Positions 1 through 64,000 of a stretch of DNA of 64,000 nucleotides are shown here, one piece after another. The notes under the pieces were generated by a model. It was not told where the DNA came from and ran no database searches. It worked only from the letters and a program-made list of their open reading frames with translations. The stretch comes from Branchiostoma floridae (Eukaryota > Chordata > Leptocardii > Amphioxiformes > Branchiostomatidae), in contig NC_049984.1 of NCBI RefSeq assembly GCF_000003815.2, positions 25,493,330 to 25,557,329 on the forward strand. Direction: 5' to 3'. Both the position numbers and the translations under genes were made by a program. Positions within the stretch are counted from its first letter, which is position 1; each line of letters starts with the position of its first letter.

Positions 1-526
1 ACAATAACGTGTCAGTTTTCTGTAGTATAAACTTTGCCCTTTCAACTCAGAGTGGCCTGAATATTCTTGCTGATGTGGAATAAGTCATACATGTAGCAGG
101 TGCTGACATTACAACCTTTGCTTTTTACATTTTACATAATACATTACATGTTTCTGCCAGGTCATTCCAGGGTGGGTATCGGTACAGTCAAGTCAGGTCC
201 AGGCCTGGCCCTGATCATGCTATTACAGTAGCTTTAGTTCTAATGTGCATGACAGTAATCTGACAGTAATGGTACAGTTTTGCAGAAATACCTGCCACGC
301 TATGCAAGGATTCTCTATTCAGCCCCACCATTTGTGCCATTCATTCAGTCCAAAAACGGGCTTACTGATTTTTTCATTTAATTTTTTTCCTGACCGGTCC
401 ATCAGGAAATACCAGTTTTGTACCATTATACTATTGGTACCAGTACCCACCCCTACATGTCATTTCTTCATGTCAATTGTACTGATTACAATTACTAACA
501 AAAGTTAGGTACTGCTAAGTGACATA

Positions 527-870
527 CAGTCAAACCTGTCTATAGCGGCCACTGAAGGGACTGGTCTTTCTCACCATTGTCTCAAAATTCAACTGGCCCT
601 ACGAATTTAAATCTACCAAAAATGATTGATATCGCCATGCACAATTTTGGTTATTCGCCGACAAAGACTGGTGCTCTAACATTCAAGGCATACGTACCTT
701 TTGTTACCTCCAAAATAACCCTGTGGGGAACTCCAAATCCTCGCTAACTACACTTTTTGACTCGGCGCAGGGTGACATACGGCCGCTGTTTGGTCGCAAT
801 AGGCAGTGTTTCTGTGTCTGCGGGACCGGAAGTCGTGTGGCTGTGGCCGCGTCAGACACGTGGTTGCTAC
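527..870. repeat. TA-flanked MITE, copy 1 (truncated)
   Basis: The left end is TA followed by CAGTCAAACCTGT, and the interior matches the complete copy at 10554-11240 in inverted orientation (shared stretches around the cggccgc and gacaaagact segments). The far terminus is missing. A TA target duplication and CAGTCAAACC ends suggest a Tc1/mariner-type non-autonomous element. The superfamily is an inference. Confidence 0.7.
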
Positions 871-2082
871 AGACTATTTCGTAATGCTTTAATTAAATGG
901 GTCAATAGGAAAAGACCTTGAGTTCCATACTTGGCAGTTGTACCACTGTCTACCATGAACGTAGAACTTTCTGTCTTTCCTGGTTCTCCAGTATAAGTTT
1001 GTTTGCACTTCCCTCCCTCTAACCCCCGACCCTCAGGATGTGGAAGTGGTCAGGTGGTCAGCAAGCGTCAAGTTTGCTTGTCCAGGGAGACGTCAGGTGA
1101 CCCTCGCTACTTAAATCCTGCTGTTTTGAAGAAAAAAACAAAAATAGTTTCTGCTGTAGGGTTTCAAAATCATTTGTCAAATAGAAAATCCCAGATTGTT
1201 GGAAGCCATGTTGTAGACGCTGCTTTATTTTTATTCTTGTTTTTTGAAACTCTAAGTATACACATAGAAAGCGCTAAAACGTCATACCTTAATAATGATA
1301 AGGTTTCATATTTTGGGTTTAGCCTATCAACATGATCATTAAAACTCTAGTTTACTTCCATATGGAGTCAGGTTTTGAATATACTTTTTTTACCCTCTGA
1401 ACCTATTGTCACTGTCTCTTGTACACTTCCAAATTAATGTTATATTTACTGCGAAGGAAGCACACACAGTCACATTTTTCACAGGGTACATGTAGATGCT
1501 GTGAATTGTCCATATTTTGCACCACCTTGCACCCCGTACTCTGTATAGTATTACTACTAAAAGCATCATTTTAACTGACTCCTCTCTGTCTTTTCAACAG
1601 TTACTGAATCAGATACATTTCTCCCTGATGCCCAAGTGCTCACTGTTCTAACTTCTAGTCTTCTCTTTCACCACTATCTGCAGAAACATGCACAGGATAT
1701 GTTGTATATGCTATCATATTGAGTTTAATCGGGTGTAAAAGCAAACTTTTAGGTGCATTGTCGACTTTTTTTATTCTTACATTTCTCCTCTTCATTTTTT
1801 CAGAATGTGACATAATAGCATTTGACATATTGATTTGATATTGATATAGCTACGTGTAGTGATATAGCTTGATATAGCTTGTGCATGGTGATCAAATCAA
1901 CATTAGGCCTAACAATGAAGTGTGTACTTGTAAAAATGTACTTTGTTTTTTGCTTGTTGTGACCATCTAGATTTAATGTACAGTATCATATCAAGAACAG
2001 CATGAGTATGAATTGGTTTATCCTCATAAGGATATCCACATATACACATAATTTGCTTCTTGACAGGAAGAACCCCAATGCA
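871..2082. other. No gene recognised
   Basis: AT-rich sequence with scattered short open frames that show no family motif and no convincing splice borders. The N-terminal NDRG exons that should precede 2513 were not recognised here, so they are probably upstream of the window. Confidence 0.4.
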
Positions 2083-2430
2083 GGGCTCAAAATACTTTTT
2101 TCCTGCATACCTGCACTGGTGCAGGTAACATTGAAAATTACCTGCACCAGACAAATTTTACCTGCACCATTCTGAATTTTGAAAGTATGGGTCATACTAA
2201 AATTGTTCAGGAGCCATTGCTATCTTTTCTTTTATACTTTGTAGGTGGTAACTGAGTCAATGCAGCTAATAACAATCCATACACACCTACATCGTAGGAC
2301 ATTTATCTGTTAAACCCAGTACATGGACCAGTGCAGGTTAGGTGCAGGTAGACACCAGAAATACCTGCATAGCTCCAATTTTACCTGCACTTAACTGCAT
2401 AATATGCAGGACTGGTGGTATTTCGAGCCC
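2083..2430. repeat. GGGCTC-ended MITE with TACCTGCA palindromes, copy 1
   Basis: The element begins GGGCTCAAAATAC and ends with the inverse GTATTTCGAGCCC. Internally it carries repeated TGCAGGTA/TACCTGCA motifs that form short palindromes. A second copy lies in another NDRG intron at 3960-4279 with the same ends and order of motifs. No clear target duplication was found. Confidence 0.7.
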
Positions 2431-2512
2431 TACAATGGAACATCTGTTAGCACGTCTTCTTAACAGAATAGTGCTCATCTTTAATATGTTTCCCTTTGTA
2501 CAACATGACCAG

Positions 2513-5500
2513 TGCTACAGGGGAGCGCGCTGATGAGAGCATTCCACCAGAGGACCTGTAAGGAGTTCTCCTTTCTGCACTGCATGGCTGATGATCATAG
2601 AACTGCATGCAAAACCCAATCTGAGCTAACATGTACTCTTGCCCTTTAACCTGCATGATCCATAATAGAAATATGATTTATGATGTGATGTGCTGAAGTT
2701 TTCCATACACAGAAATCAGTCTTCAGCTTGCTAGTATTAATCAAACGTTATTGACCTGGCCCATGGTATTGTTGGTGACATAACCCCTGACCTATAACCT
2801 CAAAATAGACCACCGAGTGAGTGAAGGGTAATGTCACTGCAAATACAGTGGGAAAAGTGGGTCATTAACGTTATTATCATATAGCCAATACAAACGTACA
2901 CAATGCATTGCTGTCTTCTTTCTTAAGACATGCAAATAACACGATGGGAATGGAAGGTTGGCTGTATGATACCAGCATTATTTCAGAATACTAATAATAA
3001 TGTACTAAATCCAATAACTAATTGTCACTCAAGCATGCTGCATGGAACCTACAACAATTATATAATGCATGGCTGCTCTAACTAATCTGTCAAATTTTCT
3101 CATGTCACTTCTGATGCTTTTAGCTACAAACATTCCACAAAAAAATGAGGCAACTGTAGAGTGGGGCAAGTGTACAAGAGATGTAGATGTAGCTTGCTGA
3201 ATCAGATGTTGATTTTGTTTGTCCTTTTTTCCCTACTTCCCTAGCTACCAGTACCCCACCATGGATGAACTGGCTGTGATGCTGGAAGCCGTACTGCAAC
3301 ACTTCAAGTTAGTTCAGCAGAACATCTGCCTCTTTCTACTGTTTTCAAAAATTATTGATTGTGAAGTTATATTCCAATCTAGTATTATTTAGTCTATAGT
3401 AGTATAAAGATTTTGTAGTAAAAAGTTATAATTGTAACACACATGTACAACCAGAGAGATTGTATCCACTTGTTTGTATGTACAGTAGACCTTATTGTTG
3501 TTGTCAGTACAGATTGTATCTGTTGATTGTATCTGGATTAATTTGTATGTATAGTAGACCTTGTTGTTGTCAGTACAGACTGTTGTGTTGATTGTATCCA
3601 GTTGTTTGTGTGTATAGTAGATTTAACTGTTGTCAATACAGACTGTAGAATGTGTTGATTGTATCCTTCTAGCCTGAAGCGAGTGATTGGGTTTGGAGTT
3701 GGAGCAGGGGGGAATGTCCTGTCCAGGTTTGCTGTAAGTACTACCCTAAGCTTACATTCATACCTGTATTACATATTACATGTATTGCAATGATGAGACA
3801 TTCATTATTTTGTCTACACGTTAATTTCTTATCTTTATCTTAAAATTTGAGTTAGCACTTTAGTACATTTTATGTCATACTGGGGCTGGGATAACATTCA
3901 ATGGACCAGTCCATCTTATATGGTATTGCACAGGCTTCCAAGTTGTATTGCATTAACCAGGGCTTTTTTCTGCATACCTGCACCGGTGCAGGTAACATTA
4001 AAAATTACCTGCACCAAACAAATTTTACCTGCACCACTCTGAATTTAGGAAGTATGGATCATACTAAAATTGTTTAGGAACCATTGCTATTTTTTCTTAT
4101 ATACTTAATATGTGGTAAGAGTCTATGCAGCTAATAACAATCCACATACACTTACATCATAGGGCATTTTTGTAAAAACAACAACAACAGTATATGCATG
4201 TACCAGATTGCAGGTTAGGTGCAGGTAGACATCAGAAATACCTGCACTAACTTACATATGCAGGTGGTATTTCGAGCCCTGTGATGGCAATATGGAACAC
4301 ACTGTGTTGTATTCTATATTTGTGGTGAGACATGTACATGTAGATGACTAACATGTTGTACCTTTATTATTCCCCCCAGCTCAATAACCGTAACAAGGTT
4401 GATGGTTTGGTGCTGATCAACACTGTGTGTACAGCTGTGGGCTGGACCGAATGGGCATACCAGAAGGTAGGGCTTTATGCCAACATTACTGTACATGTAC
4501 TTATCAGTGAATTTACTACAGAACATAATGAAAGATAATAAAAGTTTATTGCAAGTTCTTGCCCGAGGGCTAAATTGCAAGTGGGTTGGGTCCGGCAATC
4601 TGGAACGTCATCTCAGAAGGTGTACGGAGTTCTCCCTCTTTGTGGGCTTTCCAACATGGATTGATTTCGAACTGTCAGATCTGATTTACGGACCAGACCA
4701 CCACTACGAGTTTGATATTATGATTGTAAAGTATTTAGTGTAATGTTATATCAATTTATCTATTTATTTATTTATTTTTCCCGTGACCCCTCCCCTCTAC
4801 TGGACCTCTGGGAAGAACAGCTAAGGCCAACAGGGCTGCTTCCAGTATAAATAAAGGTCATTGATTGATTGATTGATTGAAGTGACAAACAGTGACAGAC
4901 AAACAATGGTGAATAGTATACAGTAGTAAGCAACTGACTCTAGTGATACATTCAAATAAACTAAACAAAGCATAAAACTTAGCTATTGGGTTTGACTTCT
5001 TTTTCAGAGACAGTAGAAGATGTAGGATCCCACCTTTTTGATGATATGTGGGTTTTGTGATGTTAAGAGGAAGTTTGTTTTCTTTTTGTCTGTAAACGTG
5101 GGGAGATAAGCTAGGATGGAATTTGGTGGTCTCTTTAAAAAGCTTCTTTCTTGACCATGGAAGGGATAATTTGAAATAAAATGGGGTTCGTCTTCTACTG
5201 TCATAATGTATTGTGAAAATGCTCAGTTTGACTGAAAGTATCCGTAGACAATTCAGATTTTTGCATATGATATATATATATAGAGAGAGAGAAAAAAAAT
5301 ATGTGTATTTGTTTGTTGGATAATGATAAAGCCTATTTTGTTCTGTTCCAGTGGAACAACTGGTATCTGTTCAGTAACCAGATGACAGAGGGCACTGTGG
5401 ACTACCTGCTGTGGCACTACTTTGGCTCAGTAAGTCTGCTGTTCTTCTAGACTTAAGTTATAGCATGATTATTTCTTCCGTGTGCCATACATATAAAATG

Positions 5501-8500
5501 TGTAGGTTTAACAGCTTTGGTGGCATCTTGCCCAGAACAACAAAATCAGAGCTTTTAAGCCATTTCTCGCTCTATTTCTCTCCATCAACAACTTGGCAAA
5601 TTTTCTCTTGCAATTTGGCCATTTGCCAATAAAGACCAGATTAAGAAAAATGTGAACTCAAAAAGCTGGACCTTCTAAACCCCATTGTCACTTTTTTGCT
5701 GCACACTACCACAGACCCCTGTCACGGAAGAATTGGTGTGCGAACCGTGTACTAGGCTCCTAATACATGTCGTACATATCATTATAAGGACGACCGTATG
5801 CTGTAGCCTCACGAAGCTTTCTACGAAATCGTCTTCCAGGAGGGACGTAAAATGGGGGTCCCGTGCTCGAGGAGGTGCCTCAACCACGTTAATCAGCCTC
5901 ATTACTCAAAACATTGGATACCTACTGGCTGGCAAAATACACCTGGTCCAGATATTATTATGAACAAGACATTTCCCTGTTTCAGCCCTATAATTGTGCT
6001 CTGTCCCCTCCAGAGAACCATGGAGGGTCACCATGACCTGGTGCATGCCTACAGGGAGAACCTGGTCAGGTCTGTCAACCCTGTCAACCTCGCCATGTTC
6101 GTGGACTCCTACATCAAGTAAGCCACCCTTCTCTGCTTTCTGCAATTCTCAAAAACAATAGGTTGATTTTGATACAATTTTAAGACCATATATCCCTGCA
6201 CAAAATAAAGCGCTTACCAACAAGCTTTCGATCAGTCTTCTGGTCCTTCTCAAGTTGAAATGACCCAGAGCCTGAGTCACACATCCAGACTGGAAGTGTC
6301 TTAAAATTGTAACAATGTAATAATGTTGACAAGAGGTGGAGTTAATACCTTTGACAAACAAGTAGACACTTTTTCTCACACATACGCAAAGCTGGTATGT
6401 TACGCCGAAGGGCGGTTATTCCGGCTATATAGATACAGGTACAGATATATGTGTCTGGTTTTATATTATGGAATCTGTATGCATTGTATTATGTGTTCTT
6501 CTCTTAGTATCGATATGTAATTCATTGTGACCCTACAACTGTCTTTCCAGGCGAAACGACATGGCTCTGCACAGAGAGGTTGATCCTGCCAAGAAGAAGA
6601 TCCAGAAAACCATCAAGTGTGTTCCTTTGTCATTGTGGTATAAGGTTTACTATTAGGGTTGATGATTTGAGAGAAGGTACAAATGCATGTGTATAGCATG
6701 GTAACATGTGTAGTCCAGTTGTAAGTGGCCCTACCATTGGAACTAGAAGCTGTGAGTTCAATTCCAGCTGTGTCGCTCAGTCAACATGCACGGTACTGGA
6801 AAGAGTCATAGTCCTTTAATAGAAAGCCGTGGTCCAGTCTTCATTGTGCTTGTCAGAAAGAGCAAGGTGAATTTCGCTGGTACAGTGAACCTGTAAAACT
6901 GTACATAGTGCCTGTCATCTCTGTCATGTCCATTGGAAGAATATTTATTCAGTTTGCTAATGCTGGATCAATATCACTTTTACTTTTGTTGAAACTCCAC
7001 CTTAGCCATAACCATTTGCGACGTGCTAAATATAATACAAACTCATTACAAAGGATGCATTTCAATATTGTTTTTCCATATTTTTGTAGTGAGTTGTATT
7101 TTCTAACTAGATAGTTATTCAGCAAATCAGGTACTTATTAATTTTTAATCCCCATGCCTAGGTGCCCAGTCCTGCTGGTAGGAGGTGACTACTCCCCACA
7201 CATCGAGGATGTGGTAAGTCAGTAGTAATGACAAAAAGGTATATCTATTAGCTTGAAAGTTCATCTGTGTTGGTACCTGACATTGTGAAAGGAGACAAAA
7301 TTTATCTACTAGTATAACAAGAGTTTGTCAACCTCATACCTCCATGAAATACTTTGTGCTTTATTTTTGTAGATTTTATGCAAATGACATTTATATAATA
7401 TGCATGGTGATGTTCATCATTAACTAACTTTAATCATGTCACAAGTATAGAATTTCCAACACTTTTTATTAAGCGGTTTTGCCATTTTTGTACATGCAAA
7501 TCAGTTCCTCATTTGGATATTTGGTATGTTTAATAATATGTTCATCATGAATAATAATTATTACATTTATTGTGCAAGTACAGTTATGGAAAACAATGAA
7601 ATCATACAATTTCCTCATCAATTATGCAAATTAGGTCGGTATTTGCATAACATTGGTCCTAGCTATTAGGCCCAAAATTGCGTCAATTCTTTTGGAGCAC
7701 AAAGCTTATCTAATGCCCAATGATAGTGCCATGATAGTGCCATAGTGAAGTGGCTTATTGCTTCAAGGTAAGGTTTGTAAGGACAGGATATTTTTTCTCT
7801 TTCTTCTGTCAGGTTGAGATGAACAGCAGGCTGGACCCAGTGGAGACACAGTGGATTAAGGTTTGACTCTTAGCTACTGTATCATTCTGTACACTTAGGA
7901 GAGGTGGTCACTAAGTTCTCAGCTAACTTAATTAGTTGAATATTAGTTAAAGTTGCCCGTACATCTGCAACAGGCAGGGAGAGTGCATAAACCTGAGTGC
8001 ACCAAGGCATACACCTGGTCTTCAGGCTTTGTTTTCATGACATTTTTTCAGTTAAACATTTTTTTTAAAATCCGTGAACCAACAAAGATTGTGTGGTCTT
8101 AGAGAAGTACAGAAGTAGATATTAGGATGGACGAATTGGTTGCCAAATCTTCTGTGATACCCAGTCAACTAGTAAGACTAAGGATAGATGAAATGTTTAA
8201 TACTTAATCCATGTGTAAGGTTAAGCTATAACTTCACCTTATCAAGTGTCTTCTAGGTTGAATTTGTGCAAAATCAGACTCTACTAACAAAAAAATTGAA
8301 GTAGATTCACTCTTTACTTCTGGATACTTTAAAGATTTAATAGCCGTTTCAAAAGTCGTCCACCTTTCTTCATCAGGCGTCCACCTTTTCTTTTTTTTTC
8401 ATTTCACTGATGAAGAAAGGTGGACGCCTTTCGAAACGTCTATTAAATTTTAAAAGTATCCAGAAGTAAAGAGTGAATCTACTTCAATTTTAATGTATCC

Positions 8501-11500
8501 TGGATGACTAATCTTCACAAATGACTCTACTAACAGTATATTTGCTCTGGTATTGTCCCAAAGGCTTGTAAAGCAGTGTTTTGTATGTTTTGTTCTCATG
8601 CAACTCTTTATTTGACAGATGGCTGACTGTGGAGGGATGGTGCTGGAAGAGCAGGTGGGTGCAATTATTACTAGTTTGCAAAGAAGGTTCTGTTTTTGGC
8701 AGCATTTTTGTTTGTGTGTAGTTTGGCATCATGGGTCCAGAAGCTATGGTTGGATTGTGGAGAAACTTGGTCTGTAATTAGATGATGTCTTGTCAAAATA
8801 ATTCGATTTTGGGACCTCCCATTCCTTGGTACTGCAGTAGGTTTATTTCACGTTCTATTGTCACAATTTTTGTAGTGCATGTCGATAGTAATCCATTATG
8901 AGGATGAAAGAATCAACCTATTTGGCACAATCAAAACAATATTTCCAACCTTTCAACAGCTAATAGACCTCCAAAAAACTACATTCCTGTTAAAATCAAA
9001 CCAAACCAAAATCACAGAACCCACTAATGATTAAAAATGTGGGACTTTTCATCAGCCACTGCCTCCAAAGAAGAAGTCAAACGGCCCGGTAAAGAATGTA
9101 TTGCATATAGATAGCTGTATAGAATAGACACTTGTCACTTTTTACTGTTTGAGTACCCTTGCAATTATGGATTTGTAAATAAATACATTTATTATCTGTC
9201 TTTCAGCCAGGAAAGATGTGTGAGGCCTTCAAGCTGTTCCTGCAAGGCATGGGCTACAGTGAGTACAGTTCATTTGATCCCAAGCTGGCCCCAATGTCGG
9301 GCCATTAGGAAATACACTTTACACCTGCAGTCCTCTCAGATGGTACATAAAGACAGTCTAAGGCCCTTTGTTTGATGAAAGCCACACCTTGAGGACATTA
9401 AAGATTGTCCCACCACTAATAGAAAAGACTAGGGATCCTTCCTGGTGTGAGTGAGTCAAAACTTAGTCTTGCACTTACACCAAATTTTCTTCGAGCAATG
9501 ACTGTTTTTAAAGGTAAGGCACATACCTCCAAATTGTTGATGTCTGACAACCTGACATAGTCTCATCTTCTCTCGTGAGATCGAGACTAACTTATTCTCT
9601 GTGATGAAGGTGTGCTGTCAGACATAAAAAATTTGGAGTTACATGTATGTACCTTACCTTTAAAACAGTTATTGCTCGAATGAAATTTGGTGTAACTGTA
9701 TTCATAGGTGACTGATGAACCTCTTTAACGTTAGTCATGCACAGCCTGAAGGTGGTTTGCCATTTTTTAAAGACAAACTTACAAAGAAACAGAACCTATG
9801 CTGATCTAATTTTAAGAGGCTCCCATTGAGTCTTTGTCTTACAGAATCTGAAGCTTTCAACCTTGTGTGTGATTTTCAGTTCTCTACGTTAAAGCAAATC
9901 TGGGAAACTGCCAGGTGGTGTGGTGTTACAGTGACTGTTCGTAAAATCTCGCCAGTTTCCTTGAGTCTAACTGTTACCTTGAATATCTTGTGACCTTGAT
10001 GTTTAAACCTTCATCCACATATCAAATGCCTGAAGTTTAGTATCATGTCTGATCTATCTTTCCAGCTGCAATGTTGCCCTCATCAAAATACCCTCGCTTC
10101 TCTCTGTCATAATTACTAATTGTAACATAATCATCCTTTACATCCCAATTCATATACTCCTATTCTTAAACTATGCATGGCATTGTCCATTTTCTCAATT
10201 TGTTTGTGCCTGGAAGCATTTAACATAGATATAAACTGTGTTATATTGTCCAAAGACAAAGACAATAGAGGACCTTTTTTTGATGCTTATCATCATCTCA
10301 AAAAGATTTGTAATTTTTTTTATACATGTTGTAATTGCAATTCCTATTCAGTTAACTGTGTTTTTATGTTTCATTTTATTATTTGTGTCATTTTAAATTT
10401 TCAACTCTATGAGTTCAAATAGCCTAAAAACAACTGAATGAAAAAGATGTTAAAAGTTGGAAGTGCAGCTTGACACTGTACTGTTAGTCATTTGAAGAGT
10501 ACCTTTTGTGTATGATTTTGTTTGGAGCCAGAACTCCCCCTATGTGTACTGTACAGTCAAACCTGTGCCAGAAGACCACATAGAAGACAGTTTAAATGTG
10601 GAGAGGTGAAGGTTCTGACTGCCTGACAGTGTGTCAATGGAAAAATGTCCCATTGGCCAGGTGGTACATGTAGAGGTATAGACTGTACAGCCTGTATTAG
10701 CGACCACCTGGCCATTACGGTTACTTTTTGTCGGTTCCTTGGATTTTTTCCCATTGACCTAAGCATTAAGAGATAGTCTATAGCGGCCACCTTTACAACG
10801 CGACCACAGCCACACGATGTCTGCTGGTCTCATAGATACAGGAACACTGCCTATTGCGAACAAACAGCAGCCGTACGTCACCCTGCGCCGAGTTTAAAAT
10901 CATACTTTGCGAGGATTTAGAGTTCCCGAATGGGTCATTTTTGCCATAGGGAAAAGTACACATTCCATGAATGCTAGAGTGCAAGTCTTTGTCGACAAAT
11001 TTACCAATATTGTGCATGGCAATATCAATCATTTTCGGTAGATTTGACTTTGGCATTGTCACTTAAATTCTGAGATGATCGAGACAATATTACTTGGTGA
11101 GAAAGATAAGTAGGTACTGATATCATGTGTAACTTGTTGCTCGTGGTCAATTGATCGACATTTTCTCTATAGTGGCCACCTTTCTATAGTGGCCACATTT
11201 CTCCAGTCCCTCAAGTGGCTGCTATAGACAGGTTTGACTGTATATCCCACTCACACTGTTTCTTCTTCCTGCTTTCTTCCCACCTGCTGCTCCATGGACT
11301 CTCACTGTTAACATGACAGTCCCTGAGGGTAACTATAGTCTTTCGTAACCCCACCATTTTGCCTTCAGGCAAAAAGCGTTTTACACTTTGTGGAATCCCA
11401 GCTTAATGATAGGACACCAAATACAACATGGAGAAAGATTTTACCTGAACCCTAACTGAATAGTAGGACGCAAAATACACAGCTGGTGTTATGGCACCAC

Positions 11501-12590
11501 TGTCACATATTTGCCGCGTGGCGGGGAATCTGCTCTTGATCACAATTACATATACGCCGGGACTTCCCCACTGTTCAAAACTTTATTTCTGCAGTCAAGG
11601 CATGTACAAAACACACCTCACATGGAGTTGACATCAACCAAAAAGACTAAAATGTTACTCCAGGGCAGACATTGAGATACTTCCATATCAGATTCTGATC
11701 AAGATTTGAATGGCATACATTGGTTACTTGTGTGCTAAATTTGCTTCTTTTAGACTACTTTGCTTATCTTGTCAGCTATGCTTATGGACTAAATAATGAA
11801 GGTACTGTAACAGTGAGATTTAGATAGCGTTAAAAAATACATGATTAAGCTTAGCATACATGTTGACTGTATGTCAGAAAGAGCTTTGAGAGTCCCTCTA
11901 AAACCAGATAGGGTACTGTACCTTATTTAATAACAGTGAGCATTGTCGATATTGACTGAGCCTGAGACCACAGAAGATCTAAGGCTGTCTTAAGACTCGT
12001 TCCTCTGGATGGAAATTTGCTTCCGTTGGGACGGACCAAATTTCACCCCTTCTGTCCAAAAGATCTTAACCTCTGGACATAATCAAAATGTTTGTTTTTT
12101 TGTATAAGGTTAAAAAATGACAGATTTAAAAAAAAAGCACATCCCACACAATAAATGATTCAGACAGAAAAAAAAATTAAAGCTGGAGACATCCCTGAAA
12201 GGATCTAAGAACTTTGTACTTTTTGTTTTATTTTTTCATCGTGTAGTAGACCACCATTATAATGGATTGAATACATCAGTGTATTGATTGAGAAGTGAAT
12301 GAAGCTGTTGGTACTGAAATGTTTTCCTTCTGTCCACAGTTCCCTGTGTCCCCAGCATGTCAGCCCTGACCCGCAGTCGCAGCGGCAGCGTGCATTCCCG
12401 TAGCAGCGACGTCAGCGTCCCACAGTCGCCCAGTGACACCCTCCTGGAGTCCCTCCAGCGGGAGGCCCAGGGTCGTGGGGACGAGCCCTCTAGCGTCAAA
12501 CTCCAGGCGAACCTGCGCCAAGGGGACGGGCCCTCAGACATCAAAACCCAGGCGAACCTGCGCCACGCAGCCGCTCCGCTCAAAGTGTGA
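2513..12590 (+). CDS. NDRG: NDRG-family alpha/beta-hydrolase-like protein, 5' partial
   Basis: The exons read as a continuous NDRG (N-myc downstream-regulated) protein: 2513-2557, 3245-3307, 3673-3733, 4380-4466, 5352-5429, 6014-6117, 6551-6616, 7162-7213, 7813-7860, 8619-8654, 9056-9088, 9207-9258 and 12340-12590 (stop TGA). All introns are GT/AG and phases match across joins. Hallmarks are YQYPTMDEL, the GVGAGGNVLSRFA elbow region, DGLVLIN, LLVGGDYSP, MADCGGMV and FLQGMGYIP. NDRG proteins have an alpha/beta-hydrolase fold without a working catalytic triad and act in differentiation and stress responses. The C-tail is Ser/Arg-rich with two copies of QANLR, comparable in place to the C-terminal repeats of vertebrate NDRG1. 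The N-terminal exons are not seen, so the true start lies upstream of 2513. The exact paralogue (NDRG1 to 4) cannot be decided. Confidence 0.93.
3960..4279. repeat. GGGCTC-ended MITE, copy 2
   Basis: Intronic copy of the element at 2083-2430, with the same inverted ends, the same internal TGCAGGTA palindromes and the same order of blocks. Two copies about 1.9 kb apart lie in neighbouring introns of the NDRG gene. Confidence 0.7.
6719..6905 (+). repeat. tRNA-derived SINE-like repeat
   Basis: Contains a box-B-like GAGTTCAATTCC preceded by a weak box-A-like GTAAGTGGCCC, then a tail without tRNA character. Fragments of the same type lie at 16177, 31255 (reverse) and 42765. It sits inside an NDRG intron. 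Confidence 0.45.
8294..8492. repeat. Long hairpin (fold-back) element
   Basis: The left arm (8294-8378, beginning AATTGAAGTAGATTCAC) is the near-exact reverse complement of the right arm (about 8404-8492), with a short pyrimidine loop between. It lies in the NDRG intron upstream of exon 8619. It is probably a MITE; no target duplication was identified. Confidence 0.75.
9056..9088 (+). other. NDRG: 33-bp in-frame microexon of NDRG
   Basis: An AG acceptor precedes and a GTAAAG donor follows a 33-nt segment encoding PLPPKKKSNGP. Both flanking junctions are phase 0 (exon 8619-8654 ends in phase 0 and exon 9207 begins in phase 0), so inclusion or skipping keeps the frame. It places a short lysine/proline-rich insert in a loop next to MADCGGMVLEEQ. 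It could be an alternative cassette exon; that is an inference. Confidence 0.65.
9474..9694. repeat. Long hairpin repeat
   Basis: The segment 9474-9548 (ACACCAAATTTTCTTCGAGC...) is repeated as a reverse complement at about 9616-9694, around a loop holding GATCGAGAC. This is a second fold-back element in the last NDRG intron, unrelated in sequence to the one at 8294. Confidence 0.7.
10554..11240. mobile_element. Complete TA-flanked MITE (Tc1/mariner-type?)
   Basis: Starts CAGTCAAACCTGT, ends with the inverse ACAGGTTTGACTG and is flanked by TA on both sides (10552-10553 and 11241-11242). It is 687 bp with no transposase frame. Related copies are at 527 and 31732. Subterminal CTATAGTGGCCAC motifs are repeated near the right end. 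Confidence 0.8.
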
Positions 12591-13140
12591 AGAACGTGCG
12601 CTCAAACTCAGCCGTGCTTTCATTCTGCTGCTATGTATAGGAATAACACAGTAACACACAAGCAAGCAGAAGGAACACTAACGTAGTACCATCTAAATGT
12701 TGTTCACAGTTTAGAACCGGTTGCCTCCTTAATGAAGAATAAAGTGATGTCCTTGATGTGATGAGAACAAGCAGTACACAATATAAGTGCATTCAATATG
12801 GCAATGCAAAATGTAGAATGGTTGATGGTGCATAGGCAATGTGGGTTACAATAAAGCTCAATACACTGCTGCAAAATTGTAAAAAAAACTTATCACAGCC
12901 TTCGTGAGTTATGAAAGAAAATGTTCCAGATATCCTAACACAGCTTACTTCATACCATGGTGACGTTATTTCCAGAGGAGTTCTTTACCATAAATAGGGC
13001 TCCATCATTGTTTGTTAAACACTTTTGTTATGTACTAAGTAACATTTTAACAAGAGAGACAATTTTATATTCCATTTTGTAGACTCGTCCATTGTTGGTT
13101 CTACCAGGTAGAGAATGCTGTTGCAATAAATGCCCAAACT
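12591..13140 (+). terminator. NDRG 3' UTR with candidate poly(A) signals
   Basis: AATAAA hexamers occur at 12738-12743, 12850-12855 and 13125-13130 downstream of the NDRG stop. Which one is used cannot be told from sequence. Confidence 0.55.
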
Positions 13141-13992
13141 GCCTGTTGAGAAAATGTATTAACGTTTCTTGCTTCTGTTGAAAATGTTCATGAATGTTCA
13201 AATTGTTAATGAAATGAATGTTTTACAGAAGATGTACTTTCAGTACCATGGTTGGTTGTACAGTAGAGTGCATGCCAGAACAGTTATGCCTCATGTATGT
13301 TGACTTGTAAGTAGTAAGCACAATGTAGAAGTTTAAGATAGCATAGTCCTGTGTACTCAATTGTGGCACCAGTTACTCACATCTGTATTTTGTACTGAGT
13401 TTATAGGTTTTCATCCGTTAACACGTGTAGAAGTGCAGTATTTTGGTCTTATAGCTGTTTCTGGCTGTCAGTGAATAATAGCAAACATCCACCCCAAATG
13501 TACAATTCCCTAAAGATGTTTTTGCCTCCATATAAGGAGCACATAGCCCTGACAGCCAGACATTTTTGCATTTTCTTTGTACAGATGTAAATATTTAATG
13601 TAGTAAATGTGTTAATTCATAGGATGCTCTGTAAGTTACTTACTAGAGCCAATATTTCCCTATTGGGCTGTATTCTATGTTACACCACAGTTCCACAAAT
13701 GCAGTATGAATGTTAAGTATTAAATGTTCGGTGTAACCAGAGAGGCTCTTTGTTGTTTGAATGTGTTGCAGACTATACACTTACTTTTTAAACTTTGATA
13801 GCCTTTGTTGGTTCAATTTTATTTGATACATCGCAAAACTGATGGGAGCATGCAAATGAAGAAAAGGCATAATGATAGTAAGTCACCTTTATTACCTTCG
13901 CCATTAAGGTTATATTTTGGGTAGAAAATTTTTCTGTGTCACAATGTGTAGGTCAATCGCGTCTAACCCAAGCAGCTGTGGATGGAATTTAA
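13141..13992. other. No gene recognised
   Basis: Intergenic or distal 3' UTR sequence. A short repeat motif (ccttcgcc...ggttatattttgggtag near 13897) belongs to the same interspersed family seen at 22758 and 26336. Nothing else was found. Confidence 0.4.
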
Positions 13993-14955
13993 CCCTCAAA
14001 CCACCGTAGCTTTTTTGTGACGTAGATTACCGTATGGGGTCAAAACTGACCCCAAAACGTTTTGTACAAATACAGTTTTTTGTGTGAATCTTTTTGTGAT
14101 TTGCATATATGTATAGTTTCATTAATCTATGTGGGACAATCTGACATAATTAGGTGAGTATATTTTTAGCTCATTATCATAATTTATGCAAAAGATCATG
14201 AGGACCACATTTTGCACCAATGCTATTCAGACCGGGAAGGAGGTTTTTTATGCCTGTACCAGCTTTAATGCCATATAGCGCCTGAATGGCTTATGCTAGG
14301 ACCACCAAACTTGGTAACTTTGTAGAAAATGTTGATAGCAAAGATTTTCAGCGAACAAATGATGTTCATCATTTCTCACGTTGCCATGGCAACGGAATTC
14401 TGACAGACAAATTTATTATGAAATTTTCTAATTTTGTATTAAACATTTAAGTTTTAAGGTTTTCTTGGCAAATAACAGTTGTTTATCACATCTTATAAAA
14501 TTCAACGTAAATTTCAGGACTCAATATTTATTATTTATGCTAATTTTGATGACGTCATCAGTCAAAATCCAAGATGGCGGCCGATATTACCTAGATGACG
14601 TCATAAATTCGTCATATAACGTGATAATGGCACAAAAGTTGCTACAATAATTTTGGCTTACATGTATATCATTCTCTGAAAATTTCTTGATCCTACCATA
14701 AGTAGTTTAGGTGTGGGTCGCAAAAGTTTGTTTAAAAAATTGCTGGGGTCAGTTTTGACCCCATTGGACCATGCATAAGCTTTCGAGGATATCTTAATCA
14801 ACAATGAATTAATCTCGGTAAAAACGTAGAAGAAGTTATAGGACATATACACAAACAAACTCCTGGAAGGAAATTTGTTTTCGACCAGAAATGACATAAT
14901 GACACTCATTGATATACGCCTGGGGTCAGTTTTGACCCCATACGGTGGTTTGAGG
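13993..14955. mobile_element. Non-autonomous DNA transposon, piggyBac-like ends
   Basis: A perfect 15-bp inverted pair is CCTCAAACCACCGTA (13994-14008) against 14941-14955. Subterminal GGGGTCAAAACTGACCCC palindromes follow on both sides and another copy sits near 14742. TTAA precedes the left end, but the right end lacks an intact TTAA. No transposase frame is visible. The piggyBac assignment is an inference from the TTAA and the end layout. Confidence 0.6.
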
Positions 14956-15042
14956 ATATTTGGTATTTGAGTAGTGGGGAGGAACGGAGGTGGTGTTTGA
15001 AAATGGTTCACCTGGACTTTTCGTCGGCACTGCAGCGGGGCG

Positions 15043-15070
15043 AGTGTGTGTGTGTGTGTGTGTGTGTGTG
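15043..15070. repeat. (GT)n microsatellite
   Basis: About 14 GT dinucleotides in a row. Confidence 0.95.
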
Positions 15071-15360
15071 GTTGCCAACAAGATAACTCTAGACGCTGTG
15101 GATCGTTTGCAATGATATTTGGTAGTTATTTAGGGGTAGGGAAACCGAAGGTCAAGTTCGATGATGGGCCTCCTGGTGACAAGTTGAGGTACTGCAGCAG
15201 AGCATCAAAGTTTGCGATAGACTTAGAATTATCCTCAAGTGGCGCCGGCAGCGTCACGTTTTTTGACTAGTGGATACGTCAGTGGTCAGTGGAGGAAAGG
15301 AGGCGTCATCATCAAGAATTGAAACCAAACCATAAAAAAAAACTTACCCTTAAATGCCCT

Positions 15361-15657
15361 GCTAGCTCATCCTACTACGCAGTGACATCCAACAGCCAAA
15401 CCGCCTGTCTGGATGTACCCTGCTCCTTCAACCGTCACTCTTAGTTCCTGTGGACTTCCCGCCCCCACCCCCCAAAAAACAGCCAGTCATAGAATAGCCT
15501 TTCAATTTTCAAAAGGGGTCTCACGTATATAAGGGTGAGCTCATTAATATCTATAAACAGGGCGATAAGTAACTAATAGTTACGGTTGAAAGAGCAGGGT
15601 ACATCCAGACAGGCGGTTTGGCCGTTGGATGTCCCTGCATAGGAGGATGTGCTAGCT
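15361..15657. repeat. Inverted-repeat element upstream of the polyamine oxidase gene
   Basis: Arms 15361-15426 and 15592-15657 are reverse complements at roughly 90% identity (shared core AACCGCCTGTCTGGATGTAC), with a spacer of about 165 bp. The spacer resembles, inverted, part of 21600-21700 (attaatgagct...gccct). It is probably a MITE. It ends about 220 bp before the PAO start codon, so it may contribute promoter sequence. Confidence 0.7.
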
Positions 15658-15875
15658 GTCTTGTCTGCAAGTAATACAATCGGACAGTACCAACAACTAC
15701 TGGGAACTACTTAGTACTACTTGTATTCGCGAGGACCTACAGTGTGTGCCTCGTCTGTCACGTGATTGGTTCGCTATTGCGACACTCATATGCATACATT
15801 ATGCACACACAAAGTTCCAGACCAACAGGTGGCATTCTTAAAAGTTGGAGAGGCAACAGTCAATACGCCACCACC

Positions 15876-18800
15876 ATGCGCTCCTTGTGGTCAACAATAG
15901 CGGTGCCCCTTCTCCTACTACTATCCGTCTGTAGAGGCGAAACGGTAAGTGTATTTTGAAAATTGAGCGTTGTGTATAAAGCTTAAGGTACCGCTGACGT
16001 GGCAAGGTGATCGTGTGGTTACTGACTAAGAATCTAACGCCGGTTTGGGGTTCCCTAGCCCTAGCAGCCCACCTCCAGTACACTATTGGAAAATGCGCCT
16101 TACACCTATTTTCGTGCTCCATTATGGTGAAAAGATGGGCATTGCTACTGCTGCTGACACAACGTGTATGTCGTCGGGTGTGGCGTAACTGGTAGAGCGT
16201 TCGGCTCGGAATCTATGGGTTCTGAGTTCGATTCCCACCGTGCCCCCGACGAAGTGCCCTTGGGAAAGGCACTTTACACGACTTTCCTTCTGTCTGTACC
16301 GTGTATGTGGCATTGTTGATATAGGTTACAAAAACTTGAGTGCAGTGCCACATCGTCCTCGTCTGTCCAAAAGCAAATGAAAAAAAAGTGTATGTCCTAT
16401 TCTAGTCATTCGATAGTTCGCATAACTCTACATAAGGCCACAGCACGTAAATTTTATGGATGACATCATCGCATTCATTAATTTTCGTTTGCTACAGCTG
16501 GAATGACAGCCTTATGGTAGTTGTGATGTCACGTTAATTTTGTTATATTATTTATTATTTATTCCTTCAAATGTTTTAACGACGTTTATGGTGTTTATTT
16601 TGAAAATCTAGCCATCTTTTTGTTGTTTTTTTGCGCCATCTCATTATTTTTGCACTCTGCATAGGATGTCATCCATAGAATTTACTTGCTGTGGCTTATA
16701 AGCCAAACAATCACAGGAAGATTTTGAGGACTAAGAGGCTGAGGAATCTGATCTAAGTGTATATGTTGGGTAAGCGTGGGAAAATAGAACATTGGACATA
16801 CAAGACTGAAGGTATTTTTGCTCTGTATGTAAGGCATATGTTTGATTCGTGGCAGGAAGAACACTTTAAGATAACACTTATGCAAATTAAGATTTAATCT
16901 GCATACTTAACTTGAAAATTACATAATCACTTAGTGGCAAAGTAGAAATGTGCCAATAAACAATAATGATAAGTAATGAAAACTGCCATGTGTAGATTAA
17001 GTAAATCTGAAGTGTTTTAATACTTCAAATAACTAGATTTTTGACAACTGCTACAACTGTCAAAATCCGCAATATCACTGTGGTTAAGTAACATGATCCA
17101 CCTAGTTACGGGGTGTTGCTGAGATATATATATAAATAGATAGTCTATTCGTCACAATTGGGTTCTTACTTATTTGTGGTAGACAAGGATGGGAGAAAAT
17201 AGCTTTCATGAAAGTCTGCACCTTCGGTTAATCTATTTTCTGTTGATTGGCATCTTAACATACATGTACAGGTGCAGACCAAAGTGTTGGTCCTAGGTGC
17301 CGGGATGGCGGGAATATCGGCCGCACGTAGCCTCAACCAGAGCGGCCTGACCGACTTCGTCATCCTCGAAGGTACCGGCCGTGTCGGGGGCCGAGTTTTC
17401 GAAGCTCAGTTCGGCGGAAGGACAATCGAACTCGGTGCGAGATGGGTTACAGGCATCTCCGATGACAACCCGGTATGGGCGATGGTCAAGAGTTATAACA
17501 TGACTGGGATCGTTAGCAACAGGGCCAACACGAAGGTACGGAACAGCTCTGGTCACGATGTGACTGCTCAGGTTTTCAGCGTGGTCGCTTCCTTTGGCGA
17601 AATACCAAGGGCCGTCCATGACTTAGCTGTGCAGAGAAACGCAACCGGACAACCCGATATGCCGCTACGAGCTGCCCTGCGGTTGAACGGTTGGAACCCA
17701 ACATCGTACTTGGAGAAAACCTTTGAGCACGCCTTCTACGATATTGGTTATGGAGAAAAGCCAGATGTGTTATCTTTGCTGAGATCACAGCTTAACCCGA
17801 CAACAGAAATGTTCGGCAGCGAATTGTACTCTATCACAGACCCGCGAGGATATGTCTACATCATCGAACGAATGGCAGAAAGCTTCCTCGCAGAAAATGA
17901 CCAACGGATGAAGCTCAACAAAACTGTTACCACGATCCAATGGAGTGACGATGGTGTGACTGCTGTCACGAACGATGGCTCTACGTACACCGCCGACTTT
18001 GCAATCGTGACCTTCAGCATGGGGGTTCTACAGGGCAACTCCGTCCAGTTCGTCCCGGGTCTGCCCGACTGGAAACGCGAAGCCATCTCTCGGGTTCGCA
18101 TGGTCTTGTACACGAAGATCTACATGAAATTTCCATCTAAATTCTGGGACGACGAGGAAGAGATTTGGTACGCTGGAGAGCGCAGGGGCTACTACACCGT
18201 TTGGCAGAACATGGAGGCACCAGGCTTGTTTCCTTCGGGTTCTCACATCATTCTTGGTAAGTCCGATACCAAGGAAGTAGAGCTGTCTAGCGCATTAATT
18301 GTTAGCGTGGCGAATCTAATGACATGCTGCTGACTTAAGCTAAGGGCACAACCCGCCGTACGTGCAAATACGTGCTGTGTACGTGCCAAAGGCGTGGGCA
18401 ATCTTTTGGGATCCGGAAGTGGCAAGTACCACCTCATTACGTACTCGTAGGGAATCCGACGGATTTGGAGCACGCAGACACGCCGTAGAACTTAACGTGC
18501 AGGCAAAACTTTGTGTGCCACCGGGCTGCGAATTCGCCCCCCGTACGTGTCAGTACGGGCGACGCGCCTGCCCTGTACCGCCTGAACGTTTTCAGAAATA
18601 CGTGGCGAACGTGGCCTCCTAAAAAAAACGTACGGACAAATGACACGTGCGGTGGGTTGTGCCCTTAGGTTAACCGATAATGTGTTCTCACAATATGTCA
18701 ATGGCAACTGAAGCCCTAAATTGATTTAGATATGATAGTAGGCTAAGTTAACCAAGTGACAATTTTTTCTTACAGTGACAGTTATAGGCGAGGAGGCACG

Positions 18801-19305
18801 ACGTGTGGAGGCCCAGTCTGACCAAGCAACTCAGGCCGAAGTCATGGCTGTCCTCCGCACCATGTACGGAGCCGGCATCCCCGACCCTACAGACATCCTG
18901 GTGCCGAGATGGGAACAGGACCCGTTCTTCCGCGGCAGCTACGCCAACTGGGGAGTCGGCATCAATGATGAGGAGCTGCGCAAGCTGCAAGCTCCTGTCG
19001 ACGGGCGTCTTTTCTTAGCAGGAGACGGGACGGGGCCGCACTACGGCTTACTACAGGGTGCCTTCTTCGAAGGAGCAAGAGTAGCTGACTCCATCGCGAC
19101 GTGTGTGGGAGGAGGCCGGTGTGGGAAGGAGTACCAGCCGCCCCGCCGGGGTTGTACCTGTCCCACTGCAGACAACTTCGACAGCCAGGCCACGGTAGAC
19201 AACGGGTCCTGCATGTACACCAGTGGCGAAGACAGCATCATGCCGTTTTCAATCTCATTCTATCTTCTGATTTTCGCAGCGTTTACATACAATTATATGG
19301 AGTAA
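15876..19305 (+). CDS. Secreted or membrane-anchored polyamine oxidase (FAD amine oxidase)
   Basis: Three exons, 15876-15944, 17272-18256 and 18776-19305, give a 527-aa flavin amine oxidase. All borders are GT/AG, and a Kozak-like CCACCATGC marks the start. Residues 1-20 form a signal peptide (MRSLWSTIAVPLLLLLSVC). The dinucleotide-binding motif VLGAGMAGISAARSL lies at about residues 29-43, followed by the second FAD motif GRVGGRV. The C-terminal FAD-binding segment LFLAGDGTGPHYGLLQGA is intact. Family members oxidise spermine or spermidine derivatives and release hydrogen peroxide. The layout (secreted, about 500 aa) resembles apoplastic plant PAO and lancelet PAO-like genes more than the peroxisomal form, because no PTS1 is present. 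The last 20 residues are hydrophobic after a Cys-rich segment (CTCPTADNFDSQATVDNGSC), which suggests a GPI signal or membrane tail. Confidence 0.93.
16177..16320 (+). repeat. tRNA-derived SINE
   Basis: The head looks like a tRNA: box-A-like TGGCGTAACTGGTAGAGCG, box-B GAGTTCGATTCCC. It is followed by a non-tRNA body with GTGCCCTTGGGAAAGGCAC. The same body is found in reverse at 31255-31405. It lies in PAO intron 1. Confidence 0.75.
16321..17271 (+). other. Remainder of PAO intron 1
   Basis: AT-rich intron sequence. A pair of ATGACATC/GATGTCAT segments (16459 and 16668) with flanking CTGTGGC...GCCACAG stretches (about 16437 and 16689) marks another weak inverted repeat of about 260 bp. Nothing coding was found. 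Confidence 0.5.
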
Positions 19306-19984
19306 GTTAGTCAGGTTTTTTTTTACGAAATTAGTTTACATTTCATTTGTGCAAACTCGATTCAGCGAGGATCAACAGCACAGTCAGTTACTTTAAACAA
19401 TATTTATGAAACCTTACTAATAGCCAGAATATACCAATGGCCGAAAATGACTAAGTTAAATTTTATTTTCAGCCTTTAGTTAACAAAAAATTGGCCAATG
19501 ACCCACCTAATCCTCGGTGTATATTGTGTCATAGGGACTGGTTATTTGCTTTATAACCACAGAATAGATTAGCGGAGTGAGCGTAGCGAAGGAGGTGATT
19601 TTATTTCACGTAATCATCATATAGCCTATCCAAACTAGCCCGTATGAAACATACAGCAATGTCCTTTGTGACGTATAGATCCATTGATATTAATTCATAG
19701 ATTCATTCGTCGATTTTTTTAGAAATGCATAGGAAATTACATTTGCCCTTTTGATCTATAAGGAGATTACAGATTTTTGGTTTGAAAACAGAACTTCCAC
19801 AGAAAACATTCGTAACATCGCAATCTTGGCTTGTCGAATCACTTTCCACTGTACTGTATGCAGGATCATTCCTCCCTGCTGAGTCTGATCATGCCTCCCT
19901 CTTGACTTGTGTGTCATCATAATTGGTCAATGTTCTGTACCAACCGGTATGATGCAGCGTTCGGGTAACTATAAGACCAACGAC
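19306..19984. other. Intergenic, no gene seen
   Basis: PAO 3' flank. No AATAAA was spotted close to the stop. Nothing else was recognised before the tandem array. Confidence 0.4.
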
Positions 19985-21265
19985 AGAATTTCATGGTAAC
20001 ACACGTTGCGAGAAAGCAGAAAGCAATTTGAGTGCTAAAAATTATTTCGTTATCTTTCTACAAGGCTCGAAAGCGAATGAAAGCTAAGGGTAACTGCTAA
20101 GCGAACTCTTCGGTAACCAAAAAGCTACCCCATACGATGGAACTTTCGTAATGTTAAACAAAGTGTGCGTTACTTTTATCACTTGAATTTCATAATAAAA
20201 CACGTGACGATAAGGCAGAAAGCAAATTGAGTGCTACAAATTACTTCCTTACTTGTCTACAAGGCTCGAAAGCGAATGAAGGTTCCTCTTCGAGAAACCG
20301 CTAAGCGAACCCTTCGGTAACCGTAAAGCGACCCCATACGATGGAACTTCCAGAATCTAAAACAAAGTGTGCGTTACTTTTATCACTTGAATTTGATGGT
20401 AAAACAGGTGGTAAGAAGGCAGAAAGCAATTTGAGTGCTAAATATTGCTTCGTTACTTTTCTACAAGGCTCGAAATCGAATGAAGGTTCCCCTTCGGGAA
20501 ACCGCTAAGCGAAATTTTCGATAATAATCAAAGCGACCCCATACGATTGAACGTCCAGAATCTTAAACAAAGTGTGCGTTACTTTTATCACTTGACTTTC
20601 ATTGTGAAACACCTTGCCAGAATGCAGAAAGCAATTTGAGTGCTAAAAATTACTTCGTTACTTTTCTACAAGGCTCGAAAGCGAATGAAGATTCCCCTTC
20701 GGGTAACCGCTAAGCGAACCCTTCGGTAACCGCAAAGCAACCCCATATGATGGAACTTCCAGAATCATTAACAAAGTGTGCGTTACTTTGATCACTTGAA
20801 TGTCATAGTAAAACCCGTGACGATTAGGCAGAAAGCAATTTGAGTGCTAAAAATTACTTCGCTACCTTTCTACAAGGCTTGAAATCGAATGAAGGCTCGC
20901 CTTCCGTAACCGCTAAGCGAACCCTTCGGTAACCGCAAAGCGACTCCATACGATGGAACTGCCGGGATCTTAAACCAAGTGTGTGTTACTTTTATCACGG
21001 AGGCTCGACAGCGAATGAAGGTTACCCTTCGGGTAACAGCTAACTAAGCGAACCCTTCGGTAACCAAAAAGCGACCCCATACAATGGAACTTCCAGAATC
21101 TTAAACAAAGTTTGCGCGTCACTTTGACCACTTGAATTTCATAGTAAATAATTCTAACAAATGAACTTCATAGTAAGACATGTGGCGAGATGGCAGAAAG
21201 CAATTTGAGTGCTAAAAATCACTTTGTTATTAATTACTTTTCTACAAGGCTCGAAATCAAAAGAA
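19985..21265. repeat. Tandem array, unit about 204 bp, seven copies
   Basis: The marker CAAGGCTCGAAA recurs at about 20061, 20260, 20464, 20669, 20873, 20998 (unit shortened) and 21245, a period of 199-205 bp. Each unit holds GCAGAAAGCAATTTGAGTGC, a CTTCGG-containing hairpin block, CCCCATACGATGGAAC and AAAGTGTGCGTTAC. There is no open frame through the array. It looks like a satellite-type minor array rather than a gene. Confidence 0.9.
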
Positions 21266-22757
21266 GGTTAATGAGGTTGGTAGATCATAGGATATAACAG
21301 TTTTCTTTTACACAACCAGTTTATCTCACCTGCTGACGTTTCGATGTCTGCTTCTTGCCGCCATATGTAGCCGGGACGAAGGGGGGTACAAGCTCAGCCA
21401 CGTTTGGGATAGTGTTCTTGCCGCAAAAGCGCCGCCTACGTCGGCTACATACAGCGGCAAGAAGCAGAACTCCAGTTAGAAGATGATCCGTCAACCCCTC
21501 CCGAGATCCCCTTCGAAAAGCACGCACGAATTTCTGCGGAATTTCGGAAATTTCATTCTCCTACAGCAGAGTACCGTCAGTCATTTATTCCTGACTGTAC
21601 TCTGCTTTCCTTCCCTTTTGCCGGCGGTATTACCCGCCCTACTTATTACATATTAATGAGCTTGCCCTTATATGGGCAGTCAGCCGTTGGGGATCGGGCG
21701 TTGGCATGGTGAGCAAACAAAGTCATGGTAATACGTAACATGATTGGCTGATAGCTTCCCAGCGGCCTTTGCGAGACAGCTTCCGACAAAATGAAGCCCA
21801 AGGAAGGCCTGTTCTCTGATTGGTTGACAGCTTGTTTGTGGCGACAATCATAATACCCGTAGGTAGGCCCTGGGACAGCAGGGCCCCATAAGGTAGTGCC
21901 GTTGGGGACCGGGCGTTAGGAGGATGGGAAATTTTTGCCAATCGGATATATACTTAACAGTAAGCCTAACATTTCTCTCTTTTTTAGTTAAATTTGGCAT
22001 ATTTTTTATTATTCTAACATGAAATGCAGTGTATTCATAAACTGTCCTCATGAAGTATGCAAATTAGCATGATTGGCAATTAATTATGAAAGGCAACTCT
22101 GAAGCTATCTACATTCCAAATATCATGAAGATCCGTCAACCCATTCCCGGGTTATTCCCTCTATAAAGTGATGATGCAACTAAAAATTCCTGACATGCCT
22201 GTTGAAAAAATCCTGACATGCCTGCGCAATTTGGGGAATTCTTGTCAAACGGACGCACACTGTACTATTAGGCTAGCCCCTGAGGCGTCGCCAAAAACTG
22301 TCATCGACGGGATCATCCGACAGTGCGAGTTTACGCGTCGTAAAATCGGAAACGTTCCGATTTACGGCATTTGCCTTGGGGGAAACAAACTTGTCACTTC
22401 CGGGTTGTGGACACGTCGAGTGTTCCTCCGTTTCCTGGATGGGGGGCGGAAATCCAACATGTGAGACTTGGACGTGACGGTCTACAGAACCAGCTGAAGT
22501 CAGGTTCAAGTTCAAGTTCAAGTAAAGTCTCCCCAAGTCTGTCGGCAGCTGTGGGCTTCAGTCATTTGAAAAGGCTTAGTATTTACAAGGATGTATAACG
22601 TCCTTGGTATTTAGCTGCATAAACATGCAACGATAGACATAGAGTACCACAAATCTCAGTACTGAGACTTATCTTAAAAATCGCCATTTATACAACTAGC
22701 AGGTACTTATTCTTGATCTTCTACATTATATGTTTACTTAGTGATTATTACTGGTAG
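21266..22757. other. Intergenic, no supported gene
   Basis: Contains repeat-like blocks, including an inverted GCAAGAAGCAG/CTGCTTCTTGC pair near 21345-21466 and a related GGGGACCGGGCGTT direct repeat near 21690 and 21904. A 98-codon frame at 22168-22464 has no recognisable domain and is not called. Confidence 0.4.
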
Positions 22758-23045
22758 TTACCTTCGCAAAGAAGGTTATGTTTTGGGTAGCGTTTGTATG
22801 TATGTGTATAATGTATCATTGTATGTAACTGTTATATATGTTATGATGTATGTAACGTCACTATGTATTTATGTTTGTAGAAGACCAACATATTACTCGA
22901 GAATGCCTGCATGGATTGTATTGATATTCAGTATGTGGGTAAGGTCTTAATGAGACCAGGAAACGATTAGATTTTGGGCCTCCTAGCAGCCAGGTGTTAC
23001 GGTACTGCAGCGTAAATTCCTTGTTTGATATTTGGAGTTCTGAAC
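22758..23045 (+). repeat. Interspersed repeat (GAAGGTTATGTTTTGGGTAG family)
   Basis: Begins CCTTCGCAAAGAAGGTTATG and ends TTACGGTACTGCAGCG. The same order of motifs (GAAGGTTATGTTTT, TATGTGGGTA, GGGCCTCCTAGCAGC) recurs at 26336-26510, and in part at 13897 and 15095-15200. It is a dispersed family; its class is not determined. Confidence 0.65.
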
Positions 23046-23194
23046 TTGCTGCGGCTATGATTTTTTAGTCGGAGACAGGTCTTGATGCCGAGACAAAGTG
23101 GTATATGTTTGGGCGCCCTTAGTGGTTTTTTTATAAAGAGGACTGCAGTGATTTATACCTATTCTAATCACCCGTTACCAGTTGTGTGTCCCCC

Positions 23195-26100
23195 ATGAAC
23201 CCAGAGATGGACCCCTGCAGTGTTGTAGTGATGTTAGCAGGACTGGCAGCTCTGGCACACGGACTGACTCCAGGTGAGAGAGAGAACATGCAGCTGACAT
23301 ACATCTGCATATATTTATGTTTTCCTTCTTCTGTCAAACCAAGTATCGTTAGATGCAGTAAGTGTAGCCCCCATTTTTGTAATCATAGGTCTGCATTCGT
23401 CTTCTTGCATTAATCTCAAAGCAGATTGTATGGCAGCATAAGATAGCAGAGTATCAAAAGCTGGCAGAGGAGCGACGCCAGCTTAGGAGTGTGTTTCGCT
23501 ACTGGGCAAATGGACACCTTTTGGCTGACTACACTCCTTGGCCAGTTTAGTACTATCTTATGCCATCGTAAGATCTGCTTGGAGATAATAGGTCTGCAAA
23601 CTCTTGACTATAGGCTACAACTGTATAGCTACCAGAAATTACGACAGATTGCTCTAGCCTTTGTAGCAGACTCTCTGGGAGCTTGTATAAAGGCACCTTC
23701 TTACTAGTTAATACAGGGGCAGTGTAATCAACGATGGCTGGCAATCAGCGACCCAGTACAAAAAGAAATGACCAGCAAAACTATTATGAGCTGAAAAAAG
23801 CCTGCTACAGTGGATTAAAGATTGCTCAATGAAGTTCATGGATAAAAAATCTTGGGTCATGTTCCAGTCATAAAATTAAGAGTCACACAAATACGGACCG
23901 TATTACGGTCACTCAGTGATCACCATTTCAGGTACACTCTCACTGCATTCGCATCACACTTGCGTCCCTTTGTGGTTCGAAAGATACTCTTTTTCTTACT
24001 TTTTGTGTATTTTATTGTCTTTTAAGTCATACTTTTACCTATTACGTAATATCTAAATCATAAGAAATTGGAGAAAATAACAAAACAGTGACACAGTGAA
24101 CAAACCCCACAGTGACGCAAGCTTGACGCAAGTGCGGTGAGAGTGCATCTTTAGTGAGAACTGCCTGTTGTACAGGGGAAGTGTCCATTATAGCCGGGGG
24201 AGGGAAGCCTCACCAGGGAGAACATAAAGACATGGGTGACTGTGAGGACACGGCAGCCTCCATGGATGGATTCTTCCTGGACGCTCGCTTCAACTACCCG
24301 TGGGGACTAGTCTTCGACAAGTCAGATAACTCCATCTATGTGGCTGACTGTGTACGTAACAAACTTAATATTTAATTTAGGACTCTGTAAGTTCATCACT
24401 AGATTCTTAGTTGACTAGACTAGACCTGACTGGGATGATAGGCATGATCCCAGACAGTTGTTTCCATTGTTTATATAGTTCACCTTTAATGTTTAGCTGA
24501 TAGGTACAGCACCTATCAGGATAATGAGACTGTTTCTCTTCATCGTTGCATGGGACAGGATCTGTTTCCTTTCTTCCTTCCTAAATTCTTCCATCCCTCC
24601 TCCATTCTCTCTTTCCTTCACTTCTTCCTTCCTTTATGTACTTTTCATTCTTTCTTTTTCTTCCTTCACTCCTCCTTCCTTCCTCCTTTTACTTTCTTCC
24701 TTCACTCCTTCCCTCATTTACTCCTCCCTTCAATTCTTCCTCCCTCCCTCCTTCACTCCTTTGTCCCTCCCTCATTCACTTCTTCATTCACTCCTTCCCT
24801 TTATTCATTTTTTCACAGCTGCTCTTATCCAGGGTTAATTTTTTTAGTCTCCTGGCTTAGAGTCTATGTCCAAACCCTCCCAGAATATGGGCCGTTATGG
24901 TTATGAACTGAGAGAGTTAACTTTGTGTTACACAGACTACATGTAGCTCCAACCAGAATGTTTCTTTTCATTTCTCTTCAGGGCTGCCCAGATACTCCAC
25001 ACAGCAATGACAGGATCAGGAGAATATCTCTATCCGACAGTAAGTTGTCTTTAAAACTTTGACTCTACACCCTAGTTAGCTGTAGCCTGGGTACCATCCG
25101 ATTTCTACAGGGGCTCACTATAGCACTTGCTACACCTGTATTTATTTAGGGTAGAAATCGGATGGTACCCAGGCTAAGTTAGCTGTATCCCAAGACCATG
25201 GATTGTTAACTTCCTCGGCTGTGGAATTGTGACCACATCATTCTGTGAAGGGAACATCATGATATGAAATTCTTGATGGATAGAAAAGGTCACGTGTCTG
25301 TAAACTGGTTAAAGGAGTATGGTGGTTGCTTTTAATAGTCCTTGATTTAGAACCCTGCACCGCTGAGCAAAAGGGAAAAATTACAGTGAAACTAGGGCTG
25401 AAACTCTGTTAGGTTAAGGGTTAAGAGCACTGATGACAGGGCTCTTAAGACGGCCAGCACCCTTTTTTTAAAGCAAGGTCACAAGACCACTTACTACAAG
25501 GAGTGCTCATTCTTGAAATACACTGTGAACTTCCATCTGCACCCACTGATCTGCTACATTGTACATCGTCACTCTGACACTGGTTTTGATACCACTGGGA
25601 TTGAGGTTCGCGGTCACTCTGTCTGGACACTGTTTCCACTGTTACGGTCTGGACATACACAGTGTCTGGTCATGCTGATCCCTCGCTCTGCTTTGATCTC
25701 AGGAAGGGAGGGTCACAGTCACTGGCCAAAGCCCTCCCAATTTCACATACTGAGACTCAGCTCAAGTTTTGTGTTTGTATTGAAGGTTGGGTGACAACAA
25801 TAGCTGGTTCCACCCAGGGTAACCAGGATGGTTTTGGGAAAGATGCTCACTTTCACCATACAGCAGGTAGATCAATGCATCAATACTTTATTTGTTTATT
25901 AAACTGGAAAATGTTACAGTACAGTACAGTACACAGGCTGACTCTCATGCAGTATAGCTGAATTCTGAGAGTCAACAATATTGTAGAGATGAAAACAATT
26001 TTGAATATTTGAAATTATAAGTTAATATAAAAAAAATATTGTTGCAAATTTCAGAGCCTTTCTTGCAACACAAAGTCTTGTAATGTATGTTACTGTGATG

Positions 26101-29100
26101 TCTTTAATGGATCATAGATTGGATGGTATTCAGAACCAAGTACATCAAGTTTCCTTTCATATGATACATATAAATGCAGATTTCCAAGAGTCAAGTGCAA
26201 TTTTTTGTGCTGAATTCATGGCACTTTTTCTCTGTTGTCCCCATCAGGTATGGTAGTGGATGAGAACAATGCCATGCTGTATGTGTGTGACAGTGTAAGT
26301 ACCTCTTCAATAACTGGCTTCAATATCTACCACTGCCAAGAAGGTTATGTTTTCAGTAACATTGGAAACGTTTCTTGATGAACTACATAACTCAAGAGGG
26401 CCTGAAATTATTGCCTTGAAGGCTTGATATATGGTATGTGGGTAGGTCTTGATTTTGGGCCTCCTAGCAGCTTGTTATGGTTGTGCAGTGGAACTTCCTG
26501 TTTAAATATTTGGTGTTCTAGACATACTATGGTCATTGATTTCTGAGTGGTCACATGTACATTGTGTGTAGCACTTGGGCCATAGAGTAAGTGATTTTTG
26601 TTGTTGAGTACTTAGGAGCTAAACTATGACTGTTTCTTTTAGTACATATTAATTATTTTCTTTTTTCTTTTGTTTTAGGCAAACAATGTGATAAGACAAG
26701 TCAGCATCAAAACAGGTAAGAGATTTTGATGGGTGATACAGTGTAATTTTTAATGTTTCACAGTGGTTCAAAAGGTTCAAGATTTTGGTAGTGAGTACTT
26801 AATCGCAAACTTAAAACAGCCAAAAAATTTCAATTACTGTATTTTCTCTTTAGCCCACACCAATTTTATTTGTTGTTTCTCGGATTTCCTGACCCTAAAA
26901 AACTTTTAAAATGATGGCCACACCTCGTGTTGACAAAATTTCACAGCCTCTCCTTTCTCGAATTAACCATAAGCTTCAAATTCCAGTAGCTGTACGTGCC
27001 TATTTTGGACGGTATGTTTATAATTTTTCTTCAAACTTTGGACTTTGCTACCAGAGACCCCGTAATTAACTGTAACATGAGTAAGCCCCTAATTTCCCCC
27101 GACTTTTCGCAATTCTTTTTTTCAATTTTTTTTTCGACTGCATGACTGACCCAATTTTTTTCTGAAAAAATGTAAAAAACAAGAAATAAAATTGGTGTGG
27201 CCTTACCACGAAATTTAGACACTGCAACTTTAAGCACATTTACACTCTAAGGCTAAGATATTTTCTGCCTCCCACTTTTCCTGTTCTTAAACTTGACTTA
27301 ATTTCTGCACTTTCAAAGCTTTGTGTTTACAAGTAAGTTGCAAACTCTTGCAGGTGAGGTGAAGACGTTTGCAGGTAACCCCGACCCTGAGGAAGTAGAG
27401 TGGAAGGATGGGACAGGTCTGGATGCCAAGTTTTACCACCCACAAGGATTATACCTGGATGTCTGGCAAAACAGGATGTTTGTTGCAGATACTGTAAGTA
27501 GATATTCTCATGCACGGTAAGTTATTTGTCAAATTTGATTACTTCCATGAAAAACATTGTGTTAATGGTGACAGTCTGTAACACTAGTTTACCTTTGTCC
27601 ATCGGGTACCCCATATCTGTTGCTTTTAAAAACAGGGTATTTAGGGCAAGGACGTTATATCAGGGTTATCTAGGCCAACAACATTGTAATATTTTGAAAA
27701 TAACCACGATATTTTGAAAACTTAACAATGTTGAAAACCACAGTCCGTGGACTTGATATCTGCAAATACCCAGCTTTTAAAACAACGGATTTAGGTTACC
27801 CAATGGATAATGGTGAACTAAGGATATAAATTTCTGTTTGTTTCTATGTGCGGTTGTTTGTGTTTTGGTATATTTGTGGCCAGCATCAGTTTAGAAACTA
27901 TTCATGGATTAAAATGATATTTGGTACCTGAATACTGGTTTGGAAGACAAATTTCACGGTGAATTTTTGGACCCCTGGTGTGTGACGTTGGTAATGCAAA
28001 ACTTCACACTAACTCACTCACACACTCAAATTGTTGTACAATACATAATATATTGTTGGACATTTCCAAGAAATTAGTATCTGAATAAATTTCCCCTTTT
28101 TTTCAGTGCCAATTATTGTTTGTCAAAGATATAATGTAGAGCTTTCCTGTTGTCATGGCAACACTTAGTTTGATGTTTTTCCCATAGGACAACCACGTGA
28201 TCAGAGAGATGAGTATGCATGATGGTGAGACTTGTTTGGTTAATTCCTTAATTAAACTTAATGAATAAAGACCTTTATTGCACATTTTTGCCCCACTGGG
28301 CTAAGTACGAGGGGTGATCAATAAGTCCTCGGCCTCACCCAGAAATAATAAGCACAACTCAGATTTTGAAGCATAGATGTCAAGTATAAAGTCTTTTATG
28401 AATGTGTACCAAAATTCAAATTAGTGTGATCATTACTTTGCAGGCGACACCCAGTAATGTTAGGTAAGGGAGATGGACAATTGAGCTGCGACCTGAGGTG
28501 TGTGGGTCACTTGCGCTGCTGGAAGTCAGACACCCACTTCTTTCTGCTTGAAATAGGAAGAGAATCATTATCAAACATTTTGACAATGTTTTTGTTAATG
28601 TCAAATAATTTGGGGCATGGGGAACTCGACTCACACTTGCCTGATCACAATTCAACCTTGTTTTTCTCGCCACTTACCTTTTTGTTATAATTTTCCAAAA
28701 ACGAATGTCTGGAAAGTAATGACTGCAATGACTTGAAATTTGGATCATATTCATAAAAGACTTTATACTTGACATCTTTGCTTCGAAATCTGAGTTGTGC
28801 TTATTATTTTTGGGTGAGGCCGAGGACTTATTGATCACCCCTCGTACAGGTCACATGGTAGCAATCAAATGGGAACAATCCTACACATCTACATGTATAT
28901 ATGCAGGTGTGCGTCTAATCTAATCTATTCGACTTCCTCTCACTTCTTGGTAATTGCATAAATGTAGATAGCTGTATGGTTGGTTAGAGTTGGTTTATCC
29001 ATAGCTGTCAGGAATATAAATTTCTCTTTGCTGATTATGTCATCTATTAGTCATGTACTGTTCTCCCCTTATTGAACATCACACTATTAAAAGAATTCTT

Positions 29101-32100
29101 ATTTAAACCCTTGGTCTTCCTAACAATTAGGACTTTTGGGCACAATAGTTTATTTTATTTCATTTTATTTTATTTTATTTTGCTTTATTTTACTTTTTAA
29201 ATCTTTCTTGTATAAAAGAACCATTTGTTGGGGAAATACTAATGTACAATCATCTGCAATATATGAAGTGAGAACTTGCTAGCTTAAGCTTTCCCTTTCC
29301 ACAATAATTTGTCAGACTGCTGATGACATCACAGATAACACGTTCACCAGTTCAGAATAGGTAGTACATATCTTGCAATTCACCTGAGGATTAAGAGACT
29401 GTTTTTAGCAATCCATAGTGCTATTCTACAAACTGGTGTATTGTGACATCATGTTGTACCTTGCTTTTTTTCCTTGTTGTTACAGCTTATTCCAATTAAT
29501 GCATTCAAGTTCCAAAACTCATGGTTTGAACTGTGTGCCCTGCAGCTGAGGTGAAGACTGTAGCTGGTTCCCCTAAGGAGAAGGGTTTGGTGAATGGTCG
29601 GGGCAGGGCTGCCAGGTTCCACCACCCCACACAGATGGCGTACGACCCTTACACAGACACTTTCATCATCATCATCATGTGAGTACTCTACGTGTCCGAT
29701 CATGTGAGTACTCTACGTGTCCGATCATGTGAGTACTTTCATCATCATCATCATCATGTGAGTATGCTACGTGTCCGATTATGTGAGTACTCTACGTGTC
29801 TGATCATTTGTGTCCGATTATGTGAGTACTCTACATGTCCGATCATGTGAGTACCCTACGTGTCCGATCATGTGAGTGCTCTACGTGTCCGATCATGTGA
29901 GAACTTTGCATGTCTGATCATGTGAGATAACTCTACGTGTCCGATCATGTGAGTACTCTACGTGTCCGATCATGTGAGTACTCTACGTGTCCGATCATGT
30001 GAGTACTCTCATCATCATCATCATGTGAGTACTCTACGTGTCCGATCATGTGAGTACTCTACGTGTCCGATCATGTGAGTACTCTACGTGTCCGATCATG
30101 TGAGTACTCTATGTGTTCGATCATGTGAGTACTCTACGTGTCTGATCATGTGAGTACCCTACATGTCCAATCATATCTAATCATTTGACTATATGTACAT
30201 CAGTCTTGAATACAGAATATACCTGGCTCAGTCTAGAGACGGGGGGCGACACAGGTTACCTGGCACTTACAACCCGTTACTGCAGTCACATGTCACAATG
30301 TTGTGTCCCAGAAGCTGCTGTAGACAGTCATTTCTGTGAACAAGGCTGACATATAATGCTAGTTCACCTATATCCGTAGGGTAACCTTTATCCGCTCTTT
30401 TTAAGAACAATGGATATTAAGTCGACAGATGATAGTTTCAAACTGAGATTTTTGGAAAATACCGTCCATCGACTTGATATCCTTAGTTTACACATCAGAT
30501 ATAGGTTACCCCGCGGACGGAGGTGAACTAACGGTAATATAGTCACCCAAATAAGAAATTGGGGTAAATTTTGGATAAAGTTGTTATTTATCGACATAAT
30601 GTGAACTTTGAAATTCATGCTGTTAGTAAGATTCAAATAAACTGTGTTGTTCATTCAGTGCAGCTTTTAAGATGTTTTTACCTCCCACAATGCCATTAGA
30701 ATCAAAGTCTGTTAATTGCAATAAGATGTACTTTGACGTACAAGCCAAGGTTGTATTCTAGTTTGTTGTCTTTCATGTTTTTCAACTGAGAATTGATTCT
30801 AAGTTAGGCCATATGCATGTTGATTTGATTGTATGGATGACATCCTATGGGAAGCCAAAGGTGATCAGGATTCAAGGTTAAACAAATGGCTAAACACACA
30901 GAGTATGGTACATTTTATTTGTTTGTTTTTTACATCAGATTCGTCTTCTCTATGATTTGACTATGGCATCACTATCCATTTTCTGTGTACAGAGTTCTGT
31001 CATATGTTTTACAAATTAATGAATTAACATGGCTTTAATTTGTCTCCTTCCCAGTACAACCATGCTATCAGGACAATCAAATTACAAGGTAATGTTTTAA
31101 TCGTTTTACTGTAGATGTAAAATTTTATCTTTCTAAAATACAATACTGAGTCACCATGGGGGTATTGCAGCAGAACGTTCTGTTTTTTTAACATGCGTGG
31201 GGTGTTGCTTAGCACAGAACCTCCATTTAACATCCTATCCAAGGGAGGGCCCTAGCAAGAGCTGGGTACTCATTTTCACCTGAGCAAAGTGAGGAAAGCC
31301 GTGTAAAGTGCCTTTCCCAAGGGCACAAGATCGGTGACATGACACGATTCAAAGTCAAGACCTCTTGGTCCTGAGTCAAACACACTGCTGCTGCACCACA
31401 CCATCTTACATGCCCAAAGCAAAAAAAAAAACGTGTTGTATGTTAAAGACAGACGACTTTGACATAATTGTCACCGTCGACAGTATGACCAGAATTTTTT
31501 CCTTGTGTGAAATACAGTATAGTTTAACCAGGTGACTGTATTCCTCTTTAGGTTACGAGGTTGACCTCCTGGCTGGGAGTCCAAAAGGGGAGCCGGGATT
31601 TAAGGATGGGAAGGGGACGGCTGCAAGACTCAACTATCCTGAGGGGATAGCTTTCGACACCACACACAGGGTCCTGTATGTGGTGGAGTTTGTAAGTAGA
31701 CAGTTATTTATGATACTGAATGTTTGAAGTACAGTCAAACCTGTCTATAGCGACCACTCACGGAATTGGAGAAATGTGGCCACTATAGACAGGTGGCCGC
31801 TATTGAGAAAATGTTGATCAGTTGACCACGAGCAATACCCACTGATCTTTCTCACCAAGTAACATTGTCTCAAATTAGACCCTGCCAAAGTCAAATCTAC
31901 CGAAAATGATTGATATTGCCATGCGGAATGTTGGTAAATTTGCCGATAAAGACTTTGTCTAACGTTCAAGACACAAAGTCATGTACCTTCCACTACTGCT
32001 CAAATGAACCTGTCAGGAACTCTAAATCCTCTCGCAAACTACGATTCTAAACCCTGCGCAGGGTGACATATAGCCATTGTATGGTTGCAATAAGCAGTGT

Positions 32101-34381
32101 TTCTGAACCTTAAAGTATGAATTGTCCCTGACTTTTTTCCATGCAGGATAACAACTGTATCAGGATGGTGACCCCTGCAGGTAAGAGAAATAAGACAAAA
32201 CTAATTTAGTGACTATTTCTATATATGGATTTTTACTTACTGCAAAGAAATCCTTTTATGTCCAACCCTGGGGAACATTTCAGGTTCTGCACATTTGATT
32301 TTACCATCTGTCATCTATGATTGCCTTGTTGAGAGAATGACTACTAAATGACACATAAGAATTAGACATGTCTGGATAGTAACAATGCTTTAAGAGACTC
32401 TTGAAGTAAAAGAAATGACCAAAACAAACGGACACAGACTATGAATGCTGAGCTTTCTTTCTACAAATGTTCTGTACCTGTGATGTATATGTAGTGATAT
32501 ATGTTGATAGATTTATTAGGACTCGATAAAATCTGTGTCTCTGACCCTTACCTCCCTCATGACCTCAATGAAAATTGGCCTGGAGGCCAATTTGAGCTTC
32601 TCATAAATGAATAAAGGTTCAAACAAACAGACAGACCACAGTCCCTGAGAAGTAACGCCTGTTCCTCCCCAGGAATTGTAAAAACTTTGGCAGGGGGACC
32701 CGACCCTGGCTACAAAGATGGTGCAGGCAGGGACGCTCGCTTCTTCCACCCCACAGGGTTGACCTTGGATCCCACCAACAAGGTCATCTACGTCACAGAC
32801 CAGGTCAGATAGAACTCTAGCTATTATATTGCCAAATATAGTTTCACACTAGTCTTTATGATGTTAACTCTTGCTCCCGCTGTACCAATCACTCACAAAC
32901 ATTGCAGGCCATCGCGTGCAGGAACAACTACTACAGGCTCTCGTTCTTCCCTCGGACCATCAGAGAGTGGAATTGACTTGAGCTTTGTGTGGTGGAGGCG
33001 GGGTCTTTCTCCCAATTCAAAACTGAGCTGGGGAGGACCCTGCTGCATTGAGCCACCCCCACACGTCTTGTATATATATGTCAATATATGTCCTACTAAC
33101 CCACTTAATTCACTTGTCCTGTCCTTGCACACACAAAATCAGTTTGTTTTCAGTTTCCTTAGCATTTTTCCCTTTATTTTCCCTTGTCTATTTGTACCGG
33201 GCACTTGTATTGTAATTAACTAATGCGTAGTCTGCCGATAATCTCTAGAATTAGAGGCTGGGCAGTACAAAAGAAGAATGAAGGAGTTCACCCAAGCTAG
33301 TGCTGAATGGCAGCCGCTCCGAACCCTTACAATTTATTCCTACCAATTGTAAGCTCCTCCCAACTCAGCCCCTGGCTGCATAGAAATTTTAGTATCCAGC
33401 CCATCCATAAAAAAGACTGGCAATAAAAATGTATTATTGCCATGACGACGATTGAGGGTACAACAATACAGCTCAAATCAGAAATAGACTGGAACTTCCC
33501 TGTCGCACTATTCCTGGCACAATATACTAGCCCACCTGTAACATAAACCTACAGCCAGAAATGTACTATCCCCATGTGACCTACATTCCACCATTGTATA
33601 CCAGAGATACATCTGGAACAGATTTAGGGGGGAGGGGGACTAGCATTCTTGGAAAAATGCCTGTGCAATTCCTAGAATTTTTGCAGACTGAATGCAATAT
33701 ATACCACTTGACGACTCCCCTGAGGCGTCGTCAAAAAAGAAGAAATAAACCTGTTCATCTGTACAGAATCTTGTCCCATATGATTTTGTCCCATTTTCAA
33801 TCACATGCATGCACTGATGACAAAGAGTAAAAGTTCTAACCCGGGCGCTTTATCTCTTACAGTATAACCACTTAGTGAGAAGTGTGACCGCAGTCGGACA
33901 CAACTACGACGGGCCTGCTGAGATGGTTTATGTAGAACAGAACAGGCCTGGGAGACAAGGTATGTGCGTGTATGACTATGAGAGCTGATCAGTAATTCTG
34001 GACCTCACATTTTCTTAGCCTGGTATCCAGCCGTAATATAGTTCCCGAGTCTCTTCTCTCCTCTTCACAATTATATTGTTGAAAAGAGCTAAGGGGGAGC
34101 ATCCTGGAACCTGCCAATGTAGCATCTGTCTTTTCTGTTACAACCAGTGGAAGAATAGCTTCTCAGTCAGCTAATTTAAATTTAAAACTGGATCAAAGTC
34201 AAATTCCTTTTTCACATTGCTTTACAGGCTGACACTAACTCTTTTCCCCATCTGTCCCCTGCAGTTGTTTCCTTCTGGAACAGCGGCACAGCTGTCCTGT
34301 TGATGGGGGTCGTGCTGTTCCTCCTGATGGGAACAGCAAGGGCTGTCACCCGCAGGTTCTGCATCAAGCGATCATACTGAC
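23195..34381 (+). CDS. NHL-repeat beta-propeller type I membrane protein (exon 9 damaged)
   Basis: Fifteen exons: 23195-23273, 24176-24351, 24982-25039, 25786-25866, 26248-26294, 26679-26715, 27354-27493, 28188-28224, 29546-29678, 31055-31088, 31552-31691, 32147-32180, 32673-32803, 33863-33959 and 34265-34381 (TGA). Joins outside exon 9 keep the frame. Residues 1-24 form a signal peptide. Six NHL blades follow (V..IAGs...DG.G..A.F..P.G...D...YV.D...N.IR). The last exon encodes a transmembrane segment (GTAVLLMGVVLFLLMG) and a short basic tail. NHL propellers are usually extracellular or scaffold binding domains; the ligand here is unknown. Each blade after the first is split in the same place (YVxD|xN..IR), so the gene grew by duplicating exon pairs. 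In exon 9 the expected blade end is replaced by TTC(ATC)n, and splicing at the first donor shifts the frame, so this allele may encode a truncated protein unless rescued. Confidence 0.88.
23274..24175 (+). other. NHL gene intron 1
   Basis: Contains an inverted pair around 23440-23575 (AAGATAGCAGAG...CTTATGCCATCGTAAGATC) and a direct echo of GTGACGCAAGTG motifs. No coding signal was found. Confidence 0.4.
24580..24825. repeat. Pyrimidine-rich low-complexity tract (CTTCC/CTCC)n
   Basis: About 250 bp of almost pure pyrimidine on the + strand in NHL intron 2. Long open frames across it (Ser/Phe/Pro/Leu only) are composition artefacts. Confidence 0.9.
25083..25176. repeat. 94-bp perfect-arm hairpin MITE
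   Basis: The first 26 bp (TAGCCTGGGTACCATCCGAT..., 25083-25108) is exactly the reverse complement of the last 26 bp (25151-25176), with a 42-bp loop. It could be the two ends of a larger family collapsed into a minimal hairpin. Confidence 0.85.
26336..26510 (+). repeat. Interspersed repeat, second copy
   Basis: Shares GAAGGTTATGTTTT, TATGTGGGTAGGTCTT and GGGCCTCCTAGCAGC, in order, with 22758-23045. It lies in NHL intron 5. Confidence 0.6.
27594..27820. repeat. AGTT(C/T)ACC-ended MITE, copy 1
   Basis: Starts AGTTTACCTTTGTCC and ends with the inverse GGATAATGGTGAACTA, with internal TTTTAAAA and TTGATATC motifs. It shares ends and layout with 30360-30530. Both copies lie in NHL introns. Confidence 0.6.
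28308..28844. mobile_element. Mariner-type MITE with ~98-bp inverted repeats
   Basis: Flanked by TA on both sides (28306-28307 and 28845-28846). Starts CGAGGGGTGATCAATAAGTC and ends with its reverse complement. The arms continue as near-perfect inverted repeats to about 28405 and 28752. The CGAGGGG...TCAATAAGT ends are those known for mariner elements. The 340-bp interior has no transposase frame. Confidence 0.88.
28845..29545 (+). other. NHL intron 8, distal part
   Basis: AT-rich, with a (TTTTA)n stretch near 29150-29190. No gene features were found. Confidence 0.5.
29679..30175 (+). repeat. 25-bp minisatellite made of exon end plus splice donor
   Basis: About 19 units of GTGAGTACTCTACGTGTCCG plus ATCAT run directly from the exon 9 donor. 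ACTCTACGTGTCCGATCAT encodes TLYVSDH, exactly the blade end expected for exon 9, and GTGAGT is the donor. Three units instead carry TTC or CTC followed by (ATC)n. The array therefore arose by tandem duplication of the exon 9 border. Each unit presents another good 5' splice site. Confidence 0.9.
30360..30530. repeat. AGTTCACC-ended MITE, copy 2
   Basis: Starts AGTTCACCTATATCCG and ends CGGAGGTGAACTA, with the internal pair GATATTAAGTCGA/TCGACTTGATATC. It is related to 27594-27820. Confidence 0.65.
30531..31054 (+). other. NHL intron 9, distal part
   Basis: AT-rich intron sequence. Nothing further was recognised. Confidence 0.4.
31255..31405 (-). repeat. SINE, reverse orientation
   Basis: On the minus strand it carries GTGCCCTTGGGAAAGGCACT as in the SINE body at 16177-16320, preceded by a degraded tRNA-like head. 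Confidence 0.65.
31732..32107. repeat. TA-flanked MITE, copy 3 (truncated)
   Basis: Begins CAGTCAAACCTGTCTATAGC after TA (31730-31731) and carries the same interior blocks as copy 1, in the same orientation. The right terminus is missing. Confidence 0.75.
32880..33110 (+). pseudogene. Remnant of a LINE reverse-transcriptase C-terminus
   Basis: One frame reads NNYYRLSFFPRTIREWN, the conserved last motif of CR1/L2/jockey-type reverse transcriptases, and breaks directly after. Other frames carry stops. It lies in the NHL intron between exons 13 and 14 and is not host coding sequence. Confidence 0.7.
33111..33862 (+). other. NHL intron 13, remainder
   Basis: No splice-bounded frame with NHL character was found. 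The final 20 nt form the acceptor of exon 14. Confidence 0.4.
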
Positions 34382-36668
34382 AAAATTGTAGTCCATCATC
34401 AACAGCACTACAGAACTAGCTGACAAGACCAGGAGAAGGATTAGAAACTTGCTGAGTATATTTAATGGCACAAAAATTGCCAGTAATAATGTTGCATCAT
34501 GAAATTAAGTCCCATGCAGTTCACACTCAGTAAAATATAATGCAAGACAATTCGCTGAAAGTGCCAACTGTTACACAGTGAAATACATGCAAATCAATCG
34601 GATCACTGCATGTCATCCATGACATTCACTTGCTGTCACCTAAACACCATGTCAGAAGGTTGCCAGTGTCCAGGTCCCCAACATGATACTACTAGATAGG
34701 CCCTTTAGGCGAATTGATTTGCATAGATTTTAGGTCTCTAAGGTACAGTTTATTACATGTTACTTTACATATCTTTGATTTCCCTACTTCTGGTTCTAAC
34801 AGATGAAGCTAGAAATTAGCAAGCGAGTGTGTCCCATTGGTTCTAAACACGTGGGATAGTTCAACCCATTTCTGGTGTCAAAAAGATTGTAAATATCTAA
34901 TTGTAAATGGTTCAAGGTGGACAGTTTAGTTATCTTGATATTGAAAGTATCATTATATTTTTCTATGCAAGAATTTTGGATGTATTCTGGCTCTAAGGTA
35001 ATGATGTAAAAATATAGAGTTTTAGGGTGCATATTTTTTGTGATGGGAAAGCGTGACTGATAGATGATACTGGTGACATGGAAATTTAAAACATCCATAT
35101 AGACGTGTCAATGGCAATGTTTCGGTAGCCTTTTTACTCTATGTATTTACTTTTTACTCTATGTATGCAAAATGGTTAGAGTATACTAGTAGTTTGGATA
35201 TCAAATGAAGGGACATTTCCCTCTGTATTAACTGAAAGACAAGCTGGAAAAAAAGCTGATAAAAAGTGATTTTTTTGGACGTCTTGGGTGTACTTGATAT
35301 TATAGGTCACTATAAGACATTGAAAAATAAAAAAAATAAGCCATCCGTGAATAGTTTCACTGCGTCGGTGAATGACTGAATAATAAAGTTCTTGCTTTAC
35401 AGTGTGGTATTATACCTTTATTTAGAAACGGGAGAAACTGATACGCGGAGAAAGCTTGATGTCTTCCATACAATCAGCTCAGCGTAGTCTAATCTTCAGA
35501 AAAAAGACCAGACAAAAATAATACAACAATTCCATATTTGGCAATGCACAACGTTTTATTGTACGTCCACACAATACAAAGTCTTGAGGTATAGCTGATA
35601 TAATTGTGCATAATATTTTTGCCAAAAACTCATGATAATGTAATGCCATGTAAAATGCTGATTTCAAACTGTTGCAGTTCTTGTAAACATTGCTAGGGGC
35701 GCTTTTGATCCATGAGACCAACGCTTTTTAATAGTAGATACGTGCAGTTTTAGAAGGAATTGCTCTGCGAAAATCTGTAAAAAAAACGCAAAGTATAATG
35801 ATTTAGCTTCTGTAAACGAGTACAAAGTGTTTGTCAAAGCGCTATTGTGAAACGATTCCAAAACGTTCATTTAGTTATACCATTCTAAGACTACTTATCT
35901 TCTAGGGTCAAAATATATTGTACTGTATTTCAACAGGTTAGAAATATTTAAGTACATTGTAAGTCACTAAACTGTTGCAACATAAATTCACCGTTCATAA
36001 TATTTCAACATTATACAATATTTTGTAGCTGGGTCATGATCAGTGGGCTGGGAAGAAGGCAATTCTCACATCCCTGCCAACTACATTACATTATGTCTGT
36101 CTTTCAGCTTACCACAAAAGAGCCACCAGTGTCCAGTTGTCAACCCTGAATTGTAATAAGCAGACAAAGCAGTCAGCTTATCACCTTCGTTTATGGGGGC
36201 AATAACCCAAATATATCATTTGGATAATTTATCATAACGTTTTCTAAGTGTGAAAAAAAACGCGTAGATTTTGAAAAAAAATATTCTAATAAAGCTATGT
36301 TTCCCACATAGATAAATAAGTTTAAACATGTCCGATTTAATTTTCCATGCTTATCTATAATAAGTCAAACAAATTAAAGCAAACACTAACATCCTATCCT
36401 TTCATACGAAATCGAAGAAACTTTATCATTTTCCAAACGAGTCAGTAAAGCCATTTTAAATTCCTTAAAGTTCTCATGAATTGTTAGACACTCCTATACT
36501 AGAGTATCGAAGTTCGCTGCATGGATCAAATTTCCTCCTAGCAGTTCAAGACATTATTGCAGAGAAAATTACTAATACCTGCAAAAATGAAGTGGACCGC
36601 TAGAGGACCTCAATGGCACGTGAAGTTTGTTCACGTGCCCAACAACATTAGAAAAGCTTACAATCTTA
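34382..36668. other. NHL 3' UTR and intergenic DNA
   Basis: An AATAAA at 35382-35387 is a candidate poly(A) signal about 1 kb after the stop codon. The rest is AT-rich with no supported gene. Confidence 0.45.
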
Positions 36669-38192
36669 GGGACCGTACGGCGTTTAGTGAGGGGGGAGGG
36701 CCGGTCGCCAGAGGGTCGGGTCAAAAAAATTTTGCATGGCCCTCCCCCCAGGTAATTTTTTTTTTGCTAGGCCCTCCCCCCAAGACAAAATATTTTTGCT
36801 TGGCCCTCCCCCCTCCTATCAACTTTGAAAAAAAATATTCAAGACGCCAATAAAACACTGCGCTCCCGCATTGGGAAATGTCCTTTGCGTCATACTTTTT
36901 CATGATTTTCATCGAGAAGCAGATCTCTCACCCCTAGTAGAAAAAGGAAAACAGAATGGCTCAAAATATCTGCTTAATAGAGGGATAAATATCTGCTTCA
37001 TAGAGGCATAAATATTTGCTTTATAGAAGCTATTTCATTGTTTTGATATTAAAACAACACCTAAAAAGCATTTGTACCTGGATTTCTAGTAGATTTGCGC
37101 CACGAAGCGGCGCGCGCCCCGCTGCCTAAATTTACGTATTGCAAGCTCGCGGGCCTGAGCGGCTTGACGGAAACTATTTTCAATTTACATATATTTTGGA
37201 CTTTTTCTTGGTTCTGTGGTGGTAATACCTTACGGTAAATCGGGGGGAAAAATGAAAACCAAAACGACAGCACGATTCGACTTCCAAAACTGTAGTGGGG
37301 AGGGGGGCGCCGACGCGTGACGCTGATTTTCCCACGGCGGGGTAAGACCGGTCGCCGGCGGGCGTGAGACCGCAGACTTGCAGGAGATCTTTTAGAAATG
37401 CCACGTTTTTTTTGCCACGATTTCCTGCATTGCTTTTTTATGGGAAAATTTGCTGGTTAGATGACATTTCTATGAAAAAAAAAATACGAGGGTTTCAAGT
37501 TTTTGAGAACGACGTTCCGAACACCATGTTCGGCGCCAAAGGCACGAAGAATCACAAGGTAGGTCCGGGAGAATTTTGAAATCTTGACCCTCTTAAAAGC
37601 TATTTCCTTCAGTTTGAGGAGATATTTTGCTGACAAACAAAGCTAACTTTAATAGCATTTCAATTTAGAAATACAAAATTAAATCCCCCCCCAAACAAAT
37701 TATCACGATGTCGGTCATCAAAGGCGCGAGGCCGGTCACGTCAAAAGGGATCCAGGGAAATTTGCAAATATTTACCCTCGAGCTCTGAAACGCCATTTCT
37801 TACATTTTGAGGGCAATAAGACAGGGGTAAATTTTGTTGGCAGACTAATACAGAGTTTAATAACATTTCTGTACGTGAAGAAGGTTTTCGAGGGCGTCAT
37901 GCATAAGCCCCGCCCCCTCCCTTTCGCATTTTCACTGTGTCCCGAGCGCCAACCTCGGGCGATCCCTTGCAGAGGTCCAGAAAAATTTTGAAATCTTGAC
38001 CCTCTGAAACGCCGTTTCTTGGATTTTAAGGGACATATTTTGCTGGCAGACCAAGCTATTTTTTTTTGCTTGGCCCTCCCTCCAAGTAAAAAAAAATTTG
38101 CTAGGCCCTCCCCCTGGCAAAATATTTTTTTGCTTGGCCCTCCCCCCCCCTGGCGACCGGCCCTCCCCCCTCGCTAAATGCCGTACGGTCCC
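36669..38192. mobile_element. Non-autonomous PIF/Harbinger-like transposon
   Basis: Terminal inverted repeats of about 45 bp start GGGACCGTACGGC and continue through GAGGGGGGAGGGCCGGTCGC, imperfect at a few positions. TTA sits on both sides (36666-36668 and 38193-38195). A 3-bp TWA duplication and GGG ends are typical of PIF/Harbinger. The interior is G/C-tract rich (GGCCCTCCCCCC with A/T runs), holds diverged repeats of TTGACCCTCTGAAACGCC, and has no transposase. Confidence 0.8.
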
Positions 38193-38406
38193 TTAGTTGT
38201 CAGACTTTTCTATGATAAATCAAAGAAAAGAAAGCAAAAAAAAAAAAAAATCACAAAAGGATGCTAAAACATATCCTCTCGTACAAAAATAAAGACACAT
38301 TATCATTTTGCAAGCAATTCAGTCAACACCGAGGACTAAATGTTGATGATGTTGCCTATCCTGTGCTGACACGTTTTTCCGTATCCCAGGGCAGGGGTAC
38401 CTAAAA

Positions 38407-39990
38407 GGGTCTGCATGGGGGGGTCTTGGTAACGCTTAACGGTGAATTCAGGAGGCCCGGTAACGGTTAACGGTAAATTCAGGAGGCCCGGTAACGCTTA
38501 ACGGTAAATTCAGTTACAAAACATAACACCGTTGAAAGTAACATTGACGTGCATTCCTATTTATACAACGCTAGAGTAGTTATATCAATTGGTGGAAATA
38601 TCCGACTAATGACAAAGCAAAAGGTGCCCAGAACCCGGAGGAATGACAGGGGCATTGTCCATGACATCTGTAAATTGACGGAGGCAGAGTTCCCGGCCCG
38701 CCACAGAGACGGCGGTAGCAAATTTCTTATGGGGAGATTGGACTATTGTGAGTTTCAGCACCTGGAGCGCCGAAGGCTCGACGCATTCCAGGGGGGTTCC
38801 GGGCAGGGTTGTAGCCAGCATCTGTCCTTCAGTCCTTTGAAGGAATTTTGCAGCTAGGGACTGAAAAAAGTTTTGCCCATTCCGTCCCCAGGGACAGACA
38901 AAAATTGATATGTAAAGATATTAAAAAACTAAAACCCATGTGTTATTCCTCACCAAAACAGTTGACATTGAACAGCTTAGTCTACAAGCAAAATTTGCAC
39001 CTCAAAATGCAGGAAATACTGTTTCAGAGGGTCTAGGCTTATAAATTTTCTGGGACCCAGACCCCCTAGAAATGATGCGCAACACCACGCCATGCCTTCG
39101 GTGCTCGATAGGATTCCCATTCAAAATCAAGGGGACTGAAAATGATTTCAGGCTGGCTACAACCGTGGTTCCGGGGGTATGCTCCCCCGGGAAAATTTTA
39201 AAATCAAGACCCTCTTAAATGCTGTTTCCTGCATTTTCGGCAAATTTTGCCGACTAACTAGGCTAGGTTGATTTTGACATTTTCATCAAATTACACAATG
39301 ATTATAGCTTTGGCCTCCACCCCCAGAGCCCCCGACATATTTACCATTTCGAGCTCAGAAGGCACGGGACGTTGCAATATAAGTCCGGGAAAATTAAAAC
39401 CTGTACCGTCTGAAACGCCATTTACTGCATTTAGAAGGACACATTCTGCTGTAAGACGAAGCTAAATTAAATGACATTTTATTAGAGAGAAAAGTTTTTT
39501 GTGCCTACCCGCGCCCCTAACATATTTTCACCATGTCATCGTGAGCGCAAGGAAGGTCCGGAGAAACCTCATTTTCTGCATTCTAGGAGTACTTTTTGCC
39601 CGAAACTAAGCTAAGTTTACACTGAAATCTGTATGAGTGATAAGTTTTTGAGGGCGACGCTTCCGCAACATATTTTACCCTGTCCAGAGCCGAAGGCCGG
39701 GAGGCTCGGAGAAAATTTTGAAATCTGGACCCTTTGAAACGCCATTTCCTGCGTTCTGTCTGGCATTTGACTTCGTGTGTACAACGTTAACGGGTTACGA
39801 AGAATTTCTTGGTAACGCTTAACGGTGAATTCGGAATAACAAATAACGGTTAACGTTGAATTAAAACGACCAATAACGCTTCACGAAGAATATACCGATA
39901 ACGGTTAACGTTAAATTAGAGAGGGTCGGTAACGATTAACGGTGAATTAAAATGGCTCGTAACGCTTAACGGAAAAAGGCATGCAGACCC
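38407..39990. mobile_element. Non-autonomous element with TAACGCTTAACGG subterminal repeats
   Basis: Ends GGGTCTGCATG (38407-38417) and CATGCAGACCC (39980-39990) are inverted. Both subterminal zones contain many copies of TAACG(C/G)TTAACGGTGAATT: three in a 31-bp direct repeat at 38425-38516 and about six at 39783-39975. The interior shares the TTGACCCTCTGAAACGCC-type repeats with the neighbouring element. The superfamily is unknown and no clear target duplication was found. Confidence 0.65.
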
Positions 39991-42764
39991 TCACCTAAGT
40001 CTTCATTCGAATTTTATGGAATTGATACGACTCACTGATAGGAAATGTGCACGGAATTTATGCAATGTTACCTTATAATTGTATGTGTTTGGTTTTATCA
40101 AAGCCTCCTTGACCAAACACATACGCCAGGACAACCTTTGCGTCTTTTAGAAACACTTAACATAACTAGCATCCGTCTTCGGAACGGGGCTCTTTTTTTT
40201 GGGGGGGGGGGGGGCGTTGGTTCGCGATTGTCAACGTTGGTTATGTTCTTTTGTGTCGTAAAGGGGGTTTGCCGAAGAAGGGAGTTTGCTATGGAAGGGA
40301 GTTGCCGTGATAGCGAGTCTTTGCCGACAGTTCAAAGATATCTTGTAGAGTCATCTCTTCTAACACGTGAAATAGTACATTCCGTCCCTGGCGATGGTGA
40401 CCTTCTGTCGTGACCCGCCTGTGGCTCCAATATCTAACGTTATCAGTTAAAGTGAACGGCCTAAAGGATTAAATACAATTATAATTGTAGAATCGTATAA
40501 TGAAGTACAATTGTGATTTAATTACTTATGGTATGACCCGAGGGCGTACCTAGAGAGAAAGTTCCGAGTTAGATCCTGTATCACCTCAGGTTCCAGTCCG
40601 ATCATGGCTATCGAATCACACGTTCTAGGCGGTAAATGGATCCTGTAACAACGTGAACTATTGCAGTTCTAATAATAGTCTTACAATGTTTGCGGTACTT
40701 TGAAAAACCCCAAGTGAGCCTCCGTGCGCTTCGTACCTCATCCTTCAGCCGCCACCGAATACCCTCCCAGACGGAATATACACAACCGCCGCTATAAAAT
40801 AGTTCGTCCAAGAAAGCAAATGTTAAATCAATAATGCCGTTACATTTGACTATGTTGTTTATTCCTGACAATTTTATTCCATAGTTTGTAATTTTTGACG
40901 ATATGGGCTGTACGTAATAAGTTCAATACGAGTTCAAAGACAAACCAGATGTTTACGCGCACTGATACAAGAAAAAGGCGTCTGTTATGTGTGGACTTCG
41001 CAGGGCGGCCGTTGCGAAGTAAGGGCGGATTTCTGTTTCTTCAGAATGTCTCTTCTTATTCTTAGCTTGCTTTGGCCTCCGCAAATCTTTGCAGATATCT
41101 TGACAGTAGAATAGCTGGTTCGGGCGTTACTTAGCACAGTACAGGTTGAAGCATCAAAATTACTAAACGTGACGGGGCTTGGGAACTGATGTTTTGGCTG
41201 AAATCCTCGTAAAAATAAAATGCCAGTGTGTTGAGTAATGTTTGGTGGAACCAAGATGTCGACGATATTTTTGTGAATTATTTGATGAGTGAAGAGTCGT
41301 TTGACTTGAGAATACTGATTTCTATTGTGTCAGATAGCCGTCGTTGGGTCACGCGCGTTCCTTTTGATCACTGAATTATGTATACCGACTTGGTCTTGTC
41401 TATACTTAAAATTTGTTTAGGTGCACAGCTCTGTAGTATATGATCGTATAGTATGTCACGTCTGTTCTAGTTCTACGGTCGCGTCCACTGAAGTTGTGCA
41501 TTTACTTTATGTATTTCTTCCCACAACACAGCTCAACCCAGAGCTGAACAGGAAGGCACCTAGGTCTGGTCATCTCAGATTTTATTCTCTGAAGTGTTCT
41601 TAACAAGTGTGGAAGTCATGATGTCCAAATGCTGAGAGAACACTTCCAGCACCTTGATTGAAGTTTTATCTTCTTGACACCCAGATATAACCATACCCGA
41701 CAGAGCAAAACTATTGGCAATTGCAAGACATCCAGCTTACTCAGGGTTCTGTTAGTCAGGTCTATTGTTACAGCTGTCCAGCCTCTTGGAAACCCAGACT
41801 TCGGGGACTGTGCCTCTGGCTCAGTGGGGGCTGGTTCAGCTTTAAGCTATAGGTGGGTTTGCTGGATGTCAAAGTGACAAATAATGATTCATTGTTTTGC
41901 TCAGTTGCCCACAGCAAGGAGTAAGGGCCAGTGTTCAGCCTAGGATGCGATGGCATCATGCCGATTTATGTTGTCAAATATTTTAGTTCAAAGGGTAGCT
42001 GCCCTATGTATGATAACATTAAACAGGGAGTTTTACCTCCTATCAGGCCAAAAGCATATTGCCTGGCATCGGTGGCAGGCGGTAGAATGCCTTGTCTCTC
42101 ACCATACATATCCAAAACGTCTTTCCAGAGGTTTTCATTTATCATTTTTATGTTCAGATCTTAAATGAAAACTGTATAATTACTAATTCATGACTAATTA
42201 AGTAATATTACAGTAGGAGCCAGTGAAGTGCACACTAATTTTGATTGCACGAAATCCCCAAATCCCAAACCAGGGTAGCCCAGCTAGACAATTTTGCAAT
42301 TTTGTACCATGCGGGTAATTGCACGAAATGGGATTGTGCAATTTAACGGGTTCTATTGTACAAAAAGTCAAAGTCTTTATCGCGCCTAATTTTTTTTATT
42401 TATTTATTTTTTTATTCATAAGAAAGTTAAGTTACAATTATAGTGGCAAGCCATGTATATATATATGATATGAATTGTCTGTTGTCTATCTAAAGAAGAT
42501 ATATATACATATACATGATATTCTGATGTGCCTCTAACTTAGCTGTAAATAACAAAAGGAAGGTTTTCTACGCTTAGCAGCATTCTTAAACTTGTAATAT
42601 TTTGCTTAAAGTATACTGTGATTCAGATGAGCGTGCATAGAACATTGATCAAGATAACCATACGGTATGTAATTTTTGTTTAAATATAACGATGGCGTAC
42701 AGCGCGGCACCCATCTCCATTTCAGTAGCCCTGGGCCACACACAACTTTGTGCAATCACTACAG
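39991..42764. other. Intergenic, no supported gene
   Basis: A G-run at about 40199-40214, a (TTTA)n stretch at about 42388-42420 and an ATATAT-rich segment at 42445-42515 are the only structures seen. Open frames here lack motifs and splice context. Confidence 0.4.
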
Positions 42765-42911
42765 CAGGGGGCTAGTCCACTGGTAGTGGTGCGTGGTAAA
42801 CTTCCATACTCTTAACCGAATGCTGAGTGCTAAGCAGAGAAAGCAGCATGTACCATTTAAAAGTGTTCTGTATGACCGGGATCGAATTTATGACCTACCG
42901 AATGCAAAGTG
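42765..42911 (+). repeat. SINE-like fragment abutting the Polinton
   Basis: A tRNA-like start GGGGGCTAGTCCACTGGTAG and a box-B-like GGGATCGAATTT are visible. The Polinton inserted immediately after it. Confidence 0.45.
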
Positions 42912-42917
42912 AACACT
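42912..42917. repeat. Target-site duplication, left (AACACT)
   Basis: AACACT directly precedes the element terminus AGTAGT and is repeated exactly at 57476-57481. A 6-bp duplication is the Polinton/Maverick hallmark. Confidence 0.95.
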
Positions 42918-43101
42918 AGTAGTAATAAGGGTGAACCAGACGAATTCATGCAAATGAGATGCAAATGTATTCATGAGATGCAAATGTATTCATGAGATGC
43001 AAATGTATTCATGAGATGCAAATGTATTTATGAGATGCAAATGTATTCATGAGATGCAAATTTATTCATGAGATACAAATTTATTCATGATATGCAAATT
43101 T
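42918..43101 (+). repeat. Polinton terminal inverted repeat, left
   Basis: 184 bp identical to the reverse complement of 57292-57475. It starts AGTAGTAATAAGGGTGAACC and runs into the 19-bp octamer repeats. Confidence 0.95.
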
Positions 43102-43362
43102 ATTCATGATATGCAAATTTATTCATGAGATTCAAATTTATTCATGAGATACAAATTTATTTATGATATGCAAATGTATTCATGATATGCAAATGTATTC
43201 ATGAGATACAAATTTATTTATGACATGCAGATTTTATTTATGAGATACAAATTTTATTGATGAGATGCAAATTTTATTGATGAGATGTAAATTTATTGAT
43301 GAGATACAAATTTATTTATGAGATACAAATGTATTCATGAGATACAAATGTATTTATGAGAT
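42948..43362 (+). repeat. 19-bp tandem array with ATGCAAAT octamers
   Basis: About 22 units of GAGATGCAAATGTATTCAT and variants (GATACAAAT, GATATGCAAAT). About a dozen units hold the perfect POU/Oct octamer ATGCAAAT. The right terminus keeps only the outer units. Position inside and next to the terminal repeat suggests an origin or regulatory role; that is an inference. Confidence 0.9.
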
Positions 43363-43365
43363 GCT

Positions 43366-43520
43366 GTCACGTGCTAACTCTATAGCCTATTGGTTATGTT
43401 TGTTAAGTAGGTCACGTGCGTCATAACTCTTTACGTGATTGGATATGTTTATAAAGTAGGTCACGTGCCTCACGGAGATTGGATGATCCTTTATGGGTGG
43501 AGTCAGAAAATAGTATAAAT
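43366..43520 (+). promoter_or_regulatory. Promoter of PC4-like gene: three E-boxes, CCAAT boxes, TATA
   Basis: GTCACGTG occurs at 43366-43373, 43411-43418 and 43460-43467. ATTGG (inverse CCAAT) lies near 43389, 43437 and 43476. The middle part is a roughly 50-bp direct repeat containing both (ATTGG..ATGTTT...AAGTAGGTCACGTGC). TATAAAT at 43514-43520 sits 74 bp before the ATG. This whole promoter is deleted from the right arm. Confidence 0.75.
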
Positions 43521-43593
43521 GACGATGAAACTGTAGAGGAAACCATCGCCTTCTTGCGGTAACAATCTGGTATTGAAGACTGACAGCGACGAA

Positions 43594-44730
43594 ATGGCAT
43601 CTCAGCAGCAGCCCAAACGGAAGTCGGTGGGGAAGAAAGCTGGTTCCAACGTGAGGAGAAAGCTGAAGATGGGAGAGCAACCGAAACAACAAGTCTGCAT
43701 GGTGGAGGGGCAGCAGCAGCAGCAGAAGAAGAAGCAGAAGCAGGAGCCATGTCTAAACGACACGTTAGACATCGACGACTTGTTGACGATGATGGAGTCG
43801 AGTGTACAGAATCAGCCACCACCAGTTGAAAGTGCTCATTCGTCAACCTTGCCGAGCACAGTGAGCAACGTAGGCATGTACGGAGTAGAGCCGATCGCCG
43901 TACCAGTCACAGGTGTCGGTTCGTTCGGGCGTAACCCGAATCCTCAGCCCAGCAGCAGCAGCAGCAGTGGCGGTGGCGGTGGCAGCCACGCAGTCAACAG
44001 TATCGGTACGTCACGAAATCCTCCACTGTCCTATGATACACCGTGGCTAACCAGTGTGGTTAACCATGGCGGTACAAACAGCGTTAGTGCACCAGAACCG
44101 ATCGCCATACCATCGACCGTCAGCAGCGTCGGTGCCTTTGGGGTAGAGCCGATACCACAACCCAAAACCGTCAACGGTGGATTCTACACGGCACAGTCAC
44201 CGAACTGTGAGGAAGTGAGGCTGCCCATACACGACAATGTCTTCATTTCGTGTACAGTATTCAACAGTCGCCCTCTGATATCAGTTCGTCAGTTCTACAC
44301 CACGAAGGATGATCCTACTACCCTAAAGCCAGGGAAAAGAGGCCTGAGTATGACACCAGACCAGTGGAACAAACTGAAGGAATCACCGATCTACGGTGCC
44401 ATAATTGACTGCACCTTTCCATCACTGCCTCAAGCAGCAACCCAGAAACCTCGGATGTTCCCTCTGGGGAGTCTGCGGTACGCAGTCGTGGAAAATGCCA
44501 ACGGCAAACCGTCTGTGGGTCTGTACCAGTATTCCTCCGGAGGAGGAGGAGGTGGCTACAACAACAACAACAGCACCAACCTGTACCGTACTGAGAAGGG
44601 CATCACCCTATCACTACAGCAGTGGGAGGCGCTGGAGGCTAGGAAGTCAACCGTAGATTGGATCATGGGGGCTGTGGCAAACGGGAAATCTCCACTGGCC
44701 TGGGAAGTAATTGAAGGAATACCAGTGTAG
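43594..44730 (+). CDS. PC4-like ssDNA-binding protein with two PC4 domains (left copy)
   Basis: 378 aa from the ATG at 43594 (GACGAAATGG). An upstream TTG in frame is not a start. The N-terminal third is Lys/Gln-rich and low-complexity. Three short repeats (STVSNVGMYGVEPIAVP, GVGSFGRNPNPQP, STVSSVGAFGVEPIPQP) follow. The C-terminal part has a PC4/p15 domain at about residues 215-268 (PLISVRQFYTT, LKPGKRGLSMTPDQWNKL) and a second, interrupted by Gly/Asn runs, at about 289-350 (LYRTEKGITLSLQQWEAL). PC4 folds bind single-stranded DNA and melt promoters. In a protein-primed replicon a role in coating displaced strands or in transcription is plausible but inferred. It is the first gene inside the left terminus. 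The right copy lacks the first ~200 residues. Confidence 0.8.
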   Translation: MASQQQPKRKSVGKKAGSNVRRKLKMGEQPKQQVCMVEGQQQQQKKKQKQEPCLNDTLDIDDLLTMMESSVQNQPPPVESAHSSTLPSTVSNVGMYGVEPIAVPVTGVGSFGRNPNPQPSSSSSSGGGGGSHAVNSIGTSRNPPLSYDTPWLTSVVNHGGTNSVSAPEPIAIPSTVSSVGAFGVEPIPQPKTVNGGFYTAQSPNCEEVRLPIHDNVFISCTVFNSRPLISVRQFYTTKDDPTTLKPGKRGLSMTPDQWNKLKESPIYGAIIDCTFPSLPQAATQKPRMFPLGSLRYAVVENANGKPSVGLYQYSSGGGGGGYNNNNSTNLYRTEKGITLSLQQWEALEARKSTVDWIMGAVANGKSPLAWEVIEGIPV

Positions 44731-44929
44731 GTAAACCTGTCTCAAAGTAGATGTTACCTGTGACATAAACACAGGAGGTGATGTCATCAATAAAGTTGCC
44801 TGTGATATGTACACAGGAGAGAAAGGGATTGAAAATGTGTCTGTATCAGTCTTTAGAATGATGAGGATGAGGATGAGGATGAATGGGTACAATGACTTTG
44901 ACGAATGATTAGTATAATGTATAAATGAG

Positions 44930-44937
44930 TATAAAAG
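44930..44937 (+). promoter_or_regulatory. TATA box of Cys-rich gene (left)
   Basis: TATAAAAG 40 bp before the ATG at 44977. Mirror copy at 56547-56554. Confidence 0.7.
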
Positions 44938-44976
44938 AGTGTGTTGGTAACGGATAGCTAAGTTAGTTTGATAACC

Positions 44977-45282
44977 ATGGCGAGTAAGAAGGTCGTGGAG
45001 TCTTGCTCTTGCGTAGTAAGGTATTGTAACAGGTGCATCACACAATGCCGAGTGCTGTGTCCTTTACACATTGAAAAATGTGAACGCTGTACGCTATGTC
45101 TAAAACCTGACTACCTTTGTGCTGCAAATGGAGAGCAGTGTCTTTGGTGTAGACGGCGACTACCTAGTTGGTTTGTTCACTGCCTTTGTCAGAAATGTTA
45201 TGAGATGAGCGCTGACGTCATCAAGAGACTCGAACGTTCGCGTATAAAAGGCACCACTACACCTCGCGAATCGACAGTTTGA
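44977..45282 (+). CDS. Cys-rich zinc-binding-like protein (left copy)
   Basis: 101 aa from an ATG in good context (ACCATGG); the upstream TTG is not a start. About 15 cysteines occur in CxC, CxxC and CxxxC spacing (CSCVVRYCNRC, CERCTLCLKP, CLWCRRRLP, CLCQKC), followed by a basic tail. No family was recognised. The pairs suggest two or three zinc sites, such as a RING-like or zinc-ribbon fold. It lies between the PC4-like gene and the integrase under its own TATA box, a position that fits an early regulatory protein; that is an inference. Confidence 0.7.
   Translation: MASKKVVESCSCVVRYCNRCITQCRVLCPLHIEKCERCTLCLKPDYLCAANGEQCLWCRRRLPSWFVHCLCQKCYEMSADVIKRLERSRIKGTTTPRESTV
45243..45250 (+). promoter_or_regulatory. 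TATA box of integrase transcript (left)
   Basis: TATAAAAG at the 3' end of the Cys-rich gene, about 180 bp before the integrase ATG. Mirror copy at 56234-56241. Confidence 0.65.
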
Positions 45283-45430
45283 AAGTGACACTGCTACGAG
45301 ACGCATTACTCATGGGGTGTCTGTCAAACGTCTATCCACTGAGGGAAGTCCTGTGCAGGGCAGTGGAACGAATTCACTGTGCCTGCATGTGTGTTGGGGG
45401 ACGACTCTTTGTCTTCTTTGAGGGACTGGG

Positions 45431-46585
45431 ATGGTTTCCACCAAGGGTAAAGAAAGGTTTAGCAAAACAAAAAGACGCAGCGACATCAACGACCGAAAAC
45501 CCATTGATAGCATCTTCCGTGACATCTACTATGATCCCAGGAATCCAGCAGGATTTGGAAGTGTTGACAAACTTCATCGAGCTGTGAAACGACACGGAAT
45601 CAAGAGACAACAAGTGAAGGACTGGCTGCATTCTCAAGACACCTACACTTTACATAAACCGATACGTCGACGGTTTAAGAGGAACCGTGTTCAAGTTCAA
45701 TCGATAGACGAACAATGGCAAGCCGACCTTGCAGATATGTCTTCACTGGCTAAGCATAACGATGGTTATCGTTACATTCTAACATGTATTGACGTGCTAT
45801 CAAAGTTTGCTTGGGCCGTCCCTCTCACGGACAAGAAAGGTGTCACATTGGTTGAAGCCTTTCGATTCATTTTGAAAGATGGCAGAAAACCGTGGCGATT
45901 GCAAACAGATCAAGGCACAGAATTTCTAAATCGACACTTCCAAACCCTCTTGAAAAACGAAGAAATTGAATTCTTTACAACGTTTAATGCCGAGACGAAA
46001 GCAAGTGTGGTAGAAAGATTCAATCGTACTCTGAAAACTCGAATGTGGAAATTTTTCACCGCAAACAACACATATCGATATATCGATGTGTTGGATGAAC
46101 TTTTGGAGGCCTACAATCACTCAACACACAGAAGTATCAAAAAGGCACCTGTAGAGGTGACCAAAGAAAATCAACGACTCGTGTGGAGCACGTTGTATGG
46201 ACGTGAACTGTCGTGGAAGAAAACCAAGAAAAAACCATCGTTTAAATTTAAAGTAGGAGACGTAGTTCGAATTAGTAAAGCAAAGATGAAAATGGAAAAG
46301 GGATACACAGCCAATTGGACGACCGAGGTTTTCACCGTTTGTGCAAGAATACCACGTCAACCACCCGTCTATCGTGTAAAAGATTATGACGGAGAGGAAT
46401 TACAGGGGACGTTTTACGAAAAGGAGTTGCAGAGAGTTATGAAAAAAGACGACGACATCTATCAAGTAGAGGACATCCTGGACACGAGAAGGCGAGGCAA
46501 AAAGAAGGAGTTCCTTGTGAAATGGCAAGGATACCCAAACAAATTTAATAGCTGGGTGAGAGAAGAGGACATGGTGCCCATATGA
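45431..46585 (+). CDS. INT: Polinton integrase with C-terminal chromodomain (left copy)
   Basis: 384-aa rve-superfamily integrase. The catalytic DDE core shows D99 (WQADL), D160 (QTDQGTEF) and E195 (VVERFNRT), so D-x60-D and the standard D35E spacing. An SH3-like segment (FKVGDVVRISK, about 273-283) follows. A chromodomain lies at about 343-382 (YQVEDIL, FLVKWQGYP, NSWVREEDM). A short N-terminal helical region precedes the core, and the HHCC zinc finger is not obvious. The enzyme would insert linear element DNA with a 6-bp stagger, matching the AACACT duplication. The chromodomain may steer insertion to methylated-histone chromatin. All catalytic residues are intact and the right copy encodes the same protein. 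Confidence 0.96.
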   Translation: MVSTKGKERFSKTKRRSDINDRKPIDSIFRDIYYDPRNPAGFGSVDKLHRAVKRHGIKRQQVKDWLHSQDTYTLHKPIRRRFKRNRVQVQSIDEQWQADLADMSSLAKHNDGYRYILTCIDVLSKFAWAVPLTDKKGVTLVEAFRFILKDGRKPWRLQTDQGTEFLNRHFQTLLKNEEIEFFTTFNAETKASVVERFNRTLKTRMWKFFTANNTYRYIDVLDELLEAYNHSTHRSIKKAPVEVTKENQRLVWSTLYGRELSWKKTKKKPSFKFKVGDVVRISKAKMKMEKGYTANWTTEVFTVCARIPRQPPVYRVKDYDGEELQGTFYEKELQRVMKKDDDIYQVEDILDTRRRGKKKEFLVKWQGYPNKFNSWVREEDMVPI

Positions 46586-46637
46586 TAAATACAGGTGCAC
46601 ATCCTGCACATCTGGCATTGCATAGACGCATCTCGCC

Positions 46638-47441
46638 ATGGCCAATTCATTTTACATCACTCTCCCTAGCGATGGAAGTGTGGATGTCTTTTCGGATAAC
46701 ACGGTCACCAACTACAGGACTAAACTGGCTCATCCAATAGAACTTACAGGAGAGTGGGAGGTTGGTCTCGTGGAGATACAATATCCTCACAGTTGGCTGA
46801 ACGTTAGGGAAGACGAGAATACGTTAGTATATTACATGGTGGACGAAAAAGACAAAGGAGGTGGTCGGGAATACGAGATCGTCAAAATCTCTGTGGGGTA
46901 CTACAAGGATATTTTGCATCTCTTGAGAAGCCTGAACGAAGCCGCCTCCATACGTTACCCAGACCTCTTCAAGCAACACGACATGTTTGCTTATGACAGC
47001 ATCACGAAGAGAGTGACCATGGTCCTGCCTCCCATGGCGCAAAATTCGACGACAACAAAGACTTATCTGACGGGAGCATTGGCTGAAAAACTGGGATGGG
47101 GAGCGAAGGATGCCATATATGGTAGCTGGGTACAGGCGGAGCATCCACCCGACCCTAACCTGGGCTTTCATTCCTTGTACGTGTACGGGGATGTCGCACA
47201 GCATCGTCTTGTGGGTGGTCTGAAAGTTCCCCTGTTGAGAATTATCAAGATCGAGGGACAAGACGGAGACATCGTTGATCACCCTATCCTGACGCCGCAC
47301 TACATACCCCTGGCCAGGAAACGATTCGAAACGATTGAAATCGATATAAGGAATGACCTCGGCGAACCCGTGCCATTTGTGCAAGGACGAGTGATCGTAA
47401 CACTTCACTTCAGACAGAGGCGGTCTTCATACTTTTCCTAG
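46638..47441 (+). CDS. Putative penton-like minor capsid protein (left copy)
   Basis: 267 aa beginning MANSFYITLPSDGSVDVFSD and including ELTGEWEVGLVEIQYPHSW. This is a widespread protein of metazoan Polintons and adintoviruses, encoded next to the major capsid gene, and its length and beta-rich pattern suit a single-jelly-roll penton. The penton role rests on family recall and position, not on a motif proven here. The ATG lies in CGCCATGG context 52 bp after the integrase stop. The next gene follows after 7 bp, so a shared late transcript is likely. Confidence 0.75.
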   Translation: MANSFYITLPSDGSVDVFSDNTVTNYRTKLAHPIELTGEWEVGLVEIQYPHSWLNVREDENTLVYYMVDEKDKGGGREYEIVKISVGYYKDILHLLRSLNEAASIRYPDLFKQHDMFAYDSITKRVTMVLPPMAQNSTTTKTYLTGALAEKLGWGAKDAIYGSWVQAEHPPDPNLGFHSLYVYGDVAQHRLVGGLKVPLLRIIKIEGQDGDIVDHPILTPHYIPLARKRFETIEIDIRNDLGEPVPFVQGRVIVTLHFRQRRSSYFS

Positions 47442-47448
47442 ATACAAG

Positions 47449-47868
47449 ATGACTGGACAGAGAGGAGGACAGTTGCCGGTGTATTACGGACGGTCTATGC
47501 AGCGGGGGTACGGGTTGGGAGGAATTTTTCGCGGTTTACTTAGATCTGCCGTACCTCTACTTAAACGCGGGGCCAAAAGTGTGGGAAGACAGGCTCTACG
47601 AAGCGGTATAGATTTAGCTCAAGACGTCTTACATGGTCAAGGGGTAAAAAGCGCTGTCAAACGGAGAGCTGGTGAGTTTGGACAGCGTCTGATGTCTGGG
47701 CAGAAAAGAGCCAGAGTGCGTGCACCGCCTGCACCGGTGGGGCAGAACAATAGACGGGGAGCAGGTAGAGGAAAGAAGCCATTAAAACGTGGAACACGAC
47801 CTGGTGCAGTCAGTCGAAAGAGAGCCACTGCACGGCGCGGACGTACCTCTCCTGATATCTTCGGCTAG
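47449..47868 (+). CDS. Basic core/minor virion protein (left copy)
   Basis: 139 aa, very Arg/Lys/Gly-rich. The N-terminus has QLPVYYGRSMQRGYGLGGIF and an amphipathic stretch (RGLLRSAVPLLKRGAKSVG), and the C-terminal half is a basic tail (RRGAGRGKKPLKRG, KRATARRGR). The family is regularly found between penton and major capsid genes of metazoan Polintons. The amphipathic helix recalls adenovirus pVI-type membrane-active peptides and the tail a DNA-condensing core protein; either role is inferred. It ends 16 bp before the capsid ATG. Confidence 0.7.
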   Translation: MTGQRGGQLPVYYGRSMQRGYGLGGIFRGLLRSAVPLLKRGAKSVGRQALRSGIDLAQDVLHGQGVKSAVKRRAGEFGQRLMSGQKRARVRAPPAPVGQNNRRGAGRGKKPLKRGTRPGAVSRKRATARRGRTSPDIFG

Positions 47869-47884
47869 TCACGATATAAACGAC

Positions 47885-49216
47885 ATGACTCACATTCACC
47901 CCCTGTCGTGTTCCTGCACCAAATCAGAATTGGATCTGTTTGAAGTACCACCAACCCAGACGAGCATAGTGAGTGGTAGATGGGTAGAGTATCATCCGGT
48001 AGCCAGTCTTGCTGAGTCTTCTCCGATAGAATTTGACATTCCTGGAGCAGGGGATGAATTTACGGACCTTTCCCAGACGAAATTGTACGTGAAGGCCAAG
48101 ATCGTTCTCCCTAACGGTAATGACCTGCCGAACGACGCCAAGGTAGGCCCAGTAAACCTGTGGCTTCAATCGCTCTTCTCACAAGTCACGGTTACGGTCG
48201 CTGGCAAGGACATAACGGATTCCACTAATTGCTACCCATATCGTGCTTACCTGGAGACGCTGTTGAACTATGGTTCTGAAGCAAAGCAAACACAGCTGAC
48301 CTCTGAACTTTTCTATCAAGACACGCCTGGACGACTCCATTTGGTCGACCCGTACCCAACAGATGAAGGCGCAGTAGCAAACGAAGGATTGGTGAAGCGT
48401 GCCAACCTGACCCGTAACAGTCACGAAGTGGACCTCATAGGACCGCTACACGTCGATCTGTTCCATCAAGACCGCTATTTGCTCAGCAAAGTCGACGTTA
48501 AAATCAAGCTGCATCGATCGAAACATCAATTCTGTCTGATGTCACCAGGAGATCAGTTCAAAGTTGTCATCAGTGAGGCTGCCGTCTTTCTGAGAAAAGT
48601 CAACCTGTTACCCACCTATCAGCTGTCCATCGAAAGTCAACTCAACAAGCAGACGGTCAAGTATCCTCTTAGGAGGGTTCAATTAAAACCGTTCACAATT
48701 CCGCGTGGTAACCATTCAGTGTCGAGCGACAATCTGTTCCTGGGACAGGTCCCCAAACGCGTGGCGATTGCTCTGGTGGACAACGCAGCCTTCCAGGGGT
48801 CTTTTGGTACCAACCCCTTCAACTTCCAGCACTTTAACTTGAACTACATCAGTCTCTGTGTCAATGGGCAGGAGGTGCCTCACAAAGCGCTGTCACCCAA
48901 CTTTGCCGAGGGACAGTACATCAGATCCTACATGAACTTGTTCGGACCAACAGGCAAACAAGGACAAGACTGTGGGAACCAGATCGCGAGAAGTGACTAT
49001 AGCCAGGGCTTCACGGTGTGGTGCTATGACCTCAGTCCTGACCTCTGCGGCCTCGGTGGGGATCATTTTAACATAATCAGACAGGGAAACCTTCGCCTGG
49101 AGCTGCACTTTGCACAGGCTTTGGATCAGACAGTGGTGGCGGTGGTCCTCGCTGAATTCGACAATCTCCTGGAGATTGACAGGCAGAGAAACGTCAGCTT
49201 TGACTACAGCAACTAG
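47885..49216 (+). CDS. MCP: Double-jelly-roll major capsid protein, F54H12.2-like (left copy)
   Basis: 443 aa from the ATG at 47885. The frame is open further upstream from a GTG, but that overlaps the preceding gene. The N-terminus has SCTKSELDLFEVPPTQTSI and WVEYHPVASL, the signature of the F54H12.2-like family. This is the hexon-like major capsid of Polintons and adintoviruses, which builds trimers of double jelly rolls. No stops or frameshifts were seen. Residue 337 (in KALSP) is Ser here and Thr in the right copy, the only coding difference noticed between arms. The protease gene starts 2 bp after the stop. Confidence 0.93.
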   Translation: MTHIHPLSCSCTKSELDLFEVPPTQTSIVSGRWVEYHPVASLAESSPIEFDIPGAGDEFTDLSQTKLYVKAKIVLPNGNDLPNDAKVGPVNLWLQSLFSQVTVTVAGKDITDSTNCYPYRAYLETLLNYGSEAKQTQLTSELFYQDTPGRLHLVDPYPTDEGAVANEGLVKRANLTRNSHEVDLIGPLHVDLFHQDRYLLSKVDVKIKLHRSKHQFCLMSPGDQFKVVISEAAVFLRKVNLLPTYQLSIESQLNKQTVKYPLRRVQLKPFTIPRGNHSVSSDNLFLGQVPKRVAIALVDNAAFQGSFGTNPFNFQHFNLNYISLCVNGQEVPHKALSPNFAEGQYIRSYMNLFGPTGKQGQDCGNQIARSDYSQGFTVWCYDLSPDLCGLGGDHFNIIRQGNLRLELHFAQALDQTVVAVVLAEFDNLLEIDRQRNVSFDYSN

Positions 49217-49218
49217 AG

Positions 49219-49755
49219 ATGGACACCAAGCAGATCTACGCCGTCTTACGGAGCGACAAGAACACAGCACCTCACCTCCGTGGAGTCTTTGCTTCAGATC
49301 GGCTTCCGAGGCGTGTACCGGTCTACCCAAGCGCTTACGTCGTGAATACGGACCCTAGTAATAAACCCGGCCAGCATTGGCTGGCCATCTATTTCGACGG
49401 GGAAGGGCGAGGCGAATTCTTTGACTCTTATGGACGTTCACCAAGTGTGTATCCTTCCCCTATACTAAGGTTTTTGCGCAGAAATACACGCCTGCCATGG
49501 ATTCACAACGAGCGCCAGATACAGGCTAGACTGTCGACAACTTGTGGTCATCATTGTCTTTTCTATCTCTTACACAGATGTCGAAATATTCCAATGAGTA
49601 ACATAATCGACATGTTTAGCAGTAACTTAGACCTGAACGATGTATCCGTAGCACAGTTTATAGAGCATCATTTTGATATAGATGTTCCTGTGGTCGACAT
49701 TGATCTAGTCATGCGACAGATAGCTAGAACCTTAGAAGACTTTGATCGAACTTGA
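49219..49755 (+). CDS. PRO: Adenain-like maturation cysteine protease (left copy)
   Basis: 178 aa, close to adenain in length. The expected catalytic set is visible: His53 (GQHWLAIYFD), acidic Asp69 (GEFFDSYG), Gln102 for the oxyanion hole and nucleophile Cys109 (STTCGHHC), with the Gln-Cys spacing of 7 seen in adenoviral proteases. It would cleave capsid and core precursors during virion maturation. It follows the capsid gene with a 2-bp gap. An AATAAA lies at 49839-49844. Confidence 0.93.
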   Translation: MDTKQIYAVLRSDKNTAPHLRGVFASDRLPRRVPVYPSAYVVNTDPSNKPGQHWLAIYFDGEGRGEFFDSYGRSPSVYPSPILRFLRRNTRLPWIHNERQIQARLSTTCGHHCLFYLLHRCRNIPMSNIIDMFSSNLDLNDVSVAQFIEHHFDIDVPVVDIDLVMRQIARTLEDFDRT

Positions 49756-49838
49756 GATGGATGTTTACGACTAACTTATGCATGGTTAATCATATAACTT
49801 TAGAACGATTGTAGTATTAACTTAAGAAAGTTGTGACG

Positions 49839-49844
49839 AATAAA
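49839..49844 (+). terminator. Poly(A) signal of left late transcript
   Basis: AATAAA 84 bp after the protease stop. Mirror signal for the right arm at 51640-51645. Confidence 0.7.
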
Positions 49845-49882
49845 TCTTATGAAAAATGTATAATGGTCATGGACTCTTATTC

Positions 49883-49884
<2 letters not shown>

Positions 49885-49939
<55 letters not shown>

Positions 49940-49945
49940 ATACAC
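49885..49945. repeat. (CA)n microsatellite
   Basis: About 24 CA units and a CATACA tail, just inside the left boundary of the unique centre. Confidence 0.95.
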
Positions 49946-50018
49946 AAGGAAAAAATAATAGAAAGGAAAACAGAAACCATATGTAAATCTCTACAACCGT
50001 GTCCGAATCACGGCGAAC

Positions 50019-50024
50019 TTTATT
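50019..50024 (-). terminator. Poly(A) signal of central minus-strand genes
   Basis: TTTATT on +, AATAAA on -, 17 bp after the stop of the 50041-50748 gene. Together with 49839-49844 it makes a normal convergent gene end, so this left border looks ancestral. Confidence 0.65.
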
Positions 50025-50040
50025 TATTTGTTAAAAGCTA

Positions 50041-50748
50041 TTACGACCACGACATTTCAGAGAAGCTCCGTTTGGCAGACGAAGTAGTGCTCGAACGCCC
50101 AACTTTCTGCTTCTTCCCATGGAGTCTTTGAGCGACAACACGACGTCGTCTGGGTTGAGGTGTTGGGATGACGTCTTCGTACTCTTCGTCAGCAGAAAGA
50201 TCCTCACCACGGGCAGCGCGACTCTTGTGACGTTGGATCACGGACAGCCGGGTCGGGTGCCTGATAGCGGCTTCCGGCGCATTGATGCGTGCCAGTCCCC
50301 TGGCAAAAGATTGCCAGCCGGTGGGATTGAACCCTTGCCTTCTTTGTATAGTGTCTCTAATCAAGTCGGACACATTTGAGCCTGGGACTACCTGTTTGTT
50401 GTAGAGTAACTGTCCCTGATCATTATATCCAATGATGTCACCACCTTTGTGTTTGATGACGTTGAGCATCTGTCGTGCGCGAGCTTTCATGGTCTTGGGG
50501 AAGGCTTCCAGTATGCTCTGATCTTCTTTACCACTGGATGCGAGGGTACTGGGAGATTTTTCATCCTTATTGGTGTCCGTAGTAACTGTGTTAGTGGCAG
50601 AAGTAGGTGACGCCGAGGACAACACCCTGACCGTGACTGGCTCTGTGCGACGCTTATCTCTGTACGTCAAATAACGCTGTAAGAGTTGTTGGTACAAGGT
50701 CGCTTTCTCATCATCTGGGAGATCGGGTCGTTCCATCACCGACTTCAT
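50041..50748 (-). CDS. Conserved Polinton-linked protein of unknown function
   Basis: 235 aa from the ATG at 50748. The frame stays open upstream to about 50800, so a longer or spliced N-terminus is possible. The centre has GYNDQGQLLYNKQVVPGSNV followed by DLIRDTIQRRQGFNPTGWQ, a block I recall from a widespread metazoan Polinton family. Both the middle and the tail are rich in basic and Ser/Thr residues (PRRRRVVAQRLHGKK), so nuclear or DNA-bound location is plausible. The function is not known. It is present once only, in the unique centre, and converges on the left arm's protease gene. Confidence 0.65.
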   Translation of the reverse strand: MKSVMERPDLPDDEKATLYQQLLQRYLTYRDKRRTEPVTVRVLSSASPTSATNTVTTDTNKDEKSPSTLASSGKEDQSILEAFPKTMKARARQMLNVIKHKGGDIIGYNDQGQLLYNKQVVPGSNVSDLIRDTIQRRQGFNPTGWQSFARGLARINAPEAAIRHPTRLSVIQRHKSRAARGEDLSADEEYEDVIPTPQPRRRRVVAQRLHGKKQKVGRSSTTSSAKRSFSEMSWS

Positions 50749-50880
50749 CTCCTCGTCCAAGGTAACGGCGGTCTTGACCAGGGGAGACGTCTGTTCTTGT
50801 TGTTAAGCCTGAATCGTTGATAGTAATTCTTGTGGCACGAGTGCCATCTTTCTGCTGTGTTCCATGACGACAGAGCTGCG

Positions 50881-51216
50881 TTACTTCCGTCCACCTCCAA
50901 ATAAGGAACTAATTGCAGAAATAATAGGACTGAGTAGAAGAGACAGGAACCCACCCTTCTGGATCAACGTCTGTCTTTTCTTGGTCAGGGGAACCTTCTT
51001 ATCGCCAAGCTGGCGCAGAGTAGCTTTGTGCCGAGCCAGGCCTTTCTTCTGGGTCGGTGTGAGACGAACGTTGCCCTTCAAGACGTTGTGTGTACAGTCA
51101 CAAATCGATTTCAAGAGATCGTTAGGGGCAGACGATAGAATGGCCTTTCGCAATTTGGGGTTGGCCTTGCTCAACACCCTGAGACAGTCAGCGTTGCGGT
51201 GTAACCTCTTCGACAT
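50881..51216 (-). CDS. Small basic protein with hydrophobic Gly-rich C-terminus (Polinton family)
   Basis: 111 aa from the ATG at 51216; the frame runs further upstream to a GTG that overlaps the ATPase end. It is basic throughout (RLHRNADCLRVLSKANPKLR, KKRQTLIQKGGF) and ends in a hydrophobic segment LLLSPIISAISSLFGG. Such proteins are common in Polintons and adintoviruses and recall adenoviral small core or membrane-active peptides. The exact role is not shown. It is single-copy in the unique centre. Confidence 0.65.
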   Translation of the reverse strand: MSKRLHRNADCLRVLSKANPKLRKAILSSAPNDLLKSICDCTHNVLKGNVRLTPTQKKGLARHKATLRQLGDKKVPLTKKRQTLIQKGGFLSLLLSPIISAISSLFGGGRK

Positions 51217-51260
51217 CTTCGGCAAAATGAGACCTCGGTGTGAGTGATCGGAGGGTTTTA

Positions 51261-51612
51261 TCACTTTCTCAGGTACACATGGGGTTGTGACGTCAACATG
51301 TTGGTTCTCACGCGCAGGTCCTGGGGCGTTTCGGGATGGAGGTCAAGGAAGAGATGTCCATAGGTCGTCTTATTCACGGCGTCTTCGTAACATTCGCGAA
51401 GAAATTTACTATGCCCTGGGTACATTTGTCGAGCTAACGTGGTGATCATGCTTTGATCCCTTGGCGATTTGAACAGGACGATGTAACTGGAGTTCAAAGA
51501 AATGGTTCTTAGGCCTTGGAAGAACAAATTCTGAACGAGAAAAATCACTGACAAGTCACGATGACGGCTGGCTCGGGTAAACAATTTCGTAACTCGTTGA
51601 TCCGTGTCCTTG
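51261..51612 (-). pseudogene. ATPase: Packaging ATPase (FtsK/HerA type), C-terminal fragment
   Basis: The frame is open from the rearrangement border at 51612 to the stop at 51261, about 116 codons with no ATG. SVIFLVQNLFFQGLRTISLN and FKSPRDQSMITTLARQMYP are the sensor/arginine-finger half of Polinton packaging ATPases, the motors that pump DNA into capsids. The Walker A and Walker B parts, which should lie just upstream, are replaced by the inverted arm beginning at 51613. The fragment cannot hydrolyse ATP on its own. It marks the only true breakpoint of the palindrome. Confidence 0.85.
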
Positions 51613-51639
51613 CATGACCATTATACATTTTTCATAAGA

Positions 51640-51645
51640 TTTATT
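51640..51645 (-). terminator. Poly(A) signal of right late transcript
   Basis: AATAAA on the minus strand, mirror of 49839-49844. Confidence 0.65.
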
Positions 51646-51728
51646 CGTCACAACTTTCTTAAGTTAATACTACAATCGTTCTAAAGTTATATGATTAACC
51701 ATGCATAAGTTAGTCGTAAACATCCATC

Positions 51729-52265
51729 TCAAGTTCGATCAAAGTCTTCTAAGGTTCTAGCTATCTGTCGCATGACTAGATCAATGTCGACCACAGGAAC
51801 ATCTATATCAAAATGATGCTCTATAAACTGTGCTACGGATACATCGTTCAGGTCTAAGTTACTGCTAAACATGTCGATTATGTTACTCATTGGAATATTT
51901 CGACATCTGTGTAAGAGATAGAAAAGACAATGATGACCACAAGTTGTCGACAGTCTAGCCTGTATCTGGCGCTCGTTGTGAATCCATGGCAGGCGTGTAT
52001 TTCTGCGCAAAAACCTTAGTATAGGGGAAGGATACACACTTGGTGAACGTCCATAAGAGTCAAAGAATTCGCCTCGCCCTTCCCCGTCGAAATAGATGGC
52101 CAGCCAATGCTGGCCGGGTTTATTACTAGGGTCCGTATTCACGACGTAAGCGCTTGGGTAGACCGGTACACGCCTCGGAAGCCGATCTGAAGCAAAGACT
52201 CCACGGAGGTGAGGTGCTGTGTTCTTGTCGCTCCGTAAGACGGCGTAGATCTGCTTGGTGTCCAT
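51729..52265 (-). CDS. PRO: Adenain-like protease (right copy)
   Basis: 178 aa, predicted protein identical to the left copy at 49219-49755, with His53, Asp69, Gln102 and Cys109 all kept. In this arm the gene runs toward the ATPase fragment in the same direction, an arrangement created by the fold-back rather than the ancestral convergent one. Its AATAAA lies before the breakpoint, so transcription can still end normally. Confidence 0.93.
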   Translation of the reverse strand: MDTKQIYAVLRSDKNTAPHLRGVFASDRLPRRVPVYPSAYVVNTDPSNKPGQHWLAIYFDGEGRGEFFDSYGRSPSVYPSPILRFLRRNTRLPWIHNERQIQARLSTTCGHHCLFYLLHRCRNIPMSNIIDMFSSNLDLNDVSVAQFIEHHFDIDVPVVDIDLVMRQIARTLEDFDRT

Positions 52266-52267
52266 CT

Positions 52268-53599
52268 CTAGTTGCTGTAGTCAAAGCTGACGTTTCTCTG
52301 CCTGTCAATCTCCAGGAGATTGTCGAATTCAGCGAGGACCACCGCCACCACTGTCTGATCCAAAGCCTGTGCAAAGTGCAGCTCCAGGCGAAGGTTTCCC
52401 TGTCTGATTATGTTAAAATGATCCCCACCGAGGCCGCAGAGGTCAGGACTGAGGTCATAGCACCACACCGTGAAGCCCTGGCTATAGTCACTTCTCGCGA
52501 TCTGGTTCCCACAGTCTTGTCCTTGTTTGCCTGTTGGTCCGAACAAGTTCATGTAGGATCTGATGTACTGTCCCTCGGCAAAGTTGGGTGTCAGCGCTTT
52601 GTGAGGCACCTCCTGCCCATTGACACAGAGACTGATGTAGTTCAAGTTAAAGTGCTGGAAGTTGAAGGGGTTGGTACCAAAAGACCCCTGGAAGGCTGCG
52701 TTGTCCACCAGAGCAATCGCCACGCGTTTGGGGACCTGTCCCAGGAACAGATTGTCGCTCGACACTGAATGGTTACCACGCGGAATTGTGAACGGTTTTA
52801 ATTGAACCCTCCTAAGAGGATACTTGACCGTCTGCTTGTTGAGTTGACTTTCGATGGACAGCTGATAGGTGGGTAACAGGTTGACTTTTCTCAGAAAGAC
52901 GGCAGCCTCACTGATGACAACTTTGAACTGATCTCCTGGTGACATCAGACAGAATTGATGTTTCGATCGATGCAGCTTGATTTTAACGTCGACTTTGCTG
53001 AGCAAATAGCGGTCTTGATGGAACAGATCGACGTGTAGCGGTCCTATGAGGTCCACTTCGTGACTGTTACGGGTCAGGTTGGCACGCTTCACCAATCCTT
53101 CGTTTGCTACTGCGCCTTCATCTGTTGGGTACGGGTCGACCAAATGGAGTCGTCCAGGCGTGTCTTGATAGAAAAGTTCAGAGGTCAGCTGTGTTTGCTT
53201 TGCTTCAGAACCATAGTTCAACAGCGTCTCCAGGTAAGCACGATATGGGTAGCAATTAGTGGAATCCGTTATGTCCTTGCCAGCGACCGTAACCGTGACT
53301 TGTGAGAAGAGCGATTGAAGCCACAGGTTTACTGGGCCTACCTTGGCGTCGTTCGGCAGGTCATTACCGTTAGGGAGAACGATCTTGGCCTTCACGTACA
53401 ATTTCGTCTGGGAAAGGTCCGTAAATTCATCCCCTGCTCCAGGAATGTCAAATTCTATCGGAGAAGACTCAGCAAGACTGGCTACCGGATGATACTCTAC
53501 CCATCTACCACTCACTATGCTCGTCTGGGTTGGTGGTACTTCAAACAGATCCAATTCTGATTTGGTGCAGGAACACGACAGGGGGTGAATGTGAGTCAT
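52268..53599 (-). CDS. MCP: Major capsid protein, F54H12.2-like (right copy)
   Basis: 443 aa from the ATG at 53599, identical to the left copy except Thr instead of Ser in KAL(S/T)P. It is the double-jelly-roll capsid subunit. Retention of an intact second copy points to either very recent duplication or ongoing conversion between arms. Confidence 0.93.
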   Translation of the reverse strand: MTHIHPLSCSCTKSELDLFEVPPTQTSIVSGRWVEYHPVASLAESSPIEFDIPGAGDEFTDLSQTKLYVKAKIVLPNGNDLPNDAKVGPVNLWLQSLFSQVTVTVAGKDITDSTNCYPYRAYLETLLNYGSEAKQTQLTSELFYQDTPGRLHLVDPYPTDEGAVANEGLVKRANLTRNSHEVDLIGPLHVDLFHQDRYLLSKVDVKIKLHRSKHQFCLMSPGDQFKVVISEAAVFLRKVNLLPTYQLSIESQLNKQTVKYPLRRVQLKPFTIPRGNHSVSSDNLFLGQVPKRVAIALVDNAAFQGSFGTNPFNFQHFNLNYISLCVNGQEVPHKALTPNFAEGQYIRSYMNLFGPTGKQGQDCGNQIARSDYSQGFTVWCYDLSPDLCGLGGDHFNIIRQGNLRLELHFAQALDQTVVAVVLAEFDNLLEIDRQRNVSFDYSN

Positions 53600-53615
53600 G
53601 TCGTTTATATCGTGA

Positions 53616-54035
53616 CTAGCCGAAGATATCAGGAGAGGTACGTCCGCGCCGTGCAGTGGCTCTCTTTCGACTGACTGCACCAGGTCGTGTTCCACGTTTT
53701 AATGGCTTCTTTCCTCTACCTGCTCCCCGTCTATTGTTCTGCCCCACCGGTGCAGGCGGTGCACGCACTCTGGCTCTTTTCTGCCCAGACATCAGACGCT
53801 GTCCAAACTCACCAGCTCTCCGTTTGACAGCGCTTTTTACCCCTTGACCATGTAAGACGTCTTGAGCTAAATCTATACCGCTTCGTAGAGCCTGTCTTCC
53901 CACACTTTTGGCCCCGCGTTTAAGTAGAGGTACGGCAGATCTAAGTAAACCGCGAAAAATTCCTCCCAACCCGTACCCCCGCTGCATAGACCGTCCGTAA
54001 TACACCGGCAACTGTCCTCCTCTCTGTCCAGTCAT
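53616..54035 (-). CDS. Basic core/minor virion protein (right copy)
   Basis: 139 aa, identical to 47449-47868: an amphipathic N-terminal part and an Arg/Lys/Gly-rich tail. The same tight spacing to the capsid and penton genes is kept. Confidence 0.7.
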   Translation of the reverse strand: MTGQRGGQLPVYYGRSMQRGYGLGGIFRGLLRSAVPLLKRGAKSVGRQALRSGIDLAQDVLHGQGVKSAVKRRAGEFGQRLMSGQKRARVRAPPAPVGQNNRRGAGRGKKPLKRGTRPGAVSRKRATARRGRTSPDIFG

Positions 54036-54042
54036 CTTGTAT

Positions 54043-54846
54043 CTAGGAAAAGTATGAAGACCGCCTCTGTCTGAAGTGAAGTGTTACGATCACTCGTCCT
54101 TGCACAAATGGCACGGGTTCGCCGAGGTCATTCCTTATATCGATTTCAATCGTTTCGAATCGTTTCCTGGCCAGGGGTATGTAGTGCGGCGTCAGGATAG
54201 GGTGATCAACGATGTCTCCGTCTTGTCCCTCGATCTTGATAATTCTCAACAGGGGAACTTTCAGACCACCCACAAGACGATGCTGTGCGACATCCCCGTA
54301 CACGTACAAGGAATGAAAGCCCAGGTTAGGGTCGGGTGGATGCTCCGCCTGTACCCAGCTACCATATATGGCATCCTTCGCTCCCCATCCCAGTTTTTCA
54401 GCCAATGCTCCCGTCAGATAAGTCTTTGTTGTCGTCGAATTTTGCGCCATGGGAGGCAGGACCATGGTCACTCTCTTCGTGATGCTGTCATAAGCAAACA
54501 TGTCGTGTTGCTTGAAGAGGTCTGGGTAACGTATGGAGGCGGCTTCGTTCAGGCTTCTCAAGAGATGCAAAATATCCTTGTAGTACCCCACAGAGATTTT
54601 GACGATCTCGTATTCCCGACCACCTCCTTTGTCTTTTTCGTCCACCATGTAATATACTAACGTATTCTCGTCTTCCCTAACGTTCAGCCAACTGTGAGGA
54701 TATTGTATCTCCACGAGACCAACCTCCCACTCTCCTGTAAGTTCTATTGGATGAGCCAGTTTAGTCCTGTAGTTGGTGACCGTGTTATCCGAAAAGACAT
54801 CCACACTTCCATCGCTAGGGAGAGTGATGTAAAATGAATTGGCCAT
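54043..54846 (-). CDS. Putative penton-like minor capsid protein (right copy)
   Basis: 267 aa, identical to 46638-47441. See that entry for motif and limits; the penton role is inferred from family position. Confidence 0.75.
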   Translation of the reverse strand: MANSFYITLPSDGSVDVFSDNTVTNYRTKLAHPIELTGEWEVGLVEIQYPHSWLNVREDENTLVYYMVDEKDKGGGREYEIVKISVGYYKDILHLLRSLNEAASIRYPDLFKQHDMFAYDSITKRVTMVLPPMAQNSTTTKTYLTGALAEKLGWGAKDAIYGSWVQAEHPPDPNLGFHSLYVYGDVAQHRLVGGLKVPLLRIIKIEGQDGDIVDHPILTPHYIPLARKRFETIEIDIRNDLGEPVPFVQGRVIVTLHFRQRRSSYFS

Positions 54847-54898
54847 GGCGAGATGCGTCTATGCAATGCCAGATGTGCAGGATGTGCACCTGTATTTA

Positions 54899-56053
54899 TC
54901 ATATGGGCACCATGTCCTCTTCTCTCACCCAGCTATTAAATTTGTTTGGGTATCCTTGCCATTTCACAAGGAACTCCTTCTTTTTGCCTCGCCTTCTCGT
55001 GTCCAGGATGTCCTCTACTTGATAGATGTCGTCGTCTTTTTTCATAACTCTCTGCAACTCCTTTTCGTAAAACGTCCCCTGTAATTCCTCTCCGTCATAA
55101 TCTTTTACACGATAGACGGGTGGTTGACGTGGTATTCTTGCACAAACGGTGAAAACCTCGGTCGTCCAATTGGCTGTGTATCCCTTTTCCATTTTCATCT
55201 TTGCTTTACTAATTCGAACTACGTCTCCTACTTTAAATTTAAACGATGGTTTTTTCTTGGTTTTCTTCCACGACAGTTCACGTCCATACAACGTGCTCCA
55301 CACGAGTCGTTGATTTTCTTTGGTCACCTCTACAGGTGCCTTTTTGATACTTCTGTGTGTTGAGTGATTGTAGGCCTCCAAAAGTTCATCCAACACATCG
55401 ATATATCGATATGTGTTGTTTGCGGTGAAAAATTTCCACATTCGAGTTTTCAGAGTACGATTGAATCTTTCTACCACACTTGCTTTCGTCTCGGCATTAA
55501 ACGTTGTAAAGAATTCAATTTCTTCGTTTTTCAAGAGGGTTTGGAAGTGTCGATTTAGAAATTCTGTGCCTTGATCTGTTTGCAATCGCCACGGTTTTCT
55601 GCCATCTTTCAAAATGAATCGAAAGGCTTCAACCAATGTGACACCTTTCTTGTCCGTGAGAGGGACGGCCCAAGCAAACTTTGATAGCACGTCAATACAT
55701 GTTAGAATGTAACGATAACCATCGTTATGCTTAGCCAGTGAAGACATATCTGCAAGGTCGGCTTGCCATTGTTCGTCTATCGATTGAACTTGAACACGGT
55801 TCCTCTTAAACCGTCGACGTATCGGTTTATGTAAAGTGTAGGTGTCTTGAGAATGCAGCCAGTCCTTCACTTGTTGTCTCTTGATTCCGTGTCGTTTCAC
55901 AGCTCGATGAAGTTTGTCAACACTTCCAAATCCTGCTGGATTCCTGGGATCATAGTAGATGTCACGGAAGATGCTATCAATGGGTTTTCGGTCGTTGATG
56001 TCGCTGCGTCTTTTTGTTTTGCTAAACCTTTCTTTACCCTTGGTGGAAACCAT
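54899..56053 (-). CDS. INT: Chromodomain integrase (right copy)
   Basis: 384 aa, identical to the left integrase: D99, D160, E195 and the C-terminal chromodomain are all present. Two intact integrase genes in one element is unusual, and either could act in trans on related elements. Confidence 0.96.
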   Translation of the reverse strand: MVSTKGKERFSKTKRRSDINDRKPIDSIFRDIYYDPRNPAGFGSVDKLHRAVKRHGIKRQQVKDWLHSQDTYTLHKPIRRRFKRNRVQVQSIDEQWQADLADMSSLAKHNDGYRYILTCIDVLSKFAWAVPLTDKKGVTLVEAFRFILKDGRKPWRLQTDQGTEFLNRHFQTLLKNEEIEFFTTFNAETKASVVERFNRTLKTRMWKFFTANNTYRYIDVLDELLEAYNHSTHRSIKKAPVEVTKENQRLVWSTLYGRELSWKKTKKKPSFKFKVGDVVRISKAKMKMEKGYTANWTTEVFTVCARIPRQPPVYRVKDYDGEELQGTFYEKELQRVMKKDDDIYQVEDILDTRRRGKKKEFLVKWQGYPNKFNSWVREEDMVPI

Positions 56054-56201
56054 CCCAGTCCCTCAAAGAAGACAAAGAGTCGTCCCCCAACACACATGCA
56101 GGCACAGTGAATTCGTTCCACTGCCCTGCACAGGACTTCCCTCAGTGGATAGACGTTTGACAGACACCCCATGAGTAATGCGTCTCGTAGCAGTGTCACT
56201 T

Positions 56202-56507
56202 TCAAACTGTCGATTCGCGAGGTGTAGTGGTGCCTTTTATACGCGAACGTTCGAGTCTCTTGATGACGTCAGCGCTCATCTCATAACATTTCTGACAAAG
56301 GCAGTGAACAAACCAACTAGGTAGTCGCCGTCTACACCAAAGACACTGCTCTCCATTTGCAGCACAAAGGTAGTCAGGTTTTAGACATAGCGTACAGCGT
56401 TCACATTTTTCAATGTGTAAAGGACACAGCACTCGGCATTGTGTGATGCACCTGTTACAATACCTTACTACGCAAGAGCAAGACTCCACGACCTTCTTAC
56501 TCGCCAT
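56202..56507 (-). CDS. Cys-rich zinc-binding-like protein (right copy)
   Basis: 101 aa, identical to 44977-45282 and preceded by its own TATAAAAG at 56547-56554 on the minus strand. Function unknown. Confidence 0.7.
   Translation of the reverse strand: MASKKVVESCSCVVRYCNRCITQCRVLCPLHIEKCERCTLCLKPDYLCAANGEQCLWCRRRLPSWFVHCLCQKCYEMSADVIKRLERSRIKGTTTPRESTV
56234..56241 (-). promoter_or_regulatory. TATA box of integrase transcript (right)
   Basis: TATAAAAG on the minus strand, mirror of 45243-45250. Confidence 0.6.
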
Positions 56508-56546
56508 GGTTATCAAACTAACTTAGCTATCCGTTACCAACACACT

Positions 56547-56554
56547 CTTTTATA
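56547..56554 (-). promoter_or_regulatory. TATA box of Cys-rich gene (right)
   Basis: TATAAAAG on the minus strand, mirror of 44930-44937. Confidence 0.65.
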
Positions 56555-56753
56555 CTCATTTATACATTATACTAATCATTCGTCAAAGTCATTGTACCCA
56601 TTCATCCTCATCCTCATCCTCATCATTCTAAAGACTGATACAGACACATTTTCAATCCCTTTCTCTCCTGTGTACATATCACAGGCAACTTTATTGATGA
56701 CATCACCTCCTGTGTTTATGTCACAGGTAACATCTACTTTGAGACAGGTTTAC

Positions 56754-57290
56754 CTACACTGGTATTCCTTCAATTACTTCCCAGGCCAGTGGAGATTTCC
56801 CGTTTGCCACAGCCCCCATGATCCAATCTACGGTTGACTTCCTAGCCTCCAGCGCCTCCCACTGCTGTAGTGATAGGGTGATGCCCTTCTCAGTACGGTA
56901 CAGGTTGGTGCTGTTGTTGTTGTTGTAGCCACCTCCTCCTCCTCCGGAGGAATACTGGTACAGACCCACAGACGGTTTGCCGTTGGCATTTTCCACGACT
57001 GCGTACCGCAGACTCCCCAGAGGGAACATCCGAGGTTTCTGGGTTGCTGCTTGAGGCAGTGATGGAAAGGTGCAGTCAATTATGGCACCGTAGATCGGTG
57101 ATTCCTTCAGTTTGTTCCACTGGTCTGGTGTCATACTCAGGCCTCTTTTCCCTGGCTTTAGGGTAGTAGGATCATCCTTCGTGGTGTAGAACTGACGAAC
57201 TGATATCAGAGGGCGACTGTTGAATACTGTACACGAAATGAAGACATTGTCGTGTATGGGCAGCCTCACTTCCTCACAGTTCGGTGACAT
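56754..57290 (-). CDS. PC4-like protein, N-terminally deleted (right copy)
   Basis: 178 codons. The frame is identical to the left protein from SPNCEEV onward, so both PC4 domains are kept. The Lys/Gln-rich and repeat region (about 200 residues) and the E-box/CCAAT/TATA promoter are gone. The ATG at 57290 is created at the junction with the terminal 19-bp repeats (CATG of a repeat unit fused to TCACCG). It may be a functional minimal ssDNA-binding protein if transcribed from the terminal repeat, or simply a truncated copy. Confidence 0.75.
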   Translation of the reverse strand: MSPNCEEVRLPIHDNVFISCTVFNSRPLISVRQFYTTKDDPTTLKPGKRGLSMTPDQWNKLKESPIYGAIIDCTFPSLPQAATQKPRMFPLGSLRYAVVENANGKPSVGLYQYSSGGGGGGYNNNNSTNLYRTEKGITLSLQQWEALEARKSTVDWIMGAVANGKSPLAWEVIEGIPV

Positions 57291-57291
57291 G

Positions 57292-57475
57292 AAATTTGCA
57301 TATCATGAATAAATTTGTATCTCATGAATAAATTTGCATCTCATGAATACATTTGCATCTCATAAATACATTTGCATCTCATGAATACATTTGCATCTCA
57401 TGAATACATTTGCATCTCATGAATACATTTGCATCTCATTTGCATGAATTCGTCTGGTTCACCCTTATTACTACT
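57292..57475 (-). repeat. Polinton terminal inverted repeat, right
   Basis: Perfect inverse of 42918-43101, ending ...CCCTTATTACTACT. It carries the outer octamer units only. Confidence 0.95.
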
Positions 57476-57481
57476 AACACT
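57476..57481. repeat. Target-site duplication, right (AACACT)
   Basis: Exact repeat of 42912-42917. Confidence 0.95.
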
Positions 57482-59271
57482 CACGGTTAAACCTAATTTC
57501 AGTGAATTTTGATTTGGAAGTCATTGATGCCTAATACCTTTAGAAATTGGTAATTGGTGGGGCAAACCTAATAAATTTAATGATGATAAAGTTTCTTAAA
57601 AAGACCTGCCAATGCTACTGTTTACTACAATGTATCTTCAGCGGTACAGTGACTGTATACGATTTGTATCATTGGCTATGCTCTGTACGTCTATAGCAGC
57701 ATGTACCTTATTCAGGCAATGTGCTGTAGCTCCAGTAACATGGGTTCCCAGCTGGGATACGTCTTAAAAGAGTCCACTAACTTGACAAAATAGGATAGCA
57801 AAAATCTTTATTCAATGAAATGGGGGCTAAATCTGTCATTATCTTTTCTATTGAATTATATGTTTACCATAACAAAGAAGTATTTTATATGGAAAAGACC
57901 GCAAAGTGAATGTTAAGCGCACGAACAGATACTGAATTTCTCCAGCAGTAACCTGTAAATCGCTGTCTCCTTTGTTGTATTGTTTCAGCGATTTGCAGTA
58001 TACAGCTCACGGTTAAATTTTAGAACATCAACCAACAGAAAAATAACATATTTACACTTGCATTCCCTGTAGTGGTTATCCATCTAAGTACAGCGTTTTG
58101 CCGAGCCCAGTTCGACTTAACTTGCAGATAGCAGAGCGCTGAGTGGAAAGATATTTCTAGTTGTCTCCGTCGTTCCTCATCCAGCGCTGCTTGAGAAACT
58201 TGCCGTGCTTGTTGAGCAACCGGAATGTACAGAACCTGCTGATACATATGTTGTTACCGCTGCTGTACTTAGATGCTCCAGACCTGAGATCTGAACTTGA
58301 AGAAGTTTTATGTGGAAAATGGATCTTGTCCTGGCCCTGGGTTCACTTCCACATCCCCAGCCATCAACAGCAGGAGAACAACAATGATGTGACTACAGTA
58401 GCACATTTTGTACTGACCTCAAACAAAAAAAAAGACTGGATGGGAAGGGGATTACTGCAAACTCTTTTATATATTGAACACAGCTGCAGCGTAATGGCAG
58501 TCGGGGTGGTCGCGGTTCAGCTGCGATCCTTCCTGTATAGCGTACAGATCTGTCTTCAATGTTAAAGGTGTACTTCTTTTTTCCCGGCCGAGTTATCGAC
58601 ATTTGGAAGTGTTTCAAACAAGAATTTGTTTCTAGACATGACACCTTCCCATTTTTTTTCTTGCCTGCTAATTGTTTGACTCACCTGTTTGTGCCACAGC
58701 TATTCTACAGCCCTTTATGCCTCCATGGGACTCCATTGCTTCTGGTTCTAATTTACATATCGTCTTATGTGAGCAATCATTAATGCTAATTTGCAACTTC
58801 AATGGTGGGAATTTCATGGCCCAGTCCAGAGCCGATTGCTTATCTAGCTGCTGCAAAGCAGACTGTTTGGCATGCGCGATATGACCGCTCCCTGGTGCTG
58901 TCTATTGTCTCCTTAGTACTAGACCACGAAATTGTGCCATTTTCCATAGTATACAAAACAGAAGCATGCGTCTCGCGAAGAATGCTCCAGTCATAATACG
59001 CAGCGTCAAACTTCAGATCAGATAGGTGTTCAAGCCTGATCCGGTGTTTTGTCTCTAAGAGATGCTTGACATAACCGTGTACTAACATCGACGTTGATAT
59101 ATTATCATATTCGACAAAGACTGGGGGCTAGGCCCGGGTTGTCGTAAATTAATAAAATGACACCAGCTAGTAACATGTTTGTAACATGATCCTGGTTAAA
59201 TGCTCGTAGCTTATGGAACTTCAGCTGTAGATGGTTAAGATGGCTGTTCAAAAGTAAATCATACTCTGCTC
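57482..59271. other. Intergenic, no supported gene
   Basis: Short frames on both strands lack motifs. Some minus-strand frames near 58020-58250 and 58840-59090 could be decayed transposon sequence, but nothing in them supports a call. Confidence 0.4.
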
Positions 59272-59640
59272 TTATGTTCCGCGGTAAGGTGGTCCTCCTT
59301 CTCCATCATCTGTTGCCTTGCCCTCTTCAATGAGGACAAATGCAGTGCAGTGATCACCACATCTGTCTTCAATCTTTACATGGGTCATGTAGTCTGTTTT
59401 CAAGTAGCGTTTACATTCCTTCAGCTTGTGCTTGACAGTCTTCGCCCAGTCTACTGAAGCACCATTCTGAACAAGGGAATCTACAACACAAGCTGCACAG
59501 TGTATCAAATGCCCCGGCTTCTTTAGTAGAAATGTAGTCAAGACCCTGCAATGACTTCTCTTGTCGTGCAGCACATGTCTCCATGATGTTGAAGAGGATT
59601 CTGCCGGGCGGAGATTGGAAGTTGGCGCTGGAGATGGCAT
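59272..59640 (-). pseudogene. Displaced Mutator-like transposase fragment (probable)
   Basis: 122-codon frame containing WAKTVKHKLKECKRYL and RCGDHCTAFVL. The CGDHC block belongs, in animal Mutator-like transposases, upstream of the KCEAF block. Here it lies downstream of the decayed copy at 59840-61177, so it is rearranged or from a second copy. The assignment is tentative. Confidence 0.45.
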
Positions 59641-59839
59641 GCGAAGAAGTCGATTCTCAGTCTTATGGTCTCAGAACATAGTATTTATCTGCGACCCCGT
59701 CCCCCAAAGTAGTTCGGGTATAAAATAGCGCCTCACAGTACTTGCAAAGGCCGTAGTTATTCTTCCGTGCACAACAGCGAGGTGGAAACTGTCGTGAATA
59801 GTAGAGGAATACATCAGGCTTGAGACTGCATAAGTTGGA

Positions 59840-61177
59840 TTACGATGTTTCTTCGGCCGGCGTAATTTGCGCCTTAATACTGTAAATGGGTGGCTCTCCT
59901 CCTGGTTTAGTCTTTCGTAGAGTGTAGCGCCTCATCTTGAATTTCATAGTCTTCTGTCTCTTCTGATGGTACTCCTCTTCTCTGTCAGTAGCGTCCAACG
60001 TTGCTGTCCTGGAACTCCCTTTGGGGTGAGACGCAGTCAGCTCTGCGTATGGCCAAACCCGACCCGACGGAGTCCATTCAACCTCTGACATGACAATAAA
60101 TGTGTATGGCCTGCACTGCACTGGCCATTTACGTGATTCATTATCAGGGGCAGGATCAACAAGGGAGAAACTCTTACACACTAAGGTAAGGTCTGCCTAG
60201 AGCAATGTCACCAGACTTCTTCCGCCAAACCAGCCGCATGTAAACAGCCTTTACACAATTACAGTTTTTCCTCCAGGTTACGGCCTTAGGCTCAGCCTTT
60301 AATGTTCGACTATGAAAGGCCTCGCACTTGTTTGTTGGCATCATTTTTCGTTGTATTGACACCGTTTTTGCTGCAAATCTTTAGTCCACCAAGTTTTGCA
60401 GGGCGTGTCGACTTCACGTAGGTCCGCGTTGGTGCCGTCGAAAATCTTAGAATCATTGTCCAACGAGAATGCCCACTGTGATTTGCTTGGTCGTCTTGCC
60501 TCTACTATTGCCTAACTGAAGGTGTTTGTCGATAGTCCGGGTACAGCCTTCGTGAGAGCCGCCTCGCGATGGCAGGCCTTGCTCCTCGCGCTTGTCGCAC
60601 TCTACACAATGCTGGTTATTTGTGCTTAGGGCTAACATCATCTTCTTGTGCGTGTCCTCAAGCATAGGGCATTCAGCTTGCGTCCCTGGCTGTCCTCTGG
60701 ACTTTCCCTTTGGTGGAGTGTCGTATCCAACGTCCATCTCAACTGCCACTGTGGCGCTTTCCTTCAGTCTCTTCTCGATACGGAGATACTTGACCTCCGC
60801 CAAGGTGCCACGGGTCTTCTCCATCTGCTCCTGGTTCAGTTTCTCGTACGTCTCACTCGCCACGTTCATCTTTTTCTGTAGTGTTGTGCGGCTCGGGTCT
60901 GGAATGTCAAGGGAAGCCATTATAGGCTTTATACGGCCCGGGTCTTGAATGTTCATTGAAGCCATTATGGGTTTTATGGCACTGACACCATATCAATCTT
61001 TGGCACTCGGAGTGACGGCCTGAATGTTGGTTTTGACGGGAAGTGGGCCACATGCGCCCGCCCGACGGCTGTCAGCCCGGCTGGCGTGGTCTTGTAACCG
61101 CAGGCTTCGCAGACAAGCGCCTCCTTACACCCGAACCCTATCTTCTTTTCCAGTTTATTGGAAAACCTACTCTGCAA
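59840..61177 (-). pseudogene. Mutator-like (MULE) transposase pseudogene
   Basis: Minus-strand pieces in the family order but several frames. CEACGYKT is at about 61100. A central domain at 60965-60453 has SLDIPDPSRTTLQKKMN, VEMDVGYDTPPKG and HCVECDKREEQ. WAFSLDNDSKIFDGTN (the DxDS catalytic region) is at about 60480-60430 in another frame. TNKCEAFHSRTLKAEPKAVT is at about 60340-60280, and the basic end TLDATDREEEYHQKRQKTMK FKMRRYTLRK is at about 60010-59930. At least two frameshifts and an internal deletion between the DNDS and KCEAF blocks show it is dead. Terminal repeats were not found. Confidence 0.7.
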
Positions 61178-61595
61178 ACCCTTTTGCCGGTTGTATTGCG
61201 ATGCACTGCGTTAAACAGATTCACCATTAGTCCAACTGTTTCTGATGTATGCCCTCCGCTCTCTGTAGGACTTCACTTTGGTGATGCGGAGACGTGGGAT
61301 GATGACATGATCTGAACATTCTCATTGAACCAGGTCTTAGTGAGACACATCGCAGAAATGTTGTTGGTTTTCAAGTTCAGAGATTTTCTGGTGACCAGTC
61401 ACAGTAAATGGATTTAAGCTTCTCCAACATTCGTAGTTCCTATGGTAAACATGATGGATATAGTAACATTAAGTATCACATGTGAAAACATATTGCAGGC
61501 ACTAGTAGATTATGAAGTTACAAATCGGTAGGTCTAGGACCGGACTGACCTTAACCTTGACAACAACTTGCCACATAGGAGGGGACAACGGATAC

Positions 61596-62397
61596 GTTTC
61601 TCTTGCAAAGGAAACGCATGTGGTAGGCCAGCTGCCCCCTCTCCACGATGTCCTGGCACTCATGACAGGGCTCAGGAACCCTTGTACAGTTACCAAGGTG
61701 GGCCACCAGGTCACCTCTCAACATTCTGTGGGCGCAATGGTCACAGTTCACCTGACAGATAAAAATTACATAGATAAAAGATGTATTAATGAAAGACAAA
61801 TCTAGCCTTCAGACGATTACAATTAAATGGCTGATTAAGCTGTTCACAATCTGCGAAATCTAGTGAGAACAGGGCATAAAGAAAAGAATCCGTATACGTT
61901 ATAAGTACCATACTGATGACCCACTAAACCCTGAGCCACAACAGCAGTGTTGACTGCTACATGATTGATAAGTTACAGAACCTCACGAGTTTGTCTCTAC
62001 GATTGCAAATTAGGCACTACAGTTGCATGTAACTAATTGTTGCAATTTTTTTTAATTGAACTTCCAAGCTGGACATTAGGGCTTTAAGTTTTAAGGAGCA
62101 CTTTAGTCAAGAAGGGGTTATTGTTTTCCTACAGATGATAATTCCAAACCTTATAATATAAATGACTGCATCTATATAAGGAACACATGGCAATGGGGTT
62201 GGTTGAAAGACCAGTCCAGTTTCTGTGTGTGGTTGCAGGTCCGCCTGGCAGAAAGTGGCATTTGCAGTATAATACACCGTATCAGAATTCAAAAGAGAAT
62301 GAGATGTGAATGCCTATTACCTGTTTCAAAGGGCAGTTGTATTCGTGCATGGCATAGGAGTCAAAGGGTCCCACCCAGTCGCAGCAGTGGAAGTCAA
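61596..62397 (-). CDS. TRAF-type zinc-finger protein, partial gene
   Basis: Two exons are clear: 62397-62321 and 61751-61596 (5' to 3' on the minus strand). GT/AG borders and phases match. Together they read a run of TRAF-type fingers with C..C...H...C spacing (FHCCDW, HEYNCPLKQ, NCDHCAHRMLRGDLVAHLGN, CHECQDIVERGQLAYHMRFL). Such fingers bind proteins or ubiquitin in TRAF adaptors and in XAF1/TRAFD1-like regulators. Neither the RING nor the MATH domain is visible in the window, so which family it belongs to is open. Upstream and downstream exons are not identified. Confidence 0.7.
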
Positions 62398-62930
62398 CTG
62401 TGGTGAAACAATATCATCCATCGCATTAGACTTCATACAATAACTAGTGTTCCTTCGTAATGATTAACTTAGGAAGTATAATGGTCGACCATCTTAATGA
62501 ATTGCAAGTATATAGTGTAGGTTCATAAAATGGGAGAAATGTAAAACATTATAAACATAAACATGGATATTATGACAGATGTCTGGCTATTGGTAGGCCT
62601 GTGCAAGGTAATTATATAATAGAGATAACCTCCTTGGCCTGGAGGTCCAAGAGACACAATACTGTTCAGTGCAGAGAAAGGGGACTTTTTGAAACTGTTC
62701 AAATCAGCAATTTGCTCATAAATATATTATGTGAAGGAAACTGGCATAACTGCTGTTCTATACTAATACATACATGAAAAAAATATTCTGGGTATTAGAC
62801 CAGTCTATTGTTAAACCAGTCTACTCGACAGCAAGTAGGAAAAGGACTTGCATGACAAGGGAAACTTGAAATATTCTATATAGAGATTGGTATTTTGTAG
62901 TGATCATGTAGCGAAATTGCGGAATATTAT

Positions 62931-63117
62931 GCGCGATGATTTTGCATCAAAACTTTAACGGTGAGCGCGCCGTTCCTGACATCCGTATATTCCGTCAGTT
63001 TGTCTTGCGGGATGAACGCTCCGTCCTGCATCTGAACACTGTCATCTATGATGACTGCGTGATCGTTGGCACGGTCCTTTCCCAGCAATAAAAACCCATC
63101 GAATAGAATAATGTTCT
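62931..63117 (-). CDS. Unrecognised open exon-like segment
   Basis: A frame of about 60 codons without ATG, ending in TAA at 62931, reads LFDGFLLLGKDRANDHAVII and later QMQDGAFIPQDKLTEY. It is balanced, charged and stop-free, unlike the surrounding AT-rich DNA. It could be a terminal exon of an upstream minus-strand gene or a repeat-derived fragment. No family was recognised. Confidence 0.35.
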
Positions 63118-63139
63118 TTATTATACTCTATTCATGACT

Positions 63140-63300
63140 TTAAGATGAGCCCAAAATTTCAGATCTATAGAGCAAAATAGATTTAACACAAGTGTCGACG
63201 AGTTTATTTTTAACTGGTAATGGTGCGCCTACTTTGTCTAATGATTGTATAATTCCAAATAAAGGTTTGAACCACTTTCTGTATAAATATTTGTTGCGAG
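63140..63300 (-). pseudogene. LINE reverse-transcriptase fragment A
   Basis: Reads KNKLVDTCVKSILLYRSEILG, the late RT-domain motif usually seen as KxLFxxCVxSILLYGSEIWG in non-LTR elements. It stops at 63140. It lies downstream of fragment B although in a complete element it comes first, so the two are separate or rearranged. Confidence 0.65.
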
Positions 63301-63648
63301 CTGAGGATATAAGCCATCGAACGTGTGCAAAACATAAGTTTTCCATCTTTTTCTGTCTTCGGCCAAAGTTTCTAGCTGGTGTACTGTTTGTCCCGACCAT
63401 TCTTTCAGGTCGCTCGTCCAAGTCCGTCGAGGGCGTCCCCTAGGTCTTACACCCTCCGCCCTGCCTTGCAGTATAGTGTAAGTCAGAGTTGCTCTCGTAG
63501 TATGGCCAAACCATTGTAACTTCTTCTTTTTCACAAGCGAAAGGAAACTGGGACACGGGCCTACAAGGGCATTAACACGCTGCATGACTAATCTGTTTGT
63601 GGTGTGCAATGACCAGTGGACCCGAAGAAGTCTTCGGTAGCAGTTCAA
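63238..63648 (-). pseudogene. LINE reverse-transcriptase C-terminus, fragment B
   Basis: 136-codon frame with YRRLLRVHWSLHTTN, KLQWFGHTTRA and RPRGRPRRTWTSDLKEW, followed by LAEDRKRWKTY. These are the typical C-terminal block of RTE/jockey/CR1-type reverse transcriptases. It is incomplete at both ends and overlaps fragment A in another frame. Confidence 0.8.
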
Positions 63649-64000
63649 TATGCATTAATCCGTTTCACAATCTCAGCGTTTAAAGTCCATGCCTCAGCTC
63701 TATTACACCTGCTTACACTTCAGTAGCAGCTTGGACTTTGGTCGTGGAACCAAAGCACTTCGCAGCTAGGCTGTAGAAAAGGTTGGGGTCTGATTTATAG
63801 CGACTACCTCCCCTGCTAGTGATTCAAACTCATCTGCTTTTACATGCCCCTCCCTCCTCGCCACCGAAGCCAAATTATCGATAAGTGCCATTGCATGGTC
63901 TGATACGAATAAAGAGCGGCGGTGGAAAGAACAGTAGAGGGATATCTCTTTCAAAAGTCCCTCTGTGGAGGACGGTCTGTTTCTCAGATCTTGAACCTGT
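63649..64000. other. No gene recognised at window end
   Basis: A 62-codon minus-strand frame (63766-63954) has no motif. It may be LINE-derived. Confidence 0.35.

Follow-up and report, generated by a model that had tools for sequence, protein, structure and literature searches.

How does a Polinton come to carry one half of its genome twice, in mirror image, inside a single intact insertion? This question is raised by a locus in Branchiostoma floridae, which was analysed here within a stretch of 64,000 nucleotides (the window). It touches on a long-standing problem, namely whether Polintons in animals act as viruses, with free viral DNA that is replicated from its termini.

Structure of the element

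The Polinton is 14,558 bp long (42918-57475) and is flanked by perfect AACACT duplications (Table 1). Its 184-bp terminal repeats show no differences and its termini read AGTAGT/ACTACT; the original prediction had described a complete insertion with these same ends, and every value was recovered on re-measurement. The predicted 5,676-bp inverted duplication around a 1,741-bp centre was also borne out: the two arms agree at 5,675 of 5,676 sites and differ only at 48893, where the left arm has T and the right arm A. The palindrome is lopsided, as 1,094 bp occur on the left side only, and the right copy of the first gene, which encodes a PC4 domain, is therefore 5'-truncated. No microhomology was found when the inner junction was tested, and the outer-junction pattern occurs once in the 513 Mb host assembly.

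Table 1. Features of the palindromic Polinton and its flanks (window coordinates).
Feature	Position	Strand	Evidence
Target-site duplication AACACT, left copy	42912..42917	.	
Left terminal repeat, 184 bp, AGTAGT start, holds first left-type 19-mer units	42918..43101	+	
Left-type AT-rich tandem array, 19-bp unit, ~21.5 copies	42954..43364	+	
Left-only segment, 1,094 bp: remaining array, TATA-like box (by eye), 5' part of PC4 gene; not in right half	43102..44195	+	
PC4-domain protein gene, whole	43594..44730	+	PF02229, E 3.2e-18
Left arm of palindrome, 5,676 bp	44196..49871	+	
Cysteine-rich 101-aa protein, left copy	44977..45282	+	Open frame; no Pfam match
Integrase with chromodomain, left copy	45431..46585	+	PF00665, E 8.9e-10; PF00385, E 7.8e-12
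Penton-like protein, left copy	46638..47441	+	Open frame; no Pfam match, best PHROG E 0.48
Basic core-like protein, left copy	47449..47868	+	Open frame; no Pfam or PHROG match
Major-capsid-like protein, left copy	47885..49216	+	Open frame; no Pfam, PHROG or PDB match; relatives within genome
Adenain-like cysteine protease, left copy	49219..49755	+	PDB S273R, E 2.1e-8; Peptidase_C5, E 9.1e-4
Unique centre, 1,741 bp; same arm-to-centre orientation in 13 other loci	49872..51612	.	
Unassigned ORF, shorter than in C7 through upstream in-frame stop	50041..50802	-	
Small basic ORF	50881..51342	-	Weak adenovirus pX match, E 0.21, under cut-off
Packaging-ATPase-like gene, 3' part, cut just past Walker B	51261..51612	-	Comparison with C7
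Fold-back breakpoint, blunt	51612..51613	.	
Right arm, inverted copy of left arm	51613..57288	-	
Protease, right copy	51729..52265	-	
Major-capsid-like protein, right copy	52268..53599	-	
Core-like protein, right copy	53616..54035	-	
Penton-like protein, right copy	54043..54846	-	
Integrase, right copy	54899..56053	-	
Cysteine-rich protein, right copy	56202..56507	-	
PC4-domain ORF, 5'-truncated; in-frame ATG created by outer junction	56754..57290	-	
Outer junction: array joined to arm, CAT in between	57283..57293	-	
Right terminal repeat, same as left-type terminus	57292..57475	-	
Target-site duplication AACACT, right copy	57476..57481	.	

Both arms retain open frames for the cysteine-rich, integrase, penton-like, core-like, capsid-like and protease proteins, and none of the 10 window frames scanned with Pfam encodes PolB. 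The doubled, inverted integrase and virion module that had been predicted, together with the lack of PolB, thus stands. Penton, core and major capsid are names that we assume from gene position and general knowledge, in proteins with no family match, and the Walker A and Walker B labels on the ATPase-like gene are likewise motif names that we presume to apply. The frames of the jelly-roll capsid candidates are intact, and fold models of the capsid and penton proteins were poor (pLDDT 35 and 41). The Peptidase_C5 match of the protease (19.4 bits) falls under the 21.3 cut-off. The ATPase fragment, which begins after Walker B, had no Pfam match, and scans of viral contigs with the capsid, integrase and ATPase fragment returned no relative. 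Among Polinton/Maverick features, the 6-bp target-site duplication (TSD), AGTAGT-type terminal inverted repeats (TIRs), rve integrase with chromodomain and adenain-like protease are present, while PolB (10 frames scanned) and a complete packaging ATPase are missing.

The insertion site was examined through a dispersed tRNA-like repeat, of which eight copies were fetched. In all eight the match of the left flank with the repeat stops no more than 2 bp short of the insertion point; the continuation of seven of the eight has no direct match to the right flank, and by eye the similarity may resume ~18 bp further on. Since this comparison did not show direct continuation, the contiguity of the two flanks rests on the TSD.

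Related copies in the genome

A parent carrying the same arms and PolB had been proposed, and a sister copy on C7 fits this in part: it has one visible arm plus PolB, although an N run takes the place of its left part. It is 99.7-99.9% identical to the window element outside a CA repeat and passes uninterrupted through the position of the inner breakpoint into a Walker A stretch and then PolB (PF03175, E 1.2e-48). The breakpoint itself, for which the original prediction had suggested searching other copies, was found neither in C7 nor in any of the 14 further copies tested; all of these continue to the ATPase side and none into an inverted arm. This test excluded the C14 copy, whose fold-back precedes 51612. 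Moreover, the arm is followed by the centre on one strand in 13 other loci. The C7 insertion is also tied to C395 by a common 6-bp TSD and terminus. The 5.2-kb flank of C395 had no match in the C7 stretches fetched around the insertion, and elsewhere it is best matched, at ~80% identity, by sequence at C7:17.97-18.03 Mb and on C13.

The ends of normal copies differ from those of the window element. In both C7 and C11 the right end carries an array unlike the left type: ~95 bp are closely common with the left terminus, followed by the other array, at most 78-90% similar. In the window element, by contrast, both ends carry the same 184 bp of left type, and for this reason the right half with its terminus appears to be a copy of the left half that lacks 1,094 bp. 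At 49229 both arms have A, compared with G in the seven other loci read. The same seven have A at 48893, so the left-arm T there is private; C14 was read twice among these loci.

The window element is not the sole palindrome in this genome. The C14 copy, from an older subfamily, folds back at a junction of its own, carries left-end sequence at either end (708 bp inverted, 2 mismatches) and has the TSD GCCGCA. Most of its second arm lies within 6,865 N, and a second capsid gene was not seen in the sequence present. The right ends of C15, C4, C9 and C17 match the C14 left end only over the first 75-360 bp. The window and C14 breaks fall ~75 bp apart in the same gene. Smaller palindromic elements are also present, most of them with duplications. 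Target sites match at 5 or 6 of 6 bases in 9 of 10 palindromic elements, compared with none of 90 swapped pairs; C3b has no TSD (2 of 6 bases match). C7:19095504-19103143 was rejected as a palindrome (two left ends 85% alike, flanks without a common TSD), and the score would be 9/11 if it were counted. C11:8400478-8407234 is a mosaic with an inverted join and a single terminus. Elsewhere, at C11:78.8-100 kb, inverted left ends ~87-89% alike lie some 20 kb apart.

A stretch at the centre is common to C9, C9b and C3b, so the small palindromes stem at least in part from the amplification of a single family and not from independent events. In two small elements, C18 and C5b, each end bears the type of array found at the C7 right end; the array is therefore a guide to left and right only in the young subfamily. 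Taken together, the findings suggest that mirror-image forms arise more than once in this genome, and these recurring forms are probably copying errors of a virus-like DNA replication.

Origin of the palindrome

On its sequence features, the window element has a somewhat better than even chance of being an integrated snap-back Polinton genome of the defective-interfering type. A putatively terminus-primed PolB would copy the element from its left end until the nascent strand quits its template inside the ATPase gene at 51612. The strand would then fold back 1,741 nt upstream, at 49871, and use its left half as template as far as the left terminus, with loss of the 1,094 bp adjoining the terminal array. 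Copying of the hairpin would finally give a linear duplex bearing a left end on each side, which would be integrated. Consistent with this are an insertion of integrase type (TSD and AGTAGT termini), the presence of left-type sequence at each end, the usual order of arm and centre, and a derived breakpoint on the inner right side. The same end and terminal repeat are thus present twice, and the loop is contiguous with one arm and meets a fold-back break at the other. The reading is also favoured by the run-through in C7 and the 14 further copies, the different right ends of C7 and C11, the A that both arms have at 49229, the recurrence of the shape in C14, the TSD score of the palindromic elements and the similar snapback genomes of AAV. 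Against it, the 1,094-bp loss calls for a further event, the inner junction lacks microhomology, and the window junction is single-copy, so that a palindromic molecule before insertion is putative. The N run over most of the second C14 arm, the centre common to several small palindromes, the right-end array type at both ends of C18 and C5b and the missing TSD of C3b also weigh against it.

The same observations can be read in other ways. A normal Polinton might have broken in its ATPase/PolB half after insertion, gap repair then copying the left half in inverted orientation and rejoining it at the right terminus through the ~95 bp common to both ends. Host repair alone would suffice, the TSD would be kept, the inner junction is blunt as expected, and the ~95 bp shared by the C7 right end and the left terminus are enough for a final annealing. 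However, repair in place does not specifically predict two large cases that break ~75 bp apart in one gene. It also fits poorly with the C9 and C9b palindromes, whose common central stretch occurs at several sites with different flanks, from which it follows that palindromes themselves can be inserted; we regard such repair as unlikely. The blunt junction without microhomology would equally suit end joining before integration, in which the tails of two broken left halves were ligated to each other, one half reaching to 51612 and the other to 49871, with 1,094 bp lost beforehand from one of the two. The unique centre would then be the overhang of the longer half, and the outer asymmetry would be explained as well. 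Against this, a derived base at 49229 is common to both arms, which differ at a single one of 5,676 sites. The joined halves would therefore need to be sister molecules of almost the same sequence, and we regard the event as improbable.

An artefact, in which near-identical arms were mis-joined or borrowed from another copy during assembly or haplotype merging, must also be weighed. According to an excerpt of its description, the B. floridae assembly, apparently the one searched here, was built from ~tenfold Sanger reads with ARACHNE and HaploMerger2 (PMC7269912). The family is hard to assemble here, given the N run in C7 and the mosaic of near-identical pieces on C11, and the repeat-based empty-site test did not show the two flanks contiguous. 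Nevertheless, both new junctions are joined at sequence level, contain no N and show hardly any homology or none, and each would presumably need its own chimeric read. The common 6-bp TSD of the outer flanks, the asymmetry of the arms and the other palindromes with TSDs of their own in the same assembly also speak against an error, which appears quite improbable.

Under the snap-back reading, the element would be expected to need a related Polinton in trans for replication and packaging, because it has no PolB and no whole ATPase; its integrase and structural-type genes are retained. By gene content it is a defective derivative and not an autonomous Polinton, PolB being absent here and lying beyond the breakpoint in C7. 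It is possible, if doubtful, that Polintons of this lineage regularly yield palindromic same-end genomes during extrachromosomal terminus-primed replication, and that these integrate in the germ line as satellites of the parent. The breaks may be situated close to the middle of the genome, at the expected meeting point of forks that start from either end: by hand sums, the break of the window element lies 8,695 bp in from the left terminus of a parent estimated at 17.4 kb, and the C14 break ~8.46 kb from the left end where normal copies measure 16.4-18.2 kb. Convergent transcription of the arms could also yield a long hairpin RNA against the family.

Integrated same-end palindromes are the expected scar of strand switching in terminus-primed replication, and the duplicated target sites beside them suggest that integrase inserted them. 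Should reads confirm them, these palindromes would provide a genomic record of Polinton replication errors and a natural class of satellite (defective) Polintons.

Comparison with known systems

Vertebrate Mavericks, in an excerpt of one account, have the end motif (AGT)2//(ACT)2 and a 6-bp TSD (PMC8097293). The window element resembles animal Polintons/Mavericks (adintovirus-like) in its 6-bp TSD, AGTAGT/ACTACT ends, TIRs, rve integrase with chromodomain, adenain-like protease and ATPase remnant, and in having a near-identical PolB-bearing copy in the same genome. It differs in that no PolB was found in the window, the ATPase is cut, the left half is doubled in inverted orientation and the left-type terminus occurs twice.

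Adeno-associated virus (AAV), according to part of one source, makes asymmetric snapback genomes with a loop, which replicate when replication proteins are given (PMC8235507). The likeness is one of shape, in that one genome part and a terminal repeat are doubled back around a unique loop, whereas AAV is described as replicating by a rolling hairpin and not by terminal-protein priming (PMC8235507). Unlike these genomes, the window element is double-stranded, measures 14.6 kb and sits in the chromosome between duplicated target sites.

Inverted left-end duplications are known from defective adenovirus genomes. Incomplete adenovirus particles are enriched in left-end DNA, as an excerpt of one study states, and the likeness extends to a linear genome with protein priming, putative in the Polinton, to AT-rich repeats beside the left terminus and favoured left ends (PMC5033970). 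A packaging role of the 19-mer array in the window would be only an analogy, and adenoviruses have no integrase-driven integration. Small fold-back or long-TIR non-autonomous DNA transposons are also a known class, with long inverted arms, a TSD and presumed mobilisation in trans, into which the small palindromic elements of this genome fit. Unlike them, the window element retains two sets of integrase and virion-type genes.

Structure and gene content of the element

The window contains a complete Polinton-type insertion, with a copy of AACACT on each side as its target duplication and identical terminal inverted repeats of 184 bp. Exact ends had been claimed in the original prediction and are borne out, as is the claimed inverted duplication around a centre that is unique within the element, the two arms differing at a single site (48893). 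The palindrome is asymmetric: a segment found on the left side only comprises the remainder of a 19-bp array together with a TATA-like box and the 5' portion of a PC4-domain (transcription coactivator) gene. At the right outer junction the array meets the arm with three additional bases, which create an in-frame ATG for the truncated PC4 open reading frame on that side. The PC4-domain gene lies near the left end of the young subfamily, where the older copy on contig C14 has a Bcl-2-like gene.

In both arms the frames are intact; they specify a cysteine-rich protein, a chromodomain-bearing integrase, penton-like, core-like and capsid-like proteins and an adenain-like protease, in line with the predicted doubling. 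The penton, core and capsid names are presumed from gene position; family searches and fold models gave no confirmation of these three identities. The insertion site is a dispersed repeat of about 230 bp, tRNA-like by eye, and most matches listed among the best 40 of 3802 candidates fall on this stretch. Putative host gene exons and tandem arrays also occur in the window (see table).

Related copies, the inner breakpoint and the termini

The host assembly (513,431,437 bases in 431 contigs, with the window at C6:25493330-25557329) gave 22 matches to the capsid-like protein, and among these only the window has two full-length matches near each other and inverted. A parent-like copy with one visible arm and PolB, sought in the same genome as had been proposed, was found as a sister copy on contig C7, its left part missing at a 316-N run. 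This copy is 99.7-99.9% identical to the window over aligned parts, with one alignment at 98% when a CA repeat (30 bp shorter in C7) is counted. Its sequence crosses the window's inner breakpoint (51612/51613) uninterrupted into the remaining ATPase-like gene, which is broken because its Walker B and Walker A stretches sit in different frames, and then into PolB (PF03175, E 1.2e-48). Other copies with the window's breakpoint had also been proposed as a search target: past this point all 14 further copies tested (a set without C14, C7:19.1 Mb and C19) continue as C7 does, with 268-277 of 298 bases identical to it. Given these copies, and 13 other loci in which the centre follows the arm in the same orientation, comparison of the sequences indicates that the usual order is the one at the window's left arm-centre junction, and that its right junction is derived.

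The right end of C7 has 36 bp and three to four array units in common with the window termini, followed by another array; beyond about 95 bp the two are loosely alike AT-rich repeats (78-85%). The right terminus on contig C11 is of the same type as that of C7 (92% over 978 bp). The terminus on contig C395 is left-type, with 99.5% identity across 184 bp. Its flank, GCCGTG, equals C7's duplication, so C395 probably represents the left end of that insertion; the C395 flank had no match in the C7 stretches fetched. The window element is left-type at both ends for 184 bp, so its right half, terminus included, looks like a copy of its left half.

The T of the left arm at 48893 is private, because the seven other loci read have A, and at 49229 both arms have A against G in those loci (eight sequences, C14 being read twice). 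By this measure of arm difference the fold-back is recent, provided that the arms have not been homogenised by gene conversion.

Other palindromic elements

The C14 copy (N runs of 1,346 and 6,865; duplications GCCGCA) belongs to an older subfamily, its capsid-like protein being 93% identical with one stop. Its fold-back junction falls within the ATPase region and, in aligned coordinates, is about 75 bp away from that of the window element; the landing site is separate and the loop measures about 265 bp. The second pass of its centre overlaps the first over 330 aligned bases with four differences, three of them together. The 708 bp at its high end recur inverted at the low end with two mismatches. 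This exceeds an ordinary shared terminus, because the right ends of copies on C15, C4, C9 and C17 (16.4-18.2 kb, summed by hand; target-site duplications matching in 3/4) match the C14 left end over the first 75-360 bp only. The 708-bp repeat extends into the Bcl-2-like gene (PF00452, E 4.5e-12). A Bcl-2-family gene adjoins the left terminus in other older copies too, and its DNA region is matched, at DNA level, at both ends of small palindromic elements; a Polinton with an apoptosis-regulator-like gene would be of interest in itself.

When the older left end was searched, several inverted pairs appeared among the best 40 of 109 candidates. Six were read, of 2.4-8.1 kb, with arm identities of 98.4% (C5a), 99.3% (C9), 93-96% (C1, C9b, C15b) and 81% (C3b). 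C9, C9b and C3b have about 0.9-1.1 kb of central sequence in common, which suggests that the small elements belong, in part at least, to one amplified family. With the window terminus as query, C5b was found, as was C18, whose arms (about 1.2 kb) are 100% identical. In each of these two elements both termini carry an array of the type seen at the right end of C7, and C18 also has, at either end, a block from the left-only segment of the window. Across the ten palindromic elements (window, C14, eight small) the target-site duplications match at 6/6 in eight, 5/6 in C9 and 2/6 in C3b (six, one and one for the small elements alone), while swapped pairs reached 5/6 in 0/90.

Locations of the window features and related elements
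Feature	Location	Length	Remark
Polinton insertion	42918-57475	14,558 bp	window
Left-only segment	43102-44195		window
Left arm	44196-49871	5,676 bp	window
Centre	49872-51612		window
Right arm	51613-57288	5,676 bp	window, inverted
PC4-domain gene	43594-44730		window
tRNA-like repeat	42691-42917		window
Amine-oxidase-like host gene exons	17212-19305		window, recognised by eye
Tandem array	19986-20998		window, 204-bp unit
Tandem array	29674-30174		window, 25-bp unit
C14 palindrome	C14:20813632-20830277	16,646 bp	older subfamily
Bcl-2-family gene	L018:3403-3912		C14
Rearranged copy	C11:8400478-8407234		young subfamily
Small palindromic element, Polinton termini	C9:15286031-15292177		
Small palindromic element, Polinton termini	C9:1402475-1406632		
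Small palindromic element, Polinton termini	C15:10750802-10755941		
Small palindromic element, Polinton termini	C1:26977618-26983732		
Small palindromic element, Polinton termini	C5:698456-700893		
Small palindromic element, Polinton termini	C5:17337318-17338661	1,344 bp	
Small palindromic element, Polinton termini	C3:33305139-33313259		
Small palindromic element, Polinton termini	C18:1103887-1107130	3,244 bp	

Possible mechanism and comparison with known systems

The published B. floridae assembly was built with ARACHNE and HaploMerger2 from Sanger reads at roughly tenfold depth (PMC7269912), and the family of the window element assembles poorly, with N runs in C7 and C14 and a mosaic in C11. 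The C11 copy has one right terminus, an inverted inner block and, with a 5-bp overlap, an inverted join between a PolB-side block and the left part; window positions 45001-45866 are missing. Among the openly available Polinton/Maverick papers listed, titles and opening abstract lines hold no description of palindromic Polintons.

In its anatomy the window element matches an asymmetric snap-back genome. Synthesis would start from the left end, switch template inside the ATPase gene and copy the strand back along itself as far as the left terminus, after which duplex formation and integration would follow. The sequences themselves show the parts, the derived junction, left-type termini on either side and the signature of insertion. 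Post-insertion repair that used the homology between the two termini would produce nearly the same pattern, and the blunt inner junction does not decide between the mechanisms. For the snap-back genome we infer protein priming, a hairpin intermediate and helper dependence.

Asymmetric snap-back molecules with a loop are made by AAV, and they replicate in the presence of Rep and helper functions (PMC8235507). AT-rich packaging repeats adjoin the left end in adenovirus (PMC5033970), and the 19-mer array of the window element sits in a similar place, although this is an analogy only.
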